Positions 1 through 63,717 of a DNA stretch of 63,717 nt are shown here, one piece after another. Origin of the DNA: Salinisphaera orenii subsp. halophila YIM 95161 (GTDB lineage Bacteria; Pseudomonadota; Gammaproteobacteria; Nevskiales; Salinisphaeraceae); NCBI RefSeq assembly GCF_003732545.1, contig NZ_AYKF01000063.1, positions 1-63,717 on the forward strand, given 5' to 3'. How positions within the stretch are numbered: position 1 is the first letter of the stretch; each line of letters begins with the position of its first letter. Below the pieces are notes generated by a model that saw nothing but the letters and a program-made list of their open reading frames with translations, made no database searches and was not told where the DNA came from. The position numbers and the translations under genes are program-made.

Positions 1-165
1 AATCGCGCCCCGGTGTCCGGCTGGCGATGGCCGACGCCCGGCTACCGTCGAGGCTCGGCGACCGCACGCGCCTCACGCTGCAACAGCCCGGGCATATGCC
101 GTCACCACGCCGGAGCAAGACGATCGGCGCTTCATGGCCGGCGCTGCATTGGCTAGACTGGCCGG
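1..165. other. window edge, no supported gene
   Basis: No convincing coding frame is seen before the ATPase gene. Short open frames on both strands lack family features. The sequence TAGACT at about 154-159 could be a -10 element for the next gene, but no good -35 is visible. Confidence 0.4.
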
Positions 166-1065
166 ATGCAGAATACAGACACCCTGGAACGAATACTCAC
201 CCAGCTGACCCGGCTGGCCGATATCGACGAAGCCCGGCTCGCCGACGAACGGCGCGCGGTCGGCGGTGATATCGACTGGTCCGCGCGCGCGTTCCGCTGG
301 CGCGACGACGGCCGCCTGCAGGCGATTCCCGCGCCGGCCACGATGCCACTCGACCGGCTGCACGGTATCGACCGCCAGAAGGCGCGGCTGCTCGCGAACA
401 CGCGCCAGTTCGTCGCCGGCCGGCCCGCCAACAACGCCCTGCTCTGGGGCTCGCGCGGGACCGGCAAATCGTCGCTCGTGCGTGCGCTGCTGCCCGAATT
501 CGCCGACGACGGCCTGCGCATCGTCGAGGTGCCGGCCCACCGGCTGGTCGATCTGCCCGACCTCGTGGCCACGCTGGCCGGGCGCAGCGAGCGCTTTCTC
601 GTCTTCTCCGACGATCTATCGTTCGAAGCGGGCGACGGCAGCTACAAGGCGCTCAAGGCCGTGCTCGACGGGTCGCTGGCCGCAGCCCCCGAGAACGTCC
701 TGATCTACGCGACGTCCAATCGACGCCACCTGTTGCCGGAGTACCAGTCCGAGAATCAGGCCTCGCGCACGGTCGACGCGGCCAGTGGCGAAATCCATCA
801 CGGCGAGGCGGTGGAGGAAAAGATCTCGCTGTCCGAACGATTCGGGCTGTGGCTATCGTTCTACCCCTTTGATCAGAGCCATTACCTGGCGATCGCGGCC
901 CGCCATCTCGCCGCCCACGGCATCGAAGCCGAAGTCGGCATCGACCAGCCCTGGGAGCGCGAAGCGCTGCAGTGGGCGCTGGCGCGGGGCAATCGTTCCG
1001 GGCGCACCGCAGAACAGTTCGCCCGCGACTGGGCGGGGCGATTTTCAGCCGACGACGCACTCTAG
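166..1065 (+). CDS. DUF815 family AAA+ ATPase
   Basis: The 299-residue product matches the DUF815 ATPase family, widespread in proteobacteria and of unsettled role. The P-loop GSRGTGKS lies at residues 95-102 and a Walker B-like strand (FLVFSDD) at 144-150. The motif ATSNRRHLLPE follows, as in the helicase-like core of this family. Length is normal for the family. The ATG at 166 is chosen because the protein starts just before the conserved N-terminal helix; the ribosome site is weak. No operon partner is evident: the next gene downstream is on the other strand. The family call is firm; the substrate is unknown. Confidence 0.85.
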   Translation: MQNTDTLERILTQLTRLADIDEARLADERRAVGGDIDWSARAFRWRDDGRLQAIPAPATMPLDRLHGIDRQKARLLANTRQFVAGRPANNALLWGSRGTGKSSLVRALLPEFADDGLRIVEVPAHRLVDLPDLVATLAGRSERFLVFSDDLSFEAGDGSYKALKAVLDGSLAAAPENVLIYATSNRRHLLPEYQSENQASRTVDAASGEIHHGEAVEEKISLSERFGLWLSFYPFDQSHYLAIAARHLAAHGIEAEVGIDQPWEREALQWALARGNRSGRTAEQFARDWAGRFSADDAL

Positions 1066-1098
1066 AATTCGAAGTCGTCGTGATTGAGTCGCTGACCT

Positions 1099-1977
1099 TC
1101 AGGTCGCGACGCGCGCCACACAAACGCCGAAATCGATCATGTAGCCGGCCCGTTCCGCGCCGTTCACGAGGATGATCCGCGTATCGATCGCCCCGGCGTA
1201 CGCCCGCGCTTCACCGCTGAAATCCGAAGCGGTGATCAAGACGCCCTTGCGTACGCGTCTGCCCTGCAGGGCGCCAGCGAACTTCTGTATCTCGGGCCGC
1301 CCCACCACGCTCGACCAGCGCTTGGCCTGGACATGGATCGCGTCCCGCGCGAGCCGATCCTCCTTGATCACGCCGTCCACGCGACCGTCACCCGACTGGC
1401 CGAACGTCTGACCGGCGCTGCGGCGCGAGCCGCCGTAGCCCATCGCGACCAGCAGCTCGACGACCAGCCGTTCGAAAAGGGCCGGCGAGCCAGCCAGCAC
1501 TTTGTCCAGAAGTTCGACTTCGAGCGCGTCTCGCATGCGTGGATCGCGCTGCTCGATCTAATCGCACGGGTCGTTGACTCGGCTACAGCGTCGCCGTTTT
1601 CCGTTTTGGTTCGTCGACGGCTGTTTCTTTCACTCGGCCCGCGGAAGTGCCGATACGGCTCAAAGCGCTTGCGGTATCCAAGATCGATTCGTTCTTTTCC
1701 TCGACGAGGCCGCCCGGCCCGCCGGCGTGATGCGATAGCCGGCGCGCGCCGGCAAATCGATCAGGCCGCCCCACGCCTTGAGATGCACCTGGGCCCGCAC
1801 CACACGATTCACGAATACCGACTGCTGACCGCTCGGCAGCATTGCCGCCCTTTCGTCTTCCGAAAGTTCGAAATGCCCGGCGCGTGCGGCGAGCGTCTCG
1901 TAGTTGGCATGAATCCGTTCATCGGACAGAGGAACCAACAGGGGCCGCAGGACCGTCTGAAAATCGGGATCGCTCAG
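1099..1977 (-). pseudogene. mrr: disrupted Mrr-type restriction endonuclease
   Basis: Two pieces of an Mrr protein lie in one frame but are separated by stops. The upstream piece (1977 down to a TGA at 1660-1662) carries the N-terminal winged-helix domain, with PDFQTVLRPLL and LPSGQQ motifs. The downstream piece (ATG at 1536, stop at 1099) carries the catalytic PD-(D/E)xK-like domain, with GDGRVDG and the QAKRW motif typical of Mrr_cat. Between them the best-looking linker (LVEEKNESILDT) sits in another frame from about 1708 to a TAG at 1583-1585, and a TAG stands at 1558-1560. At least two lesions are therefore needed. The only start at the conserved N-terminus is CTG at 1977, overlapping the sprT stop. 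Mrr enzymes cut DNA with modified bases. This copy looks inactive, unless assembly errors explain the breaks. Confidence 0.8.
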
Positions 1978-2525
1978 CCGGCCTCGGGCGCGGCGACGAG
2001 CGTCTCACCGCACCGGCGGCACAGGTAGGTCGTGCCCGCCTGCGCCCGCTTGTGGCGGATACTGGTCAACCAGGCGGGTTCATCGCAGCGACATCGATAG
2101 CGATGACGCGTCAGCCGCCGTGTCGGCTCGGCGGGCAGCGTATGGCACGGCGCCGGCTCGACGCCGAAGGCTCGCATGAGCGCTTTCCATTCCGCGCCAT
2201 GCGGCTTTGCGCGACGGCCGCACAGCCGATGGATCACGACGTGCGCCACCTCGTGGGGCACGGTCTCGGCGAGCATCTCGCTCGGGTGGGAGGCCAGCAG
2301 CGCGGCGTTGATGCGGATGGCGCAGTCGCCGCGGCGACGCGCGAGAATCGCCTGGCCCGCGGCCCGGCCGCGCAGATCGAAACGCACCGCCGGTACCGGC
2401 AGCCGCGCGGCGCTGGCGCCGGTGATCTCGCGCGCTCGCATGATCCAGTGCGCGGTGGCCTCGACGGCTCGGGCCTGCGGATCGTCGTCGTCGAGATCGA
2501 GTCGCTGCTGTTCGGCTCCGGCCAT
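1974..2525 (-). CDS. sprT: SprT-family zinc metalloprotease-like protein
   Basis: The 183-residue product has the HExxH zinc site (HEVAH, residues 91-95), a further histidine near 109 in a HGAEW context, and a C-terminal zinc ribbon with Cys145, Cys147, Cys169 and Cys172. This is the bacterial SprT layout, related to the protease core of eukaryotic Spartan. The cellular role of bacterial SprT is poorly known. The ATG at 2525 gives the normal family length. Its TGA overlaps the start of the broken mrr gene downstream, so the two were probably one transcription unit. Confidence 0.85.
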   Translation of the reverse strand: MAGAEQQRLDLDDDDPQARAVEATAHWIMRAREITGASAARLPVPAVRFDLRGRAAGQAILARRRGDCAIRINAALLASHPSEMLAETVPHEVAHVVIHRLCGRRAKPHGAEWKALMRAFGVEPAPCHTLPAEPTRRLTRHRYRCRCDEPAWLTSIRHKRAQAGTTYLCRRCGETLVAAPEAG

Positions 2526-2554
2526 GCGTACCGTTGGCTTCGTGGGCGGGCGCC

Positions 2555-3229
2555 TCAGGATACCCGTTTGCGCGGGACCACCCCAGACTGCGGCGCGGCC
2601 GTCAGTGCGAGCGCCTGCCGCAGGGCCAGGCGCTGCCGACGAATCCAGTCGGCATCCGCCAGCCGGTCGCGCAGACAGAAGGGAAACTGCTGGCTGAGCT
2701 CGGCCAGACGCCGGTCCGCGTGTTCACGCGCCGCGCGCAGCCGGTCATGCTCCCGGCGCAGGGCCACCACGGCCTGCGGCAGGCGCGCGTGACGCGCCAG
2801 CGGTCGGGCCTCGGGCAGCAGCCGGGCCAGCGTTTCGCGGTCGCCGTGGCGATAGGCCGCCATCGCGCGGGGCCAGAGACCGTCGCCGTCCGCGGCGGCG
2901 GCCTGCGGCACCACCCGCGGATGCAGCAGCGCGAGCAGCGCACGGAAACTGTCGCGGGCCACGGCGGCCTCGGTCGCCGTCAGTGTCGACCAGTGCTCGC
3001 GTTCGGCCTGGGCGGCGGCCATGCGCATTTCCGGCGCGCTGGCGCGGTCGCGGCGCAGGTCGCCGAAGGCGGCCCAGTAGCGCGCCGCCCACTCGGGGCC
3101 GTCGTGGAAGCGCCAGTCCGCCTCGATCGACAGCGCGCGGGCCAGACGACGGCGTTCGTCGCGGGCCGCCCGGTACAGCGTGCCGTGGGCGGGGTGAATC
3201 AGCGTGCCGGCGGTATTCGATGTGGTCAT
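2555..3229 (-). CDS. hypothetical protein, charged and coiled-coil prone
   Basis: The 224-residue product starts MTTSNTAGTL at an ATG preceded by GGGAG in the right place, which decides this start over the long upstream extension of the same frame. The sequence is rich in Arg, Ala and Leu. A run of heptad-like residues near 170-200 suggests a coiled coil. A stretch around residue 100 (LLALLHPRV) faintly recalls J-domain-related proteins, but no HPD motif is present. No function can be assigned. It sits between sprT and the WYL regulator on the same strand. Confidence 0.6.
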   Translation of the reverse strand: MTTSNTAGTLIHPAHGTLYRAARDERRRLARALSIEADWRFHDGPEWAARYWAAFGDLRRDRASAPEMRMAAAQAEREHWSTLTATEAAVARDSFRALLALLHPRVVPQAAAADGDGLWPRAMAAYRHGDRETLARLLPEARPLARHARLPQAVVALRREHDRLRAAREHADRRLAELSQQFPFCLRDRLADADWIRRQRLALRQALALTAAPQSGVVPRKRVS

Positions 3230-3306
3230 GCTCGACTCCCTGTGTTGGCGTCGAGCACAGGGTGGCCGCGGCGGTGGGTCAATCGGCGACCCGCCGCTGT
3301 ATGAAT

Positions 3307-4311
3307 CTACAATTTTTCGATATTCACCGCCGTATCGGCATAGCGCACCGCGGCGCGCCGCAGCCGATCGGCGGCGGCTTCGCGCAGCGCCGCAGGCGCG
3401 ATGATCTCGGCCTCCGGACCATAGGCGAGCACGTCCTGCAGCAGTTCCTCGGCGGCCGCATACGGCACGCGCAGCTCGTAGCCGCCGTCGTCGTGCCAGT
3501 GGCCGCTCTGATCCGGATGCCACTGTTCGTCGGCCACCCAGCGGGCCGCGCGGGCCGAGAACCGGACCACGGCGATCTGCGTGGCCGCGCCGGAGATGAT
3601 GCCGTAGCCGCTGCCCAGTTCGCGGTCCAGCGCCGCGGCGTCCATGTCGATCGCCGTCGCCTCCGTGATCTCCGCCCGACGGATCCGGTCCAGCGAGAAG
3701 CTGCGAAGGCCCTCGGCGTCGTGGCACCAGGCGTCCAGATACCAGTTGTCGCGATAGTAGACGAGCCGCTGGGGTGAGACGGTGCGCCGGCTCTCGGTGT
3801 CGCGGGCGCGGCCGTGATAGCGGATATCCAGCCGGCGCCGCATCGCCAGCGCCCCCGCGACGTCCGCGAAGGCGGCGCCGGGCCGGCGGGCGCTGGCGCG
3901 CAGGATGCGGGTCCGGCGCGCCAGTTCGCCGGTGCCCATGGCCCGGCTTTCCAGAATCCGCTCGAGGCGCTTGCGGATCGGGTCGAGATCGGCGGCGAGC
4001 AGACCGGGCTGAACGGTCTCCAGCAGCTGATCCATGGCCAGCAGCGAGACCAGCTCGGAAGCGTTGAACCACAGCCCCGGCAGTTCGAAATGCGCGTCCG
4101 GCGAGGCGCCGTCGGCCAGCGCGTAGTAGTAGCCGTTATACTCGCGGTCGTATTCGATCGGCGCATCGAGATACAGCCGCATGTCGCGGATGATGCGCTT
4201 GACCGTGGCCGGCGAGCATTCGAGGCGCTCTTCCAGCGTGGCCTTCGGGATCGGCCGGCGCGCGCCGGCCAGCTGGCGATGCAGCGCGTAGATGCGGTCG
4301 AACACATTCAT
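3307..4311 (-). CDS. HTH-WYL domain transcriptional regulator
   Basis: The 334-residue protein has an N-terminal helix-turn-helix at about residues 15-50 (KATLEERLECSPATVKRIIR) and a WYL domain in the middle with NWYLDAWC followed by FSLDRI. A C-terminal WCX-like extension follows. WYL domains sense small ligands or nucleic acids and control nearby genes. The ATG at 4311 places the helix-turn-helix at the N-terminus as in relatives; longer starts run into the divergent promoter region. It is divergent from the SRPBCC-SDR fusion, with 123 bases between the starts, so that gene is a likely target. This last point is inference. Confidence 0.85.
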   Translation of the reverse strand: MNVFDRIYALHRQLAGARRPIPKATLEERLECSPATVKRIIRDMRLYLDAPIEYDREYNGYYYALADGASPDAHFELPGLWFNASELVSLLAMDQLLETVQPGLLAADLDPIRKRLERILESRAMGTGELARRTRILRASARRPGAAFADVAGALAMRRRLDIRYHGRARDTESRRTVSPQRLVYYRDNWYLDAWCHDAEGLRSFSLDRIRRAEITEATAIDMDAAALDRELGSGYGIISGAATQIAVVRFSARAARWVADEQWHPDQSGHWHDDGGYELRVPYAAAEELLQDVLAYGPEAEIIAPAALREAAADRLRRAAVRYADTAVNIEKL

Positions 4312-4434
4312 GTCCGCCAGTGTAACCAGCCTGCAGCGCGGCGCCGAACCGCCTGCCGAAAAACGCGCCTTGCAGCCGGGCACTGCACTGCACAAACTGG
4401 TGTCATACTGGGTACACGACACACGCCTGTCCCC

Positions 4435-5847
4435 ATGATCCGTATCCGGAAGAGTATCCGCGTCGCCCGCGGCGTCGCCGACTGTTATCGCTATCTCGTT
4501 GATTTTTCGACCAGCGAGCAATGGGACCCCGCGGTCTACCGGGCCGCCAAGCGCACCCCCGGCGCGCCCGGCGTCGGCACCGAATTCGACGTCACGGTCT
4601 CGCTGTTCGGCCGTCGGCGCGAGCTACGCTATCGCATCGAATCCCTGGCGCCCGGCACGGCCATCGTGCTCTGCGGCACCGGTGCCGGCATGGTCTCCGA
4701 GGAGCGGATCGAACTGGTCGCCGATGGCGATGCGACGACCGTCGAATACCGGGCCGACTTCACGCTGACGGGCCTGCTCGGCTGGTCTAAGCCGGCCGCC
4801 CGGGCGCTGGTCGAGCGCATGACCGGGGCGGCGCTCGCGGGTCTGCGCGACGCGCTCGAAATCGACACGACCCCGCCGCGCCAGGGGTGGCGAGACTACA
4901 TCGCCGACCGCAGCTTGATCGCCGCCGCACCGAGCTTCACCGAACGCGGTTATCTGGCGCTGGACGACAAGGCCCACAGCGAGTTCATGGACGACCGCGT
5001 GGTGGTGGTCACCGGCGCCACCGGTGGGATCGGCGAAGCCATCGCCGCGGAGTACGCCCGCCTGGGCGCGACCACGGTGATCGTGGGCCGGGACGCGCAG
5101 CGTCTGGCGGCGGCCGCGACGCGCGTGCGCGATTTCGCCGGCTGCGCGGCCGAGCGCGTGACCACCGTCGAAGCCGATCTGCTGGATCTCGCCCAGACCC
5201 GCGCGGCCGCGGACGCACTCGTGGCCGCGCATCCGCGCATCGACGTGCTCGTCAACAACGCGGGCGCCCTGTTCGTCGAACGCGCGACCACGGCGGACGG
5301 CTTCGAGCGCACGCTCGCGATCAACCTGGTCGCGCCGTTCGTGCTGACGGAGGGCCTGATGCCGGCGCTCGGCGCGGCCCGCGGCCGCGTGGTGAACATG
5401 TCCAGCGGCGGCATGTATCTTCAGCCGCTGGTCCTGGCGGACCTGAATTTCGCCGAGGGCCGCTTCGACGGGACCAAGGCCTACGCCCGCGCCAAGCGCG
5501 GCCTGGTCGCGCTGACCCGACACTGGGCACGGCGCTACGCCGAGACCGGCGTGACCTTCAACGCCATGCATCCCGGCTGGGTCGCGACCGCAGGCGTGGC
5601 CCAGTCGCTGCCGGGCTTCAACCGCGCGCTGGGCCGCTTCCTGCGGGATGCCCGAATGGGCGCGGATACCGCCGTGTGGCTGGGGGCATCGCGGGCCGCG
5701 GGTCGAATCAATGGCGAGTTCTTCTTCGACCGCCGGCCGCATCCCACGGCCGTGTTGCCCAACACGCGAGTACGGCCGAGCGAGGCCCAGCAACTCCACG
5801 GCTGGCTGCGCAACGCCACCGGAATGGACGGCCATGGCGTCGGATAA
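4435..5847 (+). CDS. SRPBCC domain fused to short-chain dehydrogenase/reductase
   Basis: The 470-residue protein joins two domains. Residues 1-145 look like an SRPBCC (polyketide cyclase/START-like) ligand-binding fold. Residues 186-450 are a classical SDR, with the NAD(P)-binding TGATGGIG at 193-200, NNAG at 274-277, a Ser near 323 and the catalytic Tyr350-x3-Lys354. The SDR half resembles the retinol dehydrogenase/WWOX-like group that acts on hydrophobic substrates. The SRPBCC half may present such a substrate. The ATG at 4435 begins the SRPBCC fold. Its stop overlaps the next gene by 14 bases, so the two are translationally coupled. The reaction is unknown. The upstream gap holds TCATACT (4403-4409) as a possible -10. 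Confidence 0.8.
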   Translation: MIRIRKSIRVARGVADCYRYLVDFSTSEQWDPAVYRAAKRTPGAPGVGTEFDVTVSLFGRRRELRYRIESLAPGTAIVLCGTGAGMVSEERIELVADGDATTVEYRADFTLTGLLGWSKPAARALVERMTGAALAGLRDALEIDTTPPRQGWRDYIADRSLIAAAPSFTERGYLALDDKAHSEFMDDRVVVVTGATGGIGEAIAAEYARLGATTVIVGRDAQRLAAAATRVRDFAGCAAERVTTVEADLLDLAQTRAAADALVAAHPRIDVLVNNAGALFVERATTADGFERTLAINLVAPFVLTEGLMPALGAARGRVVNMSSGGMYLQPLVLADLNFAEGRFDGTKAYARAKRGLVALTRHWARRYAETGVTFNAMHPGWVATAGVAQSLPGFNRALGRFLRDARMGADTAVWLGASRAAGRINGEFFFDRRPHPTAVLPNTRVRPSEAQQLHGWLRNATGMDGHGVG

Positions 5848-7120
5848 CAGCGAACAACGCCGTCGGCGCCGGCGCATGTTCGGCGCCGGCGTACGCACGC
5901 TCGGCCGCAGCATGCTGCATACGATGCCCGGCTACGATCGTGCCCGCAGCTGGCAGAAGACCGGCCAGGACTGGTACGACACGCTGGGCTCGCTCAAGGG
6001 CGCGGCGATGAAGCTCGGCCAGATCGCGTCGCAGTATCGCGACTTCCTGCCGGAACAGCTGGTCGATCAGCTCTCGCGCCTGCAGCGCAACGCCGAGCCT
6101 TGGGACTACGCGCGACTCACCCCGGTGCTGGATGCGACCTGGAGCGAAGCCCAGCGCGCCCGCCTGGTCGAGATCGACACCGAGGCCATCGCCGCGGCGT
6201 CGATCGGCCAGGTCCACCGCGGCCGGCTGGACGACGACCGCGACGTCGTCGTCAAGATTCGCTACCCCGGCGTGGCCGACGCGGTCGACGCCGACATCGA
6301 CAACCTCGCCCGCCTGCTCAAGCTCTCGCGTTTTCTGCCCGTGCGCGGCAGCGACATCGACGCCGTGCTCGAGGAACTGCGGCTGCGCTTCATCGAGGAG
6401 ACCGATTACCGCCACGAGCTCGCCAATCTTCAGACGCTTCGGGCGATGACGCTGCCGGGCTACGTGCTGCCCGAACCGGTATCCGAGCTGTGTACCGAGG
6501 CGGTGCTCGTGACAACGCACGTGGCGTCGCGTCCGATCGCCGAAGCGCCGCCGAGGCTGGGCGCGGCCGTGGTGTCGTCGATCTGCCGCCAGGTGTTCAC
6601 CTTCGGCGCCCTGCACGCCGACCCGCACCCCGGCAATTTCGGCGTGACCGACGACGAACGCATCGCCCTGTTCGATTTCGGCTGCGTGAAATACTTCGAC
6701 CGGGCGACCCGCGACGCGCTGCGCGATGTGGTCGCTGCCGCCCTGATCGCGGACTGGCACGGCGTGCACGACGCCCTGGAGCGTCTCGGCGTGGTCCCGG
6801 CGGACAGCTGGGCGGACCACGGCCGCACCTACGCCGAGATCTATCGACGGCATGCCGAGGCCACGCTCGAACCGCTGCGCGCCCAGCCCGACTATGTCTT
6901 CGACGACGACGGGTTGATCCAGTCGATCCACGCCGAGATCCGCGAGTCGCTGCGTCACTGGAAACGCTTCAACGCCGCACCGGAGCTGGTCTTTCTGATG
7001 CGCACCCTCAGCGGTCTGTACTGGATCCTGCGCAGCATGAAGGGCCAGGCCCCGCTGATCGCCGAGCTGGAGGCGATCGCGGCGGGCGCCTACGATCCGC
7101 CGGACGACGCCGACGCCTGA
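5834..7120 (+). CDS. ABC1/ADCK/UbiB-family atypical kinase
   Basis: The 428-residue product has the family hallmarks. These are the KxGQ motif (MKLGQ, residues 59-63), the Ala-rich loop before SIGQVH (about 119-128), the ATP-binding Lys141 in VVKIRYPG, an ETDYRHE stretch, HADPHPGN and the metal-binding DFG. UbiB/COQ8 members act as ATPases in ubiquinone biosynthesis, but many paralogs handle other lipids. Because it overlaps the SRPBCC-SDR gene and is not next to ubiE or ubiJ, I infer a dedicated lipid or quinone role rather than the housekeeping UbiB. The ATG at 5834 is chosen to keep the conserved N-terminus and coupling. Confidence 0.85.
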   Translation: MASDNSEQRRRRRRMFGAGVRTLGRSMLHTMPGYDRARSWQKTGQDWYDTLGSLKGAAMKLGQIASQYRDFLPEQLVDQLSRLQRNAEPWDYARLTPVLDATWSEAQRARLVEIDTEAIAAASIGQVHRGRLDDDRDVVVKIRYPGVADAVDADIDNLARLLKLSRFLPVRGSDIDAVLEELRLRFIEETDYRHELANLQTLRAMTLPGYVLPEPVSELCTEAVLVTTHVASRPIAEAPPRLGAAVVSSICRQVFTFGALHADPHPGNFGVTDDERIALFDFGCVKYFDRATRDALRDVVAAALIADWHGVHDALERLGVVPADSWADHGRTYAEIYRRHAEATLEPLRAQPDYVFDDDGLIQSIHAEIRESLRHWKRFNAAPELVFLMRTLSGLYWILRSMKGQAPLIAELEAIAAGAYDPPDDADA

Positions 7121-7141
7121 TCGGACCCGCCGGCGGATTGT

Positions 7142-7147
7142 TATACT
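7142..7147 (+). promoter_or_regulatory. candidate -10 element of yhhQ
   Basis: TATACT, preceded by TGT, is one base from the TATAAT consensus and would start an RNA near 7154 that carries the riboswitch. The -35 is not recognisable. Confidence 0.45.
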
Positions 7148-7192
7148 TTCGCCGGTTCATGCTGTATCGCTCGGCGCGGCTCGCGCGGCGAT

Positions 7193-7222
7193 GCGGGTTC
7201 CCTCACCCCGCCAGAAAAAAGG
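7193..7222 (+). ncRNA. preQ1-I riboswitch controlling yhhQ
   Basis: The leader folds as a class I preQ1 aptamer. Stem P1 is GCGGG (7193-7197) with CCCGC (7207-7211). The loop begins with the conserved UUC and ends with a C before the 3-prime strand. An A-rich tail (CAGAAAAAAGG, 7212-7222) closes the pseudoknot. CCU (7201-7203) can pair with the terminal AGG (7220-7222), which is also the Shine-Dalgarno sequence 6 bases before the ATG at 7229. Ligand binding would therefore block translation. The gene behind it is the queuosine-precursor transporter, as expected for this class. Confidence 0.8.
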
Positions 7223-7228
7223 CCCGTC

Positions 7229-7906
7229 ATGCTCGATCTGTCCACACGTCAGGCGCGGCGCGTTCTCGCCGTGGTGGCGGCGTTTCACGTTGCGGTGATC
7301 GCCTCCAGCAATTACCTCGTGCAGCTGCCGTTCACGCTGGCCGGTTTCCACACCACCTGGGGCGCGTTCACCTTCCCGTTCATATTCCTCGCGACCGACC
7401 TCACCGTTCGCCTGTTCGGCGCCGGGCTCGCCCGCCGCATCATCTTCTGGGTGATGCTGCCCGCCCTGGCGGTGTCGTATCTGCTGTCGGTGCTGTTCGT
7501 GGACGCGCGTTTCGCGGGCTGGGCGGCGCTCACCGTATTCGACGTCCCCGTGGCCCGCATCGCCATCGCCAGCTTCGCCGCCTATCTGTACGGGCAACTC
7601 CTGGATATCGTCGTATTCAGCCGTCTGCGCCGGCTCAAACGCTGGTGGGTCGCCCCGGCCGCCTCCACCGTGTTCGGCAACATGCTGGACACGCTGCTGT
7701 TCTTCTCGATCGCCTTCATGGGCAGCCGCAACCCCTTCATGGCCGAGCACTGGTTCGAGATCGCCTGCGTCGACTATGCGTTCAAGCTCGTCATCAGCCT
7801 GGGGTTGTTCGTGCCGTTGTACGGCGTTCTGCTGCGCGTGCTGGCCCGCCGCATCCTCGCCTGGACCGACGATCGCGGCCCGAGCGCTTTGGCACTACCG
7901 CGTTGA
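7229..7906 (+). CDS. yhhQ: queuosine precursor transporter (YhhQ/DUF165)
   Basis: The 225-residue protein is almost wholly membrane helices (about six). It carries motifs of the YhhQ/Vut_1 family: SNYLVQLPF near residue 27, FPFIFLATDLT near 50 and GNMLDTLLFF near 155. YhhQ imports preQ0 or preQ1 for queuosine modification of tRNA. It sits alone on its transcript behind a preQ1-I riboswitch, which supports the call strongly. The ATG at 7229 follows the riboswitch-embedded AGG ribosome site. Length is normal for the family. Confidence 0.93.
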   Translation: MLDLSTRQARRVLAVVAAFHVAVIASSNYLVQLPFTLAGFHTTWGAFTFPFIFLATDLTVRLFGAGLARRIIFWVMLPALAVSYLLSVLFVDARFAGWAALTVFDVPVARIAIASFAAYLYGQLLDIVVFSRLRRLKRWWVAPAASTVFGNMLDTLLFFSIAFMGSRNPFMAEHWFEIACVDYAFKLVISLGLFVPLYGVLLRVLARRILAWTDDRGPSALALPR

Positions 7907-8035
7907 GGGCCGGGGTTAGGGGCACTTCGGCAACGCGGCCCGGGGCGTATCGATCCGCGGCACAGCCTGGATAGCGGCGCTGGCGCCCCGTAATCTTTTC
8001 TTGTCGCCACCACTACGCGATCGAAACTTTTATCG

Positions 8036-8041
8036 TATGAT
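8036..8041 (+). promoter_or_regulatory. candidate -10 element of the sulfation-like operon
   Basis: TATGAT differs by one base from TATAAT and lies 78 bases before the start at 8119. No clear -35 is visible. The RNA would include the two leader hairpins. Confidence 0.4.
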
Positions 8042-8067
8042 CGTGTCTCTGTAAGGCCGAGCGCACT

Positions 8068-8113
8068 GACGCCGAACCATCGGCGTCGGCTTGTGGGGGA
8101 CCCGGAACGGGTC
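8068..8113 (+). promoter_or_regulatory. two tandem hairpins in the leader of the 8119 gene
   Basis: The first hairpin is a perfect 8-base stem (GACGCCGA with TCGGCGTC, 8068-8087, loop ACCA). The second is GACCC (8099-8103) with GGGTC (8109-8113) and loop GGAAC. It ends 5 bases before the ATG and takes in part of the G-rich ribosome site (8095-8100). No T-run follows either, so they are not a standard terminator. They may modulate translation. Confidence 0.4.
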
Positions 8114-8118
8114 GCAGC

Positions 8119-9450
8119 ATGAATACAATCGATCGCGTCGGATTCGCTGGGTTCTTTCTGGCGTGCCTTTTCCTGGCGTTTATCGGCGGCACGCTGATCG
8201 TGCTGACGCAAGTATTCCCCTATCAGCACATCAACGACGCCTACAAGGCGGCCCACGCGCTGATCGCCCAAGGCGCGATCGATGATCGCTACACGCAGAC
8301 CGACCAGTGGCGCCTCGCCCGCACGACCGAGCGCGGCACGACCATCCACGATCCCGAACGCGCCTATAACGGCTACACGCTATACACCTCGGGCGGCGGC
8401 GCCTACGCCTCGCTGATCGACATGGACGGGCGCGAAGTGCATCGCTGGGCGCTACCGTTCAGCCAGGTCTGGGACACGAACCCGAGCGGCCGGGCGGCCC
8501 GGTCCGACGACCTGATCTACTGGCGCAAGGCCATCATGTACCCCGACGGCGATCTGCTGGCGATGTACATCGCCGCCGGCGACACGCCCTGGGGCTACGG
8601 CCTCGTCAGGCTCGATGCCGATTCCAACGTGATCTGGCGCTACAAGGGCGCGACTCATCACGATATCGACATCGCGCCGGACGGCCGCGTGATCACCCTG
8701 ACGCACGAGTTCAGCTACCGCGAATTCCCCGATTTCCCGACGCTGGCCCGACCGTGGCTGAACGATTTCCTGGTCGTCCTCGACGGCGACACCGGCGAGG
8801 AGCAGCGCAGGATCTCGCTGTTCGACGCGTTCTACGACTCCCGCTTTCGGCCGCTGGTGACCGCGATTCCCAGCTTCGCGGTCGAGGACCCGCTGCACAC
8901 CAACAGCGTGCAGTACATCGACCAGGGTCTGGCCGACCGCTTCGGCCCGGCCAAGGGTCGCGGCAACCAGGTGCTGCTGTCCTTCCGTCATCCCGGCGCG
9001 CCGGGGCTCGTGGATCTGGACAGCGGGCAGATGACCTGGGCGACACGCGGCTCGTGGCTGGGCCAGCACTTCGCTCGCGCCCTGCCGAACGGCAACTTCA
9101 CGCTATTCGACAACATCGGCAACTTCGAGCCGGGCAATACCACCCGCCTGCTCGAGGTCGATCCGGGCAACGATGAAATCGCATGGCGCTATCAGGGCAC
9201 CCGCGATCAACCCTTCGAAAGCCGGCTGCGCGGCGCGAACACGATTCTGCCCAACGGCAATCATCTGGTCACCGAATCCGACGGCGGCCGGCTGTTCGAG
9301 GTGACCCCCGAGGGCGAGATCGTCTGGGAATTCGTCAATCCGGTCCGGGAGGGGGATCGGGATCAGTACATACCGGTGGTTTCATCCGGCCAGCGCATCA
9401 AGCCCGACGCGCTCGACCCGGCCTTCCGTGCCCGACTCAACACTCCCTAG
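8119..9450 (+). CDS. membrane-anchored arylsulfotransferase-like beta-propeller protein
   Basis: The 443-residue product has one N-terminal membrane helix (about 9-31) and then an extracytoplasmic domain with repeated beta-propeller blades. The blades contain motifs such as LIDMDGREVHRW, HHDIDIAPDG, LHTNSV and GANTILPNGNHLV. These match the arylsulfotransferase (ASST/PF14269-like) superfamily. Known ASST enzymes use an active-site histidine to move sulfate between phenolic compounds in the periplasm. Candidate histidines are those in HHDID and LHTNS. Whether this member transfers sulfate is not known. It heads a four-gene unit ending in a cytoplasmic PAPS sulfotransferase, which supports a link to sulfated surface polymers. 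Confidence 0.75.
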   Translation: MNTIDRVGFAGFFLACLFLAFIGGTLIVLTQVFPYQHINDAYKAAHALIAQGAIDDRYTQTDQWRLARTTERGTTIHDPERAYNGYTLYTSGGGAYASLIDMDGREVHRWALPFSQVWDTNPSGRAARSDDLIYWRKAIMYPDGDLLAMYIAAGDTPWGYGLVRLDADSNVIWRYKGATHHDIDIAPDGRVITLTHEFSYREFPDFPTLARPWLNDFLVVLDGDTGEEQRRISLFDAFYDSRFRPLVTAIPSFAVEDPLHTNSVQYIDQGLADRFGPAKGRGNQVLLSFRHPGAPGLVDLDSGQMTWATRGSWLGQHFARALPNGNFTLFDNIGNFEPGNTTRLLEVDPGNDEIAWRYQGTRDQPFESRLRGANTILPNGNHLVTESDGGRLFEVTPEGEIVWEFVNPVREGDRDQYIPVVSSGQRIKPDALDPAFRARLNTP

Positions 9451-9460
9451 GAGGCATGTC

Positions 9461-9763
9461 ATGGATCAGAATCGTTCCCACGGCAAGCACGTCAGATATC
9501 TACGCGCCCCGCTCACCCTCGCCATCATGCTCGCGCCGCTGGCGGCGCAGGCCTATGTCGGCCCTGGCGCCGGGCTGAGCCTGCTCGGTGCGCTCTGGGG
9601 GGTGATCGCAGCCATCGGCGCCGCGCTGCTGTTCGTCGTCCTCTGGCCGCTGCGGCGCATGATGCAGCGCCGACGGGAGACGGCCGAACGCCAGTCGAGG
9701 CCCGACGATACGGCCCCCGGCGCGGAGCCGCACGACCGTTCGAAGTCGTCGCACCACTCGTAA
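9461..9763 (+). CDS. small YVGPGAG membrane protein
   Basis: The 100-residue protein has a signal peptide (cleavage likely after Ala31 of AQA). The motif YVGPGAG follows at residues 32-38, then one membrane helix (about 39-61), and then a basic and hydrophilic tail (RRMMQRRR onward). A strong GGAG ribosome site lies 10 bases from the previous stop and decides the ATG at 9461. I recall similar short YVGPGAG proteins beside polysaccharide and sulfatase-type genes, but no function is known. Its place between the arylsulfotransferase-like gene and another membrane gene suggests a small scaffold or accessory subunit. Confidence 0.7.
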   Translation: MDQNRSHGKHVRYLRAPLTLAIMLAPLAAQAYVGPGAGLSLLGALWGVIAAIGAALLFVVLWPLRRMMQRRRETAERQSRPDDTAPGAEPHDRSKSSHHS

Positions 9764-9839
9764 CGACATCGGGCCGCGCCAGCGCGCGCCACGGTCAAAA
9801 CGGCGACGCGGCGCGTGCCCGACATACTCGGAGATACCG

Positions 9840-10559
9840 ATGGGGCTGTTCAATCTGCCCGCGCCCTTGTTCAATTTCGTCGACGCCGGCATGGCAGGCG
9901 TACTGCCGGCCGCGGTCCGCCTCGCGGTCTGGGCCGCGATCGGCGCGATCGGAACCATGCTGCTCTACAAAATGCTCTCGCCGCAGGCTCGCATCGGCGA
10001 AGCCAAGCGCCGGGCGAAGGCGGCACGCCAGCGGCTGAACGCCTTCGACGGCGATTTCGCCGATGCCGGGCCCTTGATCCGCGATCAGTTCGCGAGCGCG
10101 TTCCGTCATGTCGGCCTCGTGGTTCCGGGCACGATGCTGGCCATTTTGCCTTTATTGTGCCTGCTGCTCTGGGCCGAGACGCATTACGGCCAGGCGCTGC
10201 CCGAACCCGGCCAGGCACCGGCGATCATCATCACGCCCGCGGAGGGCTTCACCGGCGAATGGCAAGCCGCCGATGAGCCGCCGCATGTGCGCGTGACCCG
10301 AAACGGCGAGACGGTCGCCGATATCACCATGATCGCGCCGGTGGGCGTGGTCACCAAACAACCCTGGTGGCACTGGCTGGCGGCCAATCCACTCGGCTAT
10401 CTGCCGGACGACGCCGCCGTGGAGCAGATTCGCATCCACCTGCCGGAGCGGCACTATCTGTCGTTCGGCCCCGACTGGATGCGCGGCTGGCTGGCGATCT
10501 TCATTCCGGTGATGTTCATCGTCTCGCTGGCCATCTACCGATGGGCGAAAATCGAATGA
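9840..10559 (+). CDS. three-helix membrane protein of unknown function
   Basis: The 239-residue protein shows TM1 (about 18-44), a basic helical cytoplasmic segment (45-88, with QARIGEAKRRAKAARQR), TM2 (about 89-112), an extracytoplasmic domain of about 100 residues and a final TM (about 211-234). The order TM1, charged helix, TM2 recalls the Oxa1/EMC3/DUF106 superfamily of membrane insertases, but the large outer domain is unusual and the likeness is weak. GGAG at about 9830 gives the ribosome site. The stop overlaps the sulfotransferase start in ATGA, so the two products are made together. Confidence 0.65.
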   Translation: MGLFNLPAPLFNFVDAGMAGVLPAAVRLAVWAAIGAIGTMLLYKMLSPQARIGEAKRRAKAARQRLNAFDGDFADAGPLIRDQFASAFRHVGLVVPGTMLAILPLLCLLLWAETHYGQALPEPGQAPAIIITPAEGFTGEWQAADEPPHVRVTRNGETVADITMIAPVGVVTKQPWWHWLAANPLGYLPDDAAVEQIRIHLPERHYLSFGPDWMRGWLAIFIPVMFIVSLAIYRWAKIE

Positions 10560-11731
10560 ACACGCGACCGGATACAACGCGCACGCCCCGATCCCGTCCC
10601 GACGAAAGCGCGGTTGCCGGGTTCGCCGTACCGACCTGGATGCATCGCCTCGGCGGCTGGCAGCATCGTCATCCGCGGGCTGCGATCCGGCTCGGCAATT
10701 TCGACACCCGTGTCGCGGGCGAGGCCATCGCGCGGATATCGGTCGACCGGCCGATCTATATCGCCGGCATCGCCCGGGCCGGCACCACGATCGTCCTCGA
10801 GACGCTGGCGGCACACCCCGCCGTGGGCACCCACCAATACCGCGACTTCCCGCCGGTGATGATCCCCTGGCTCTGGCATCGCTGGCTCGCGCGGGTGCCG
10901 CAGCGCGCCGAAACCGCGGCCGAGCGGGCGCATGGCGACGGCATCGCCGTGACGTCGCGCAGCCCGGAGGCATTCGAGGAAGTCGTCTGGATGGCGTTCT
11001 TCGACGCCATCCACGACCCGCAGCGGAGCAACGTGCTCGATCGCACGAGTTCGAATCCCGAATTCGAGCGCTTCTACCGCGAGCACATCCGCAAGCTGCT
11101 GGCGATTCGCGGCGCCCGCCGCTATGCCTCGAAAGGCAACTACAACCTGATGCGGCTGGCCTACCTGCAGACGCTTTTCCCCGATGCACGCTTCATCGTG
11201 CTGGTCCGCGATCCGGTCTGGCACATCGCCTCGCTGATCAAGCAGCAGACCCTGTTCGAAGCGGGCGAGACCGCCCATCCGCGGGCACTCGAGCACATGC
11301 GTCGCGTCGGCCATTTCGAGTTCGGCCTCGACCGACGCGCGATTCATACCGGGGACGATGCGGCAGCCGAACGCATACGCCAGCTTTGGGCGGACGGCCA
11401 CGAGGTCGCGGGCTGGGCGCACTACTGGGCCACGGTCTACGGCGCGCTGGCCGATCAACTCGACGCCGACGCCGCACTGCGCGACGCCTGTCTGGTGGTC
11501 CGCTACGAGGATCTGTGCGGCGACGCCGAAGCCACGCTGCGCCACGTGCACGCACACTGCGCGCTGGACATCAGCGACGACGAGCTTTCACGCGCGGCGG
11601 CGCGCCTGCGGCTACCGGGCTACTATCGCCCCGGCTTCAGCGACGCGGAATACGCGACGATCCGGGACTTCACGGCCCCGGTCGCCGCACGTTTCGGTTA
11701 CGGCACGGATACGGCGGACACGCAACGCTAG
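10556..11731 (+). CDS. PAPS-dependent sulfotransferase
   Basis: The 391-residue protein has the phosphosulfate-binding loop GIARAGTTI (residues 71-79) after a beta strand. It also has the 3-prime phosphate site with FIVLVRDPVWHIAS near residue 220, as in the Sulfotransfer_3 family. These enzymes move sulfate from PAPS to carbohydrate or lipid hydroxyls in the cytoplasm. The ATG at 10556 overlaps the previous stop (ATGA), which decides this start over the longer open frame. It closes the 8119-11731 unit. The acceptor is unknown; an exopolysaccharide or glycolipid precursor is the natural guess. Confidence 0.85.
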   Translation: MNTRPDTTRTPRSRPDESAVAGFAVPTWMHRLGGWQHRHPRAAIRLGNFDTRVAGEAIARISVDRPIYIAGIARAGTTIVLETLAAHPAVGTHQYRDFPPVMIPWLWHRWLARVPQRAETAAERAHGDGIAVTSRSPEAFEEVVWMAFFDAIHDPQRSNVLDRTSSNPEFERFYREHIRKLLAIRGARRYASKGNYNLMRLAYLQTLFPDARFIVLVRDPVWHIASLIKQQTLFEAGETAHPRALEHMRRVGHFEFGLDRRAIHTGDDAAAERIRQLWADGHEVAGWAHYWATVYGALADQLDADAALRDACLVVRYEDLCGDAEATLRHVHAHCALDISDDELSRAAARLRLPGYYRPGFSDAEYATIRDFTAPVAARFGYGTDTADTQR

Positions 11732-11764
11732 CCCGGCGAGCGCCGCCCCGGCCTGCCAGGCCCG

Positions 11765-11783
11765 AAAACCGAGGCGGCCTCGG
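11765..11783 (-). terminator. intrinsic terminator of the HbpS-like gene
   Basis: On the minus strand CCGAGG-CCG-CCTCGG forms a 6-base stem followed by TTTT, directly after the TGA of the HbpS/GlcG-like gene. Confidence 0.6.
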
Positions 11784-12191
11784 TCAGTCCGAGATCGCGG
11801 CGACGCCGGCCTTGGCCGTCTGGGCGTCCTGCTCCGGCTTGACGCCGGAGACGCCGACGGCGCCGGCCAGCCCACCGCCGACCATGACCGGCACGCCGCC
11901 GGTCATGGTGGCCTTGAGTTCGGGCACCGACAGGAAGGCCGCGCGGCCGCCGTTGATCATGTCCTCGAACGCCTGGGTTTCCTTGCCGCCGAGCGCCGCG
12001 CTGCGCGCCTTTTCGGTCGCGACGTAGGCCCCCATCGGCGCACAGCCGTCCAGGCGCCGCAGGGCCAGCGCGTGACCGCCGTCGTCGACTACGGCGATGG
12101 CCACCTTCCAGCCCTGGCTTTCGGCTTCTTTCTGGGCCGCATCGAGGATGCGTTCGGCGTCGGCGAGCGAGAGCACGGTCTTGTCTTGCAT
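11784..12191 (-). CDS. HbpS/GlcG-family heme-binding-like protein
   Basis: The 135-residue protein matches the DUF336/HbpS/GlcG family. It has AIAVVDDGGHALALRR near residue 33, the EKARSAA segment and the glycine-rich GGVPVMVGGGLAGAVGVSG near the C-terminus. GlcG proteins sit with glycolate or lactate utilisation genes and HbpS binds heme; their exact biochemical job is unclear. It lies just downstream of the lactate permease gene on the same strand, but a strong terminator separates the two. The ATG at 12191, 6 bases after an AGGA, gives the normal family length; a longer frame adds a poorly conserved N-terminus. Confidence 0.85.
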   Translation of the reverse strand: MQDKTVLSLADAERILDAAQKEAESQGWKVAIAVVDDGGHALALRRLDGCAPMGAYVATEKARSAALGGKETQAFEDMINGGRAAFLSVPELKATMTGGVPVMVGGGLAGAVGVSGVKPEQDAQTAKAGVAAISD

Positions 12192-12262
12192 GGGAACAGT
12201 CCTTGGAATCGGTGTCTGGAACGACCTGCATTCTACCGAAGGCCGAACCGGTTTCACGAACG

Positions 12263-12289
12263 AAAAACGGCGGCCGCGAGGGCCGCCGT
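12263..12289 (-). terminator. intrinsic terminator of lctP
   Basis: On the minus strand ACGGCGGCC-CTCGC-GGCCGCCGT makes a perfect 9-base stem followed by TTTTTCG, 27 bases after the permease stop. Confidence 0.85.
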
Positions 12290-12315
12290 CAACGCCGGAT
12301 ACTAAGGAGTGGCGG

Positions 12316-14019
12316 TTATCCGCCGCCGGCCATCAGGCCATCGACCACACCGATGCCGTAGAAGGCGATCAGGCCGATGATGCCGCTCAACAGGCAGTAG
12401 TAGAGCGTCGGCAGGATCGTCTTGCGCATGGTCGTGCCTTCACGGCCCAGCAGTCCGACCGTCGCCGAAGCCGCCACCACGTTGTGGATGGCGATCATGT
12501 TGCCGGCAGCCGCGCCGACAGCCTGCAGAGCGACCATCATCGCGGTCGACAGGCCGAGTGTGGCGGCCACGTTGAACTGGAAGTCCGACAGCATGAGGTT
12601 CGAGACCGTGTTGGAACCGGCGATGAACGCACCCAGCGCACCCACGGCCGGCGCGAACAGCGGGTAGATATGGCCCACGCCGTCGGCGACGAGCTGCGCC
12701 ATGGCCACCGGCATCGACTCCAGATCGGACTCGTTCGTACCCGAGTTGATCAGGATGCGCACCATCGGGATCGTGAAGATCAGCACGAAGCCGGCACCCA
12801 GAATCGTGTTGGTCGACTCCTTGAACGCGGCGCCCATGGCACTCGCGCGCATCCGATGCAGGAAGAACGTGATGAGCACGGCGATGCAGATGATGCCGCC
12901 GGGCAGGTACAACGGCTCGAACGAACCCGAGACGTCGGTCTGCCCCAGGATGTCACTCCAGCTGATCGCGACCGATTTGAGCGCGTCGGTGATCGGTTCG
13001 ATCGTGCGCGAGATGACCAGCAGAATGGCCAGCAGCACGTACGGCGCCCAGCCCATGGGCGGCGTGAGCGGCGTACGCCCGGCCACGTGATCGGCCTTGA
13101 TCTCCATGTTGCCGACCCATTCCGCCGGCCACTGGCTCGACTGCGGGAAATCCCAGGGCTGTTTCGGAATCAGAAAACCGCGCCGCGCCGCCGGCACGAC
13201 GATCGCCAGGCCCACCATGGCGCCGATCATCGACGGGAACTCGGGTCCGAGGAATACGCCGGCCAGGGCGTAGGGCACCACGAAACTCACCCCGGCGAAC
13301 AGCGCGAACGGCGCCACGGCCATCCCGTCGCCCCAGGATTTGCGCTCACCGAAGAAGCGCGCCATCACGGTCACCATGATCAACGGCATGAGGAAGCCGC
13401 AGATCGCGTGCGTGATCGCCACCTGCGAGGTGATGAGCTGGAAGTAGGCATCCCAGGATGAACCGTTGGCCGCAAGCTCCTCGGTGATGCCCGATTTGTG
13501 CAGGCCACCGCTGACACCCACGATGATCGGCGTGCCGACCGCGCCGAAGGACACCGGCGTGGACTGGATCATCATGCCCACCACGACGGCGGCCAGCGCG
13601 GGAAAACCGAGCGCGACCATGAGGGGCGCGGCGACCGCCGCCGGCGTGCCGAAACCCGAAGCCCCCTCGATGAAGCAGCCGAACAGCCACGCCACGATGA
13701 TCGCCTGAATGCGCCGATCCGGGCTGATTCCGGAAAAGCCGTTGCGAATCGCCGCGATACCCCCCGAATGCTTGAGCGTGTTCAACAGCAGGATAGCACC
13801 GAAGATGATCCAGAGGATCGATATCGTGAGCATCAGCCCCTGAAGACTGGAGGCCACCACGCGCGTGAACGTCATGTCCCACGCCAGGAGTGCGATCAGT
13901 ACGGTCACGATGAACACGACCGGCATGGCCGTGCGTGCCTGCATTCGAAAGCCGATCAGCATCACACCGGCCAGCACTAGCGGTGTGAATGCCAGAAGCG
14001 ACATCAAGATTGAAGTCAT
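12316..14019 (-). CDS. lctP: L-lactate permease (LctP family)
   Basis: The 567-residue protein has more than ten hydrophobic helices and the signatures of the LctP/LldP family. These include [22 protein letters not shown] near residue 110, [25 protein letters not shown] and [20 protein letters not shown] near the C-terminus. It imports L-lactate, and often D-lactate and glycolate, with protons. The ATG at 14019 (MTSILMS) begins the first membrane helix; the longer frame is unlikely. No lactate dehydrogenase gene is beside it, but a GlcG-like gene lies downstream. Confidence 0.93.
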
Positions 14020-14130
14020 AGCGTCTTCCCTGTGGATCCCGAATTGGCTCGGCCGACTGCCTCCTCCGGCACGCCGACGCAGATGATTGAATGACCTCAG
14101 CCAGAGGTTGCGTAAGCTAATCATGAAAGG

Positions 14131-14143
14131 TCGACCGTCGACA
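14131..14143. promoter_or_regulatory. palindrome upstream of lctP, possible operator
   Basis: GTCGACCGTCGAC is a 13-base palindrome in the 246-base gap between the divergent lctP and HD-GYP genes. Lactate permease genes are often controlled by palindrome-binding GntR/FCD repressors. No such regulator is in view, so this is only a candidate. Confidence 0.25.
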
Positions 14144-14194
14144 ATGCGGCTTTGGTCCACCCCGCTCGCGATTTTTTTACCCGCCATGCCAACG

Positions 14195-14227
14195 AGGTGC
14201 GCACAGCGGACGCACCTGCCTCATAAT
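14195..14227 (+). promoter_or_regulatory. inverted repeat and -10 upstream of the HD-GYP gene
   Basis: AGGTGCG (14195-14201) and CGCACCT (14211-14217) form a perfect 7-base inverted repeat with a 9-base gap. CATAAT at 14222-14227 resembles a -10. The repeat would cover the -35 position, as an operator does. Confidence 0.3.
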
Positions 14228-14265
14228 CATGCCGGGGCGGCGAGCGGGCATGCGGCGAGGTGGCG

Positions 14266-15492
14266 ATGTCACGTTATGGAAGAAAAATAGCGGTCGAAGA
14301 GCTACGCGCCGGCATGTATGTCGAGGCGCTGGATCGGCCGTGGACCGAGACCGATTTCGCCTTCCAGGGCATGCGCGTCGACACGGCCGACGAAATCGAG
14401 CGTCTGCGCGCGCTGTGCCGACATGTCTATGTCAGCCCGGCGACACTGGACGAGCCGACGCAGCCAGGCGCTGAAGACGCCCGCCGCTCGACTTTCAGGG
14501 GCGCGTACGCGGGCCGTGAGTCGAGCAGTGATAACGCGATACGCGAGCGCACGCCGCGCGGTTTTCGCGAGGAGCTACCGCGGGCGCGCATGCTGCGCGA
14601 GCAGGCGCGGGACCTGATCACGACCGTGCATGCGGACATCGAATCCGGACGTACGGTCGACGTGCGCGGCGCGCGGGAGGTCGTCGCAGAGATGATCGAC
14701 AGCGTGGCGCGTCATCCGGACGCCCTGCTCTGGTTCACGCAGCTCAAGAACCGCGACGCCTACACCGCGCTGCACAGCCTGAACGTCTGCATGCTCTCGA
14801 TCACGCTGGCCTCGGCACTCGATCTGGACGAAGCCGATGTCCAGGAGATGGGTGTCGGCGCCCTGCTGCGCGATGTCGGCAAGATCCGCATCCCGCTGGC
14901 GATCCTCAACAAGCCCGGTCGGCTGACCGATGAGGAATTCGCACTCATGCGCAGACATCCGGAATACGGTGTGGACATGCTGCGCGACTCGCCCGATCTC
15001 ACGCCGGCCAGCCTTGAGATCGTACTGTCCCATCACGAACGCCTCGACGGCAGTGGTTATCCGAACGGCCTGGCCGGGGCCCAACTATCCACCTATACCC
15101 AGATCGTGGCCATCGCGGATGTCTACGACGCGGTTACCAGCGACCGCGTCTATCAGAAGGGCCGCACGCCCGCCGAAGCGCTCACGCTGATGCACGGCAC
15201 CGATGACCGTGAATTCAACGGCCGTATGCTGCGCGTGTTCGAACAGACCATGGGCGTGCATCCACCCGGCAGCGTCGTGGAGCTCAATACCGGCGAGGTG
15301 GGGCTCATCCTGCCGGATTCGGTCGGCGCGGATGAGCCGGTCGTGCTTATCGTCCTCGACCACCGTAAGCGCCGCTACTATCCGCAGCGGGTGCGCGATC
15401 TGTCACGATTTCCGAGCTTCCGTATCGCCCGGGTGCTGCAGCCGGGCACCTACGATATCGATGTCGACGATTATGCGGAGGAGATGCACTGA
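14266..15492 (+). CDS. DUF3391/HD-GYP domain protein with altered HD doublet
   Basis: The 409-residue protein has an N-terminal DUF3391 domain (about 1-130) and a C-terminal HD-GYP domain (about 150-330). HD-GYP enzymes hydrolyse cyclic di-GMP. Conserved residues are His170, His231, the HHERLDGSGYP motif (256-266) and Asp285. The HD doublet itself reads Arg202-Asp203 (LRDVGK) instead of His-Asp. This may weaken or abolish metal binding, so the protein could be a c-di-GMP sensor or need a different metal centre. The ATG at 14266 is preferred over GTG 14260 because GGCGAGG precedes it. Its product may tie c-di-GMP to the exopolysaccharide programme. Confidence 0.85.
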   Translation: MSRYGRKIAVEELRAGMYVEALDRPWTETDFAFQGMRVDTADEIERLRALCRHVYVSPATLDEPTQPGAEDARRSTFRGAYAGRESSSDNAIRERTPRGFREELPRARMLREQARDLITTVHADIESGRTVDVRGAREVVAEMIDSVARHPDALLWFTQLKNRDAYTALHSLNVCMLSITLASALDLDEADVQEMGVGALLRDVGKIRIPLAILNKPGRLTDEEFALMRRHPEYGVDMLRDSPDLTPASLEIVLSHHERLDGSGYPNGLAGAQLSTYTQIVAIADVYDAVTSDRVYQKGRTPAEALTLMHGTDDREFNGRMLRVFEQTMGVHPPGSVVELNTGEVGLILPDSVGADEPVVLIVLDHRKRRYYPQRVRDLSRFPSFRIARVLQPGTYDIDVDDYAEEMH

Positions 15493-15572
15493 GCCACCGC
15501 GGACCCGGCAACGCCACGCGAAGACGCGCAATCGGCGACGCCGTCACCCGTCGAGATCGGGCCCCGGCCCGG

Positions 15573-16589
15573 TCAGCCGCGGTAGCCCGCCGGGTTGCGG
15601 CGCTGCCACCGCCAGGCGTCGGCCAGGATGTCGTCCAGCCCGCGCGTTGCCCGCCAACCCAGTTCGTCGTTCGCGCGGCTCGCGTCCGCCCAGCACTCGG
15701 CCAAATCCCCGGCGCGCCGGGGCGCGATGGCATAGGGCACGGTCGTGCCGGTCACCCGCTCGAAGGATTCGATGACTTCCAGCACCGAGTACCCGCGGCC
15801 GGTACCGAGATTCCAGGTGTACAGGCCGCGGGTGTCCGCGATCACGCGCAGGGCGTCCAGGTGCCCCGCCGCCAGATCCATGACGTGAATATAGTCGCGC
15901 ACGCCGGTCCCGTCCGCCGTCGGATAGTCGTTGCCGTAAACGGATAGCGATTCGAGGCGACCGACCGCGACCTGAGTAATGAACGGCAGCAGATTGTTGG
16001 GCAGACCATTCGGATCCTCCCCGATCTTTCCACTCTCGTGCGCGCCGCCCGGGTTGAAATAGCGCAGCAGTGCCACGGACCACGCCGGATCGGCACGCTG
16101 CAGATCCTCGAGCAGCCACTCGATCATCAGCTTGGAACTGCCGTAGGGATTGGTCGGGCGGCCGGTCGGCGCCGACTCGGCCAGCGGCATCGTGCCCGAC
16201 TCCGCATAAACGGTCGCCGAGGAGCTGAACACGAGCGTCTTCACGCCCGCGGCGTCCATGGCATTGCACAGGGACAGCGTTCCGCCCACGTTGTTCTCAT
16301 AGTAGGCGACCGGCCGACTCGCGCTTTCACCGACCGCCTTGAGGCCGGCGAAATGAATCACGGCATCGACACCGTGGCCCGTCAGCGTGTCGCGCAGGCG
16401 GGCCGTATCCCGAATATCGCCTTCAACGAACGCCAGCGACCGCCCCGCCAGCGCCTCCACCCGCAGGAGCGACTCCCGGAACGCATTGGATAGATTGTCA
16501 TACACCACGACCTCGTGACCCGCCTCGAGCAACACGAGAGCCGTATGCGAGCCGATGAAGCCGGCACCACCGGTGAGAAGAATCGTCAT
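15573..16589 (-). CDS. galE: UDP-glucose 4-epimerase
   Basis: The 338-residue protein is an extended SDR with the NAD-binding TGGAGFIG (6-13), catalytic Ser124 and Tyr149-x3-Lys153 (YGSSK). The RYFNPGGAHESG and RDYIHVMDLA motifs are specific for GalE. It interconverts UDP-glucose and UDP-galactose, feeding sugar nucleotides to the polysaccharide genes to its right. The ATG at 16589 gives the standard GalE N-terminus (MTILLTGG) and length; in-frame ATGs at 16595 and 16607 are possible. It is convergent with the HD-GYP gene. Confidence 0.95.
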   Translation of the reverse strand: MTILLTGGAGFIGSHTALVLLEAGHEVVVYDNLSNAFRESLLRVEALAGRSLAFVEGDIRDTARLRDTLTGHGVDAVIHFAGLKAVGESASRPVAYYENNVGGTLSLCNAMDAAGVKTLVFSSSATVYAESGTMPLAESAPTGRPTNPYGSSKLMIEWLLEDLQRADPAWSVALLRYFNPGGAHESGKIGEDPNGLPNNLLPFITQVAVGRLESLSVYGNDYPTADGTGVRDYIHVMDLAAGHLDALRVIADTRGLYTWNLGTGRGYSVLEVIESFERVTGTTVPYAIAPRRAGDLAECWADASRANDELGWRATRGLDDILADAWRWQRRNPAGYRG

Positions 16590-16816
16590 ATGCATCCGTC
16601 CGGTCATCCGGAGATATCGTTCGTTGGTCCGTGGCCGAGGCTCGGCATTCTAAAGTGTCGTCAGCCGATCCTTTTCGCGGGCATGTCGCAACCGAATGTC
16701 GGCGCAACACCGTTCAAAGGCTTCGTCCACCTGCATCCGAGCCAAGAACCGTAATACTGAAAATCCGAAAAGCCCGTGCCCGAACTCGCCGCCGGGGATA
16801 GCGGAAATTCATCGCC

Positions 16817-17668
16817 CTAATCGCCGCGCAATGGCACGAGCGATGCCTCCAGCCGCAGAAGCAGATTGTCGCATGCCTCGCGTATACGGCTATCGATGGG
16901 TAACGCATCTGTCTCGCGAGTGGCGGCACGGTCGGGCGTCACGAATCGACAATAGCCGGGATGAAAGCGCAATCCAGCAAAATCGAAGATGTCCCGTGCG
17001 CTGGCTTTCGTTTCAGTCATGAGTCTGTTGTACGAAACCAAGCGGCACCGACTGTCTTGCTCCAGGGCCTGTTCGAAGAATAGAACGTTGCGCATATACC
17101 AGAACAATGCACAAGCGGATTCGTTATTGAGGTCGTCGTGGTAGCAGCCTTCGATAAATTCTCGAGTTTCAGCCGACATCCCACGGCCTCGCCAGCCATC
17201 GGTACCGCCCTCCTCGACGATGATACGCATCGTCGAGGGCATGCCCGTCCACTTGCGAACGTGGGAACGCACCGTGGCTTCATAGTCTCGATAGACCCAT
17301 ATCGCCTGTGCCGGCGCAAAACGCTGTATCAGCCGGCCGACGTCCTGCGACTCACACAACGCTTTGAATACGACCTTCGGCGCCGGTGAACGCCGTGCCA
17401 GGCTTTCAATGACGTCATCGCTCCGCAACTCATAGTTGTCAAAAGCACGCGGATCGCGCTCGTGGAATACCTCCGTCTGTGCAGAGCGTTCGAGCAGATC
17501 CATGACCATGTTGGTGCCCGAACGCTGTGCGCCCGCGACGAAAAGATTCAGCTTCGGCGCATCGCCATTGAACGGGCGGACTAAGCGCTGGCGAATTCGC
17601 TTGATACGCGGTCGTGACAGGTGCTCTAGACGCGTCGTAAAGCTCGAGATTTTGGTTGCGATCGTCAT
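16817..17668 (-). CDS. sulfotransferase-family protein
   Basis: The roughly 283-residue protein carries a PAPS-loop-like motif (FVAGAQRSGTN) near residue 43 and a second site with IWVYRDYEATVRSHVRKW, where the Arg and Ser of the 3-prime phosphate site are seen. It is distant from the other two sulfotransferases in the window. The start is uncertain. ATG 17668 has GGAAG closely upstream, while a GTG at 17701 would add 11 residues. Base composition here is less GC-rich than in the flanks, which suggests recent gain. It stands alone between galE and a membrane-protein gene; the acceptor is unknown. Confidence 0.7.
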   Translation of the reverse strand: MTIATKISSFTTRLEHLSRPRIKRIRQRLVRPFNGDAPKLNLFVAGAQRSGTNMVMDLLERSAQTEVFHERDPRAFDNYELRSDDVIESLARRSPAPKVVFKALCESQDVGRLIQRFAPAQAIWVYRDYEATVRSHVRKWTGMPSTMRIIVEEGGTDGWRGRGMSAETREFIEGCYHDDLNNESACALFWYMRNVLFFEQALEQDSRCRLVSYNRLMTETKASARDIFDFAGLRFHPGYCRFVTPDRAATRETDALPIDSRIREACDNLLLRLEASLVPLRGD

Positions 17669-17885
17669 GTACTTCCATATGTTGAACGCTAGGGAATCCA
17701 CCGCATAGCCAGGCGCAAAGACGGAACAATTCCACCAATCGGCACTAATGACAGAATTTTTCGAAGTCGAACCCTATTGCAACTCGGTACGTCATGCCAC
17801 CAGGGCCGCACTCATCGGATAGCGAGGCCGTCGGGTAGCTCGACGGCTACAGGACACATGCGTATCGAACGCAGCGTGCCCAAGG

Positions 17886-18707
17886 CTACTCACCACGAAC
17901 GTCTCGGTCTTCAGCTTGTCGTGAATCACCCGGGCCGTCGAAATCCGAAATCGTAAACAACACTTCTATATCAGTGTTTTTGGTGTAATCCGCGAGATGA
18001 CGAATGAGGACATCGGCGAATACCGCGACTCCGAGCATCTCCAGGCATTCCTCGACGACGGTCCCCATTTGATAGTAGACGCTGTGCACATCGAATAGAT
18101 ATTGGGTTCTGGCATTGAAAATTTCGACGACCAAAGCGCCGCCGACGAAAATGGCCCCGGCCAGCATCAGGCCGCCCGCGACCCGGCGCGGCAACCGCAG
18201 CAAGAACGGTATGTAGAACAACGCAACGATGAGCGTGAATACCACGCCCGCGGCCACCCAGTCGAAATGAAAGAACCCATTCAGTTCGCCCACCGCCGGC
18301 TTGATCTGGGCGCCCAGAAAGGAGCCGACGACTTCGTGTATCCGCGCGACTTCGTCCACGGACATCAAGGCGAAGACCCATGCGAGGAGGCGCCAGTGGA
18401 ACGCGTTTGCATCCCCGCGTTGGCGACTGTAATGCCCGTGCAGCGCAAGCAAACCCGCACAAAGCAGTAATGTGAATGCGGCATACCAGGTCGGCACGCT
18501 CGAGTCGCCGTTCAGATCCACCAACGCATACAGCCCGTAGACGCCATCCGGACGATACAGCATCTTTGCGGCGACGATCCCGGCCCCCATCACCGTGAGG
18601 CAGAGCGTGGCCAGATACATCAATCGCGGCAACGTCCGCAGATCGAAACGCAGAGGCGGCCGGCTTGTTCGAGCCGACGCCCTCGCCATACGGTTCGACC
18701 TGGTCAT
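17886..18707 (-). CDS. multi-pass membrane protein with DE/HE motif
   Basis: The 273-residue protein has about six membrane helices. Helix-embedded polar motifs stand out: MSVDEVARIHE near residue 116 and VVEECLEMLG near 222. Paired acidic and His residues in such a setting could bind a metal. I recall many unassigned bacterial membrane proteins with this DE...HE / EE..EM pattern, but no function. The ATG at 18707 has GGGAGTG in good position. It lies 81 bases downstream of the 66-residue membrane protein and the Psd-like gene on the same strand, so the three may form one unit. Confidence 0.65.
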   Translation of the reverse strand: MTRSNRMARASARTSRPPLRFDLRTLPRLMYLATLCLTVMGAGIVAAKMLYRPDGVYGLYALVDLNGDSSVPTWYAAFTLLLCAGLLALHGHYSRQRGDANAFHWRLLAWVFALMSVDEVARIHEVVGSFLGAQIKPAVGELNGFFHFDWVAAGVVFTLIVALFYIPFLLRLPRRVAGGLMLAGAIFVGGALVVEIFNARTQYLFDVHSVYYQMGTVVEECLEMLGVAVFADVLIRHLADYTKNTDIEVLFTISDFDGPGDSRQAEDRDVRGE

Positions 18708-18788
18708 CGCTCACTCCCGTTTGATGGTGACCGGATGTGCCAGTCGATGCACCGCAGGTTTCATCGCACCTGCCCCAGGCCTGATGGG

Positions 18789-18989
18789 TCAGAAAACGGC
18801 CAATCCGTATATGCACACCACACCAAGCAGCCAGACCAACGCCACCAGCAGCGCGAGTTTCCGTGTCGAGCCCGAGGTCGTCCGCCACACCAGATCGCCG
18901 CCAAGGACGATCAGAGACGTGTAAACAAGGACGGCGAAGAGCGGCCAGCTCAAGTGCCCGTCGTGCCAGAACCAATCCATCATGATCAC
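18789..18989 (-). CDS. 66-residue two-helix membrane protein
   Basis: The small protein has two predicted membrane helices (about 14-32 and 43-62) joined by a short basic loop. Its GTG start at 18989 overlaps the TGA of the Psd-like gene (GTGA). ATG codons at 18986-18981 are alternatives. Tight coupling with the Psd-like enzyme suggests a helper or regulatory subunit, but no family is recognised. Confidence 0.6.
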   Translation of the reverse strand: MIMMDWFWHDGHLSWPLFAVLVYTSLIVLGGDLVWRTTSGSTRKLALLVALVWLLGVVCIYGLAVF

Positions 18990-19669
18990 CCAATCGCCTT
19001 CGCAGCCAGGATCGTTTCGCCGGCGCGTACGTGGCTACCGAGTTCACGCGTACAGACATATTCCTCCGGCACTTCAAGCACGACGGTGCTGCCCAGAAGA
19101 ATCCGCCCCACGCGCTGTCCGCGCCGGATCTGGTCACCGGACTGGACCCAGGTCTCGATCCGCCGCGCGGCCACGCTGGTGATCAACCGGATCGCGACGG
19201 GGCCGATGTCGGTCTCCAAGGCGATACGGGTCTGGACCGGGCAATACTTGTCTCGCAGAAACGCGAAATCTCGCCCCTCTCCATCCATATGCGCATCGCC
19301 ACTCGGCGTCACGTCCGTCACGCGTCCGTCCAGCGGACTGCGCTGCACGTGCATGTCCCAGAAAGACAGCGCGATCACGATATAACGCACACCGGCGCGC
19401 GCATCGTAACTGGTGACCAGGCCGTCCGCCGGCGCGATTATGCCGCTCTCTTCGGGCAGCATCCGTGGCGGATCGCGGTAGAAAAAACGCAGGTAACCGG
19501 GATGGAAACGTGTCGTTTCCAGCCATTCCCGAATCTGTAGCTCGGGCCAACGCTGCCGCGACGGTAGCAATGGGCGCACCAGAGGCGATGGATAAGGCAG
19601 GTGGCGCAACCACTGCGTGAGCGCCAAAGCCAACGCGCCGAGCACCAGGATCTGAATCAATAAAATCAA
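18986..19669 (-). CDS. psd: phosphatidylserine-decarboxylase-like proenzyme
   Basis: The 227-residue protein has one N-terminal membrane helix and the Psd core. PADGLV lies near residue 80, the catalytic-site FWDMHVQRSPLDG near 103-115, and the self-cleavage motif LGST near 191-194 in GRILLGSTVVLEVP. Cleavage before the Ser would make the pyruvoyl group, so it looks functional. It belongs to the short Psd class also found in archaea, not the long housekeeping type. The start is TTG at 19669, 11 bases after GGAG; no better start is available. Its place beside the XrtA locus is unusual: making phosphatidylethanolamine, or a related head group, could serve surface anchoring. That is inference. 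Confidence 0.85.
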   Translation of the reverse strand: MILLIQILVLGALALALTQWLRHLPYPSPLVRPLLPSRQRWPELQIREWLETTRFHPGYLRFFYRDPPRMLPEESGIIAPADGLVTSYDARAGVRYIVIALSFWDMHVQRSPLDGRVTDVTPSGDAHMDGEGRDFAFLRDKYCPVQTRIALETDIGPVAIRLITSVAARRIETWVQSGDQIRRGQRVGRILLGSTVVLEVPEEYVCTRELGSHVRAGETILAAKAIG

Positions 19670-20141
19670 ATGCCCACAATCTCCAATTCAAATCGGCCGC
19701 CAGTCATGCCCCGGGCACTGGCTCCATTCCACAACGGGCCCCGCATAGCGCACAGCTCTGCGGCAGGCACCGATGGCGCCTTCGCCGGCAGATTAGGCCG
19801 CCCGCCCTGGCGCGGAACACCGGGACGGCGTGACCGCATTGCTGCAACAGAAACGCTCGTTGCGAGCAGCAACAGCCGGATGCTCGATAATCCAGGACCG
19901 CGTGCCAGCACAGTCGCACCATGCCGTTCAGCGTCACGGCCTCACGAAACCTCTCGTTCCTACCTGCAGGCCACGAGCGTTTGCAGCGTTCAGCAGAAAC
20001 ACCCGGGGCCTCAAACGCCAGCATTATGCGCCGCTGGCATCAGATTGCCTACAACGGTTCAAGCCATCTCTGCCGAACCAAGGCCGGCGTCACGCCCTGT
20101 TCATCAGCGCTCGCATCGACGATCGCCCCGACAAGGCACGA
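19670..20141. other. 472-base gap without a supported gene
   Basis: Open frames in this stretch are short, low in family features and on both strands. No stable hairpin with a T-run was seen. Composition is less GC-rich than the neighbours. It holds the leader of the Psd-like gene and the end region of the flippase gene, and may be the remains of a lost gene. Confidence 0.4.
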
Positions 20142-21596
20142 CTAAGCTCGACCTAATCGCGCATTGAGCCGGACCGACAGAAAATCACGGAGTTCGAACC
20201 AGACCGGATGCTTGGCGAGCCAGATTCCCAACAGCCACCCGAACGCCGCACCCGCCATACTGCCGAGCAGCGGCGACCAGAGATTATCACCGGATGGCGT
20301 ATCGAGCAGATACACCAGGGCCGGAATGATCATTGTCGCGATCGTGACCGGGATCGTCGGTGCCAGGGCACGGAACAGGTCACGCCAGGTGATCCCCGAA
20401 TATCGAACCAGGGCATTCGCCGTGTAGACGAATCCGAACAACGCCACCGGAACCTGGACCGCGGCGACCGCATTCAAGCTGTAGAACGCGGCAGCGATCA
20501 TCGCGGCGACCCGAACCGATTGCAGGACAGTGATGCGGGTCGTTGCCACGCCGATTCGGCCCGTGGCGGTCAACAGCTCGCTATTGTGCGAAAGACTTGT
20601 ATTGATCAGCCCCGCAATGGCAAGAAACTGCAGGATCGGAACGGTGGCATCCCACTGGTCGCCGAACATGATTCGCATCACGGGGAATGCCATGAGCGCC
20701 GAAAATGCGAAGAACGGCCAGCTTATACAGGTCACGAAGGTGATCGACTTGAGGAAAAGATCCCCGGGTCTCTCGTCGTCGCGATGCCGTTGCGAGAACG
20801 CGGAGAAGGCCACGCTGCCGATCGCCCCGATAATGTTCTCGCGGAACATGCGCACGAGCCCGTTGCCACGACTGAAGAGCCCGGCCTCGGCGAAACCGAG
20901 CATGCGGCCGATGATGAAATCCGGCGCACTCATGCCGACGCGGTTGACGATGCTGCCGAACGTCTTCTGAACGCCGAAACTGGCCACGGGTCGCCAGTGG
21001 GCCAGGCCCACACCACGGATTCGATAGTCGCGGCCCCAGCTCAGACAACCCAGAACGTTGACCACCATACCGGCCACCGAACCCCACGCAGGACTCATGT
21101 AGCCGTAACCGAGCCACGCCAAGGTCAACGTCACCGCGCTCTGGGCGAGCTGCGCGGTCGTGGCGATCCGGTAGCGGATGCCGAACTGCATCGAACGCAT
21201 CAACAACGCGTTGATGGTCGAACCGAATGGCAACAGGAAAAAGTTGATGCTCATCACTTCCAGCACCAGCCGCAGCCCTTCCTCGTTAAAGAAAGAGGCG
21301 ATCAACGGACTGCACAGGAAAAGAGCGACGCCCAAGGCCCAGGCGATCACGAAGGTGACGGTGAACGCCGATCGCGCCGTCGCGTCGTCAAGCTCGCGCA
21401 CCTGAACCAGATACTCGGAGGTGCCGAAGTCGCGCAGCATCTGGACGATATTCACGAACGCGACGGCTACGGAATACACGCCAACCTGCGCGGGTGTGAG
21501 CAGGCGACTCAGCACCATGATGGTCGGCAACGAGATCAGCAGAGTCGTGTACTTCTGCGCGAACGAGAGCACGAGCGAGCGGCGAATGGAGGGCAT
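20142..21596 (-). CDS. Wzx-type polysaccharide flippase
   Basis: The 484-residue protein has about 12-14 membrane helices and the pattern of the MOP-superfamily polysaccharide exporters (MATE/Wzx-like). It has SLVLSFAQKYTTLLISLPTI at the N-terminus, SRLLTPAQVGVYSVA, and the central FGVQKTFGSIVNR and DFIIGRMLG segments. It would flip undecaprenyl-linked repeat units across the inner membrane. The ATG at 21596 is chosen because GGGGAG stands 7 bases upstream; a longer start at 21632 lacks such a site. It is divergent from the two family-2 glycosyltransferases and supplies the flippase that the XrtA operon itself lacks. Confidence 0.88.
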   Translation of the reverse strand: MPSIRRSLVLSFAQKYTTLLISLPTIMVLSRLLTPAQVGVYSVAVAFVNIVQMLRDFGTSEYLVQVRELDDATARSAFTVTFVIAWALGVALFLCSPLIASFFNEEGLRLVLEVMSINFFLLPFGSTINALLMRSMQFGIRYRIATTAQLAQSAVTLTLAWLGYGYMSPAWGSVAGMVVNVLGCLSWGRDYRIRGVGLAHWRPVASFGVQKTFGSIVNRVGMSAPDFIIGRMLGFAEAGLFSRGNGLVRMFRENIIGAIGSVAFSAFSQRHRDDERPGDLFLKSITFVTCISWPFFAFSALMAFPVMRIMFGDQWDATVPILQFLAIAGLINTSLSHNSELLTATGRIGVATTRITVLQSVRVAAMIAAAFYSLNAVAAVQVPVALFGFVYTANALVRYSGITWRDLFRALAPTIPVTIATMIIPALVYLLDTPSGDNLWSPLLGSMAGAAFGWLLGIWLAKHPVWFELRDFLSVRLNARLGRA

Positions 21597-21753
21597 CGCC
21601 CCACTCCCCTTTTCGGTACTGGCTTTTTTCATTCGGCGCGTCTTGTATCGGCAATGACGAACGTGCCACGCGGCACGCGCGAGCGCGGTATTCTACGAGG
21701 ATATCGCAAGCAACGCGTGCCCCCGGCGCAGCCTGCGGCCAATCGAAGCGCCT

Positions 21754-21759
21754 TATAAT
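21754..21759 (+). promoter_or_regulatory. candidate -10 element of the tandem glycosyltransferase genes
   Basis: A perfect TATAAT lies 122 bases before the start at 21881, in the 284-base gap between divergent genes. The -35 position is poor. Confidence 0.4.
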
Positions 21760-21880
21760 ACGCGATACCAAGGCCGCTGCCGCCGGCGGCTGACGACTCG
21801 GCCATCGATGATCACCGTACGCCGCTACGGACCCGTTCCACTAAAGCGCCCGTTGCTGACGCGCAACAGGAGCCAGAGCA

Positions 21881-23092
21881 ATGGTTACAGGAAGGCAGAA
21901 CGGATCCGCCGTTGACGGGGCGCAACACGACACGCCCGGCATTGCGGTCATTATCGCCACCTACAACCGATCTCATCTCATTGGCGAGACGCTCGACAGC
22001 GTACTCGCCCAGACCCGACCCGCCGACGAACTGATCGTGGTCAATGACGGCTCCACCGACGATACGGCCGCCGTGCTGCGTCGTTACGGCGACCGCATCC
22101 GCGTCATAACCCAGCGCAACGGCGGCAAATCGTCCGCATTGAACTGCGCCATTCCCCAAAGCCGGAGTCACAACGTCTGCATCTTCGACGATGACGACAT
22201 CATGTTGGCGAATAATCTGGCGACTCACATGGAGGTACTGGACGCACATCCCGAGGTCGACTTCACCTACTGTCTGCATCACGTATTCGACGATACGACG
22301 TCCCCGGACGCCGTCGACAGGACACCGGTCAAGACGCTTCCGGACGTATCCGCGCCCCGTTTCTTCAACTGGATAATGGAATCGCCCTTCCTGCCGACGC
22401 CGATGCAGGGCATGTTGATCCGCCGCGCCTGTCTTGAACGAACCGGCCTGTTCGACGTCGAGCTCACCCGCAGTCAGGATCGGGACATGGTGATGCGTCT
22501 GGCACGTCGTTTCCGGCCCCGCCGCATCCCGCACGCGCTCTGGGCGCTTCGTGAACATTCGGGCCGGCGTGGACCAGGCTTCGATAGCCACAACGCCGAC
22601 GAACGCTACGCCGCATGGACTGCGCACAAGCAACATGTGTTCACGAAACTCAGAGCAAGTGTCGACATCGCCGAATATGTGCCTACGGATATTGCCGCCA
22701 CCCTGGTCACGGAGCCCCGGGCAATCGAGCGCTACGGCTATCTGCAGCGCGGTGTCATCATGGCAATCCACGGCCTGCATCAACTCGCGCTGGCGGATCT
22801 CGATACATATCTGCGTCTACGCGATGACGATCAGCGTGCGACCAGCGGGGCGGAACAGATGCTCATCTCGAAACTCACCTATCTGCAAGCGCCCGATCTC
22901 GCACTACCGACGGTCTATTATCGGGCGGTCGGGCATCGATGCCGCAGACACCCGGCCATCGCGCCGCCGCTGCTGCGCGGCCTGTACTGGAGCGCTCGCC
23001 GTGACCTCTGGCGCAGGCGGGATCCACACAGCCTTCGCATGTCCCTACAGCGCCTGGCGTTCCTCGCCCTGGGCGCCTGTCATCAGAAATAG
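21881..23092 (+). CDS. family 2 glycosyltransferase
   Basis: The 403-residue protein has a GT-A fold. VIIATYNR opens the nucleotide-binding domain near residue 24, VVNDGSTDDT follows near 53, and the metal site is FDDDDI near 105, an expanded DxD. The SQDRDMVMRL segment near 196 matches the acceptor region. About 150 C-terminal residues without a clear fold follow. GGAG 8 bases upstream supports the ATG. It is paralogous to the next gene, 15 bases downstream, and the two surely share a transcript. Donor and acceptor sugars are unknown. Confidence 0.88.
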   Translation: MVTGRQNGSAVDGAQHDTPGIAVIIATYNRSHLIGETLDSVLAQTRPADELIVVNDGSTDDTAAVLRRYGDRIRVITQRNGGKSSALNCAIPQSRSHNVCIFDDDDIMLANNLATHMEVLDAHPEVDFTYCLHHVFDDTTSPDAVDRTPVKTLPDVSAPRFFNWIMESPFLPTPMQGMLIRRACLERTGLFDVELTRSQDRDMVMRLARRFRPRRIPHALWALREHSGRRGPGFDSHNADERYAAWTAHKQHVFTKLRASVDIAEYVPTDIAATLVTEPRAIERYGYLQRGVIMAIHGLHQLALADLDTYLRLRDDDQRATSGAEQMLISKLTYLQAPDLALPTVYYRAVGHRCRRHPAIAPPLLRGLYWSARRDLWRRRDPHSLRMSLQRLAFLALGACHQK

Positions 23093-23107
23093 CACAAGCG
23101 CGCACTC

Positions 23108-24316
23108 ATGAAGCCGACTCAACGACCCGTCATGCCTTCCGAACCGACGGTGGCGGTGCTCATCGCCACCTATAACCGAGCCGATTATCTGGAGCAGGCT
23201 CTTACTAGCCTCTGCAACCAGACACGCCTGCCCGATGACATCCTCGTGGTAAGCGACGGCGCCACCGACAATACCGCCGAGATCGTGCACTCCTTCGGCG
23301 ATCGCGTTCGTCTGCTGGCGCAGGCCAACGGCGGCAAGGCGAGCGCGCTCAACCGCGGTCTCGAAGACATTCACTGCGATTACGTGCTGATATTCGACGA
23401 CGACGACATCGCCCTGCCCGAGGCGCTGGAGCAACACCTGTCTTTTCTCCGGGCCCATCCGGAATGCGATTTCACCTACAGCCCGAAATACGTGTTCAGT
23501 GGTGAGTTCTCGATGCGCGCCATCGATTCACAGCCCGTACCTGAACTACCGGATATTCCATCGGATGAGTTCTTCATCCGCACGATGGAATCGATGCACA
23601 CGATGCTGCAGGGCATGCTCATTCCCAAGGCGTGCCTGACGGCCGTCGGACCGTTCGACGAAAGTCTGCGCCGCTCCCAGGATCACGACATGATTCTCCG
23701 GCTTGCACACCAGTATCGGGCAGGACACTTGAAGCAGCCGACTTTTGCGCTTCGAATCCACGCCGGCGAGCGTGGCGCCGGAGCCGATCGACATGACGAA
23801 TCCGAACGTGCTTTGGTCTGGGCGCGCTACCGCCGACAGATATTTTCCCGGCTTTACGACGAACTAACGCTCGGCGACTACTTGCCGCTACAACAAGCCG
23901 GGAGACAGCTGACACCCCTGCTCCATCGACAGGCCACGCTCCAGAGAGGCCTGATCATGGCTTCCAACAATCTATACCAGGAAGCGCTGAATGATTTCCT
24001 GATGTGGAATGCGCTGCGTGGGAGCCGGCCGCTTACGGTGCGCGAGAGAGAACTCATCGCGCGCATGACCCAGATCGAGGATATGACGCTTCCCAAGCCA
24101 TCGACGTTCTTCTACAGACTCGGCGGCGGCACGGGATTTGACCGCGCCGCGCTGACAGCCATGGTCCGAGGCCTCTACTGGACCGCACATCGCGAATGGC
24201 ACGCAGGCGAGATGATCAATGTGGCTCGTATCATCCAGCGATTGAGCCTCCTGATCGCGGGTATGCCGGTCGGCGCAGTCCAGCGCGCCTCTACCAAGAG
24301 ACGGAATAGTCGGTGA
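23108..24316 (+). CDS. family 2 glycosyltransferase, tandem paralog
   Basis: The 402-residue protein is similar along its whole length to the preceding one. It has VLIATYNRADYL, SDGATDNT, NGGKASALN, the FDDDDI metal site and the SQDHDMILRL segment, plus the same C-terminal extension ending in RGLYW and a basic tail. This marks a tandem duplication followed by divergence, probably to add two different residues. It converges with the third family-2 gene at 24497; the 180-base gap between them shows no standard terminator. Confidence 0.88.
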   Translation: MKPTQRPVMPSEPTVAVLIATYNRADYLEQALTSLCNQTRLPDDILVVSDGATDNTAEIVHSFGDRVRLLAQANGGKASALNRGLEDIHCDYVLIFDDDDIALPEALEQHLSFLRAHPECDFTYSPKYVFSGEFSMRAIDSQPVPELPDIPSDEFFIRTMESMHTMLQGMLIPKACLTAVGPFDESLRRSQDHDMILRLAHQYRAGHLKQPTFALRIHAGERGAGADRHDESERALVWARYRRQIFSRLYDELTLGDYLPLQQAGRQLTPLLHRQATLQRGLIMASNNLYQEALNDFLMWNALRGSRPLTVRERELIARMTQIEDMTLPKPSTFFYRLGGGTGFDRAALTAMVRGLYWTAHREWHAGEMINVARIIQRLSLLIAGMPVGAVQRASTKRRNSR

Positions 24317-24496
24317 TCTATATCACCGATCTTGCAAATAGAATTCGGTCTGAACCACGCCGCCGGTTTTCACAACTTCGCGAAAGGCATTTCGGGCACC
24401 ATGCGGCCGCGCCCTGCCTTTTGCTCATCCGACGGCCGAGGCCAAGCCGGGCCCCGTGTCGTTCGGTTTCCGGGCCCGATCCGTCGCGGCCACCGC

Positions 24497-25414
24497 TCAA
24501 AAGCCGAACAGCTTTCGCGTATAGGGCAGATAGCGAAGCGTGAACGGCGGTTTCAGGCTGCGCAGATGATAACGCCATGCCGCTGCGAAACGCCTCTGGC
24601 AACGACTCCGTTCCGCCATTACGTGAAGATGGTTTCGGTACTTGGCTTCCAGGGACGCACGAAGATCACTGGGCAGCCGTGCTTCACGCCGCAACTCTTC
24701 GAGCAGTCTTGTCTCTCCAGGATCGTGCGTATCGCGTTTCGATAACGAGCCCTCGGTATCGTTGTAGAGCGTCACGCTCTTGTCGTGAAACGTCACCCTG
24801 TAGCCTTCCAACATCAGCCGATACGCAATATACGTCCACTCGTGGTGATCGCGATCGACATCCAGCACGTCGCCGTTCACCGTCGCGGCTCGAAAGATCG
24901 TATTGCCGGGCGATAGCCAGTTCTCTTCGACCAGACTGCGCAATGGATCGGCAGTATGTGCCGCCCACTGTTCCACCCACGGGGCACCGCCCGAGGCAGA
25001 CCGCCGCTCTCCATTCAGGACGAGCAGATCCCAGTCGCGCGATGCCGCATGCTCCGTCAGTACCGGACCGACGCCGTCGGCCAGCAATTCATCATCGTCA
25101 TCCAGATACATGAAGAACTCGCTCTCGACGAGCCTTCGGCCCTGAACGACCGCGGCACCCGCCGAGGCGCGCGACATGTAATGGAAGACGCTGCCGTCGC
25201 GGCGTCGAAGCCTATCGACGAGATCGGGATCATAGCGCCGCCCGTTGACTACGATGATCGGATAAGCGGCTACGCTCTCGAGGTTGTCGATGGTATCCAG
25301 GGCCCGCAGCAATGCATCCGCGCGATGCGCATCGGCCATCGTCCGCACGATCACGGCCAGCTCAGGGCCTTCGTGACGAGGACTCTGTGCGCCCTCGATA
25401 CCCGACTCGCTCAC
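24497..25414 (-). CDS. family 2-like glycosyltransferase, end of the XrtA operon
   Basis: The 305-residue protein starts at a GTG that overlaps the previous stop (GTGA). The core shows LAVIVRTMADAHR at the N-terminus, the metal site YLDDDDELL near residue 108, and a typical GT-A acceptor region (LSPGNTIFRA, HHEWTYIAYRLM). It lacks the ATYNR form of the first motif, so it is a more distant GT2 member. It is the last gene of the long minus-strand series and lies directly after the lyase-like lipoprotein gene. Confidence 0.75.
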   Translation of the reverse strand: MSESGIEGAQSPRHEGPELAVIVRTMADAHRADALLRALDTIDNLESVAAYPIIVVNGRRYDPDLVDRLRRRDGSVFHYMSRASAGAAVVQGRRLVESEFFMYLDDDDELLADGVGPVLTEHAASRDWDLLVLNGERRSASGGAPWVEQWAAHTADPLRSLVEENWLSPGNTIFRAATVNGDVLDVDRDHHEWTYIAYRLMLEGYRVTFHDKSVTLYNDTEGSLSKRDTHDPGETRLLEELRREARLPSDLRASLEAKYRNHLHVMAERSRCQRRFAAAWRYHLRSLKPPFTLRYLPYTRKLFGF

Positions 25415-27651
25415 GGCTTGTTCGGCTCCGTCGGCACCACCCCGAACTGTGGGTTCGAACCGTAATCGATGGGCAGGGTACGACCCATGAATCGGCGCCA
25501 GGCCTGTTCCGCACCGGGCCGATCCGCGCGCGCCGAAGCGGCAAGGCCGGGCTGAAAGTTGGCGACGAAACCAGTCGCCGACTTCGGATAGCCGACCATC
25601 GTACGCGGCGGAAAATTGAACCGCTTCTTGCCCTTGCTTTGTGTCAGGGCACGATTGAGCGCCTGCGGCTCGCATCCCGCATCCGCCAGATCGGGAAACG
25701 AGTTCCGATAGACTTCGGCGAAACTGGTGTAGTAAGGCGACTTGCGCTTGTCGCGTAGACGAACGTGGTAAGACGACGCCAGCTCCCAGCAGAAACCCGG
25801 TGCCGTCATCAGCCCGATCTGGAACTGACTGACCCAGTCGCGCAGCGCCTCGGCGCCGTCGAATCCCAAGTCAGCCATATTGCCCGCGGACCACGCGAAG
25901 AAGGAATGCTGCCACGTAGCGTAGCCCGTCCGCTGCTGGCCGCCGCTCGGGTAGATCACCGAATGGTAGCTCGCCACAGCGCCCAGCTTGTTCGCTTTCG
26001 GATTATGCGTGTACTTCTCGTTGTACCAGTCGATATTGCGGCGCACGACGTCGTTGAAATATGCCTTGTGCGAGGCCTCGTCCGGCAACAGATAGGCGGC
26101 ATAGGCCAGCGAACGCAGCATCCAAGCCTGCCCCCTGAGCTGGGTGTTGTGCACCAGCCCGTCGGCATAGTCGCGGTACTTCGGGTTCTGCCACAACAAC
26201 GCCCAGTTGGCCCAGAACCGCATCTCGCTCTCGTAGAACCAATCGCCGGTGGCGAGATAGGCCATATACGTCGGCGCGGGGTGGTGCGCTGCGTCCGCGT
26301 TCAGCGGGCTCTTGCAGGCCGCCTTGCCTTCGCCGCCGCAACTGGGTAAACGATCATCGCCATGCGGTTCCACCGGACAGTCGGCGGTACGAGCCGGCCA
26401 AAGCGTTGTCGCGCAGGGGTGGGCTTTCAGTGACAGGGCGTTTCCGGTTTTCTTGTCACGATAGTGAACGCCGTATGCGCCCATCGCATCGCTGTTGGCC
26501 AGCATCCAGCGAAAGACACGATGGCCCGTGTCGATCGCGTAGGCACTGCTCCATCGCGGCAACGGGCCGATCTGCGGTTGCGCCCCCGTCGTCTGCATCT
26601 GCTTGTAGATGTCGCAGGCGCGCATGGGCGGGCAATCCTGCCTGACATCGGCGAGCATCTTTTTCGACAGTTCGAACTCACCGTACGAGGGCACGGCGGG
26701 GGTCGACTGGAGATACGCGGGCTCCTGAGCTGCATGGAACGGCGCACGATCGCTGGCGCCCCACCACCGGACCTCGTGCCAGCGTGCCTGTCGATAGTGC
26801 CTCACGTCTTCGTGAACGGTCGGCGCCTGGCCGGGCACATCGATACGGGCATCGTAGTCGTAGTTGCGCACGCCGTCGACGTACGCCCAGGCGTTTTCGG
26901 TGACCACATCAACGCGGACCCGCCGTACCGGCGTCGGACCATAGGCGCGTATGGCGAAATAGCTCGCCAGGTGCGGGTGCGCCTCTCCATCGGGGCCCGA
27001 CACCGGTTCGCCGACGATCCATTCGGAGACCAGCGGGCCGGAAAGCCGCCGCCGGCAGAAGAAATCGACGCCGTCGCAGCCGCCGGCTTCGTGCACGCGC
27101 TGCACGAGATCCCGCGCCGAGGCACTCCACGTCTGACCCGAGCGATCGAGACTTAACCGGGCGTCGAACTCGGTTGCCGCGACATCGTTCAGCCCCACGG
27201 CCTTGGGATCATCCCCGCTGCTCCCGTCTTCCGTCTTGACCAGGGCGATCGGTGCACCGTCGGCATCACAGGGGGCGCGAACGGTCACGACAGCGTGCCG
27301 GATCGAGCCGTCGTCGTTCGTCGCACGGGCGTCAACCTGAGTAGGGAGCGCGCGGCCCTCGTACTTGGCCACGAGCATGGCTTCACCGGGCAGATCGCCG
27401 GGACGAAACACCTGTCCAAACGTTACGGGGGCGGTGTCGCAGTCCTGCCCGGTCAGTTTCTCGAGATGTATCCACGTAATCGTGCCGGGCGGCGCATCGG
27501 CCGGCGCTGCGAAAGCCGCTTGTGCTCGTGCCGGCGCCACGCTCCCCGCACAAGCTCCCAGCAGGACCACGGCGAAGGCGAGTACAGCAACGCGCGTCAC
27601 GGTATTCAGGCCCGACGGTAGACGCCGCCACGTCACGGAAGTTCTTATCAT
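25411..27651 (-). CDS. putative polysaccharide-lyase-like lipoprotein
   Basis: The 746-residue protein has a lipoprotein signal (LLGAC, Cys34). Next is a beta-rich domain with VTFGQVF, LPTQVDARAT and DGSIRHAVV, much like the first domain of PcRGLX/YetA-type exo-rhamnogalacturonan lyases. A long helical region follows with AHHP, RGQAWMLRS, QQRTGYATWQHSFFAW and VGYPKSATGF, which looks like an alpha/alpha-toroid. It is a clear paralog of the gene at 61324-63717. By fold and place it may cut or edit the polymer in the periplasm or at the outer membrane. No catalytic residue is proven. The ATG at 27651 overlaps the previous stop (ATGA). Confidence 0.65.
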   Translation of the reverse strand: MIRTSVTWRRLPSGLNTVTRVAVLAFAVVLLGACAGSVAPARAQAAFAAPADAPPGTITWIHLEKLTGQDCDTAPVTFGQVFRPGDLPGEAMLVAKYEGRALPTQVDARATNDDGSIRHAVVTVRAPCDADGAPIALVKTEDGSSGDDPKAVGLNDVAATEFDARLSLDRSGQTWSASARDLVQRVHEAGGCDGVDFFCRRRLSGPLVSEWIVGEPVSGPDGEAHPHLASYFAIRAYGPTPVRRVRVDVVTENAWAYVDGVRNYDYDARIDVPGQAPTVHEDVRHYRQARWHEVRWWGASDRAPFHAAQEPAYLQSTPAVPSYGEFELSKKMLADVRQDCPPMRACDIYKQMQTTGAQPQIGPLPRWSSAYAIDTGHRVFRWMLANSDAMGAYGVHYRDKKTGNALSLKAHPCATTLWPARTADCPVEPHGDDRLPSCGGEGKAACKSPLNADAAHHPAPTYMAYLATGDWFYESEMRFWANWALLWQNPKYRDYADGLVHNTQLRGQAWMLRSLAYAAYLLPDEASHKAYFNDVVRRNIDWYNEKYTHNPKANKLGAVASYHSVIYPSGGQQRTGYATWQHSFFAWSAGNMADLGFDGAEALRDWVSQFQIGLMTAPGFCWELASSYHVRLRDKRKSPYYTSFAEVYRNSFPDLADAGCEPQALNRALTQSKGKKRFNFPPRTMVGYPKSATGFVANFQPGLAASARADRPGAEQAWRRFMGRTLPIDYGSNPQFGVVPTEPNKP

Positions 27652-28919
27652 CGTTCTGTCCCCGTCAGTTCGTCCAGCAATCGGGCCAGTTTCATGGCGC
27701 CGGCCTTGCGCGTGTAGCCGCTCAGGGCTTCGACATCGATCGCGGGCATGTCGTCACCGTCCAGCCGAATCATGAAATCGCGGAGTACGGCTGCGATCTT
27801 GTCCACGTCGTCGATGGGCGCACGCAGCGCCCCGCCGGTGGTGCGCAGAAGCTCAGCCGTATCGCTGTCAGTCGGCGTCAGCGCAATGACGGGGCGCCCG
27901 ATCCGGAGGTATTCGAATACCTTGGCCGGAATCTGCGCGTTGAACTCGCCGCCCTGAAACAGGAGCAGGCCGTGTGCGCCGGCTTGTTCCGCTAGCGCTT
28001 CCCTGTAGCCCACCGGGGGCGCCAGCGTGACGATATCGTCGATCCCGAGGCGAGTCAGTTCCTCGGCGTACGCCGCTTCGTGACCACTGGCTCTCAGGAC
28101 GACTTCCAGCGTGTCCGGCGTTATGACCGAGGCTTCGCGAAGCCGTGCGAGGGCTTCGAAAAAAGGCACCGGGTTTCGACCTTCACGATACAGCAGGCCA
28201 CTGTGGACCAGCCTCACCGGGCCGCCGGCTCCACGGCTCGGAGAGGGAACGGTTGCCACCGTTTCCCCTTCGAATCCATTGGGAATGACATGCATTCGGC
28301 TCGCCGCATCCGGAAACCGCTCCGCGTAGCGCGAGCGCGCCCCCGGCGTCGTGAATACGATCCGATCCGCACGCTCGATCGTCCAGCGTTCCATGGCACG
28401 CGTGGCGCGCTTCTGCGCGGATGTTCCAGCCGGCACCACCGGGTCACGAAAATCGGCGATCCACGGCAAACCGGACAATCGAGCCAGAGAAGCGCCGACG
28501 AGATGGGTCGTCGAGATGGGATAGGTCGACCAGAGCGCGTCGATGCGTTGTCGGCGAATCAATCGCAGACCTGCCCGCAGCGCGCTCGGGTACCACGATA
28601 TCCAGCGATCCGGAATGGCGGTCGCCGAAAGATAGCGCCCGCGCCAGCCCAAATGCCGACGCGCGTCCAACGCCTGGCTGCGCTCGACGTGGACATCGGC
28701 GGGTATGTCTTCCAGTCCCTGCGTATCGAGCCGCTCGTAAACCCGGGGATGGGGGGCGAGAACCCACGGGTTCCAGTGGCATCCGCGCAGATGCCGGGCG
28801 AAGGCGAGCGTGCGCAGACGACCCGTGGACGACGCATCCGGCGGAAAATGGAACGCGATCAGCAGAACCCTTCGATCGCCCCCGTTGGGGGCCGCGGCAT
28901 CATCGTGTTCGTCACTCAC
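27648..28919 (-). CDS. family 4 glycosyltransferase
   Basis: The 423-residue GT-B protein opens with VLLIAFHFPPDASSTGRLRT, typical of GT4 enzymes of exopolysaccharide loci. It ends with a nucleotide-binding domain containing VIPNGFEG near residue 213 and KVFEYLRIGRPVIAL near 335, where Glu is the donor-binding residue. It probably adds one sugar of the repeat unit on the cytoplasmic face. It lies 21 bases after the ligase/polymerase gene and overlaps the lyase-like lipoprotein gene. Confidence 0.88.
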   Translation of the reverse strand: MSDEHDDAAAPNGGDRRVLLIAFHFPPDASSTGRLRTLAFARHLRGCHWNPWVLAPHPRVYERLDTQGLEDIPADVHVERSQALDARRHLGWRGRYLSATAIPDRWISWYPSALRAGLRLIRRQRIDALWSTYPISTTHLVGASLARLSGLPWIADFRDPVVPAGTSAQKRATRAMERWTIERADRIVFTTPGARSRYAERFPDAASRMHVIPNGFEGETVATVPSPSRGAGGPVRLVHSGLLYREGRNPVPFFEALARLREASVITPDTLEVVLRASGHEAAYAEELTRLGIDDIVTLAPPVGYREALAEQAGAHGLLLFQGGEFNAQIPAKVFEYLRIGRPVIALTPTDSDTAELLRTTGGALRAPIDDVDKIAAVLRDFMIRLDGDDMPAIDVEALSGYTRKAGAMKLARLLDELTGTER

Positions 28920-28940
28920 GAGCGAGGTTCCTCATCCGGA

Positions 28941-30326
28941 TCAGTACCACGGCAGATCCTGCTGACCGCCACCCTGCGTGTCCGGGCGCAGCGGTCGTCC
29001 GATCGCCGGCCTTCGCCGACCCACGGGGTGACGATGGGTCGCCGCCGCCGAGGGACTCTCCGCCACGGTCCGCTGCTCGCCGCCCGCTTCGGCACGCAGC
29101 AACAGCATATGGAGTACGGTCGTCATCGCCAGGATCTGATAGAACAGATCGAAATACGGCATCGGCAAAAGTGATCCCGCCGCCGCATACGCGACGAGGC
29201 TCACCTGCATCATGCTCGCCAGATCCGCCATCCAGGCGGTATCGGGACCCGCCCGCGCCTTGCGCCGAATGCGGGCGAGCCCGAACCAGCCCCCCGCGAG
29301 CATGGCGACGAACAACGCCAACCCCACGAAGCCGGCTTCGCCGAGCACCTGGAAGAAAATGCTGTGGATCGCACGATGCACCGCATCCGGCGGCCCGTGC
29401 GTGTCCCACATGGCGTCGCTGGACCAGACCCGCATCCCGCCGCCGAGCAGCGGATCGTCCAGTGCGACATTCACGGCGAATGTCCATGAATTGATACGCC
29501 CCTGAGCGGATTTGTCCTGCTGGTACTCGTCGATCGTGTTCATGCGGCTGTACCACTCCTGCGGCATGAACGACGCGACCAGCACAGCCATGATCGGAAT
29601 GACCAGGAAAAGCGAGGCCCGACGCGGGCTCTTGTAGATCAGCATCAGCACCGTGATGCCCAGCGCCAGCAGACCGCCACGCGAATAAGTACCGACGATG
29701 GCGACGGCGGTCAGACCCATGAGCCCCCAGAGTCCGAGCCGAACCCACTTGCGATGATCCTGCAACTGCAGATAGCGCATGAGCGGCAGGCACATGCACA
29801 TCACGAGCGCGAAACCGTTGGTGTCACGGTAGAAGCTCTTGATCGGCCCCATGACGTTGTACCCGCCACCGGTGATCAGCGTGAAGAAGCCGCCCTTGAA
29901 CCCCCAGAAGCCGAACGAGAGCACGATGGTCCACAGCACCCAGTGCAGGCGTTGCTTGTCGGTCACCAGGATCGCCGTGAAATAGACCATCAGCATGATC
30001 TTGAAGAAGCGCACCCACTCGATCTCGGCCTGGTCAGGCACGACCGCATCCAGTGTCGACAACCCGGTCCAGAGCAGAAACAGCGTCATCAGAATCATCA
30101 ACGGCGTCATGCGCAGCGCCTGGCGCTGCTGCGAATGGGCCATCGTGCTGACCATGGTGACCACGGCGACGATCATCACCCAGGGAAAGGCGGTGGCGAA
30201 GCCGTAGGCGATGCGGTGCGGATTCATGTAACTGAACAGAATCCACAGCATCAGACCGATCACCGGCCGCATGAACGCCATGGGCACGGTGGCGGCAACG
30301 AACATCAGCAGCGCGAGCGCACGCAT
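28941..30326 (-). CDS. XrtA-associated O-antigen ligase/polymerase-like protein
   Basis: The 461-residue protein has about ten membrane helices. It matches the exosortase A-associated putative O-glycosylation ligase family (TIGR03097 by memory): FSYMNPHRIAYGFA near residue 32, YFTAILVTDKQRLHW, TYSRGGLLAL, and the periplasmic loop with GRINSWTFAVN and HSIFFQVLGEAGF. It belongs to the Wzy/WaaL superfamily and most likely polymerises or transfers the polysaccharide. The ATG at 30326 overlaps the previous stop as TGATG. The C-terminal 50 residues are hydrophilic. Confidence 0.9.
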   Translation of the reverse strand: MRALALLMFVAATVPMAFMRPVIGLMLWILFSYMNPHRIAYGFATAFPWVMIVAVVTMVSTMAHSQQRQALRMTPLMILMTLFLLWTGLSTLDAVVPDQAEIEWVRFFKIMLMVYFTAILVTDKQRLHWVLWTIVLSFGFWGFKGGFFTLITGGGYNVMGPIKSFYRDTNGFALVMCMCLPLMRYLQLQDHRKWVRLGLWGLMGLTAVAIVGTYSRGGLLALGITVLMLIYKSPRRASLFLVIPIMAVLVASFMPQEWYSRMNTIDEYQQDKSAQGRINSWTFAVNVALDDPLLGGGMRVWSSDAMWDTHGPPDAVHRAIHSIFFQVLGEAGFVGLALFVAMLAGGWFGLARIRRKARAGPDTAWMADLASMMQVSLVAYAAAGSLLPMPYFDLFYQILAMTTVLHMLLLRAEAGGEQRTVAESPSAAATHRHPVGRRRPAIGRPLRPDTQGGGQQDLPWY

Positions 30327-31465
30327 CAGTCGGCCCCGGTCGCGGCCATGTAGCGCATGACGGCATCCATGTAGAACTTGGCGGCCCAGTTCGGATAGCG
30401 ATGGCGCATGTACTCGCCCCGCATCGGCGCCGATCCCGCGATGGCGCCGCGCCGCGCGCCGCAGGCATGCTCCAGCGACTGACGACTCTGGTCGAAGGCG
30501 ATGCAGCCACGGGCATGCTCGAGCCAGTCGGGCTCGTCCGCCGACGCACCCAGTTCCACCAGACGCAGCCAGACGATCGCCATCTGGACATTGCCGGTCA
30601 GGCAGGACCAGCGAGCGGCCGAACGCCAGTCGGCATCGAGTCGGCCGGGCAGCGCGCCGTCGCGCCGCTGACCTGCGGCGACCGCAGCCGCGACCGTACG
30701 CGCCCGATCGACGTAGGCCTCGACCCCGGCGATCGCCCCGACTTCCAGAACACCGCGTGTGGCATAGGCGATGGTATGGGTCAGCGGGCGATCGTTGTGC
30801 TCGAGATCGTTGTGTGCGAACCAACCGTTGGGCTGCTGCTGCGTCAACGCCCAGTCGACGTTCGCGCAGGCGGCGTCGATGTAACGCGGCTCACCGAGCG
30901 TGCGCCCGGCCAGCGCCAGGCCGTAGGCCACGCGCGTGTTATAGACGTTGACGCCCGCATGGGAGAACGGCGATCCGAACCGCCGCCACGCACCGTCGTC
31001 GTCCTGGGCGGCGACGAGCCAGTCGCTGGCGGCACGCAGCGATTCGGCGAATCGCGCCTCGCCCGTCTGCTCGTAGGCGGCCGCCCAGCCGAACAGCACC
31101 TGCCCGGTATTGAAGATCGTGGGCACGACCTTGGGCGCGTCCATGTTCCCTGCACGCACGCCGCCATCGGCCAGCTGGATCTCCGATTCCCACACCGCCA
31201 TGCGAGTCGCACGTTCGGCGAATTCCGCCCGGCCGGTGAGATGAGCGTAATCGTAGAGCGTCGGGATGATGTAGCCCGTGGTTTCCGGATACGACGCCGC
31301 CCACTGCTTTTTTAGCACGTCATAGTAGGCCGCCACGCCGTCGTCAGGCGTCGCATCCTGCGCTCGCGCCAGCCATTCCGCGGCCGCGTCCAGCCCCGGC
31401 CGCAACGACGCCAGCACCGGGCGGCCACCGCCCATCCGTCGGATCAAACCGGATACAAGACCCAT
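30326..31465 (-). CDS. alpha/alpha-toroid-like protein, possible sugar-active enzyme
   Basis: The 379-residue protein consists of repeated helix pairs with conserved Gly, Trp and Asp residues: YPETTGYIIPTL, NTGQVLFGWAAAYEQTG, QDDDGAWRRFGSPF, LTHTIAYATRGVLE. This is the pattern of alpha/alpha-toroid enzymes such as lyases, epimerases and glycoside hydrolases. No signal peptide is seen, so it works in the cytoplasm. It is joined to both neighbours by TGATG overlaps, which decides the ATG at 31465. I cannot name the reaction; candidates are epimerisation or cleavage of a lipid-linked sugar, or a carrier-bound step with the ATP-grasp enzyme. Confidence 0.6.
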   Translation of the reverse strand: MGLVSGLIRRMGGGRPVLASLRPGLDAAAEWLARAQDATPDDGVAAYYDVLKKQWAASYPETTGYIIPTLYDYAHLTGRAEFAERATRMAVWESEIQLADGGVRAGNMDAPKVVPTIFNTGQVLFGWAAAYEQTGEARFAESLRAASDWLVAAQDDDGAWRRFGSPFSHAGVNVYNTRVAYGLALAGRTLGEPRYIDAACANVDWALTQQQPNGWFAHNDLEHNDRPLTHTIAYATRGVLEVGAIAGVEAYVDRARTVAAAVAAGQRRDGALPGRLDADWRSAARWSCLTGNVQMAIVWLRLVELGASADEPDWLEHARGCIAFDQSRQSLEHACGARRGAIAGSAPMRGEYMRHRYPNWAAKFYMDAVMRYMAATGAD

Positions 31466-32640
31466 CAACGATCACTCCGCAATAGTCGCTTCAAGCGTAC
31501 CCGAACACGCGAGGCCAGCCGAGCGAGTTCCGGCCCCGGATCGTCGATGCGCCACAGGGCATCCACACTGCGCGCACCCTCGATCGTCCGGGTTTCCTCG
31601 GCCGGCGTACGCTCGGCCGACTGGGTGTCCGACATCCGCTCGCGCCAGATTCGCCCCGCCGCACTGCCGCCGCCCGGCGGCGAGGCCAGACCACAGGCGC
31701 TCCGATAGGCGGCGAGCGGCAGATTCACGCCGTTGAGCGTGGCCACCTCCTCCTGGAAATCCGTGCGTCCCACCGTCGGCTCCACGACCACATATCGGCC
31801 GCTGCGCGGATCTCGCTTGTACTCCATGCTCGCCAGCCCATGCACACCGGCCTGCCGGAAGAACGCGGTGGTCGATTCGATGATTTCGACCGCCTCCGGC
31901 GCCGGCCCGCAACTGGCCGTGCCCCCCACCCGCGGCGGCCAGGAACGGATCTTGCGCCCGACGAAGCTCGTCGGCGCCGCCCCATCGGCCGGCAGGTGTT
32001 GAAGACAGAAGTATAGATCCGAATCGGTCCCCTCGATCCACTCCTGAACGATCACATCGGGCAGCACCGGCAGTATGCGCTCGACCAGCTCACGGGCCGG
32101 GGCGTGCGTGTCGAAGCGATACGCCTTGCTGAAGGCCGCCTCGTAGCCCGCATCCCGTCGGGCGGGTTTGACGATCAGCGGCGGCGTCAGCGCGTCGAGT
32201 CCGCTCACATCCGCCGCGCTCTGGATTCTCAGCGTTCTGGGTATCGCCAGTCCCGCGGCCTCGGCGGCAGCGCGCACGCCATCCTTGTTCAACAGGGGCG
32301 CCAGCGTGTCGGGCGCCGACAGCGTCATTCGAAAACGCGTCGCCAGACGGGCGTAATACGCCATGACGTGGACGACGCTTTCCTCCATCGTCAGTATCAG
32401 CACCGGCCGGTCCGCCGCGCCGGCCGCCACACGCTCCAGCGTTGCGAGCAGCGCCTCGCCGCCACCGGCGGCGTCATAAAACACCTTGCGACCGTGACGG
32501 CTGCGCATCGCGGGCTCATCGCCATGCGTGCCGACGACGACGCTGGGTACGCCGGCGGCCGCCAGACTTCGCAGCACGCCCAGACCGTTCAAGCCGGCCC
32601 CGACGATCACCGCCGGCACGTTGTGGCTTGCCCTGCTCAC
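31465..32640 (-). CDS. ATP-grasp ligase in the XrtA locus
   Basis: The 391-residue protein has an N-terminal nucleotide-binding-like strand (AVIVGAGLNGLGVLRSL), then the ATP-grasp body with LLNKDGVRAAAEAAGL near residue 115. LIVKPARRD (the ATP-binding Lys) follows near 152, then VQEWIEGTDSDLY near 197 and the metal-binding end YVVVEPTVGRT near 268. ATP-grasp enzymes join a carboxylate to an amine or thiol. Here an amino acid or similar group could be attached to a uronic or amino sugar. The substrate is unknown. It overlaps the upstream glycosyltransferase (ATGA) and the downstream toroid gene (TGATG). Confidence 0.75.
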   Translation of the reverse strand: MSRASHNVPAVIVGAGLNGLGVLRSLAAAGVPSVVVGTHGDEPAMRSRHGRKVFYDAAGGGEALLATLERVAAGAADRPVLILTMEESVVHVMAYYARLATRFRMTLSAPDTLAPLLNKDGVRAAAEAAGLAIPRTLRIQSAADVSGLDALTPPLIVKPARRDAGYEAAFSKAYRFDTHAPARELVERILPVLPDVIVQEWIEGTDSDLYFCLQHLPADGAAPTSFVGRKIRSWPPRVGGTASCGPAPEAVEIIESTTAFFRQAGVHGLASMEYKRDPRSGRYVVVEPTVGRTDFQEEVATLNGVNLPLAAYRSACGLASPPGGGSAAGRIWRERMSDTQSAERTPAEETRTIEGARSVDALWRIDDPGPELARLASRVRVRLKRLLRSDR

Positions 32641-33869
32641 GAGCGCGCCGTATCGCGACGATTCTCGCCCAGCAACGACTCGTACAACGGCGCGTAGCGC
32701 GCCGCGCTGGCGCGCCAGGTACGCTCCTGTTCGACGAACCGGCGCCCCGCGGCGCGGACGTCATCCAGCTGCGCCTCGGGTGCGGCAGCCAGCTGTGCCA
32801 CGCATTCGGCCAGCGCCGCCGGAGATTCGGGCTCGAACAGGAATCCGGTCTCACGATCGCGGATCAGTTCCCGATGCCCGCCCACGTCGGAGGCGGCGAC
32901 GAGACGCGCCTGCGCCATGGCCTCCAGCGGCTTGAGCGGGGTGACGAGCTCGGTGAGCCGATGCCGCAGCCGCGGGAAGACCAGCAGATCCATGAGCCCG
33001 TAATAGCGCTCGATTTGGTCGTGCGGGACGCGGCCCGTGAAGATCACGCGGTCCTCGAGACCCTGCGCCGACACGAGCGAGCGCAGTGCCGCCTCGTCCG
33101 GGCCGCCACCGACCAGAAGCAGCTTGAAGCGCCCGTCGCGCAGCGGCGGCTGCGCCATGGCCCGCACCGCGATATCGAGGCCCTCGTAGCGATAGAACGA
33201 ACCGGCGAAACCGAGGACATAGTCGTCCGACAGACCCAGCGACGACGCCAGCTCGGCATCTTCGGGCAGGTGCGTGGTGAATCGCTCGACATCGACCGCG
33301 TTGGGAATCACGGTGATGCGATCCTCTGCCACGCCGCGCTCGGCGATCGCGCCGCGCAGCCCGTCACAGATCGTCGTGACCGCATCGGCGCGCCGCATGG
33401 CAAAGGTCTCGGCCGCTCGTGTCGCGCGATAGCGCGCATCGCCCTCGCGGCAGCTGCCATGTTCCACCGCGGCGTCCTCCCAGAACGCACGGATCTCGTA
33501 GACCAGCGGCAGGCCGTGACGCCGCGCCACGCGCCAGGCCGGCAGTGCGTTGAGCACCGGCGAATGGGCGTGGATGAGCGCGGGCCGGGTGGTTTCGACC
33601 AGCCGCTCCAGCCGGCGCTCGATGGCGCGCATGACGGCCAGCTCCCCTGCGATCGGTGCCTGCGCGAGGCGGCCACGCGGCGACGGCGTTCGATGGAAAT
33701 GCCAACCATCGGCATCCGCCTCCAGACAATCGCCGCTGTCCTGCTTGGGACCGGTCATGAGCACCGGCTCCCATCCCAGCGCGACCTGCTCGCGCATCAG
33801 CGCCAGCGTGCGAAAGGTGTAACCGCTGTGCAGCGGCGCGGAATGATCGAGTACGTGCACTATCCGCAT
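32637..33869 (-). CDS. XrtA-associated family 4 glycosyltransferase (TIGR04063-like)
   Basis: The 410-residue GT-B protein begins MRIVHVLDHSAPLHSGYTFR, a near signature of the exosortase A-associated TIGR04063 group. It continues with VYEIRAFWEDAAVEHG and VIPNAVDVERF. The donor site (PLKPLEAMAQARLV) lies near residue 310. It acts in the cytoplasm on the lipid-linked repeat unit. It starts 3 bases after the upstream glycosyltransferase stop. Confidence 0.92.
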   Translation of the reverse strand: MRIVHVLDHSAPLHSGYTFRTLALMREQVALGWEPVLMTGPKQDSGDCLEADADGWHFHRTPSPRGRLAQAPIAGELAVMRAIERRLERLVETTRPALIHAHSPVLNALPAWRVARRHGLPLVYEIRAFWEDAAVEHGSCREGDARYRATRAAETFAMRRADAVTTICDGLRGAIAERGVAEDRITVIPNAVDVERFTTHLPEDAELASSLGLSDDYVLGFAGSFYRYEGLDIAVRAMAQPPLRDGRFKLLLVGGGPDEAALRSLVSAQGLEDRVIFTGRVPHDQIERYYGLMDLLVFPRLRHRLTELVTPLKPLEAMAQARLVAASDVGGHRELIRDRETGFLFEPESPAALAECVAQLAAAPEAQLDDVRAAGRRFVEQERTWRASAARYAPLYESLLGENRRDTARS

Positions 33870-33872
33870 GCG

Positions 33873-35120
33873 TCAGTCCGCCGCTCCGTTGGTCGCGCGG
33901 CTCGTCTTCGAGGCCGCGCCGTGATCGAGAATGTTCCGAAACATGCGCAGTTGACCGCGCGTCGTGGTGTCCCAGCCGAAGTCCTCGGCGTAACGCCGCC
34001 GCCGTCGCCGACCCTCGGGCATGATCGCCTCGCCGTCGAGCTCGGCCCAGGCGCGAGCCACGGCAGCACCCGTTCGAGCCTCGATCAATACGCCGGCCGG
34101 CGCACCGGTGATGACCTCCGGAATGCCGTCGACGTCGGTCGCGATGACCGCGGTACCGCAGGCGATCGCCTCGAGCACCACATTCGGCATACCTTCCGAA
34201 CGCGCCGCCAGCACCAGCGCGTCGGCGGCGCTGTAATACATCGGCAGGTCGTCGTGCTCGATCGCACCCAGAAAACGTACGCGGTCGACAACGCCCAGCC
34301 GGCTCGCCTGATCGCGCAGACGGTCTTCCAGCGGCCCGTCGCCGGCGATCAGCAGCGTGACCGTCGGCACGTGCACGAGCGCGTCGATCGCGACATCCAC
34401 GCCCTTGCGCTCGATCAAGTGGCCGACACACAGCCACACGGGGCCGTCCACACCAAGCGCTGCACGGTCGGCGTCGCGATCCCGCGGGGCGAAACGCGTC
34501 AGATCGACGCCGTTGCGCAGCACGCTGATGCGATCACGGTCGATGCCCAACGCTTCGAGCCGAGCCGCCAGCGAGCGTGAAACCGTCACCAGACCGCTCG
34601 CCCGGCGTGCGGCGCGCCGGATCTGATGCCCGGGGCCTCGCATGCCGGCGATCTGGTTCAGGTCCGCACCCCGGGCCGTGACGACGAACGGCCGGCGAAA
34701 CCAGCCGGCAAGCCAGGCCGCGGCCACGCCGTCGGGATAGAAATAGTGGCTGTCGATGAGATCGAAATCGAACCCCTCGCGCCGCCAGCGTTTCAGCGTC
34801 GCGCGGACCGATCGGGCCATCGTCAATGGCGACAGCATCATGCCGACCTTCGGCACGACGAGATAGCGCGGATGTTCGACGAGGATGCCGTGGCGCACTT
34901 CCCGTTTCGGCACCGCCGCCATGCGCGCATAGCGGCCGAAACGTTCGTGCGTGGAAAAGAACCACGGCACCGGCGCGACCACGCGCGCCTCGACCTCGCC
35001 GGTAGCCGCCAGCTGACGCAGGCGCTCCTCCACGAAAATGCCGTGGCGCGGCTGCCGACTGTTCGGATACAGACCGGTGACCACCGCAACCCGCGTCGGG
35101 CGCCTCTCCGCACGCGTCAT
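33873..35120 (-). CDS. family 4 glycosyltransferase
   Basis: The 415-residue GT-B protein shows VAVVTGLYPNSRQPRHGIFVEE at the N-terminus, FVVTARGADLNQI near 146 and VLRNGVDLTRFAP near 205. The donor-site Glu is in EGMPNVVLEAIACGTAVIAT near 315. This is a standard GT4 (RfaG/PimB-like) enzyme, one of several that would build the repeat unit. The ATG overlaps the stop of the sulfotransferase gene (ATGA). Confidence 0.9.
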   Translation of the reverse strand: MTRAERRPTRVAVVTGLYPNSRQPRHGIFVEERLRQLAATGEVEARVVAPVPWFFSTHERFGRYARMAAVPKREVRHGILVEHPRYLVVPKVGMMLSPLTMARSVRATLKRWRREGFDFDLIDSHYFYPDGVAAAWLAGWFRRPFVVTARGADLNQIAGMRGPGHQIRRAARRASGLVTVSRSLAARLEALGIDRDRISVLRNGVDLTRFAPRDRDADRAALGVDGPVWLCVGHLIERKGVDVAIDALVHVPTVTLLIAGDGPLEDRLRDQASRLGVVDRVRFLGAIEHDDLPMYYSAADALVLAARSEGMPNVVLEAIACGTAVIATDVDGIPEVITGAPAGVLIEARTGAAVARAWAELDGEAIMPEGRRRRRRYAEDFGWDTTTRGQLRMFRNILDHGAASKTSRATNGAAD

Positions 35121-36133
35121 CGGGCGTGCTCGGCCGGCGGCTGCATCGTCATGTACGGCGCGCCGATCTCGCTGCGGGAGACGATCGCCATGACCTTCTC
35201 GACCGTGTCCGCATCGAGTTCCTCACGCCAGCGCCAGGCGGAGATTTCCGGGTCCTTGTACACGCTGTAGTACCCGGAGCGCGCACTGCGCGTACTCTGC
35301 GCGACGAAATCGGCCGTCTGCTCGTTCCAGGACAGGCCGCATGCGTCGAACAAGGCGCGCAACCGCGTTTCCGGCGCGCGACAGACGTCCTCGTAATAGA
35401 CGCAGTGATAGCGTCCGGTATCACGGCTGTCACGCCACGCCTTCTCATTGATCAGCACCCAGCGCCAGGCGAGACGCTCGACCGGCGTCAGCGTCTTCAT
35501 GCGATCGATGGCAATGCCGTAGCGCTCACCGAGCGGCGTGCCCTCGACCGCGGCAAAGATCCCGTAGTCCTCGCTGTTGGAGTTCGCGCTCGAAAAGCTG
35601 TTACCCGCCAGACCGCGGTTCACGGATGCGATATAGCCGCAGGGGTGACGCAAGAGATGCACACCCCGGGCCTCCGGTAGCACCGTGAGCGCGGTGCCCA
35701 GACGGCCCAGGGAGTTGATCGACTTCCACACGATCCGGCGATCGGCGTACCGACGGGCGTTGACGTGAAACAGGACGGGGAAATCCGGGTAGAAGCGGCT
35801 GACCACGCGCGCGAACTCGACGCCGACATCCATCAGCCGTGCGCGCGGCGTCGACATATAGGCCTTGGCGAACAGGGGGCGCTTGCCGGCCACCCGCTGC
35901 GCGCGGATATCGGGCAGGCGCGCCACGAACTCCTGCAGCTCCCGGGCATGGTCCGCGGCATCATCGAGAGACGGATCGCGCGGCATCGCAAGCGGCGACC
36001 AGCTGTCCGGCTCGTGCCGATACAGCACGTCCGGATGGCTGTCGAACAGCTTGCCGATCCAGGTCGTGCCCGACCGGGGCATGCCGAACAACAGGATGCA
36101 GCCATCGCCCGTCACGGTATCCCGATCAGGCAT
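35117..36133 (-). CDS. PAPS-dependent sulfotransferase within the XrtA operon
   Basis: The 338-residue protein has a canonical PAPS loop (FGMPRSGTTWIGKLF) at about residues 16-30 and the 3-prime phosphate site with VHLLRHPCGYIASVNRG near 155. It is a Sulfotransfer_1/3 type enzyme acting on carbohydrates. The ATG at 36133 overlaps the amidotransferase stop by 8 bases, which decides the start over a longer frame. Being embedded among glycosyltransferase genes, it very probably sulfates the repeat unit or polymer; this is inference from context. Confidence 0.88.
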   Translation of the reverse strand: MPDRDTVTGDGCILLFGMPRSGTTWIGKLFDSHPDVLYRHEPDSWSPLAMPRDPSLDDAADHARELQEFVARLPDIRAQRVAGKRPLFAKAYMSTPRARLMDVGVEFARVVSRFYPDFPVLFHVNARRYADRRIVWKSINSLGRLGTALTVLPEARGVHLLRHPCGYIASVNRGLAGNSFSSANSNSEDYGIFAAVEGTPLGERYGIAIDRMKTLTPVERLAWRWVLINEKAWRDSRDTGRYHCVYYEDVCRAPETRLRALFDACGLSWNEQTADFVAQSTRSARSGYYSVYKDPEISAWRWREELDADTVEKVMAIVSRSEIGAPYMTMQPPAEHAR

Positions 36134-38057
36134 GAGCCGGTTCCGCCGTCGTCGTGACGTCGTGCGTCGCTCCACCGAGCTGACGCGCGAGAAAGCGCGA
36201 GAGCATCAGCAGCGACCAGATCGCGGGGCCGTGATCACGCCGCCCGGAGACGTGCTGTTCCCACAGGTCGGCGAGTGCGCTGCGGTCGAACACGCCGCAG
36301 TCGACCAGCGGCCCCGCCGTGAGCGCGCCTTCGCCGGCGTCGCGCAGCGGCCCGCGGAACCAGTCCGCGATCGGCGCGGAGAACCCCTGCTTGCGGCGGT
36401 ACAGGATGTCGTCCGACAGGTGCCCCTCAAAGGCCTTCTTGAGCACGTACTTGCCTTGTCCCCGATGCAGTTTGAGGTCGGGGCGCAGGCTCGCGGACCA
36501 CCCCACGAACTCGTGATCCAGCAGCGGCACGCGCACCTCGAGACCGTGCGCCATGCTGGCCCGATCGACCTTGGTGAGAATGTCGCCCGGCAGCCAGGTC
36601 TTGAAATCCAGATATTGGGCGACCGAGAGCGCGTGCTCGGTGCCGGCGTTATCGCCGTGCGCGCGGAACAGATCCCGCGCGCGATAACCGTCGAGTTCGG
36701 ACTTGAACGCCGTGCTGTACAGGCGCTCGCGCAGATCCTGCGGAATCACGGAGACGCTGTGGCAGTAGGCCTCCGCCGTGTCCATGGCCAGCGACTGGAA
36801 GGTGGTCTTGGCCCGGAACACGCGCGGCGCCCAATCCATTTTCGGATAGAGCGCGCCAAGAACGCCAAACACCGGTTTGCGGATCGAGGCCGGCAGCCTG
36901 GCGCGCGCACGCGATTCGTTCCAGTGCAGCCGATAGCGACGATAGCCGGCGAAGTTCTCGTCGCCGCCGTCGCCGGACAGTGCGACCTTCACCTGCTGCC
37001 GGGCGAGCTCGCAGACGCGATAGGTCGGCAGCGCGGAGCTGTCGGCAAAGGGTTCGTCGTAGACGTCGACCAGCGTATCGATGAGGCCGAATTCCTGACT
37101 CGCGATCCGATGCTCACGATGATCGGTGCCGAACTGACGCGCGACCTGACGGGCGTGGTCGGATTCGTCGAAGTCGGCATGGTCGAAGCCGATCGCGCAG
37201 GTCTTGACCGGCTCGTCGGAGGCATCGGCCATGAGCGAGACCACCGCGCTGGAATCGACGCCCCCGGACAGAAACGCCCCGAGCGGCACGTCCGCGACCA
37301 GACGCATGCGCACCGCCTCGTCCAGCCGCTCGTGCAGCTCGGTGGCCGTGGCCTCGGGCGCGTCGCTCTGCCGGGTCTCGAAGTCCAGATCCCAGTAGGC
37401 CGTCGGCGACGGCGCCGCACCGGGCTGCCATGACAGCGTGTGCCCGGCGGCCAGCTTGAAGGTGTCGCGGAAGATCGCGTACGGCTCGGGCACGTAGCCG
37501 AGCGCGAGATAGCATTCCAGTGCCCGCGGCGCGACGCTGCGCCCGACCCGCGGGTGCGCCATCAAGGTCTTGAGTTCGGAGCCGAAGACGAGATCGCCGT
37601 CGGCCGTCAGCCCGTAGTACAGGGGCTTGATGCCGAGCCGGTCGCGGGCGAGAAAAACGCGCTGCGTCTGCGCGTCCCAGATCGCGAAGGCGAACATGCC
37701 GCGCAGATGATCGACGCAGGACTCGCCCCAGTGCTGCCAGGCCCGCAGCAGCGTTTCCGTGTCACAGTGGCCGTCGAAATGATAACCCGCCTGTTCGAGC
37801 TCGGCGTTGAGCGCTCGGTAGTTGTAGATTTCGCCGTTGTAGACGAGCGTGTAGCGGCCGTCATCGCTGCGCATCGGCTGCTCGCCGCTGGCCGGGTCGA
37901 TGATGGTCAACCGACGATGACCGAGCCCCGCCCCGGCCAGCAGCGCGCAGTCGTGCTGATCCGGCCCACGGTGAGCCTGCGCCGTGTTCATCGCCTCCAG
38001 GGTCGCCCGTTCGGGCGCGCGTCCGTCGGCGGTGATGATGCCTGTCAATCCACACAT
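36126..38057 (-). CDS. XrtA-associated asparagine-synthase-like amidotransferase
   Basis: The 643-residue protein has an N-terminal glutaminase domain (nucleophile Cys2 in MCGLTGII; YNGEIYNY; GMFAFAIWD) and a synthetase domain with the PP-loop LSGGVDSSAVVSL near residue 265. It matches the exosortase A amidotransferase 1 family (TIGR03108 by memory). It probably moves glutamine nitrogen onto a carboxylate of the polymer precursor, such as a uronamide. The ATG at 38057 is fixed by the need for Cys at position 2. It lies 11 bases after the upstream glycosyltransferase. Confidence 0.93.
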   Translation of the reverse strand: MCGLTGIITADGRAPERATLEAMNTAQAHRGPDQHDCALLAGAGLGHRRLTIIDPASGEQPMRSDDGRYTLVYNGEIYNYRALNAELEQAGYHFDGHCDTETLLRAWQHWGESCVDHLRGMFAFAIWDAQTQRVFLARDRLGIKPLYYGLTADGDLVFGSELKTLMAHPRVGRSVAPRALECYLALGYVPEPYAIFRDTFKLAAGHTLSWQPGAAPSPTAYWDLDFETRQSDAPEATATELHERLDEAVRMRLVADVPLGAFLSGGVDSSAVVSLMADASDEPVKTCAIGFDHADFDESDHARQVARQFGTDHREHRIASQEFGLIDTLVDVYDEPFADSSALPTYRVCELARQQVKVALSGDGGDENFAGYRRYRLHWNESRARARLPASIRKPVFGVLGALYPKMDWAPRVFRAKTTFQSLAMDTAEAYCHSVSVIPQDLRERLYSTAFKSELDGYRARDLFRAHGDNAGTEHALSVAQYLDFKTWLPGDILTKVDRASMAHGLEVRVPLLDHEFVGWSASLRPDLKLHRGQGKYVLKKAFEGHLSDDILYRRKQGFSAPIADWFRGPLRDAGEGALTAGPLVDCGVFDRSALADLWEQHVSGRRDHGPAIWSLLMLSRFLARQLGGATHDVTTTAEPAHA

Positions 38058-38068
38058 AGCGTCGAGTG

Positions 38069-39244
38069 CTAGTCTCCGAGCAACTGGTCGTAGAGGCGTA
38101 TGTAGCCGTCGGTCATGGCCGCCACGCTGAACGCCTCGCACACGCGGGCCCGACCGGCCTCGCCGTAGGCGCGCCGGGTCTCCGGTGCCGCGGCGAGCGA
38201 CCGCATCGCTTCGGCCAGCGCCGAGGCGTTGCCGGACGGCACGAGCATGCCGGTGCATTCCGGGGCCACCAGCTCCGGGTTGCCGCCCACCGCCGTGGCC
38301 ACCACCGGCAGGCCGCTGGCCATGGCTTCGAGGATCGTCAGCGCCACGCCTTCGGCCACCGACGAGCAGACGTAGATGTCCAGGTCGCGCAGCACCGCCT
38401 CGACGTCATCGCGCGAACCCGGCAGCCGGACCCGGTCCGCGAGACCGTATTCGGCCACCCGCGCCTCGAGTGCGGCCCGCGCCGGGCCGTCGCCGACGAT
38501 GACGAGTCCCAGCCGCTGATCGCCCTCGGCCGCGCAGGCTTCGGCGAAGGCGTCGATCAGCGTATCGAAGCCCTTCACCGGGTCGAGGCGCCCCACGGTA
38601 CCGAACAATATATCGCACGCAACCAGATCCGGTACGGCGCGGTCGGTCCCGATCCCGGTGTCGGCCGGCGCGTAGCGCGCGGTATCGATCCCGTTATAGA
38701 TGAGCTGCGTGCGCGCGCGCCCCACCCGTACCTCGTCCACGAGCCAGCGTTCCAGATCCGCGGAGACCGGCACGAAACGGCTGATGGCCGGCGCCAGCAC
38801 CCGCCGCATCCAGCGATATCTGGGATTGCTGCCCTGAGGATCCGAGACATCGCGCCCGTGCTCGGCGTGCACGATCCGTCGAACCCCGGCGAGCCGGGCC
38901 CAGAAGGCCACGTCCAGCGCTCCGATATTGTAGGTGTGCACGATGGCCGGACGCAGCGCACGCAGCCGGCGCGTCAGGCGCAGATAGGCGGCCACGTCCT
39001 TGCCCGGCCGCTTGCCCAGCGCCTCGACCGGCACGCCGAGGGCTTCGGCCCGATCGGCGCGCACGCCCCGGCCACGCAGGCAGAGGATGCGATGCGCATA
39101 GCGATCACAGGTTCGCGCAATGACGGTGAGCGCCACCGTCTCCATGCCGCCGACACCGAATTCGTCCAGCACATGCACGATCACCGGTCGCGCCGCGGCG
39201 GTCGGATGCTCGGCGTGGGCCTGGGTCCGCGGCATGCCGGTCAC
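38069..39244 (-). CDS. XrtA-associated family 4 glycosyltransferase (TIGR03088-like)
   Basis: The 391-residue GT-B protein has IVHVLDEFGVGGMETV near residue 22, KRPGKDVAAYLRLTRRLR, IVHAEHGRDVSDPQGSNPRY and LIYNGIDTARYAP. These are hallmarks of the second sugar transferase of PEP-CTERM/EpsH loci. The donor-site region (SSVAEGVALTILEAMASG) lies near 300. It is translated from an ATG overlapping the XrtA stop. Confidence 0.93.
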   Translation of the reverse strand: MTGMPRTQAHAEHPTAAARPVIVHVLDEFGVGGMETVALTVIARTCDRYAHRILCLRGRGVRADRAEALGVPVEALGKRPGKDVAAYLRLTRRLRALRPAIVHTYNIGALDVAFWARLAGVRRIVHAEHGRDVSDPQGSNPRYRWMRRVLAPAISRFVPVSADLERWLVDEVRVGRARTQLIYNGIDTARYAPADTGIGTDRAVPDLVACDILFGTVGRLDPVKGFDTLIDAFAEACAAEGDQRLGLVIVGDGPARAALEARVAEYGLADRVRLPGSRDDVEAVLRDLDIYVCSSVAEGVALTILEAMASGLPVVATAVGGNPELVAPECTGMLVPSGNASALAEAMRSLAAAPETRRAYGEAGRARVCEAFSVAAMTDGYIRLYDQLLGD

Positions 39245-40758
39245 GACCGTTCGCGCTCGACGGCTTCGACCGCGGCCCGGGCCATATCCACGAGCGCTGC
39301 GTCGTCATCCGCGGCCGCCGCGGAGGCCTGTGCCAGACGCAACACGGCCACATCGCCGGACTGGCCGAAGAGCATATACAGCGCCTGCCATGCGCGCAGC
39401 ATGGGCCCGGGGTTGAGCCAGCGGTCACCGATGCGCGCCACGGACCAGATCTCCCAGCGCTGGCTGGCGTTGCGCCGCTGAAGTTCGAGCCGCCGGAACG
39501 TCGGCGCGGCGTCGCCCTTCAACGCCGCACTGCCCTGCCGCAGCACCTGCCAGCGTTGCTCGTCATGGACGCGATCCGCAGCATCGTCCGGCGCCAGGCG
39601 GACATAGTCGACGCGAATCGCGCCCTGACTCTCACCATAGACACGGCTGACATGTGGGCGCTCGGAGGCCAGCGGCATTCCCGGCCCGTCCCACGGGCCG
39701 GTGTCGTTAGCCTTCTTTCCGGCCAGCGTCTGCGGCAGCGTCGGCGCGGTCCGGTCCGCGGCATGCGCCATGGCGCTGGCGACGCCGAACCAGACCGCGG
39801 GGACGATGATCACGACCATCGCCAGAGCGGTGACCACGATCGCCCGCCGGCCGGCCACCGGCCGGTCGGCGGCTGCCGCGGCCGGCGGTCGGGGCGGCGG
39901 CTCGTGCCACGGCCAGCCCGCGAGGAACAGCAACACCAGAACCGTGCCGAAGAACTGCCAGCCGAAGATGGCGTGATCGGTTCCGGTGGCGTATTCGAGA
40001 CCGAAGTATTCGCCGATGAGGATCGTGAAGAACACGCGCAGACCGTTGGCGATGATCGGCACGATCATCGAGGCCGCGATGAAGATCAGACGCCGGTGCA
40101 GGCTCTGATAGAACAGATAGGCGTAGAGCACGCCGAAGGCGGTCGTGGCGACGAAGAACTTGATCCCGCTGCAGGCTTCGGCGACATGCCAGGCCGACAC
40201 CGGCGTATCGATCATGTGCCCGCTCATGAATACCGGCACATCGGTGAACCCGAGCGCGAACACCGACAGATGCGCGGTCACCGTCTGCAGCGGCTCGACC
40301 ATGAAATTGCCGAACGGAATCGCGAACAGCACATAGCCCATCGGAAACGCCAGCACGCGCGCGACGGCCCGCCCGTAGAAGACATAGATCAGCACCGGCC
40401 AGATCGCCACCACGGCAACGTGCTGGAACAGGTTGATGCGCGACGCCGCGCCGACCAGCCACAGCCCGCCGAGGCCCAGGGCGAGCACCAATGCCCGCGG
40501 CCGCGGCTCGGCCGCCACGCGCGCCAGCCAGGCGCGGCGCCCCCAGACCAGGACCGCACAGACCGGAAAGATGAGATAGGCGTATTCGAACGTACCGGTA
40601 CGCCCCCAGGTCGCGACGAGCGAGGCATAGGTCGAGGCGAACGCCGCGACATAGACCGCCATGGTCAGCACGAAACCCGCGTGCACGGCCCGGTTGACCG
40701 ATGCACCGGCCGCGGTCGTACCCGACATCGTGCCCGCCGTCGTCCCGGCGCGGCTCAT
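39241..40758 (-). CDS. xrtA: exosortase A with C-terminal EpsI domain
   Basis: The 505-residue protein has about eight membrane helices and the three catalytic residues of exosortases. These are Cys196 in EACSGI, Arg241 in NGLRVFF and His262 in GTDHAIFGW. Residues from about 310 on form the EpsI domain, normal for XrtA. The enzyme cuts PEP-CTERM proteins near the membrane after the PEP motif and probably hands them to an acceptor. Two likely substrates are encoded at 58585 and 59627. Both ends overlap neighbours by ATGA. Confidence 0.96.
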   Translation of the reverse strand: MSRAGTTAGTMSGTTAAGASVNRAVHAGFVLTMAVYVAAFASTYASLVATWGRTGTFEYAYLIFPVCAVLVWGRRAWLARVAAEPRPRALVLALGLGGLWLVGAASRINLFQHVAVVAIWPVLIYVFYGRAVARVLAFPMGYVLFAIPFGNFMVEPLQTVTAHLSVFALGFTDVPVFMSGHMIDTPVSAWHVAEACSGIKFFVATTAFGVLYAYLFYQSLHRRLIFIAASMIVPIIANGLRVFFTILIGEYFGLEYATGTDHAIFGWQFFGTVLVLLFLAGWPWHEPPPRPPAAAAADRPVAGRRAIVVTALAMVVIIVPAVWFGVASAMAHAADRTAPTLPQTLAGKKANDTGPWDGPGMPLASERPHVSRVYGESQGAIRVDYVRLAPDDAADRVHDEQRWQVLRQGSAALKGDAAPTFRRLELQRRNASQRWEIWSVARIGDRWLNPGPMLRAWQALYMLFGQSGDVAVLRLAQASAAAADDDAALVDMARAAVEAVERERS

Positions 40759-42008
40759 GCCGACAACCCCGCGGTCGCGCCCGATATCGCCGCACCGGCC
40801 GACTCACCGACACCGACCAGCGACCGCAACTCGGCGAAGCGCGCTTCCCAGCCGTAGTGGCGCAGCACGTAATCCCGAGCGCGGCCGGCGGTTTCGGCGC
40901 GGCCGGTCTCGCGGCCGAGAATCTCGACGACCGCGCTGGCGAAGTCGTCTGCCGTGCCGGCAACCGGGGCCACCTGAGCCGGCGCCGGTACCAGCCCGGC
41001 GGCGGCCTGCTCGGTCATCACCGTCGGCCGCCCCATCGCCAGCGCCTCGAGCACCTTGTTCTGGATGCCGCGCGCGATCCGCATGGGGGCGATCGCGGCG
41101 TCGGCATGCGCGAGATACGGCCGCACGTCCGGCACCGCGCCGGTGACCTGCACCCCGGGGTGCGACGCCAGCGCACGAACACGCGCTGTCGGGCGGGTGC
41201 CGACGATGCTCAGACGGGCCTCGGGCCGCGTCTCCCGAATCCGGGGCAGCACGGCCTCCACGAACCAGACCATCGCATCGGCGTTGGCACCGTAGTCCAT
41301 GGCGCCGGTGAACACGAGTTGCGAGCCCGTCTCGTTCCCGTACGGGTTGTCGTACCCGAGACCGGGATCGAAATAGTCCGCATCCACGCCGTTGCCGAGG
41401 GCATGCACGCGCCCGGCGACTTCGGGCGCGGCACGGCGAAAGAAGTCGGCCTCGGCCTCGGAAACGAAAACACTGGCGTCGAACCGGGCCGCGAGCGCGC
41501 GCTCGCCCTGGAACAGCCGCTTCGCCTCACGCGCATAGACCCAGCGCATCGGCAGGCGGCTGCTGCCGGCATACTGCTGCCACTTGTCGGAATCGACGTC
41601 GACGAAGTCGAGCACGCGGCGCACATCGCTCCCCGCGTCCAGGGCATAGGGCGCCATCGTCGACGAGAACACGAACACCGCGTCGATGGGATGCTGGCCG
41701 AGTACGCGGCGCACCCAGCGGGTCATGGCACGGTCGCGGTAGTAGCCGAAACTCAGGGCCTCGCCGCGCCAGAGACCATTCAGGCTTCTCGCCTTGGCAC
41801 GCAGCCCCGGCAGCGGCCGATAGCACTGCTCCGCGCACAGTCCATCCAGCGCCTCGCGATGCGACCAGTCCGCGGGATCGTCCACGAAGGTGCCCAGGTG
41901 CACGCGGTGGTGTGCCACAAGCGCGCGCAGCCAGTGATAGGCACGAATCTTGTCGCCCTTGTTCGGCGGGTACGGAATGCGGTGGCAGAGAAAGAGGATG
42001 TCGCCCAT
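40755..42008 (-). CDS. XrtA-associated glycosyltransferase (TIGR03087-like)
   Basis: The 417-residue GT4-like protein opens with ILFLCHRIPYPPNKGDKIRAY, the signature of the first sugar transferase of PEP-CTERM/EpsH systems. It continues with FVDVDSDKWQQYA, VSEAEADFFR, VFTGAMDYGANADA and QNKVLEALAMGRP. It builds the repeat unit in the cytoplasm. The start is 10 bases after the FemAB-like gene and the stop overlaps xrtA. Confidence 0.95.
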   Translation of the reverse strand: MGDILFLCHRIPYPPNKGDKIRAYHWLRALVAHHRVHLGTFVDDPADWSHREALDGLCAEQCYRPLPGLRAKARSLNGLWRGEALSFGYYRDRAMTRWVRRVLGQHPIDAVFVFSSTMAPYALDAGSDVRRVLDFVDVDSDKWQQYAGSSRLPMRWVYAREAKRLFQGERALAARFDASVFVSEAEADFFRRAAPEVAGRVHALGNGVDADYFDPGLGYDNPYGNETGSQLVFTGAMDYGANADAMVWFVEAVLPRIRETRPEARLSIVGTRPTARVRALASHPGVQVTGAVPDVRPYLAHADAAIAPMRIARGIQNKVLEALAMGRPTVMTEQAAAGLVPAPAQVAPVAGTADDFASAVVEILGRETGRAETAGRARDYVLRHYGWEARFAELRSLVGVGESAGAAISGATAGLSA

Positions 42009-42018
42009 GGCGGGAGTC

Positions 42019-43053
42019 TCAGCCCAGATTGCGTGACAGCAACGGCCCGATCACGCGTGTGACCGGGATCGGCAGTTTCTGCCATGCCCGGATCACACGC
42101 TGGTAGCGCGGATTGGCCGGGCTCAGGTCGGGCAGGCTGTCGGCCTCGACCAGATAATACTCGTAGGCCAGCGGCTGCGGCTCGAAACCCCAGTGGCGCT
42201 TGAAGTGAAACGGGCCCGTCTCGCGCTTGCTGCGCCCGAAGTCGAAGACCCGCACGCCGCGAGCCGCGGCATGCGACATCAGCGCCCAGTAGAGATAGTC
42301 GTTGGCCTTGAGCTCGCGGGCGCGCTCGCCGGCGCCCGCATAGTAGGGCAACACCTCGTCGCGGAAATAGAAGCTCAGCACGCTGGCCACCGGCTCACCC
42401 TCGTGGGTGATGGTCAGCACTTCGACGGCGTCGCCGAAGGTCTCCAGCAGCAGCGTCATGTATTTCTTGGAGAACACCGGCGTGCCGAGATTGCGCAGGC
42501 TGTAGGCGTAGAGCGGATACAGGCGCTCGACGTCGCTGTCGATCTCGGCCGCCATCCCGAGCTTCATCGCCTTGCGCACGACCGCCCGCTGCTTGCGCGG
42601 AATCACCTGGAGATTGGCCTCGTCGTCGGCCGCGATCTCGCGCCGGAACGTGTAATACAGATCCTTGCCGTGCCAGTCGGCGTGGCGCGGTGTGCGCTCG
42701 CGGGCCTCCAGATAGTCCACGCCGAGACGACGCGCCAGCTCGCAGGCATGGGCATAGAGCGCGGCCTCGGCACGCTCGGTGGCCGCCAGCGCGCCCCCAT
42801 AGACGCAGAACGGGGTCGAGATCAGCGCGTTCGCGAACAAACGACTCTTGACGTGCACCAACGGCAGCACGCCCTCGATCCGTCCGTCCGTTTCCGCGTA
42901 CAGGAAGTGGCAGCGGTGGCCGAACGCGCCCTCGATGACGCGCTTCCAGCCGGCCTGGTGAAAGAAGGTGGCGTCGGGCGCTTCGGCCACGAACGCATCC
43001 CAGCGATGGGTATCCGTATCGAGCACGTGAACGACGGGCGTGCTGGCGGTCAT
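42019..43053 (-). CDS. XrtA-associated FemAB/GNAT-like protein
   Basis: The 344-residue protein belongs to the FemAB-like acyltransferases of PEP-CTERM loci (TIGR03019 by memory). It has ATFFHQAGWKRVIE near residue 28, YLEARER, IPRKQRAVVRKA near 150, GTPVFSKKYM, and FDFGRSKRETGPFHFKRHWGF near 275. FemAB proteins transfer aminoacyl groups in cell-wall synthesis. Here the likely acceptor is an amino sugar of the polymer, perhaps one exposed by the deacetylase encoded just upstream. It overlaps that gene by ATGA. Confidence 0.93.
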   Translation of the reverse strand: MTASTPVVHVLDTDTHRWDAFVAEAPDATFFHQAGWKRVIEGAFGHRCHFLYAETDGRIEGVLPLVHVKSRLFANALISTPFCVYGGALAATERAEAALYAHACELARRLGVDYLEARERTPRHADWHGKDLYYTFRREIAADDEANLQVIPRKQRAVVRKAMKLGMAAEIDSDVERLYPLYAYSLRNLGTPVFSKKYMTLLLETFGDAVEVLTITHEGEPVASVLSFYFRDEVLPYYAGAGERARELKANDYLYWALMSHAAARGVRVFDFGRSKRETGPFHFKRHWGFEPQPLAYEYYLVEADSLPDLSPANPRYQRVIRAWQKLPIPVTRVIGPLLSRNLG

Positions 43054-43988
43054 GAGGCTCTCGCAGTCTTGTACGGCGGGTTGTCGAACACGTCGCGATG
43101 GGTCGAGGCAGCGCCCTCGACCGGAAACACGCGATCCATGCGATCCCAGCGGAAGTCGGCCAGCAGCCGCGCCAAGCGCGGCTCGACGCGGTGCAGGTTG
43201 AGATAATGACGAAAACGCGTCTTCAGGCTCACGCCCGGCACCCGCGGCTGGGCCGGGTCCAGCTCCCAGGGGTGGAAATAGAACAGCGCCGCCCGGCCGT
43301 CGCGCCGGTTCACGCGGCGCAGGGCCGCGCGGGTCAGCGCATACGGGTAGAGCCGGAAGAACCCGCCGCCCGCGCAGGGGAAACGTTTGCCGCCGGCCTC
43401 GACCGTGGTCACCGGGATCTCCAGGAGGCCGCTGTCCTGGACCCGGAACGCGAACCGCGGCGCCTCGGCCATGCCGTAGGCGTCGTGCGCACCCGGAAAG
43501 ATGCTCGAACTGTAGACGTGACCGGCTTCGGCCAGCTCGTCAAGCGCCCAGAGATTGGTGCGGCCGATGGAGTAGCTGGGGGCGCGATACCCCCGGACAC
43601 GCTGCCCGGTGACGTCCTCCAGCACGCCCTTCGCCCGCCGGATGTCGGCAGCGAAGGTCGCGCGATCCTGGTTGATCACGCGGACATGATGCATGCCGTG
43701 ACTGGCAATCTCGTGACCGGCATCGACCACGCGCCGCAGCATCCCGGGATGGCGCTCGGCGATCCAGCCGAGCGTGAAGAACGTCGCGCGCACGCCGGCG
43801 AGCTCGAACATCGCCAGAATACGATCCATCGCCGCTTCCACGCGCCCCGGAATGGTTTCCCAGCGTTCGAAGGGCACATGCGACTCGAACGCCGATACCT
43901 GGAAGTACTCCTCCACGTCGACGCTCATGGCATTGACCGGATTGGCGTCCGTCGCGGCCAACGGCTCGGGGACGAATGCGTCACTCAT
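43050..43988 (-). CDS. XrtA-associated polysaccharide deacetylase
   Basis: The 312-residue protein is a NodB-type deacetylase. The metal-binding triad is Asp24 (SVDVEEYF) with His97 and His101 (SHGMHH), followed by RGYRAPSYSI, and FHPWELDP near residue 245. This is the TIGR03006-type enzyme of PEP-CTERM loci; it removes N-acetyl groups from the polymer or its precursor. No signal peptide is seen. The ATG at 43988 overlaps the ATPase stop by 8 bases and begins just before the conserved core. Confidence 0.95.
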   Translation of the reverse strand: MSDAFVPEPLAATDANPVNAMSVDVEEYFQVSAFESHVPFERWETIPGRVEAAMDRILAMFELAGVRATFFTLGWIAERHPGMLRRVVDAGHEIASHGMHHVRVINQDRATFAADIRRAKGVLEDVTGQRVRGYRAPSYSIGRTNLWALDELAEAGHVYSSSIFPGAHDAYGMAEAPRFAFRVQDSGLLEIPVTTVEAGGKRFPCAGGGFFRLYPYALTRAALRRVNRRDGRAALFYFHPWELDPAQPRVPGVSLKTRFRHYLNLHRVEPRLARLLADFRWDRMDRVFPVEGAASTHRDVFDNPPYKTARAS

Positions 43989-45243
43989 AGCGACGCCCCC
44001 AGCGGAAATAGCGGGTGAGTGCCGAATCCTCGGTCTCGCTGAAGCGCGACTGCGACGACCAGGACAGCTTCTCGTCGTCGATCTCGGCGGCCGGCGCCGC
44101 CGACGCATCGGGCTCGGCCGGGGTTTCGGCATCCGCCGGCTGCGCCGCGTCGTCATCGGTTCGAGGCGTCTGCGAGGCATCGGGCGCGTGTGACAGCAGC
44201 GTCTCCAGACGCTCGACCCGCAACAGCGCATCCACCAGTGCCCGCTGTTCCGCGCTGGCCGCATGCTCGGCCAGCAGGGTATCGGCGCGCGCATCGCCGT
44301 ACTGGCGACGCAAGGCCCGCTCGAGCCCCGCGACGCGGTCGGTCAGCGCGGTGACCGATGTGTTCGTGCCCGTCGATACCACGCTGTTGGTGCCGCTCGG
44401 CGCGGGCGCATCGTCGAGTGCCAGATCGTCGCTGGCGAACTCGTCCTCGAACTCCTGGATGACGACCTCGAGGTCCTCGACCGTGAGCATCATCCGCTCG
44501 TCGAGATAGCCGTAGAGCAGCAGTCGATCCATGATCAGATTGATGCGGCGCGGAATGCCGCCCGCCCACTCGTGCACCCGGGCATAGACGCCCTGCTCGA
44601 ACGACGGCTGCCCGGACCGCCAGCCGACCTTCTCCAGACGATGCTCGATATAGCCGGCGATCTCGTCGGCATCCAGCGGCGTGAGATGGTACGAGGCCAC
44701 GATGCGTTGACGCAGATGCGCCATCGACGGGCGCGAGAGCACGCTGCGCAATTCGGTCTGGCCGATCAGAATCACCTGCAGCAGCGCCTGGCCATCGGCC
44801 TGCAGATTGGAGATCACCCGCAGCTCCTCGAGCGCCTCGGGGCTGCAGGTCTGGGCCTCGTCGACGATCAGCAGCGATCCCCGCGACCGATTCGGCGCCA
44901 GTTTCGCCACCAGGGCGTCCAGCAGTTCGAACTTGGAGCGCGCCTTGTACGCCACGCCGAACGCGCCGGCCACCGCCGGCAGCACCGCATCGCCGTCCAC
45001 GTTGGCCATGGCCACGCGTGCAATCGACAGATGCTGGGTCTGCAGCTGATTGAGCAGCGTCTGCAGCAGCAGGGTCTTGCCGGTGCCGACATCGCCGGTG
45101 ATGACGACGAACCCCTCGTTGCGCTCCACGCCGTAGATCAGATACGACAGGCCCCGCGTGTGATTGCGGCTCTCGAACAGCAGCCGCGGATCGGGCATGA
45201 GCTGGAAGGGGCGCCCCTTCAGCTTGTAGAAACGTTCGTACAT
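43981..45243 (-). CDS. XrtA-associated ExeA/GspA-like ATPase
   Basis: The 420-residue protein has an AAA domain with P-loop GDVGTGKT (50-57), Walker B LLIVDEAQ near 128 and GGIPRRIN (sensor) near 240. A C-terminal tail follows, with coiled-coil-prone and acidic, Ala/Pro-rich stretches. It is the TIGR03015-type ATPase of PEP-CTERM loci, probably powering or gating export. The N-terminus MYERFYKLKGRPFQLMPDP is characteristic and fixes the ATG at 45243, 4 bases after the barrel-protein stop. Confidence 0.95.
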   Translation of the reverse strand: MYERFYKLKGRPFQLMPDPRLLFESRNHTRGLSYLIYGVERNEGFVVITGDVGTGKTLLLQTLLNQLQTQHLSIARVAMANVDGDAVLPAVAGAFGVAYKARSKFELLDALVAKLAPNRSRGSLLIVDEAQTCSPEALEELRVISNLQADGQALLQVILIGQTELRSVLSRPSMAHLRQRIVASYHLTPLDADEIAGYIEHRLEKVGWRSGQPSFEQGVYARVHEWAGGIPRRINLIMDRLLLYGYLDERMMLTVEDLEVVIQEFEDEFASDDLALDDAPAPSGTNSVVSTGTNTSVTALTDRVAGLERALRRQYGDARADTLLAEHAASAEQRALVDALLRVERLETLLSHAPDASQTPRTDDDAAQPADAETPAEPDASAAPAAEIDDEKLSWSSQSRFSETEDSALTRYFRWGRRYE

Positions 45244-45247
45244 GCGG

Positions 45248-47050
45248 CTAGAAACTCTTGCGGAACTGCACGACGATCCGATTTTCCTCGTACTCGGACG
45301 CGTCCGAGTCGTCGTCGCGCCAACTGCGCACATAGCCGACCGCGCCCTGGGAGGTCGGGGTCAGCGAACGGATCAGCGACGTGCCCACCGCGTAGGTGTC
45401 GTACTCGCCGCCACGGGACGAACCCTCGCGGTTCTGCCAGCGCGCGCGCGGCACGAACGTCATGCGGCGGGTGACGTTGTAACGCGTCTCCAGATCCAGC
45501 CGCTTGTACGTCTCGTCGGGTTCGTCGCTGTCCTGATATTCGCGCTCCTGTTGGGAGGCGGTCAGCCTTGTCTCCGTCAGCGCCGTGTCGAAGTCCACCG
45601 AGGCCGACAGCTGCTTCTGCACGAACACGCCGCGATCGAACTGCGACGACGTCGTGCCGCCAAAGCCGCCGAAGCCGCCGAAGCCACCACCCGAGGAGCC
45701 GATGGAACCGCCACCGTTGAGTGTGTTCAGCGCCTGATTGGTGGTCTCTTCATCGTAGCCGACCTGGGTGTCGAAAAGGCGCCCATCATGCGAGGCGCTG
45801 AATTCGTACGAAGTGCCGTAGTAGCGGTCGCCGACGCGGGCTTCAAGCGAATTACGCGCCGAATCCCAGCGGAACCCGCCATTCCAGAACGGCTCCTCCA
45901 GACGGTCAGTGGTGCCGTCGCGGTTGTAGCGGTTCTCCAGACCACCGGCGCCCACCAGCTGCAGTGTCGGCGTGAGCCGATAGCCCAGATCGAGCATGAC
46001 ACGGTCGAAATACGTCGTCCGGTCCCGCTCCAGCGCCTCCTCGTCGGGCAGCAGCGGCGAATCCTGCAGCTCATCCGGAAAACGGTCGAGAAAACGCGAC
46101 TCGTCGCCGCCGCTGCGTTCCACGCGCTGCGTCAATGCACTGAACTGGTAGCTCAGGGGCTCCCGTGTCTCGGGGCTGGTTATATTCAGAAAAACGCCCT
46201 GGACGGTGCTGTCCGGCACGTCGCGGTCGCCGTAGTCCGAGTAGCCGTAGCGGTAGCGCAGCATCGCCTGCCCGACCGGCCCCAGCGACTGCACCAGATA
46301 CGGGCTGACGTTGCTGACCCAGGCCGTGGTCTTGTTCTGGTCGGGGCGAATGCTGTTCGACGCCGAGAAATTGATCGACGGATCGACCACCGTCTGACCG
46401 TAACGCGTGTCGGCGTCGAGATAGAACCGGCCCGGGACCAGCTCGATCGTGGTCTCCGCCTGGATATCGTTGTAGACGTCGTTGTACTGGCTGTTGTTGG
46501 CGTAGATCAGCCCTTCGAGCTGATAGCTGAGCTGGCCGCGGATACGGCCGGTCTGCGAACAGGCATCCAGACGGGGCGAGACCGCGGTGATGTAGTCGCT
46601 CATCGCCTCATCGTCGGGCTCCTGGTTCAGGTTGTCGGTGTAGGTCTCCGAGGCCGAAACCGACAACTGCGCGTAGCGTCCGTCGTTGCCGGCGGTCGCG
46701 CTCGTCAACTCCAGCGAGTCGTAGACGCCCGGTTCCCCGACATCACTGAACCCGGCTGCCGCAACGCACCCCCCACCGAAACCTGGCCGGAACGCCAGCC
46801 CGCTCATGCCCAGGAGACCCGAGGCGTCGCCGCCGCCGAACAGACGCGTGAACGGATTGGCGCCGCCCGACGCAGCCGCAGCGCTCTCGCTGTCGCCGCC
46901 CTGTGCACCGCTCGCGCCCGAGTTCGTGCCGGCGGTCGAGCCGCCATCGCCGTCCTGCGCGTGCAGGGCCAGCGGGAAGCAGAATGCCGGAACGGCCAGC
47001 AGCGCAGAGGCCGCGCGCAGGCGCATGGCCTCACTGCAGCGCGACGTCAT
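45248..47050 (-). CDS. XrtA-associated outer-membrane beta-barrel protein
   Basis: The roughly 600-residue product has a signal peptide (ending ALHAQ) and a low-complexity Gly/Ser/Ala linker. Alternating hydrophobic and polar beta strands follow to a C-terminal IVVQFRKSF, ending in Phe like outer-membrane barrels. It matches the TIGR03016 family, a likely outer-membrane channel or assembly factor for the polymer. A Gly/Phe repeat (GGFGGFGGFGG) marks one outer loop near the middle. The start is uncertain: ATG 47050 is taken, and ATG 47026 (MRLRAAS) gives a neater signal peptide. Confidence 0.9.
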   Translation of the reverse strand: MTSRCSEAMRLRAASALLAVPAFCFPLALHAQDGDGGSTAGTNSGASGAQGGDSESAAAASGGANPFTRLFGGGDASGLLGMSGLAFRPGFGGGCVAAAGFSDVGEPGVYDSLELTSATAGNDGRYAQLSVSASETYTDNLNQEPDDEAMSDYITAVSPRLDACSQTGRIRGQLSYQLEGLIYANNSQYNDVYNDIQAETTIELVPGRFYLDADTRYGQTVVDPSINFSASNSIRPDQNKTTAWVSNVSPYLVQSLGPVGQAMLRYRYGYSDYGDRDVPDSTVQGVFLNITSPETREPLSYQFSALTQRVERSGGDESRFLDRFPDELQDSPLLPDEEALERDRTTYFDRVMLDLGYRLTPTLQLVGAGGLENRYNRDGTTDRLEEPFWNGGFRWDSARNSLEARVGDRYYGTSYEFSASHDGRLFDTQVGYDEETTNQALNTLNGGGSIGSSGGGFGGFGGFGGTTSSQFDRGVFVQKQLSASVDFDTALTETRLTASQQEREYQDSDEPDETYKRLDLETRYNVTRRMTFVPRARWQNREGSSRGGEYDTYAVGTSLIRSLTPTSQGAVGYVRSWRDDDSDASEYEENRIVVQFRKSF

Positions 47051-47099
47051 TGCCGACGCCGACGGGCCGTTATCGACGCCCGCACCGATCGCCTGATCT

Positions 47100-48038
47100 T
47101 CAACCAAACTTCTCACCCTCGCCCGAATAGACGCCGTAGTAGCCATCGTAGTCCTCCCCGAAGCCCTTGCGGGTCTGATTCAGCACCAGGCTGATGGCCG
47201 CGTTCGCCGGCTCGATAAGCGACAGCGCGGAATCCAGTGCGCGCCGCTCGGTTCGGCCGGCGCGCACGACCAGTAGAATCTGGCCCATCGACAACGCCAG
47301 CGACTGGGCTTCGGCCGTGGCCAGCAGCGGTGGCGAATCGAATATGACGATGCGCGCCGGATCGGCCGCCAGCTCGGCGACGATCGACGCCATGCGACGA
47401 CTCGCCAGCCGCTCCGCCGCCTCCTCGCTGCGCTGGCCGGACGGCAGCACGTAGAGATTGGGGACGTCGGTGGCGACGATCGCGTCCTCAACGACCGCAT
47501 CGCTGTCCTCGAGAAGATCCATGAGGCCGGGTCGGTCCGACACGCCGAGGCTGCGACTGACGCCGGGTTTGGCCACGTCGCCGTCGACGAGCAGAACCGA
47601 GTGATCCATCTCGCGCGCCAGGCTCATCGCCAGATTCATCGACATGAACGTCTTGCCGTCACCGGGATGCGCGCTGGTGACCATCAGGCGATTCGCGTTG
47701 GGCAGCGCCGCGCCGTCGTTCGGATTCAGGGCGGCGAGGATCGGGCGTTTGATGCGCTGGAATTCACGGCCCAGCTGGGCACTCATCGATTTCGGCGGCA
47801 CCACCCCGCTACGGCGCAGTGAAGCCCAGTCCAACGATACGGCGCCGCCGGCAGTCGGCTCGCCAGCATGCTCCGCACGCGCCGACTCCGGCGTCTTTCG
47901 GCTCACGCTACGTTCGACGGCCGTCGGGCGACGCTCGCTGGCCTCCGGCGCTTGCTCCGTGTTCGACGTACGATTCGTCGGCTGCTCTCGCCCCTTCTCG
48001 CGCTGCAATCGTTCCGCGGCTTTCTCGACGATACTCAT
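47100..48038 (-). CDS. XrtA-associated tyrosine autokinase
   Basis: The 312-residue BY-kinase has a disordered, charged N-terminal third, Walker A SAHPGDGKT (122-130), Walker A-prime LLVDGDVAKPG near 154 and Walker B IVIFDSPPLL near 240. A Tyr cluster (DYDGYYGVY) near the C-terminus would be autophosphorylated. It pairs with the chain-length protein encoded just upstream to control polymer length and export. The ATG at 48038 overlaps that stop (ATGA). Confidence 0.95.
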   Translation of the reverse strand: MSIVEKAAERLQREKGREQPTNRTSNTEQAPEASERRPTAVERSVSRKTPESARAEHAGEPTAGGAVSLDWASLRRSGVVPPKSMSAQLGREFQRIKRPILAALNPNDGAALPNANRLMVTSAHPGDGKTFMSMNLAMSLAREMDHSVLLVDGDVAKPGVSRSLGVSDRPGLMDLLEDSDAVVEDAIVATDVPNLYVLPSGQRSEEAAERLASRRMASIVAELAADPARIVIFDSPPLLATAEAQSLALSMGQILLVVRAGRTERRALDSALSLIEPANAAISLVLNQTRKGFGEDYDGYYGVYSGEGEKFG

Positions 48039-49612
48039 AGCAATTGGCCTGTGAACAGTGCCGGCACCAGACGCGCGCCGACAGGGGCCAGCACGACCGC
48101 GCCGACATAGCCCACGATGAGCGTGCCCGCGCAGACAAGAAACAGAAGGAGACCGGTATGACGCTGGGCACGCTGGCCCGTGCTCCATGCCATGGAGACG
48201 GAGCCGACCACAGGCAGTCCGGTGGCGTCGGTGAGCGACTTGCGGTTGATGAACACCGGACGGATCTGGCCCAGGAAGAACGCAAAGGCAATACCAGCCG
48301 CGGCGGCGGCGAACAGCGCCATGGTCAGCAGAATCACACGCTGCGGGCCGAACGGCTCAGCTGGCACTTCCGGCGGATCGATCACCCGGAACTCGAGCGG
48401 GTCATTGTGTTGACGGACATCGGTCGACAGCCGCGCCGAGTACAGACGCGTCAGCAGTTTCTGATACTGGTCCTGAGTGACGTTGTAGTTACGCGTCATC
48501 TTGGCCAGCTGCGCCTGGGCGTCGGTCATCTCGTCGGCACCCGAACGCAGCCCCTCTAACTGGGAACGCTGTCGCTCGATCGACGACTGCAGCGTCTCGA
48601 TTTCGACATTCGCGGCATCCAGCTGCTGGCTCAGAACGCTGGTATTGTCCCCTGCGGCTGATGCGGAAACGGCCTGGCCCGGGTTCGCCCTGAGTTCCGC
48701 AATCGTATCCGAACGGCTTTGACGCAGGCGTTCGATCTCGCGCCGAGCCGAGGCGACGTCGGGATGCTCCGGGGTGTACTTGGTCAGCAGCTGTTCGATC
48801 TTGCGCTGCTGCTCGGTGATCCGGGCGTCGATGCTCTGCACCTGCTGGCTGCGCTCGGGGGTGACGGAAGTCGACCCGCCCCGGCCGCTGAGCTGCTGCT
48901 GCAGACTCGACCGGCGCTGGCGCGCCATGGCGAGCTGATCGTTGAGTTCGTCAATCCGCGCGTTCGCACGCTTGACGCGCGAGACGTAGTCGTCGCTACC
49001 GGGGATCAGTTCGGGGTTTTCTTTCTTGAACTCGGCGAGCTTACGTTCACTCTCGGCGAGTCGCTCCTCGTAATTGTCGACCTCCTCGCTCAGAAAGGCC
49101 GTGGCATTCGCCGAATCCTCGCCGTTGGCGTTATCCGATACCGCCATGTCGGTCATGATGTTGAGCACCTGCTGGACCACGGCCTGTGCCACCTCGGCAT
49201 CACCCCCGGTATAGGCAACCCGGTAGACGTCCGTGTTGCGATTGGTGCTCGTGAGCTGGATCCGCTGGTCGAGTTGATCGAGCAACGCCTGCTCCTCCTC
49301 CGGCGTGGTGGCCTGTAGATCCAGCCCGGTACGACGGGCGATATCCCGCAGGTGGGGCCGGCTGAGCACGGTACCGATCAGCAACTCGACTTGGCGCGAT
49401 ACGTCCGGCATGACGGTCATGCCGCTCAACAGCGGCCGGATGGCGGACTTGGTGTCGATGTGCACGCGTGCCTCCGAACGATACTCGTTCGGCATGCTGT
49501 AGACATACACCCAACCGACGATGGCAATCACCCAGGCGATGGCCAGCGCAAGCCAGCGGAAGCGCCAGATATTGCGCAACTGCTCGAGGACTAGGGAGAA
49601 GAGTTCCTGCAT
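48035..49612 (-). CDS. XrtA-associated chain-length determinant (Wzz-like)
   Basis: The 525-residue protein has TM1 (about 17-38), a long periplasmic coiled-coil region (about 170-400, with a heptad-rich SERKLAEFKKENPEL and repeats of Gln/Arg), a GNVR-like segment and C-terminal TM helices. This is the TIGR03007 co-polymerase of PEP-CTERM loci. It fixes chain length together with the tyrosine autokinase. ATG 49612 (MQELFSLVLEQL) is the family start; an upstream ATG at 49639 is less likely. Confidence 0.95.
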   Translation of the reverse strand: MQELFSLVLEQLRNIWRFRWLALAIAWVIAIVGWVYVYSMPNEYRSEARVHIDTKSAIRPLLSGMTVMPDVSRQVELLIGTVLSRPHLRDIARRTGLDLQATTPEEEQALLDQLDQRIQLTSTNRNTDVYRVAYTGGDAEVAQAVVQQVLNIMTDMAVSDNANGEDSANATAFLSEEVDNYEERLAESERKLAEFKKENPELIPGSDDYVSRVKRANARIDELNDQLAMARQRRSSLQQQLSGRGGSTSVTPERSQQVQSIDARITEQQRKIEQLLTKYTPEHPDVASARREIERLRQSRSDTIAELRANPGQAVSASAAGDNTSVLSQQLDAANVEIETLQSSIERQRSQLEGLRSGADEMTDAQAQLAKMTRNYNVTQDQYQKLLTRLYSARLSTDVRQHNDPLEFRVIDPPEVPAEPFGPQRVILLTMALFAAAAAGIAFAFFLGQIRPVFINRKSLTDATGLPVVGSVSMAWSTGQRAQRHTGLLLFLVCAGTLIVGYVGAVVLAPVGARLVPALFTGQLL

Positions 49613-49671
49613 GGTCGGTCGCTCGTCGGATTCGAACACCGCACGTCAGGTGCGGCCCCACGGTAGCCGTG

Positions 49672-50286
49672 CTAGAAGTAGGTTCTCGGGATGATGATCA
49701 CGTCCCCCGGATGGACCGGCACGTTGTTGTCGATCTCGCCGTTGAGCAGATCCTGGAGATTCACGCCGTAGGAAGTCTCGCCCTCCTCGCCCGTCTCGCG
49801 CACGAGTTTCGCTCGATTGCCCGCGGCGAACTGCGTGAGGCCACCGACATTGATCATCACGTCCAGCAGCGTCATGCCCTCGCGGTACGGCATCGACTGG
49901 GGCCGTGCGGCCTCACCTACCACGCGCACCTGATCCGCATAGGTGCCGACGAAGTTGGTCACGATCACGGTGACGATCGGATCGCGAATATAGGTCCCCA
50001 GCGACTCCTCGAGATCGTCCGCGAGCACCTGCGGCGTCTTGCCGGCTGCGGCCATGCTCTCGACCAGCGGGATCGAGATATTGCCATCGGGGCGGACCGG
50101 TACCTGCATCGTGAGGTCCGGATTGTTGCGCACATAGATCTGAAGGCCGTCCCCCGGCCCGATGCGGTAGCTGCTCTCGATGGGCGAATCACCGGCTGCC
50201 GGGGGCGGCGAAGCCGCGCAGCCGGCGAGCAGGACGAGCGAGATCAGGCCGGCCAGAAGCGCCGGTATTGGATTATGACGTTGCAC
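49672..50286 (-). CDS. XrtA-associated polysaccharide export lipoprotein (Wza-like)
   Basis: The 204-residue protein starts at GTG 50286, after a GGGG ribosome site. It has a lipoprotein signal (LLAGC, Cys23), the polysaccharide export domain (YRIGPGDGLQIYVRNNPDLT near 40) and an SLBB-like domain ending VHPGDVIIIPRTYF. It is a short Wza/GfcE-like export protein (TIGR03027 type) that forms a ring in the periplasm or outer membrane. It is the first gene of the 20-gene coupled series; a 190-base gap with a candidate promoter precedes it. Confidence 0.93.
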   Translation of the reverse strand: MQRHNPIPALLAGLISLVLLAGCAASPPPAAGDSPIESSYRIGPGDGLQIYVRNNPDLTMQVPVRPDGNISIPLVESMAAAGKTPQVLADDLEESLGTYIRDPIVTVIVTNFVGTYADQVRVVGEAARPQSMPYREGMTLLDVMINVGGLTQFAAGNRAKLVRETGEEGETSYGVNLQDLLNGEIDNNVPVHPGDVIIIPRTYF

Positions 50287-50425
50287 GTGAACACCCCTTG
50301 TTATCGATTCGTGTTCGTGGCGGCCCACCCGCCACGCCAGGCTGCGCCAGGGACGCGGCCGATTCTTCGAATACCCAGCCGCGCAAACATGAAACAGCAC
50401 GGCACTTCCATACGACGAACAGCGC

Positions 50426-50431
50426 ATTGTA
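50426..50431 (-). promoter_or_regulatory. candidate -10 element before the export gene
   Basis: On the minus strand TACAAT lies 140 bases before the GTG at 50286 in the only sizeable gap (190 bases) of the series from prsT onward. The -35 position is poor, so a separate promoter for the export operon is possible, not proven. Confidence 0.3.
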
Positions 50432-50476
50432 TCCGTTTTCCATGAACAGCCGGTAAACGGTGCCAGCCGACGCCAT

Positions 50477-53293
50477 CTACTGCGTCCCGTCGCCGGCGAG
50501 TCTTTCCAGCAGCTGACGCGCCTCGTCCCGTTCCTCGAACGCCGCTTGTGAGTCGCCGAGATCCTGCAGGATATCGATCGCGCGCTCTTCGTCGCCGGCA
50601 TCGCCCCGCTGCGCCAGGGCGTAGGCCAGATGATAACGGATGCCGGCGGGCGGCTCGGTGGCCTCCGTGGCGGTTTCGAGCAGGTCGATCCCCTCGGCCA
50701 GCTGCCCTGCCTGCACCAGGATCCAGCCCAGGGTGTCGGCGACCGCCGTACTGTCGGGCGCCGCCTCGTGGGCACGGCGTGCCACCGAGAGGGCACGCTC
50801 GTCGTCCTGCGACTGGTAGATGACGGCCAAGTTGTTCAACGCGATCGCATTGTCCGGCCGCGCGTCCAGAACCTGCCGATACTGCTCGGCAGCGGCCTCG
50901 TCCTCGTCATTCGACTGATACCACTGGCCGAGACGCAGCGCGATCGCGGTATTGCCCGGGTGGCGATCGTTCCAGTCCTCGAGCGATCGCTGTGGCGCGT
51001 CGATGCCGGCCTGGCGGCGAACCTCGAACAGGCCGATCGCCAGTTCCGCGCTGGGGCTCTCCGCATAGGCGGTTTCGTAGGCGGCGGCCGCCTCCCGGTG
51101 CTGGCCGGCCGCCCGCCGGACATCACCTTCGAGTATCGACGCCGCAACCGGATTGCCGTTGTCGCGCAGCACCTCGACCAGCGGCAACGCGTCGTCCGTG
51201 CGGCCCTGACTCGCGAGGGTCGCGGCCAGCAGCCGCACGGCCGGCATGAAATCTGGCGCGTGCTCGCGCAAGGCCCGCAACGTCTCCACCGCGGCGTCAA
51301 CACGGCCCGCGCCAAGCTGCGCCTGGGCCAGGTCGAACCGATAGGCCGGCTGGCCGTCATCGGCCAGTTCCACCGCCCGAGCCAGGCTCTCGAGCCCGGC
51401 ATCGGTCTGCTCGGCGGCCAGCCGTGCCACCCCCTGCACGCGACGCAGATCGGCGTTGTCGGCGTGCGCCTCGACCAGTTCGTCCGCGAGCGCGACCGCA
51501 CGTCCGGGGTCCGCGGCAGCAAGATAAGCGTTCGTCAACGCGACCGCGATACGCAGCTCGTCGGGCTTGTCTTCATGCGCCCGGGTGAGCATCGACACGA
51601 GTTCATCGGTACGGCCCGCCGCCGCATAGACGCCGGCCAGGTCCAGCGTCAACTGTATGTCGTCCGGCGAGGCCGCCCGCAACGCCTCCAGCCGCTGTGC
51701 GGCATCGTCATAGCGTTCCTGCTGGACGGCCAGTCGAACCTGGTCACGGGCGACGCCGGCATCGTCCGGTGCCAGCTCCTCGGCGCGCCCCAGGGCCTCG
51801 GCCGCCCTCGCGTCCTGGCCATCGGCCACATAGGCGCGCGCGAGGGCACGGTAGGCCCGCGTGTTATCCGGACTCTGCTCGACCAGCGACTCGGCTTCGG
51901 AGACCGCCTCCGCGGTCCGGCCAGCCGCCAGATCGGTTCCGATGCGCACCAGCGCCAGCCGGGCGCGTTCGTCTGCGGTTCCGGGCGTGACCCCCTCCAT
52001 CACCGCGCGCGCGGCGGCATCGTTGCCCTGCCGCGCCAGGGCGGCGGCCAGATCGATCTGAAGCGCGGTATCACTGCCCTCGTCCGAGGCATCCGCGGAA
52101 TCCCGTTCGGCGTCGAGCCCGGCCATGATCTCGGCCAGTAGCGAGCGTACACCCGGCGCATCCTCGTTCTCCTCATAGGCGCTACGAACGCTGTCGAGCG
52201 CCTTCTGCTCTTCGCCCTGACGCAGATAGATGTTCGCCCGCATGCGCAGCGCGTCCGTGTTGTCCGGCGTGCGCGCGATGACGCGGTCGAGATAGGTCTG
52301 CGCAGTCTGAGGATCGCCCTGGGCGATCTTGACCGAGGCCATCAGCATCAGACTGCGGACGTTGTTCGAGTCGGCGTTGAGTACGCGCTGCAGGTGCGAG
52401 GCGGCATCGTCGATGCGCTCGGAACGCAGATCGACGATGGCCTGCAGATAATTCGCGTAGGGGTTGTCCGGCGCGGCCTTGACCAGACCGGCGATCACCT
52501 CTGCGGCGGCCTCCGACTGACCGGTGCGCAGCTGGCAGTCGGCGAGAAAGGTGCGCAGCTGAAACTGCTGACCCGCATGCAACGCGTCCGGACCACTCTG
52601 ATCAAGCGCCTTTTTGAAGCCGGCAATTGCCTGATCACACCGATTCTCGCTGTATTCCAGCCGGGCCAGTGCGGCCAGTGCGGGCGCGTAGTCCGGCTGC
52701 GCCTCGACCGCGCGCTCGAGCAGACTGCGGGCTCGATCATCGTCGCCCGCGGCCGAGGCGAGCTCTGCCTGGCCGATGAGCGCCGGCGCATGGCCGGAAT
52801 CGATTTCGAGCGCCCGGGCGTAGGCGGCACCGGCCTCATCACTGCGCTCCAGACGAGAGAGCGCGTTGCCCTCGACCACGAGCGCCCGGAGGCGTTCATC
52901 GTTCTCGTCCGGCGAAAACGACTCGAGCACCTGCAGTGCCTGCGCGTCCTCGCCGCTGCCCAGATGAGCCTGCGCGAGTGCGAGCGCGAACGTATCCAGC
53001 GGCTCACCGTTGTCTCGCGCACGCTCGAACTGGTGCACCGCGTCCTCGTAGCGACCCTGGGCCAACGAGGCACGACCAAGCATGCGCCATGCCCTGCCGT
53101 TATCTCGATTATCTCTCAACACCTGCTTGAGCCGGACCTCGGCTTCGCGGTATTCGCCGCCGGCGAGGTTCTGCTCGGCACGATCGATCCGTTCACCCGT
53201 CGTCGTACCGGGGCCGCAGGCGGTGACCGACAGGCCCACCAGGCCCGCTGCAATGATCGCCGCAAGACGGCGTCTGGACGCATGATGTTTCAT
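50477..53293 (-). CDS. prsT: PEP-CTERM system TPR lipoprotein PrsT
   Basis: The 938-residue protein has a lipoprotein signal (LSVTAC, Cys26). About twenty tetratricopeptide repeats then cover nearly the whole length, with recurring A-x-Y/L-G-x-G and P-D-N motifs. It matches the PrsT family (TIGR02917) of PEP-CTERM/XrtA loci, thought to organise the export complex in the periplasm. It lies 49 bases downstream of prsR. Length is normal for the family. Confidence 0.94.
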   Translation of the reverse strand: MKHHASRRRLAAIIAAGLVGLSVTACGPGTTTGERIDRAEQNLAGGEYREAEVRLKQVLRDNRDNGRAWRMLGRASLAQGRYEDAVHQFERARDNGEPLDTFALALAQAHLGSGEDAQALQVLESFSPDENDERLRALVVEGNALSRLERSDEAGAAYARALEIDSGHAPALIGQAELASAAGDDDRARSLLERAVEAQPDYAPALAALARLEYSENRCDQAIAGFKKALDQSGPDALHAGQQFQLRTFLADCQLRTGQSEAAAEVIAGLVKAAPDNPYANYLQAIVDLRSERIDDAASHLQRVLNADSNNVRSLMLMASVKIAQGDPQTAQTYLDRVIARTPDNTDALRMRANIYLRQGEEQKALDSVRSAYEENEDAPGVRSLLAEIMAGLDAERDSADASDEGSDTALQIDLAAALARQGNDAAARAVMEGVTPGTADERARLALVRIGTDLAAGRTAEAVSEAESLVEQSPDNTRAYRALARAYVADGQDARAAEALGRAEELAPDDAGVARDQVRLAVQQERYDDAAQRLEALRAASPDDIQLTLDLAGVYAAAGRTDELVSMLTRAHEDKPDELRIAVALTNAYLAAADPGRAVALADELVEAHADNADLRRVQGVARLAAEQTDAGLESLARAVELADDGQPAYRFDLAQAQLGAGRVDAAVETLRALREHAPDFMPAVRLLAATLASQGRTDDALPLVEVLRDNGNPVAASILEGDVRRAAGQHREAAAAYETAYAESPSAELAIGLFEVRRQAGIDAPQRSLEDWNDRHPGNTAIALRLGQWYQSNDEDEAAAEQYRQVLDARPDNAIALNNLAVIYQSQDDERALSVARRAHEAAPDSTAVADTLGWILVQAGQLAEGIDLLETATEATEPPAGIRYHLAYALAQRGDAGDEERAIDILQDLGDSQAAFEERDEARQLLERLAGDGTQ

Positions 53294-53342
53294 TATCGTT
53301 ATTCGGCCCCCTCGGCCATGTCCGTGGTATCCACCGTATCTC

Positions 53343-54710
53343 CTAGGCCGAGTCCGACGCCATGTGATGTTTTCGCATCAGATCGTAGATGGCCGGACGC
53401 GACACGCCGAGCAGGCGTGCCGCCTGCGAGATGTTGCCGTCGGCGGCCTTGAGACTCTTTTCGAGTGCGCCGCGTTCCGCGTCGTCGCGAACTTTTCGCA
53501 GGTTGAGTTCGAGCTGTTCCCCGCCGTCTTCGACGGCGACCAGACCGAGATCCTCGGGCGTAAGCAGTTTGCCATCCGCCATGATCACCGCCCGGTTGAC
53601 ACGGTGCTCCAGTTCGCGGACGTTGCCGGGCCAGTCGTGGGCCTCGATCGCGGCCAGCGTCTCGGGCGCGAGCCCCCGAAGGCCACTCTGATGCTCGGTC
53701 ACCGCGCGCTCGAAAAAGACCTTGGCCATGGCGGTGGCGTCCCCCGGACGCTCGCGCAGCGAGGGGATGAGAATCGTGATTTCGGCGATTCGGTAATAGA
53801 GATCCTCACGGAAATCGCCGGCATCGATCAGCTCCCGCAGATTCCGATGGGTGGCGCATATCACGCGTACGTCGACCGGAATCTCCTGGCGTCCGCCGAC
53901 GCGCTCGATCACCCGTTCCTGGAGGAAACGCAGAAGCTTGGCCTGGAGCTGGCCGGGCATGTCGCCGATCTCGTCGAGGAAGAGCGTGCCGCCTTCGGCG
54001 AGTTCGATCTTGCCCGGCGTCTGGCGATTGGCGCCGGTGAAGGCGCCCTTCTCGTAGCCGAACAGCTCGCTTTCGAGCAGCTGCTCGGGGATCGCGGCGC
54101 AGTTGATCGCCACGAAGCGCGCCTCGGCGCGACTGCTCAGACCGTGGAGCGCGCGCGCCATGACCTCCTTGCCGGAACCGGTGTCGCCCAGCAGCAGCGT
54201 GGTCGCGTTCGTGGGGGCGACCTTCTCGATCTGGCGGACCACGCGAAGCATCGGTTCGCTGGTCGCGATGACCCCCTCGAGGGGGCGCGCGATGTCCTGT
54301 CGCAGGGCGCGGTTCTGCGCCTCGAGACGCCAGATGTGAAACGCGCGATCGATGATCAGACCGAGAATCTCGGTGTCGACCGGTTTCTGATAGAAATCGT
54401 AGGCGCCCATGCCGATGGCGCGGAGGGCATTGTCTTCGTCGCCGTTCCCGGTGACCACGATGACTTTCGTGCCCGGCGCCAGCCGCTGGATCTCGGCCAG
54501 CGCGTTCATGCCCTCGCCGACGCCGTCGGCCTCCGGCGGCAGGCCGAGATCGAGCAGCACCACCTGCGGTTCGTTGCGGCGCAGGTGCGTTATGGCGCCC
54601 TCCCTGTCCTCGGCGAAAAGCAGCTCGTAGCGGTCGAACGACCAGCGGAGCTGACGTGCCAGCCCCGGATCGTCCTCCACGACGAGCAGACGCTCGGTTT
54701 GAGTCTTCAT
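53343..54710 (-). CDS. prsR: sigma-54-dependent response regulator PrsR
   Basis: The 455-residue NtrC-type protein has a receiver domain with phospho-acceptor Asp54 (LLDLGLPP) and an AAA+ domain with Walker A GDTGSGKE (175-182) and the sigma-54 contact loop GAFTGA (222-227). The C-terminal Fis-type helix-turn-helix is SQAARLLGVSRPAIYDLM. It is PrsR (TIGR02915), which activates RpoN-dependent PEP-CTERM genes. Two matching -24/-12 promoters are present at 59363 and 59980. Its ATG overlaps the prsK stop. Confidence 0.96.
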   Translation of the reverse strand: MKTQTERLLVVEDDPGLARQLRWSFDRYELLFAEDREGAITHLRRNEPQVVLLDLGLPPEADGVGEGMNALAEIQRLAPGTKVIVVTGNGDEDNALRAIGMGAYDFYQKPVDTEILGLIIDRAFHIWRLEAQNRALRQDIARPLEGVIATSEPMLRVVRQIEKVAPTNATTLLLGDTGSGKEVMARALHGLSSRAEARFVAINCAAIPEQLLESELFGYEKGAFTGANRQTPGKIELAEGGTLFLDEIGDMPGQLQAKLLRFLQERVIERVGGRQEIPVDVRVICATHRNLRELIDAGDFREDLYYRIAEITILIPSLRERPGDATAMAKVFFERAVTEHQSGLRGLAPETLAAIEAHDWPGNVRELEHRVNRAVIMADGKLLTPEDLGLVAVEDGGEQLELNLRKVRDDAERGALEKSLKAADGNISQAARLLGVSRPAIYDLMRKHHMASDSA

Positions 54711-56830
54711 GGCTGCTGCGCTCCCCCCGTATCCCCGTTCAACTCGCCGTTTGGTCCATGCTCCGATTCGGCCACCGGTAGACGCAGTGTAAACACCGTG
54801 CCGACGCCCGGCGTACTGTCGACGGCGACATCGCCGCCGGCCCCCCGCGCGAAATCCCGGGCCTGATACGCGCCGATCCCCATGCCCCGCGCCGACTTCG
54901 TGCTGAAGAACGGTTTGAACAGAGAATCACGAATGAACGCGGGCGTCATTCCCTCGCCGTTGTCGCTGACAGCGATCGCCACCGTTCCGACCTCGACGGT
55001 CGCGCGCACCCCCACCCAGCCGTCACGCCCCGTCGCATCCTGCGCGTTCTTTATGACGTGCCGCAGCACCATGGCAAAGCGTTCGCGATCGGCGATCACG
55101 ATCGCTTCGCAGCCGTCGTCCTGGCGCTCGGGCACGGGCGACGTCCCGGCGAGGTTGTCCAGGACCTCCGCCACCAGCGCGTCGATGGCCACGCGTCCGC
55201 CCTGGCGCGGTCCGGCGGAGACGCGCTCGAGCTGGCGCAGAACCTCCTGCATCCGCGCAACGGAATTGTCGACCGTGAGAATCATGTCGTCGACGAATGC
55301 GGGATTGTGCTTGTGGCGTTCGGCGTTCTGGAGAATCAGGGACTGCTGGCCCGCGATGTTCTTCAGATCGTGCATGAGAAACGCCGTGAGCTGATTGAAC
55401 GCCTCGAACTGACGGGCCTGGGTCAATGCCTGATTGCTCTCCTGCTGATCCAGGAACACGCCGACCTGGCGTCCGAGCGTCTTGAGCAGATCCAGCTCCT
55501 CCCAGCCCAGACGATACTGCGCGCGGGGCTCGGCCAGCACCATGAATCCGAGCAGGCGCTCTTCGGCGAACAACGGCAGCAGCAGCCGTGCCCGCGGCAG
55601 CTCTCGGAACGGCCGCGTCAGAGCCAGCGCCGACGCGGCTGCGGAGACGTCGCCCGACTCCCGGAAATCGACGATCCAGCCACTTTCATGCAAAAAGGTC
55701 GCGAGTTCCGAATCCACCGGCAGTTCGATCTCCGTCGCCTTGAGCAGGTTCCACTCGGCGACGACCACGAAACGGTCATCGCGATCGAGCCATAGCGCCC
55801 CCGCCGGACTATCGAGGAGCTGGGCCACCGCGCGGATCGCGCGCCCGTAAGGGTCCACGCCCGCCTCCTGGTGGCTCAGGCGTCGCGTGAGTGCCAGCCA
55901 TTCCTCGCGATAATCGTACTTGTAGCTGAACAGATGCTTGTTGATGAACACGCGCAGGTGTGCGCGGATCTGGGCGGAGGCGAGCAGTACGAACAGGCCG
56001 ATCGTGGTGGCCGCGAGAAAGAAGACCGCGGCCACCGAACCCCAGCTGCCGCCGAATCGACGGATGTAATAGCTGCCGAGTGCGACGATCACGAGATAGA
56101 CCCCGACCGCGAGCACCGTGCCCGAGCGAAAGACCGCCTGGTGCGACATGCCCACGCGAGCCGACCAGCTCGCATGGCGCATCGCCGCGATCGCGATCAT
56201 GGGCGCGGCGAGCGCGTTGACCGCACCGCGCGCGTCCCAGACGTTGATATCGATATGCGCGTAGACTAGCGCGAACGAATACATCAGAAAGTCGTAGACG
56301 AACAAGGTCATCAGCGCCAGACACAGATACTTGATGGCCCAGCGCCGATCCGTGCCGCCGACGCGCCAGGTCTGCTCCACGAGCACCAGCGCCCAGAAAC
56401 TCGTGAGCGTGGCACCGACTGCGAAGAGGAAGCTGTGGCCGGACATCGGCGAGCCCACGACACTCGTCGAGGCAAGGCGCCAGGCGAGGTAGACCAGCAG
56501 AAGCAGGGGTAACCCGAGCGCGACACCGATCAGCAGCGGCCGCGTCGCCCGCCCCGGAAAGCTCGGCAGCAGCGAGGAGGCCAGCACCAGCCACATGCCG
56601 TTGCGGGTCGTCTCCGCCAGATCGAGCACCGGCCCGCCGGCACCGATGAGCGGCGCCGCGGCGAGCAGGCCGAGCCACAGTGTGTTGACGCCGCAGGCCG
56701 CCGCCAGCGGCCGCACGGCCGAATGATGCGGCTCGATAAGCACCAGAAACAGCGTGAGCAGGGCGAAGGCAACGGCCCCGATACCGTTGGATACCACCCA
56801 CAGCTCGATCGAGGTCAGCTCGGGAAACAC
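54707..56830 (-). CDS. prsK: PEP-CTERM system histidine kinase PrsK
   Basis: The 707-residue protein has an N-terminal half of about eight membrane helices and a GAF-like domain (about 330-480). The histidine phosphorylation site is FLMHDLKNIAGQQ near residue 490. The ATPase end carries HVIKNAQDA (N box), DNGEGM and GMGIGAYQARDF (G boxes). It matches PrsK (TIGR02916) and forms a two-component pair with PrsR, with overlapping genes. The signal it senses is unknown. It lies 36 bases after the priming transferase gene. Confidence 0.96.
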   Translation of the reverse strand: MFPELTSIELWVVSNGIGAVAFALLTLFLVLIEPHHSAVRPLAAACGVNTLWLGLLAAAPLIGAGGPVLDLAETTRNGMWLVLASSLLPSFPGRATRPLLIGVALGLPLLLLVYLAWRLASTSVVGSPMSGHSFLFAVGATLTSFWALVLVEQTWRVGGTDRRWAIKYLCLALMTLFVYDFLMYSFALVYAHIDINVWDARGAVNALAAPMIAIAAMRHASWSARVGMSHQAVFRSGTVLAVGVYLVIVALGSYYIRRFGGSWGSVAAVFFLAATTIGLFVLLASAQIRAHLRVFINKHLFSYKYDYREEWLALTRRLSHQEAGVDPYGRAIRAVAQLLDSPAGALWLDRDDRFVVVAEWNLLKATEIELPVDSELATFLHESGWIVDFRESGDVSAAASALALTRPFRELPRARLLLPLFAEERLLGFMVLAEPRAQYRLGWEELDLLKTLGRQVGVFLDQQESNQALTQARQFEAFNQLTAFLMHDLKNIAGQQSLILQNAERHKHNPAFVDDMILTVDNSVARMQEVLRQLERVSAGPRQGGRVAIDALVAEVLDNLAGTSPVPERQDDGCEAIVIADRERFAMVLRHVIKNAQDATGRDGWVGVRATVEVGTVAIAVSDNGEGMTPAFIRDSLFKPFFSTKSARGMGIGAYQARDFARGAGGDVAVDSTPGVGTVFTLRLPVAESEHGPNGELNGDTGGAQQP

Positions 56831-56866
56831 GGATGTAGGCAGCGCGATCGGGGCCGCCGGCGGACG

Positions 56867-58273
56867 CTAGCGTCCGCCCTTGCGGAAAAGCACGACTTCG
56901 ACCGTGTTCATCAGGATGAGCAGGTCGAGGAAGAAGCTGCGATTCTTGACGTAGTAGAGATCGTGCTGGAGCTTGCCGTTGGCATCCTCTTCCGAGGCGC
57001 CGTAGGGATAACCGAGCTGCGCCCACCCGGTAATGCCCGGTTTGACGCATTCGCGCACTCGATAGTAAGGCAGCGTATCGGCCAGCTGATCGACGAACTC
57101 GGGGCGCTCCGGCCGCGGGCCCACCAGGCTCATGTCGCCCTTGAAGACGTTCCACAGCTGCGGCAGTTCGTCGAGCCGATATTTGCGAATGTAGAAGCCG
57201 ACGCGCGTCACCCGCGGGTCGTCGACGCTGGCCCATTGGGCCACGCCGGGCGTCTCGGCATCGGTGCGCATGCTCCGGAATTTGTATATCCAGTAGATCC
57301 CGCCGTTCAGGCCGACGCGTCGTTGCCGAAACAACACGGGCTGGCGCAGCCCGTCCTCGACGAGAATCGCGATTGCGGTAGCGAGCATGATCGGCCAGAC
57401 GATCGCGAGCAGCACCGAGGCGACGGCCAGATCGAGCAGACGCTTGACCGCATCCTGCGCGAAACTGCGCCGGAAACCGTGCGAGAAGATGATCCAGCTC
57501 GGCTGCAGCAGCTCGGTCTTCACCTTGCCGGTCTGGCGCTCGTAAAACGTCAGCGTGTCGACAATATTGACGCCGGCGATACGGCAGTCGATGAGATCGT
57601 CCGACGGAAACTGGTGCCGACGATCGTCCATGGTCACCACGATCTCGTCGATGCGGTGACGCCGCGCGTACTCGGCAAGCGAACAGTCAGCATGCAGGAC
57701 CAGCTGCGAATCCACCTGCGGCGTCTCCCCCGGTGCGAGGATACAGCCCACGAGATTGAACAATGAATGATCGCTGCGACGGCGCATATAGGCCAGCGTC
57801 TCGGCAGCATTGTGTCCGGCGCCGTAGAACAGCACGCGCCACGGCGCGGAGCGCTGGTCGATCAACGCATAAAAGCCCAGCTGAACGATGCTCAAACCAA
57901 TCAGCGACAGCACGAGCGCCATCAACAGGATGCCCCGCCCGAGAAACAGACCCGGGAGGACGTAGAACGCGAATGCGGCGACCAGCGAGGCCATGACCAT
58001 GGCCGCCACGACCCGCACCAGAACCGGCACATGGCGATTCTGACGCTGCGGACGGTACACGCCCATCGCACTCAGGCAGGCCACCACCACGACCGCGAAG
58101 AACACGGCACGCCACATCAACACCGCGTAGTCGCGCATCATCGCCGCGTCGTCTCCGACGTAGCGGATCTCCGTAGCCGCATACACGGAGGCCGCGGCCA
58201 GCGCGAAATGCACGATACCGAGAATGACGAACTTGATGTGGATGTGGTGATTGAATATACGTAGCGTATTCAT
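56867..58273 (-). CDS. priming glycosyl-1-phosphate transferase (EpsB-type)
   Basis: The 468-residue protein has four N-terminal membrane helices, a Rossmann-like middle part (VLFYGAGHNA near 162) and a C-terminal sugar transferase domain. That domain contains PVLFRQRRVGLNGGIYWIYKFRSM, the KYRLDELPQLWNV motif and MSLVGPRPERPEF. This is the polyisoprenyl-phosphate hexose-1-phosphate transferase family, PEP-CTERM subgroup (TIGR03013 by memory). It starts the repeat unit on undecaprenyl phosphate. The ATG at 58273 (MNTLRIFNHH) is the family-type start. Confidence 0.95.
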   Translation of the reverse strand: MNTLRIFNHHIHIKFVILGIVHFALAAASVYAATEIRYVGDDAAMMRDYAVLMWRAVFFAVVVVACLSAMGVYRPQRQNRHVPVLVRVVAAMVMASLVAAFAFYVLPGLFLGRGILLMALVLSLIGLSIVQLGFYALIDQRSAPWRVLFYGAGHNAAETLAYMRRRSDHSLFNLVGCILAPGETPQVDSQLVLHADCSLAEYARRHRIDEIVVTMDDRRHQFPSDDLIDCRIAGVNIVDTLTFYERQTGKVKTELLQPSWIIFSHGFRRSFAQDAVKRLLDLAVASVLLAIVWPIMLATAIAILVEDGLRQPVLFRQRRVGLNGGIYWIYKFRSMRTDAETPGVAQWASVDDPRVTRVGFYIRKYRLDELPQLWNVFKGDMSLVGPRPERPEFVDQLADTLPYYRVRECVKPGITGWAQLGYPYGASEEDANGKLQHDLYYVKNRSFFLDLLILMNTVEVVLFRKGGR

Positions 58274-58584
58274 TCGGTGCCGCAGCCGGGAATGCATGTC
58301 TTGGCGAGATGCGGCGTGTGGCGCTCCACCCCACGTATCACCACATCGGCTGATCTCGCGCATCCATTAGGGCCACCGGCCAACTCGCCAGGGTCCGCAT
58401 GCTGACAAGCCGGCCGCCCCAGGGCCACGCACGAGTAACAACGCGGGCATTTATACCATCGAATGCATGGCTGTGCGCAGGCTGTAAGAGTTTTCGACAA
58501 AAAAGGGGCGGCATCCGAAGACGCCGCCCCTTTCGACCCTGATGGGTCGACGGCCCTGTGACCGGGCCGCATTCACACGATCGA
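58274..58584 (-). other. 311-base leader and promoter region of the priming gene
   Basis: No gene is supported here. On the minus strand TATAAA (58450-58455) could be a -10 element, giving a leader of about 170 bases. A JUMPstart/ops element (GGCGGTAGCGT type) was looked for and not found. The right end holds the terminator of the PEP-CTERM gene. Confidence 0.4.
58499..58533 (-). terminator. intrinsic terminator of the PEP-CTERM gene
   Basis: On the minus strand AAAGGGGCGGC pairs with GCCGCCCCTTT around a TTCG-type loop, followed by more T. The 11-base stem is strong and lies about 50 bases after the stop. It separates the sigma-54 unit from the export locus. A smaller hairpin (CGACCC with GGGTCG) precedes it. 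Confidence 0.88.
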
Positions 58585-59292
58585 TCAGCCGATCAGATCG
58601 CCATCGGTGCTGCGGCGACGCGCCGCGATACCGCCGACGAGCAGCACCAGGCCGAGACCGAAGATCGCGAGTTCCTGCGGCTCCGGAACGTCGGTGCCCG
58701 TCTGCAGGTCCGCCGCGGTCACGTTACCGGAAAAGCCGTTGTCGCCATTGAAGGCGAGCTCGCCGAAGCTGAACTCGGTCGTGGCGAAGGTGAAATCCGC
58801 CCCGGACTCGATGCCGAAGAAGCTTGCGAGTTCATCATTGACCGTATTCACGCCAATGGCGCTGAACAGGCCGGTGCGATTCGAGGCGCGCGTGAGATTC
58901 GGGGTGCCGGTGAACTCGCCGTCGAGCAACGTGCCACTGGCGATCGAGGAACCGCCGTTGACGACCTCACCCGTCAGCGTGAACGAGCCACCGCTACCGA
59001 ACGCGTAGTTGGTACCGACACTGTCACCCTCGGAAATGTTGTCACCGGTAACGAAATTCAGTGCGCAGTTCACGCAGTTGACTTTCGAACCCGTACCGGT
59101 ATCGGCGGAGACGAAGCTGAAGGAAATGCCCTGGCCTACCAGGCCGCCGCCCTGACCGTCATAGCTGAAGCTGCCGGTTGCGGCGCTGGAATCCTGATCG
59201 AAATTGATCGTGGCCGCAGAAGCGCCGGCACAGGCGAACGTCGAAAGGGCCGCGATCGCGACGCTGCGGCTTATGTATTTACCAAATGTCAT
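58585..59292 (-). CDS. PEP-CTERM protein, likely XrtA substrate
   Basis: The 235-residue protein has a signal peptide (cleavage near GASA, residue 26) and a Gly/Ser/Thr/Asn-rich beta-type body. The C-terminal sorting signal is VPEP (202-205), a membrane helix (about 207-224) and the basic ARRR. XrtA would cut after PEP and release the body to the surface or matrix. A Cys pair (CVNC) lies near residue 73. GGAG 9 bases upstream fixes the ATG at 59292. The gene has its own sigma-54 promoter and terminator. The role of the body is unknown. Confidence 0.92.
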   Translation of the reverse strand: MTFGKYISRSVAIAALSTFACAGASAATINFDQDSSAATGSFSYDGQGGGLVGQGISFSFVSADTGTGSKVNCVNCALNFVTGDNISEGDSVGTNYAFGSGGSFTLTGEVVNGGSSIASGTLLDGEFTGTPNLTRASNRTGLFSAIGVNTVNDELASFFGIESGADFTFATTEFSFGELAFNGDNGFSGNVTAADLQTGTDVPEPQELAIFGLGLVLLVGGIAARRRSTDGDLIG

Positions 59293-59362
59293 CAGAACTG
59301 CTCCTTGGGGATGCTGAGAATGCCGTCGAGGCTCCTCGTGCCATACGGCTGTCGAACAGTGA

Positions 59363-59378
59363 TGCAATTCGGGTGCCA
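59363..59378 (-). promoter_or_regulatory. sigma-54 promoter of the 235-residue PEP-CTERM gene
   Basis: On the minus strand TGGCACC-CGAA-TTGCA fits the -24/-12 consensus (TGGCACG-N4-TTGCA) at all but one position with exact spacing. Transcription would start near 59352, 60 bases before the ATG. This fits control by PrsR with RpoN. Confidence 0.85.
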
Positions 59379-59385
59379 ATCTTCG

Positions 59386-59408
59386 ATAACAGCTCAAAAC
59401 GTTGTTAT
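59386..59408. promoter_or_regulatory. inverted repeat upstream of the sigma-54 promoter
   Basis: ATAACA (59386-59391) and TGTTAT (59403-59408) form a 6-base inverted repeat with an 11-base gap, just upstream of the -24 element. The 9-mer TAACAGCTC within it recurs at 60027-60035 before the other PEP-CTERM promoter, so it may be part of an activator site. Confidence 0.35.
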
Positions 59409-59535
59409 GACTTTGTTTTTTTCCTGTCCGTCCGTCGCGAAAATATCGTCTTCAGCATTGTGTAAGATAAAGCGACATAATCGGTTACCGCGAAAACGGC
59501 GGGCTGAAGCGAGAACCGACGCGACGCCCACACGC

Positions 59536-59569
59536 AAAAAAGCCATGACCGCGAAACGGCCATGGCTTT
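59536..59569 (-). terminator. intrinsic terminator of the small PEP-CTERM gene
   Basis: On the minus strand AAAGCCATG pairs with CATGGCTTT (with two inner pairs) and is followed by TTT, about 57 bases after the stop of the 97-residue gene. Confidence 0.8.
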
Positions 59570-59626
59570 CAGGTCATCGACGCTGGCGCGATTTCTCGAA
59601 CCGCGTCAGCGATCGGCTTGTGCGGG

Positions 59627-59920
59627 TTATCCGCGGTTTCTACTGGCGGCGAACCGCATCAACCCGACCATGCCGAGCCCGATCCCGAACAGCGCCCACG
59701 AGGACGGCTCGGGGATATCGTGCCAAGTCTGGCGAGGGCCGGGAATACCGTTGCCGCCGGAGTGATTGCCCGCATGCGACGCATTTCCATTCCATGTCAG
59801 ATAGGCCGCCCCAGTTGGCGCAGCATTTCCGGAACCCTGTGTCCAGGCCGGGCCGGCGAAGGCCGTCATCGCCGCGATGGCGATACCGCCCGCGAGCATT
59901 TTGATCAAACGATTACGCAT
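59627..59920 (-). CDS. very small PEP-CTERM protein
   Basis: The 97-residue protein has a signal peptide (to about residue 27, ending in PAW-TQG) and a body of only about 40 residues rich in Gly, Asn, His and Trp. A textbook PEP-CTERM signal follows: IPEP at 69-72, a membrane helix and the end RFAASRNRG. After processing only a peptide of about 45 residues would remain. It has its own sigma-54 promoter and terminator. It may be a matrix peptide or a signal; no homolog with a known role is recalled. Confidence 0.88.
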   Translation of the reverse strand: MRNRLIKMLAGGIAIAAMTAFAGPAWTQGSGNAAPTGAAYLTWNGNASHAGNHSGGNGIPGPRQTWHDIPEPSSWALFGIGLGMVGLMRFAASRNRG

Positions 59921-59979
59921 ATCCTACAAAGCCTCCATGCCGTGGTCGCTCGACTCACGAGTCTGCCGACATGAACAGA

Positions 59980-59995
59980 TGCAACACTCGTGCCT
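59980..59995 (-). promoter_or_regulatory. sigma-54 promoter of the small PEP-CTERM gene
   Basis: On the minus strand AGGCACG-AGTG-TTGCA matches the -24/-12 consensus with exact spacing (GG and GC kept). Transcription would start near 59969, about 49 bases before the ATG. The sequence just downstream (TTGCATCTGTTC) is close to that of the other PEP-CTERM promoter (TTGCATCACTGTTC), so the two are probably related by duplication. Confidence 0.85.
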
Positions 59996-60145
59996 GAAAA
60001 TTGAAGTCCATCTACAAGCCTGATTTTAACAGCTCCTCTCCAGGACGCTAGCCCCGGCCACGCATGCGTCACCGCTCGTCTTGCCGTTACCTGTAAGGAA
60101 CGTCGACATCGAAGCCACTAAAGGTTTCCAGTCATGCCCGGACGC

Positions 60146-61246
60146 TCAGCCGATACGCTGCGCCAGACTCGCGACGATACGACCTGCCGCCTGGCCGTCC
60201 CAGAGTTCGGGCGGCGTGCGACGACGGGTCTCATCCCCGAGCACCTGGTCGACGGTCGCAACGAGCTCCGCGGGCTTGAGCAGCCGGTTCGACCCTTCTG
60301 TCAGCGTCACCGGCCGTTCGGTATTCTCCCGAAGCGTGAGACACGGGATGCCGAGATAGGTCGTCTCTTCCTGGATTCCGCCCGAGTCGGTGATCGCGAT
60401 CTGCGCGGAGGTCACCAGATGCATGAAATCGATGTAGCCCTGGGGCTCGATCAGATGCACCGCCGGCGCCGATTCCAGACGCTCCAGAAGACCGCTGCTC
60501 TCCAGGCGTGCGCGCGTACGCGGGTGAACGGCAAAAACAAGCGGCACCCGTTCGCTCGACTCGACCAGCTGGTCGACAAGCAGTGCCAATGTGGCCGGAT
60601 CGTCGACGTTCGAAGGCCGGTGCAGCGTGACGATGGCGTAGCGATCGAGGTCGAGGCCCAGCTTGGCCAGCGTATCCGCTTCGGCAATCCGCGGACGCAC
60701 CAGCTCGAAGGAATCCAGCATGATGTTGCCGACGAAGTCGATCTTCTCCGGCGGAATCCCCTCCGCGAGCAGATTCGCATCGGCGTCACGGGAAGGTGTC
60801 CAGAGCAGATCGACGATGGCGTCGGTCACCAGCCGATTGATCTCTTCCGGCATGCTGCGATCACGGCTTCGAAGCCCGGCTTCCAGATGCGCGACACGAA
60901 TCCCGAGTTTCACCGCAGCCAGCGCGCAGGCCGCCGTCGAATTGACGTCCCCGACGACGATGACCCAATCGGGCCGCTCTTCGAGACACACGTTCTCATA
61001 GGCCATCATCACCCGGCCCGTCTGCTCTGCGTGACTGCCACTGCCCACCTCCAGATGGACGTCCGGTTTCGGCAGACCGAAATCGCGAAAGAAGGAATCC
61101 GACATATTGGCGTCGTAGTGCTGGCCGGTATGCACCAGACGCACTCGACACCAGGACACCTTGGAAAGCGCGTGATAGAGCGGCGCGACCTTCATGAAAT
61201 TCGGACGCGCCGCTGCGATCACATCGACCAGAACCTTTGCACTCAT
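60146..61246 (-). CDS. wecB: UDP-N-acetylglucosamine 2-epimerase, non-hydrolysing
   Basis: The 366-residue GT-B-like protein shows the WecB pattern. AARPNFMKVAPL lies near residue 12, HTGQHYD near 39 and VVGDVNST near 96. HLEAGLRSRDRSMPEEINR follows near 119, then TLHRPSNVD and SGGIQEETTYLGIPCLTLRENTERP near 290. It makes UDP-ManNAc from UDP-GlcNAc, so N-acetylmannosamine or its uronic acid is a likely component of the polymer. No dehydrogenase (wecC) is seen in the window. It lies 77 bases after the lyase-like gene and has its own candidate promoter. Confidence 0.95.
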   Translation of the reverse strand: MSAKVLVDVIAAARPNFMKVAPLYHALSKVSWCRVRLVHTGQHYDANMSDSFFRDFGLPKPDVHLEVGSGSHAEQTGRVMMAYENVCLEERPDWVIVVGDVNSTAACALAAVKLGIRVAHLEAGLRSRDRSMPEEINRLVTDAIVDLLWTPSRDADANLLAEGIPPEKIDFVGNIMLDSFELVRPRIAEADTLAKLGLDLDRYAIVTLHRPSNVDDPATLALLVDQLVESSERVPLVFAVHPRTRARLESSGLLERLESAPAVHLIEPQGYIDFMHLVTSAQIAITDSGGIQEETTYLGIPCLTLRENTERPVTLTEGSNRLLKPAELVATVDQVLGDETRRRTPPELWDGQAAGRIVASLAQRIG

Positions 61247-61276
61247 TCGCTTCTTCAGAGATTTGATTCAGCCGCA

Positions 61277-61304
61277 AGTCTAACGACTTTGCATGAAGTC
61301 ACAA
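61277..61304 (-). promoter_or_regulatory. candidate sigma-70 promoter of wecB
   Basis: On the minus strand TTGTGA and TAGACT stand 16 bases apart, 31 bases before the wecB ATG. Each is two bases from the consensus. Confidence 0.5.
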
Positions 61305-61323
61305 TGGCAACGCGGCTCGACGA

Positions 61324-63717
61324 TCACCGAGGAACGACCGCGAAATTCGGATAGTCGTCATAGTCGGGCTTGACCGACCGCTCATCGAAGACGCGCCATG
61401 CTTCGGTCGCCTTGGTTATACCGCTTCCGGCCGCCATGGCCAGACCGATCTGCAGATTCGATGCAAAGCCGGTTGCTGAATTCGCGTAACCGACCATCTC
61501 TCCCACGGCATAGCGGCGGCTGCCATCGCGACTCAACACATTGGCCATTTCCTGTCCCCCGCAGGGCAGGCCGCTCAGTTCCGGATAGGCGGCCTTGTAC
61601 GCCGTCGCGATATCGGGAAAGTTCTCGGCGCCTTTAGAGGGTCGAATCTGCAGAGAGTACGTCGGCGCCACGATCCAGCAGTAGCCCTCCTCGGGATCCG
61701 ACTGCCAATCGGTCATGCGGTCCACCTGAAAACGGGACAGCCAGGCGAGCAGAGTCGCGGCACCCTCGACCCGCTGGTCCGCCACGTGGCCCACGGCCCA
61801 GGTCAGAAAGTCGGCCTGCCAGGGGCCGACGCCGACCCGACTCTGGCCGTTCGCGGGATAAATGACAGCACCCCAGTTGTCGATGACATGGAACGGATTG
61901 CCTTCGTCATCGTTGACGAAGGATTTGATGTAATCGTTAATAATCCACTCGATCTGATCCGTGAAATACGACTTCAAAGGATCCGTGTCGGGCGTCGCGA
62001 ATGCGGCGTCCGAAATCGAGCGTATCGCCCATGCCTGCCCGCGCACCTGCCCTTGAGCGCCCAGCAGCTGCCCTTTGTCGTAATCGCGATAACGCTGATT
62101 GGCCCACAGCTGAACATAGGAGGCCGTGAACTGCAGCTCCTCCAGATAGTAGTAGTCACCCGACACGAGATAGGGCACATACCCGATGGACGGATGATGC
62201 GCGATGTCGAAACTCAAGGGCGAGCCGCAATCCGATGGGCAGCCGGGCAGCAAATCGTCTTGAAACTGGCCTCCTGCATTGGATGCATAGCTCCGGTTAG
62301 CGAGAGTCACGTAGGGGTGGCGGGTGATCTCGAGCGGGCGTCCCGTTTCACCGTCCCGATAGTGAAAGGAATAACTACCGGCCGCGTCGTCATTGGCCAA
62401 CATCCAGCGATAGGCCCGCGGATCGGAAGACACCACGTACGCCGATGTCCACCGAGGCAGCGGACCGATGGCGGCCTGCGCACCCGTGTTGCCCATCGAC
62501 TTCGTCTGATCGCCGTGAGTCATCGGCTCGATGTCCTGACGCACGCTATCGAGCAGGTCATCACTGGGCGTCAACGTCGCGTAATTGGAAATGGCCCGCG
62601 TGCTCTGGAGGTAATCGGTGTCGATCCGAGCGGTGCGGGGGGGCGCGTTCGCAGTCCAGAGAGTTCTGTGCCAGCGCGACTGCCGGTACTGGGTCAGATC
62701 CGCTACCGAATAGCGATTCGCGCCCACGGTGATCTCGGCATCGTAATCACGGTTCTGCGGCGTGACGCCGTAGGCAAGCGCATTCTCCACCACGGTATCC
62801 ACCCGCACATTGTCGATGCGCCCGTCGCTGCGGTAGGCGCGAACATGAAAATAGACCTGGAGCCCGTCGTTCGTCTGCGAACCGGATACCAGCGCCGCCG
62901 GCACGATCCATTCGGAGACCAGCGGGCCCGACAACCATTGCTTGCATTGCTTTGCCCCCCATTCGGGGCACATCCCCACCTGAGAAGCCGTCGCCAGCGC
63001 ATGACTCGCATCGGCGGTGTAGGTCAAGCCGTTCTGCTTGATCTCCAGCCGTGCATTGAAGCCCGTCGCGAGCAGATCGCCGATCTGCACCGCAGAATCA
63101 CCGCCATCCGACGAACTGCGATCGGAATCCACGCTGTACAGGGCGAACTCCGACGCACTACCGGCGGCAACGGTGATGACCGCATGGCGCAGTGATCCGT
63201 CGGACCAGGTTGCCTTGGCGTCGATCTGCGTCGGCAGCGCCTGTCCGTCGATCTCGGCAATCAGGGTGTGCCCCGCCGGCACGTCGCCCTCGCGAAAAAC
63301 CTGACCGAAGGTGACCGGTGTCGTGGCTGCCGCGGAGGAAGCGCGGGCCGAACGGGCATCCGCAGCCGCCGTGAGTCCGACATCGACGACACGTGTTGCC
63401 TCGTCCGGCAACGCATCACCGCCGTCCTCGGGCGCCTCGCCAACGTCGTCGCCCGGTTCAGACGCCGGCTCTTCGCTCGGGTCGTCTTCAATAGCGTCCT
63501 CATCCGAGGAATCATCCGAGGAATCGTCCGAGGAATCGTCCGAGGAATCGTCCGAGGAATCGTCCGTGGAATCGTCCGAGGAGTCATCCGAGGAGTCGTT
63601 TGAGGAATCGTCCGAGGAATCGTCCGAGGAATCGTCCGAGGAATCGTCCGAGGAATCATCCGAGGAATCATCCGAGGAATCATCCGTGGAATCATCCGTG
63701 GAATCATCCGTGGAATC
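61324..63717 (-). CDS. putative polysaccharide-lyase-like protein with Asp/Ser repeat, partial
   Basis: The frame runs open to the window edge, so the true start is outside; 797 residues are visible. The first 70 or so form an Asp/Ser repeat (DDSS units), then an acidic linker. Next comes a beta-rich domain with VTFGQVF, LPTQIDAKAT and DGSLRHAVI, like the first domain of PcRGLX/YetA-type lyases. A helical toroid-like region follows with AHHP, RGQAWAIRS, NWGAVIYPANGQSRVG and VGYANSATGF. It is paralogous to the lipoprotein at 25411 over its whole folded part. The repeat probably acts as a flexible, charged spacer from a surface anchor. Function is inferred, not shown. Confidence 0.7.
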   Translation of the reverse strand, partial: DSTDDSTDDSTDDSSDDSSDDSSDDSSDDSSDDSSDDSSNDSSDDSSDDSTDDSSDDSSDDSSDDSSDDSSDEDAIEDDPSEEPASEPGDDVGEAPEDGGDALPDEATRVVDVGLTAAADARSARASSAAATTPVTFGQVFREGDVPAGHTLIAEIDGQALPTQIDAKATWSDGSLRHAVITVAAGSASEFALYSVDSDRSSSDGGDSAVQIGDLLATGFNARLEIKQNGLTYTADASHALATASQVGMCPEWGAKQCKQWLSGPLVSEWIVPAALVSGSQTNDGLQVYFHVRAYRSDGRIDNVRVDTVVENALAYGVTPQNRDYDAEITVGANRYSVADLTQYRQSRWHRTLWTANAPPRTARIDTDYLQSTRAISNYATLTPSDDLLDSVRQDIEPMTHGDQTKSMGNTGAQAAIGPLPRWTSAYVVSSDPRAYRWMLANDDAAGSYSFHYRDGETGRPLEITRHPYVTLANRSYASNAGGQFQDDLLPGCPSDCGSPLSFDIAHHPSIGYVPYLVSGDYYYLEELQFTASYVQLWANQRYRDYDKGQLLGAQGQVRGQAWAIRSISDAAFATPDTDPLKSYFTDQIEWIINDYIKSFVNDDEGNPFHVIDNWGAVIYPANGQSRVGVGPWQADFLTWAVGHVADQRVEGAATLLAWLSRFQVDRMTDWQSDPEEGYCWIVAPTYSLQIRPSKGAENFPDIATAYKAAYPELSGLPCGGQEMANVLSRDGSRRYAVGEMVGYANSATGFASNLQIGLAMAAGSGITKATEAWRVFDERSVKPDYDDYPNFAVVPR
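63501..63717 (-). repeat. 12-base tandem repeat coding for Asp-Asp-Ser-Ser
   Basis: The minus-strand unit GACGATTCCTCG (DDSS, with GAT/GAC and TCG/ACG variants giving DDST, and one Asn variant) repeats about 17 times and continues beyond the window. Most differences are at the third codon position, so selection seems to keep the peptide. It lies in frame with the lyase-like gene. Confidence 0.9.

Follow-up and report, generated by a model that had tools for sequence, protein, structure and literature searches.

The window analyzed here, a stretch of 63,717 nucleotides from Salinisphaera orenii subsp. halophila YIM 95161, is a whole contig (C63 of genome G000) and carries an XrtA locus whose genes, as described here, lie on the minus strand. 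Exosortase A (XrtA) is encoded at 39241..40758 (288.7 bits against a cut-off of 208), and the PrsR, PrsK and EpsB2 genes of the locus, all above cut-off, occupy 53343..58363. Next to these are a PEP-CTERM protein (58585..59292, ending VPEPQELAIFGLGLVLLVGGIAARRR..., with its start placed by eye at an internal ATG), a small PEP-CTERM protein of 97 residues (59627..59920, read by eye) and a WecB-type UDP-GlcNAc 2-epimerase (60146..61246). An exact sigma-54-type promoter site on the same strand (59363..59378) lies upstream of the first PEP-CTERM gene and a second site with one mismatch (59980-59995) upstream of the small one, the number of such sites in the window being not above chance. At the other end of the locus are a Wzy-type protein (DUF5935 and Wzy_C; 28941..30824), whose listed frame overlaps the next gene at its start, and a family 4-type glycosyltransferase (27648..28919). 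Neither Rfam nor tRNA scans found anything in the window.

These genes are flanked by two paralogs. The operon copy (25411..27651, minus strand) encodes 746 residues with an LGAC lipobox, and starts four bases within the 3' end of the glycosyltransferase gene that directly precedes it (ATGA overlap). The edge copy (61324..63717, minus strand), which adjoins the epimerase gene, encodes 797 residues and lacks its start because its frame runs off the end of the contig; here a Ser/Asp repeat spacer comes before the domains. In both, these are a RIFT barrel, a beta sandwich and an alpha/alpha toroid. The two proteins are 40% identical over 677 columns (BLASTP, E 4e-154 for this single comparison), which is far beyond chance, and the GPLPRW, RWMLAN, AHHP, RGQAW and SATGF motifs that the first-pass annotation had listed are indeed common to both frames. 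That annotation made only the operon copy a lipoprotein, and its lipobox agrees with this, but the edge copy is very probably a lipoprotein too, judging from its full-length orthologs (L014, L017, L018). A C-terminal PEP-CTERM sorting signal is absent from both by eye, and an NCBIfam scan of just these two proteins gave no matches with E of 1 or below.

The first-pass annotation had further proposed a PcRGLX/YetA-like beta domain and a toroid-like region. The AlphaFold2 model (pLDDT 93.7) does predict beta domains followed by an alpha/alpha toroid, while the PcRGLX likeness holds for the N-terminal RIFT barrel only. The barrel domain PF19501 is found above cut-off in the edge copy (E 1.6e-6) and below it in the operon copy (E 0.015), 54 of 55 aligned bacterial members match it with E no higher than 1 (5.1e-7 for the best), and hhalign relates the family's barrel to it with P 8e-6. 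No other PcRGLX domain matches either window paralog. Under the same limit of E 1, none of the 55 matches the central beta sandwich PF21345 (P 0.15 over 17 columns in hhalign), and likewise none the C-terminal toroid PF21346 (hhalign P 0.28 to 0.74). Membership of PL26 was thus rejected and the family was not filed there, since its sandwich and toroid have no sequence relation to PcRGLX/PL26, even with a profile of 98 sequences, and the barrel alone relates.

At the level of fold, the full model comes closest in the PDB to a hydrolase-type enzyme (9ju0, E 1.9e-5); GH78, GH88 and GH105 entries are matched as well, together with the PL26 structures 5xqj and 5xqo (prob 0.92 and 0.87; weak, with TM 0.29 and rmsd 15-16.5). 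These matches are weak, yet they are to sugar-active toroid enzymes. The toroid folded alone gave no PDB match at E up to 1e-3, and a sequence search of solved structures returned one marginal match, to a mannosyltransferase (E 0.19), where a profile search returned none.

The family is linked to XrtA loci well beyond this window. Among 17 relatives surveyed, all six XrtA-positive genomes have one paralog on each side of XrtA. In a wider set, the best 80 of 138 relatives gave 75 homologous loci, mainly in Massilia, Rhodanobacter and Salinisphaera, and strong XrtA-locus markers occur at 37 of these 75, and at 28 of the 43 full-flank loci outside Salinisphaera. The other 38 lack a strong marker by the thresholds used, and the neighbors shared by marker-less loci include flippase-type and Wzy-type proteins, as well as S41 peptidase, cytochrome and LysR genes. 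Across 369 genomes of the class, of which 117 have exosortase-like matches, such a match is found in 13/14 family carriers versus 104/355 non-carriers; a co-occurrence test in a second group covered two genomes only. Hence the link of homologs to polysaccharide loci, on which the first-pass annotation had staked its idea of an enzyme family for the XrtA-associated polysaccharide, was upheld, and together with the predicted toroid it makes that idea the best reading of the family. Leaving out the partial loci L039 and L096, the set comprises 73 proteins, 53 of which, with the two window paralogs, form the bacterial alignment of 55. A lipobox pattern matches 39 of the 73, although it is crude: at least three matches are likely false (L024, L050, L058), and it overlooks others, L026 and L078 among them.

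A nucleotide-sugar dehydrogenase would speak for a uronic acid, and every one of the six XrtA genomes encodes two such enzymes over cut-off, so that uronic acids are likely available. In G004 and G013 they lie no more than 10 kb from the operon copy and in G016 about 24 kb from it, while those of G000, G006 and G012 are on other contigs or far from it; none is over cut-off within the window, both of G000 being on other contigs.

Relatives of the family also occur in 54 viral contigs, in 34 of them nearly full length, and in EBPR siphovirus 1. Where checked, EBPR siphovirus 1 included, they lie in structural gene modules, and relatives of terminase, portal, major tail and tape measure proteins are near the family gene at at least 21 of the 54 viral loci. 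Bacterial and phage copies are intermixed on the tree, a rapidly built one in which some branches are long. The 55 bacterial members had no PHROG match with E of 0.01 or below; nine of the ten phage members that were scanned had none either, the tenth having one weak N-terminal match. Mislabelling of bacterial polysaccharide loci as viral was rejected as an explanation of these contigs, as only 1 of 23 window-locus proteins, the operon copy, was matched (at E 1e-8) and phage genes lie nearby. The phage relatives are an independent hint of polysaccharide cutting.

Residue conservation was assessed in the 55 bacterial proteins together with 43 from phages, namely 42 from the 49 viral loci at which a relative was called (L110, L121, L130, L134, L138, L139 and L140 were dropped as cut-off or duplicate) and gp39 of EBPR siphovirus 1; no frame was called at the other five viral loci, which are hence outside this count. 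G205, E252, R290, R398, H456, Y465, R506, W510 and R513 are invariant in all 98, and the only polar ones among them are E252, R290, R398, H456, Y465, R506 and R513.

The best explanation of these data, which is about as likely as not to be right, is that the paralogs are anchored lyases for the bacterium's own XrtA polysaccharide and that the same enzyme serves phages as a depolymerase. This reading draws on the XrtA linkage, the confident beta/toroid model, the sugar-active PDB matches, the phage modules, the invariant polar residues and the nucleotide-sugar dehydrogenases. Both paralogs would be secreted, lipid-anchored three-domain enzymes, presumably exposed at the surface. Their substrate would be the polysaccharide that the locus produces, and they would most likely cleave it by beta-elimination at a uronic-acid residue. 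The conserved residues would meet in one cleft, where R398, R506 and R513 may bind the carboxylate group and H456 and Y465 may take the roles of base and acid. In the bacterium such an enzyme might trim, clear or release the cell's matrix, much as AlgL acts on alginate, and in the phage a product of the structural module, probably carried on the virion, could open a passage through such a matrix. Counted against the lyase are the lack of a dehydrogenase in the window, the weak PDB matches and the toroid's failure to match alone, the 38 marker-less loci, a third paralog on contig C70, apart from the XrtA contig, one genome (G015) with three copies and no XrtA match, and G206, the sole carrier of 14 in the class sample without an exosortase match.

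Other chemistries have to be weighed on the same evidence. Toroid glycoside hydrolases typically need two catalytic acids. The hydrolase-type entry 9ju0 as best full-model match, with the GH78, GH88 and GH105 entries, would suit such a hydrolase acting on the XrtA polysaccharide, but two conserved acids were not found: E252, in the beta region, is the sole invariant acid among the 98 proteins, and D470, E476 and D524 are kept in only 34, 28 and 29 of the 43 phage proteins. A single invariant acid therefore favors the lyase, and the hydrolase is unlikely. The family might instead be a uronate C5-epimerase, altering the polymer without cutting it. Toroid epimerases share the lyase fold and catalytic residues; a PL33 paper (PMC11848413) places the epimerase Ds-epi1 alongside lyases on the basis of fold and active site, and the bacterial copies lie within or adjoining a synthesis locus. 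Phages bearing the family in structural modules would have no obvious gain from one, however, and we consider it very unlikely.

It is also quite unlikely, if slightly less so, that the proteins merely bind polysaccharide, anchoring the matrix for bacteria and serving phages for attachment. PEP-CTERM systems are thought, in one account (PMC9850573), to keep polysaccharide on cells, but an invariant His/Tyr/Arg set in 98 distant proteins would exceed what binding usually needs. The third paralog and the loci without a strong marker, 38 of the 75 from the best 80 of 138 relatives, would fit degradation of foreign polysaccharides for food with an incidental XrtA adjacency, which is highly improbable given the conserved placement on both sides of XrtA and the co-occurrence with exosortase.

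The lyase reading can be extended, tentatively and with the balance somewhat against it, to a new family of polysaccharide lyases devoted to the XrtA/PEP-CTERM polysaccharide, in which anchored copies at the locus ends remodel the matrix and phages, having repeatedly exchanged the gene with these bacteria, breach the same matrix with a virion copy. No description of an enzyme cutting the XrtA-locus polymer was found in the literature searched, and a term search of the main text of the 2006 XrtA/PEP-CTERM description (PMC1569441) returned neither 'lyase' nor 'hydrolase'. XrtA loci are widespread, and a family that occurs at them as well as in phage structural modules is a direct handle on the polymer; it also points to phages that may be equipped to attack PEP-CTERM biofilms and flocs. 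If the proposal is true, the family would be a tool to identify the XrtA polymer and a marker of phages attacking PEP-CTERM bacteria.

Among known systems, the PcRGLX-like/PL26 proteins (PF19501, PF21345, PF21346) have a homologous N-terminal RIFT barrel, followed as in the window family by a beta sandwich and then a toroid, but differ in the sequences and profiles of the latter two, and it is the window family that is tied to synthesis loci and phages. AlgL belongs to the toroid lyases. It and similar secreted polysaccharide-cutting enzymes are encoded with the polymer-making machinery, as one paper sets out (PMC8829089), and the window family, with its putative cutting enzymes, resembles them in this; unlike AlgL it belongs to a Wzy/XrtA rather than a synthase-dependent system, comes in two copies, consists of lipoproteins (the edge copy very probably) and has other beta domains. 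With phage depolymerases it shares an enzyme-like protein in a phage structural module, toroid folds being rare among these (11 of 984 DepoScope fold matches, excluded from its training, according to PMC11326577). Of the XrtA/PEP-CTERM system itself (EpsH, PrsK, PrsR, PrsT), the window locus is a full example.

The operon copy (25411-27651, minus strand; 746 aa, lipobox LGAC) shares four bases with the glycosyltransferase gene before it and is 92% identical in Salinisphaera orenii MK-B5, the nearest named relative among the matches listed. The edge copy (61324-63717, minus strand) is an open frame of 797 aa that runs past the contig end within a Ser/Asp repeat, so that its start is missing. 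The two proteins had been described as paralogs in the first-pass annotation, and this was confirmed by their alignment (40% identity over 677 columns, E 4e-154). The window is one complete contig of a 3.79 Mb genome, and a third paralog, on another contig (C70), is 43% identical to the operon copy. Its N-terminus resembles, by eye, an ordinary signal peptide, and three of the ten frames scanned around it had a Pfam match (LysR, methyltransferase and saccharopine dehydrogenase), none of the three being typical for polysaccharide loci.

The full-length orthologs of the edge copy (loci L014, L017 and L018) begin with a lipoprotein signal, which is followed by a long low-complexity spacer, and hence this copy, too, is in all probability a lipoprotein. 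The contig terminates within the Ser/Asp repeat (63500-63717), the closest ortholog (L017) contains a longer Asp/Ala/Ser/Thr repeat at this position, and the repeat is the likely cause of the assembly break. Two other members (L053 and L073) have C-termini that resemble those of T9SS cargo. In six of 73 bacterial members (L040, L043, L058, L064, L089 and L090) the C-terminus consists, by eye, of a Gly-rich stretch, a hydrophobic helix and an Arg cluster, similar to the GlyGly-CTERM signal (PMC3237569). These different ends suggest that members of the family are attached to the cell surface in more than one way.

The genes between the two copies constitute an XrtA system according to NCBIfam names, with stp1, stp3, XrtA, amidotransferase, FemAB, deacetylase, outer-membrane protein, chain-length protein, PrsT, PrsR, PrsK and EpsB2 above the cut-offs, and stp2, the ATPase and the tyrosine kinase slightly under them. 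Pfam matches further identify a Wzy-type protein (with DUF5935), a sulfotransferase and, adjoining the edge copy, a UDP-GlcNAc 2-epimerase. Two PEP-CTERM proteins were recognized by eye between EpsB2 and the epimerase, and both genes have an upstream sigma-54-type site (one exact, the other with one mismatch), a motif reported 5' of PEP-CTERM genes (PMC1569441). Sites of this type are no more numerous than expected by chance (two or more in 49 of 100 shuffles), and only their positions are notable. Two sulfotransferase-family genes (Pfam) lie in or near the locus (35117-36175 and 16817-17701, both minus strand), and its polymer might be sulfated. A conserved locus gene (30326-31468, minus strand), also present in Rhodanobacter-type loci, shows marginal similarity in Pfam to pectic acid lyase and the GH127 toroid (E about 2e-5), and its product is possibly another toroid enzyme within the XrtA operon.

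The proposed link of the homologs to polysaccharide loci held. Among 17 genomes of Salinisphaera's family, the proteins are present in seven and XrtA in six, and in all six of the latter XrtA is flanked on its contig by one copy on either side, the operon copy at about 12-17 kb and the edge copy at about 20-21 kb. The exception is the fragmented assembly G015, which encodes three copies and gave no match for XrtA. A wide scan found 138 stretches encoding relatives, the best 80 of which gave 75 loci, and these were scored within the fetched flanks using window proteins as XrtA-locus markers at thresholds set by hand. A strong marker was present in 37 of the 75, and in 32 of the 52 loci with full flanks (28 of 43 outside Salinisphaera, many of these from Massilia and other Oxalobacteraceae and from Rhodanobacter). 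The other 38 had no strong marker in the fetched flanks at these thresholds, and two of them, the Salinisphaera loci L024 and L027, do encode further members of the window's operon. In an evenly sampled set of 369 genomes of the class, 14 encode family members and 117 match an exosortase (E up to 0.001), such matches being found in 13 of 14 carriers versus 104 of 355 non-carriers (Fisher p 2e-6), or 9 of 14 versus 64 of 355 at the curated XrtA cut-off (p 3e-4), both p values being too small because the sampled genomes are related to one another. In five carriers (G000, which is the window's own genome, G167, G183, G349 and G372) the exosortase lies <20 kb from the family gene on the same contig. 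One carrier of the class sample and one genome of Salinisphaera's family encode family proteins with no exosortase match. Divergent members (E about 1e-89) from two genomes of one genus (G167:C59:32454-34184 and G372:C1:2252654-2254369) are each located about 13 kb from an exosortase above the XrtA cut-off and possibly represent a second subfamily.

In a tree of 64 family proteins, a single clade (support 100/100) unites the operon copies from Salinisphaera with those from Rhodanobacter-type genomes, which indicates that the operon slot is old. The epimerase-adjacent copies fall into two clades, those of Salinisphaera with the third paralogs and the Rhodanobacter-type ones elsewhere, and hence this second position appears to have been occupied more than once.

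The first-pass annotation also described a toroid-like region and a PcRGLX/YetA-like beta domain. The toroid is supported by the AlphaFold2 model (55 sequences; pLDDT 93.7, pTM 0.94), with beta domains to about model residue 260 (model residue i is protein residue i+50) and a mostly helical region thereafter. The full-length model has weak PDB matches of one kind, namely dextran dextrinase (E 1.9e-5), GH78 entries and PL26 (5xqj, prob 0.92, TM 0.29), while the matches of the toroid folded alone (pLDDT 92.1) are mostly to sugar enzymes of the toroid type, with none at E up to 1e-3. The PcRGLX likeness stands for the N-terminal barrel only. Pfam PcRGLX_1st was found in 54 of 55 members and the other PcRGLX domains in none (E up to 1). 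Against an alignment of three bacterial PcRGLX proteins, picked via PF21346 (both of the two scanned have all three domains), hhalign matched the barrel (P 8e-6; 2.8e-6 with a 98-sequence profile) and neither the sandwich (P 0.15) nor the toroid (P 0.28-0.74). Membership of PL26 was rejected on this basis.

Relatives also occur in phages. Among predicted viral structures, an uncultured tailed-phage protein was retrieved (E 9.5e-18, TM 0.71 by its own length, 21% identity), and the toroid alignment, run against viral contigs, retrieved 54 loci, with 37% identity for the best of the near-complete toroid matches (L100). By hand count, 34 of the 54 have a match that covers almost the entire operon copy, as one piece or two, the remainder being partial or divergent, and at least 21 of the 54 encode relatives of PHROG-named structural genes or of EBPR siphovirus 1 (ESV1) terminase, head and tail proteins. 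Representative neighbors in PHROGs are terminase large subunit, portal, major tail and tape measure, and the gene order in one locus (L102) is terminase, portal, putative lyase of this family, tail-like protein and tape measure. The remaining window locus proteins had no match in the viral contigs at E 1e-8. The sole relative in 50,697 phage records is gp39 of ESV1 (JF412302.1; 27% identity, E 1e-26), which sits between terminase gp33 and head gp47 and adjoins a protein annotated as glycosyl hydrolase. The ESV1 paper gives the host as unknown, a table accession of JF412297 and two genotypes (PMC3097231), and we guess that the second of these is JF412302.1. Many phage members have, by eye, no signal peptide, several have additional N- or C-terminal parts and a few retain a signal peptide or lipobox. 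In a quick tree, which has long branches, at least six changes of phage label are required, and some phage rows lie within Massilia proteins. Nine of ten phage members scanned had no PHROG family match and the tenth a weak N-terminal hit. Candidate phage depolymerases seldom have a toroid fold (11 of 984 fold hits in DepoScope; PMC11326577).

Nine residues (G205, E252, R290, R398, H456, Y465, R506, W510 and R513) are invariant in all 98 proteins compared (55 bacterial and 43 phage), and all are present in the operon and edge copies. Toroid hydrolases usually require two acids, whereas here a single Glu is invariant (D470, E476 and D524 are found in 34, 28 and 29 of the 43 phage proteins), which argues against the possibility that the family are hydrolases. 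A hydrolase is nevertheless possible, as are an epimerase and a binding protein. Counting against any cutting of the XrtA polysaccharide are the weak structural matches, the half of the fetched loci that have no strong marker, the copies located elsewhere and the two genomes that encode the proteins but gave no exosortase match. A polysaccharide lyase would fit the invariant residues, which may meet in one cleft where the His/Tyr/Arg set could carry out beta-elimination; in PL33 lyases, Tyr and His act together with a stabilizing Asn (PMC11848413). Uronic acids are likely available to these bacteria, as each of the six XrtA genomes encodes two nucleotide-sugar dehydrogenases above cut-off, which in G004 and G013 lie close to the operon copy and in the window's own genome on other contigs.

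Our literature search, which largely did not reach subscription papers, found no paper on this protein family. Among known systems, AlgL and similar in-operon cutters are described as removing trapped polymer (PMC8829089). In Aquincola, floc formation is tied to a PEP-CTERM protein gene and to epsB2, prsT and prsK (PMC9850573), and hence a polysaccharide cutter at an XrtA-type locus could govern how much matrix is bound or released.
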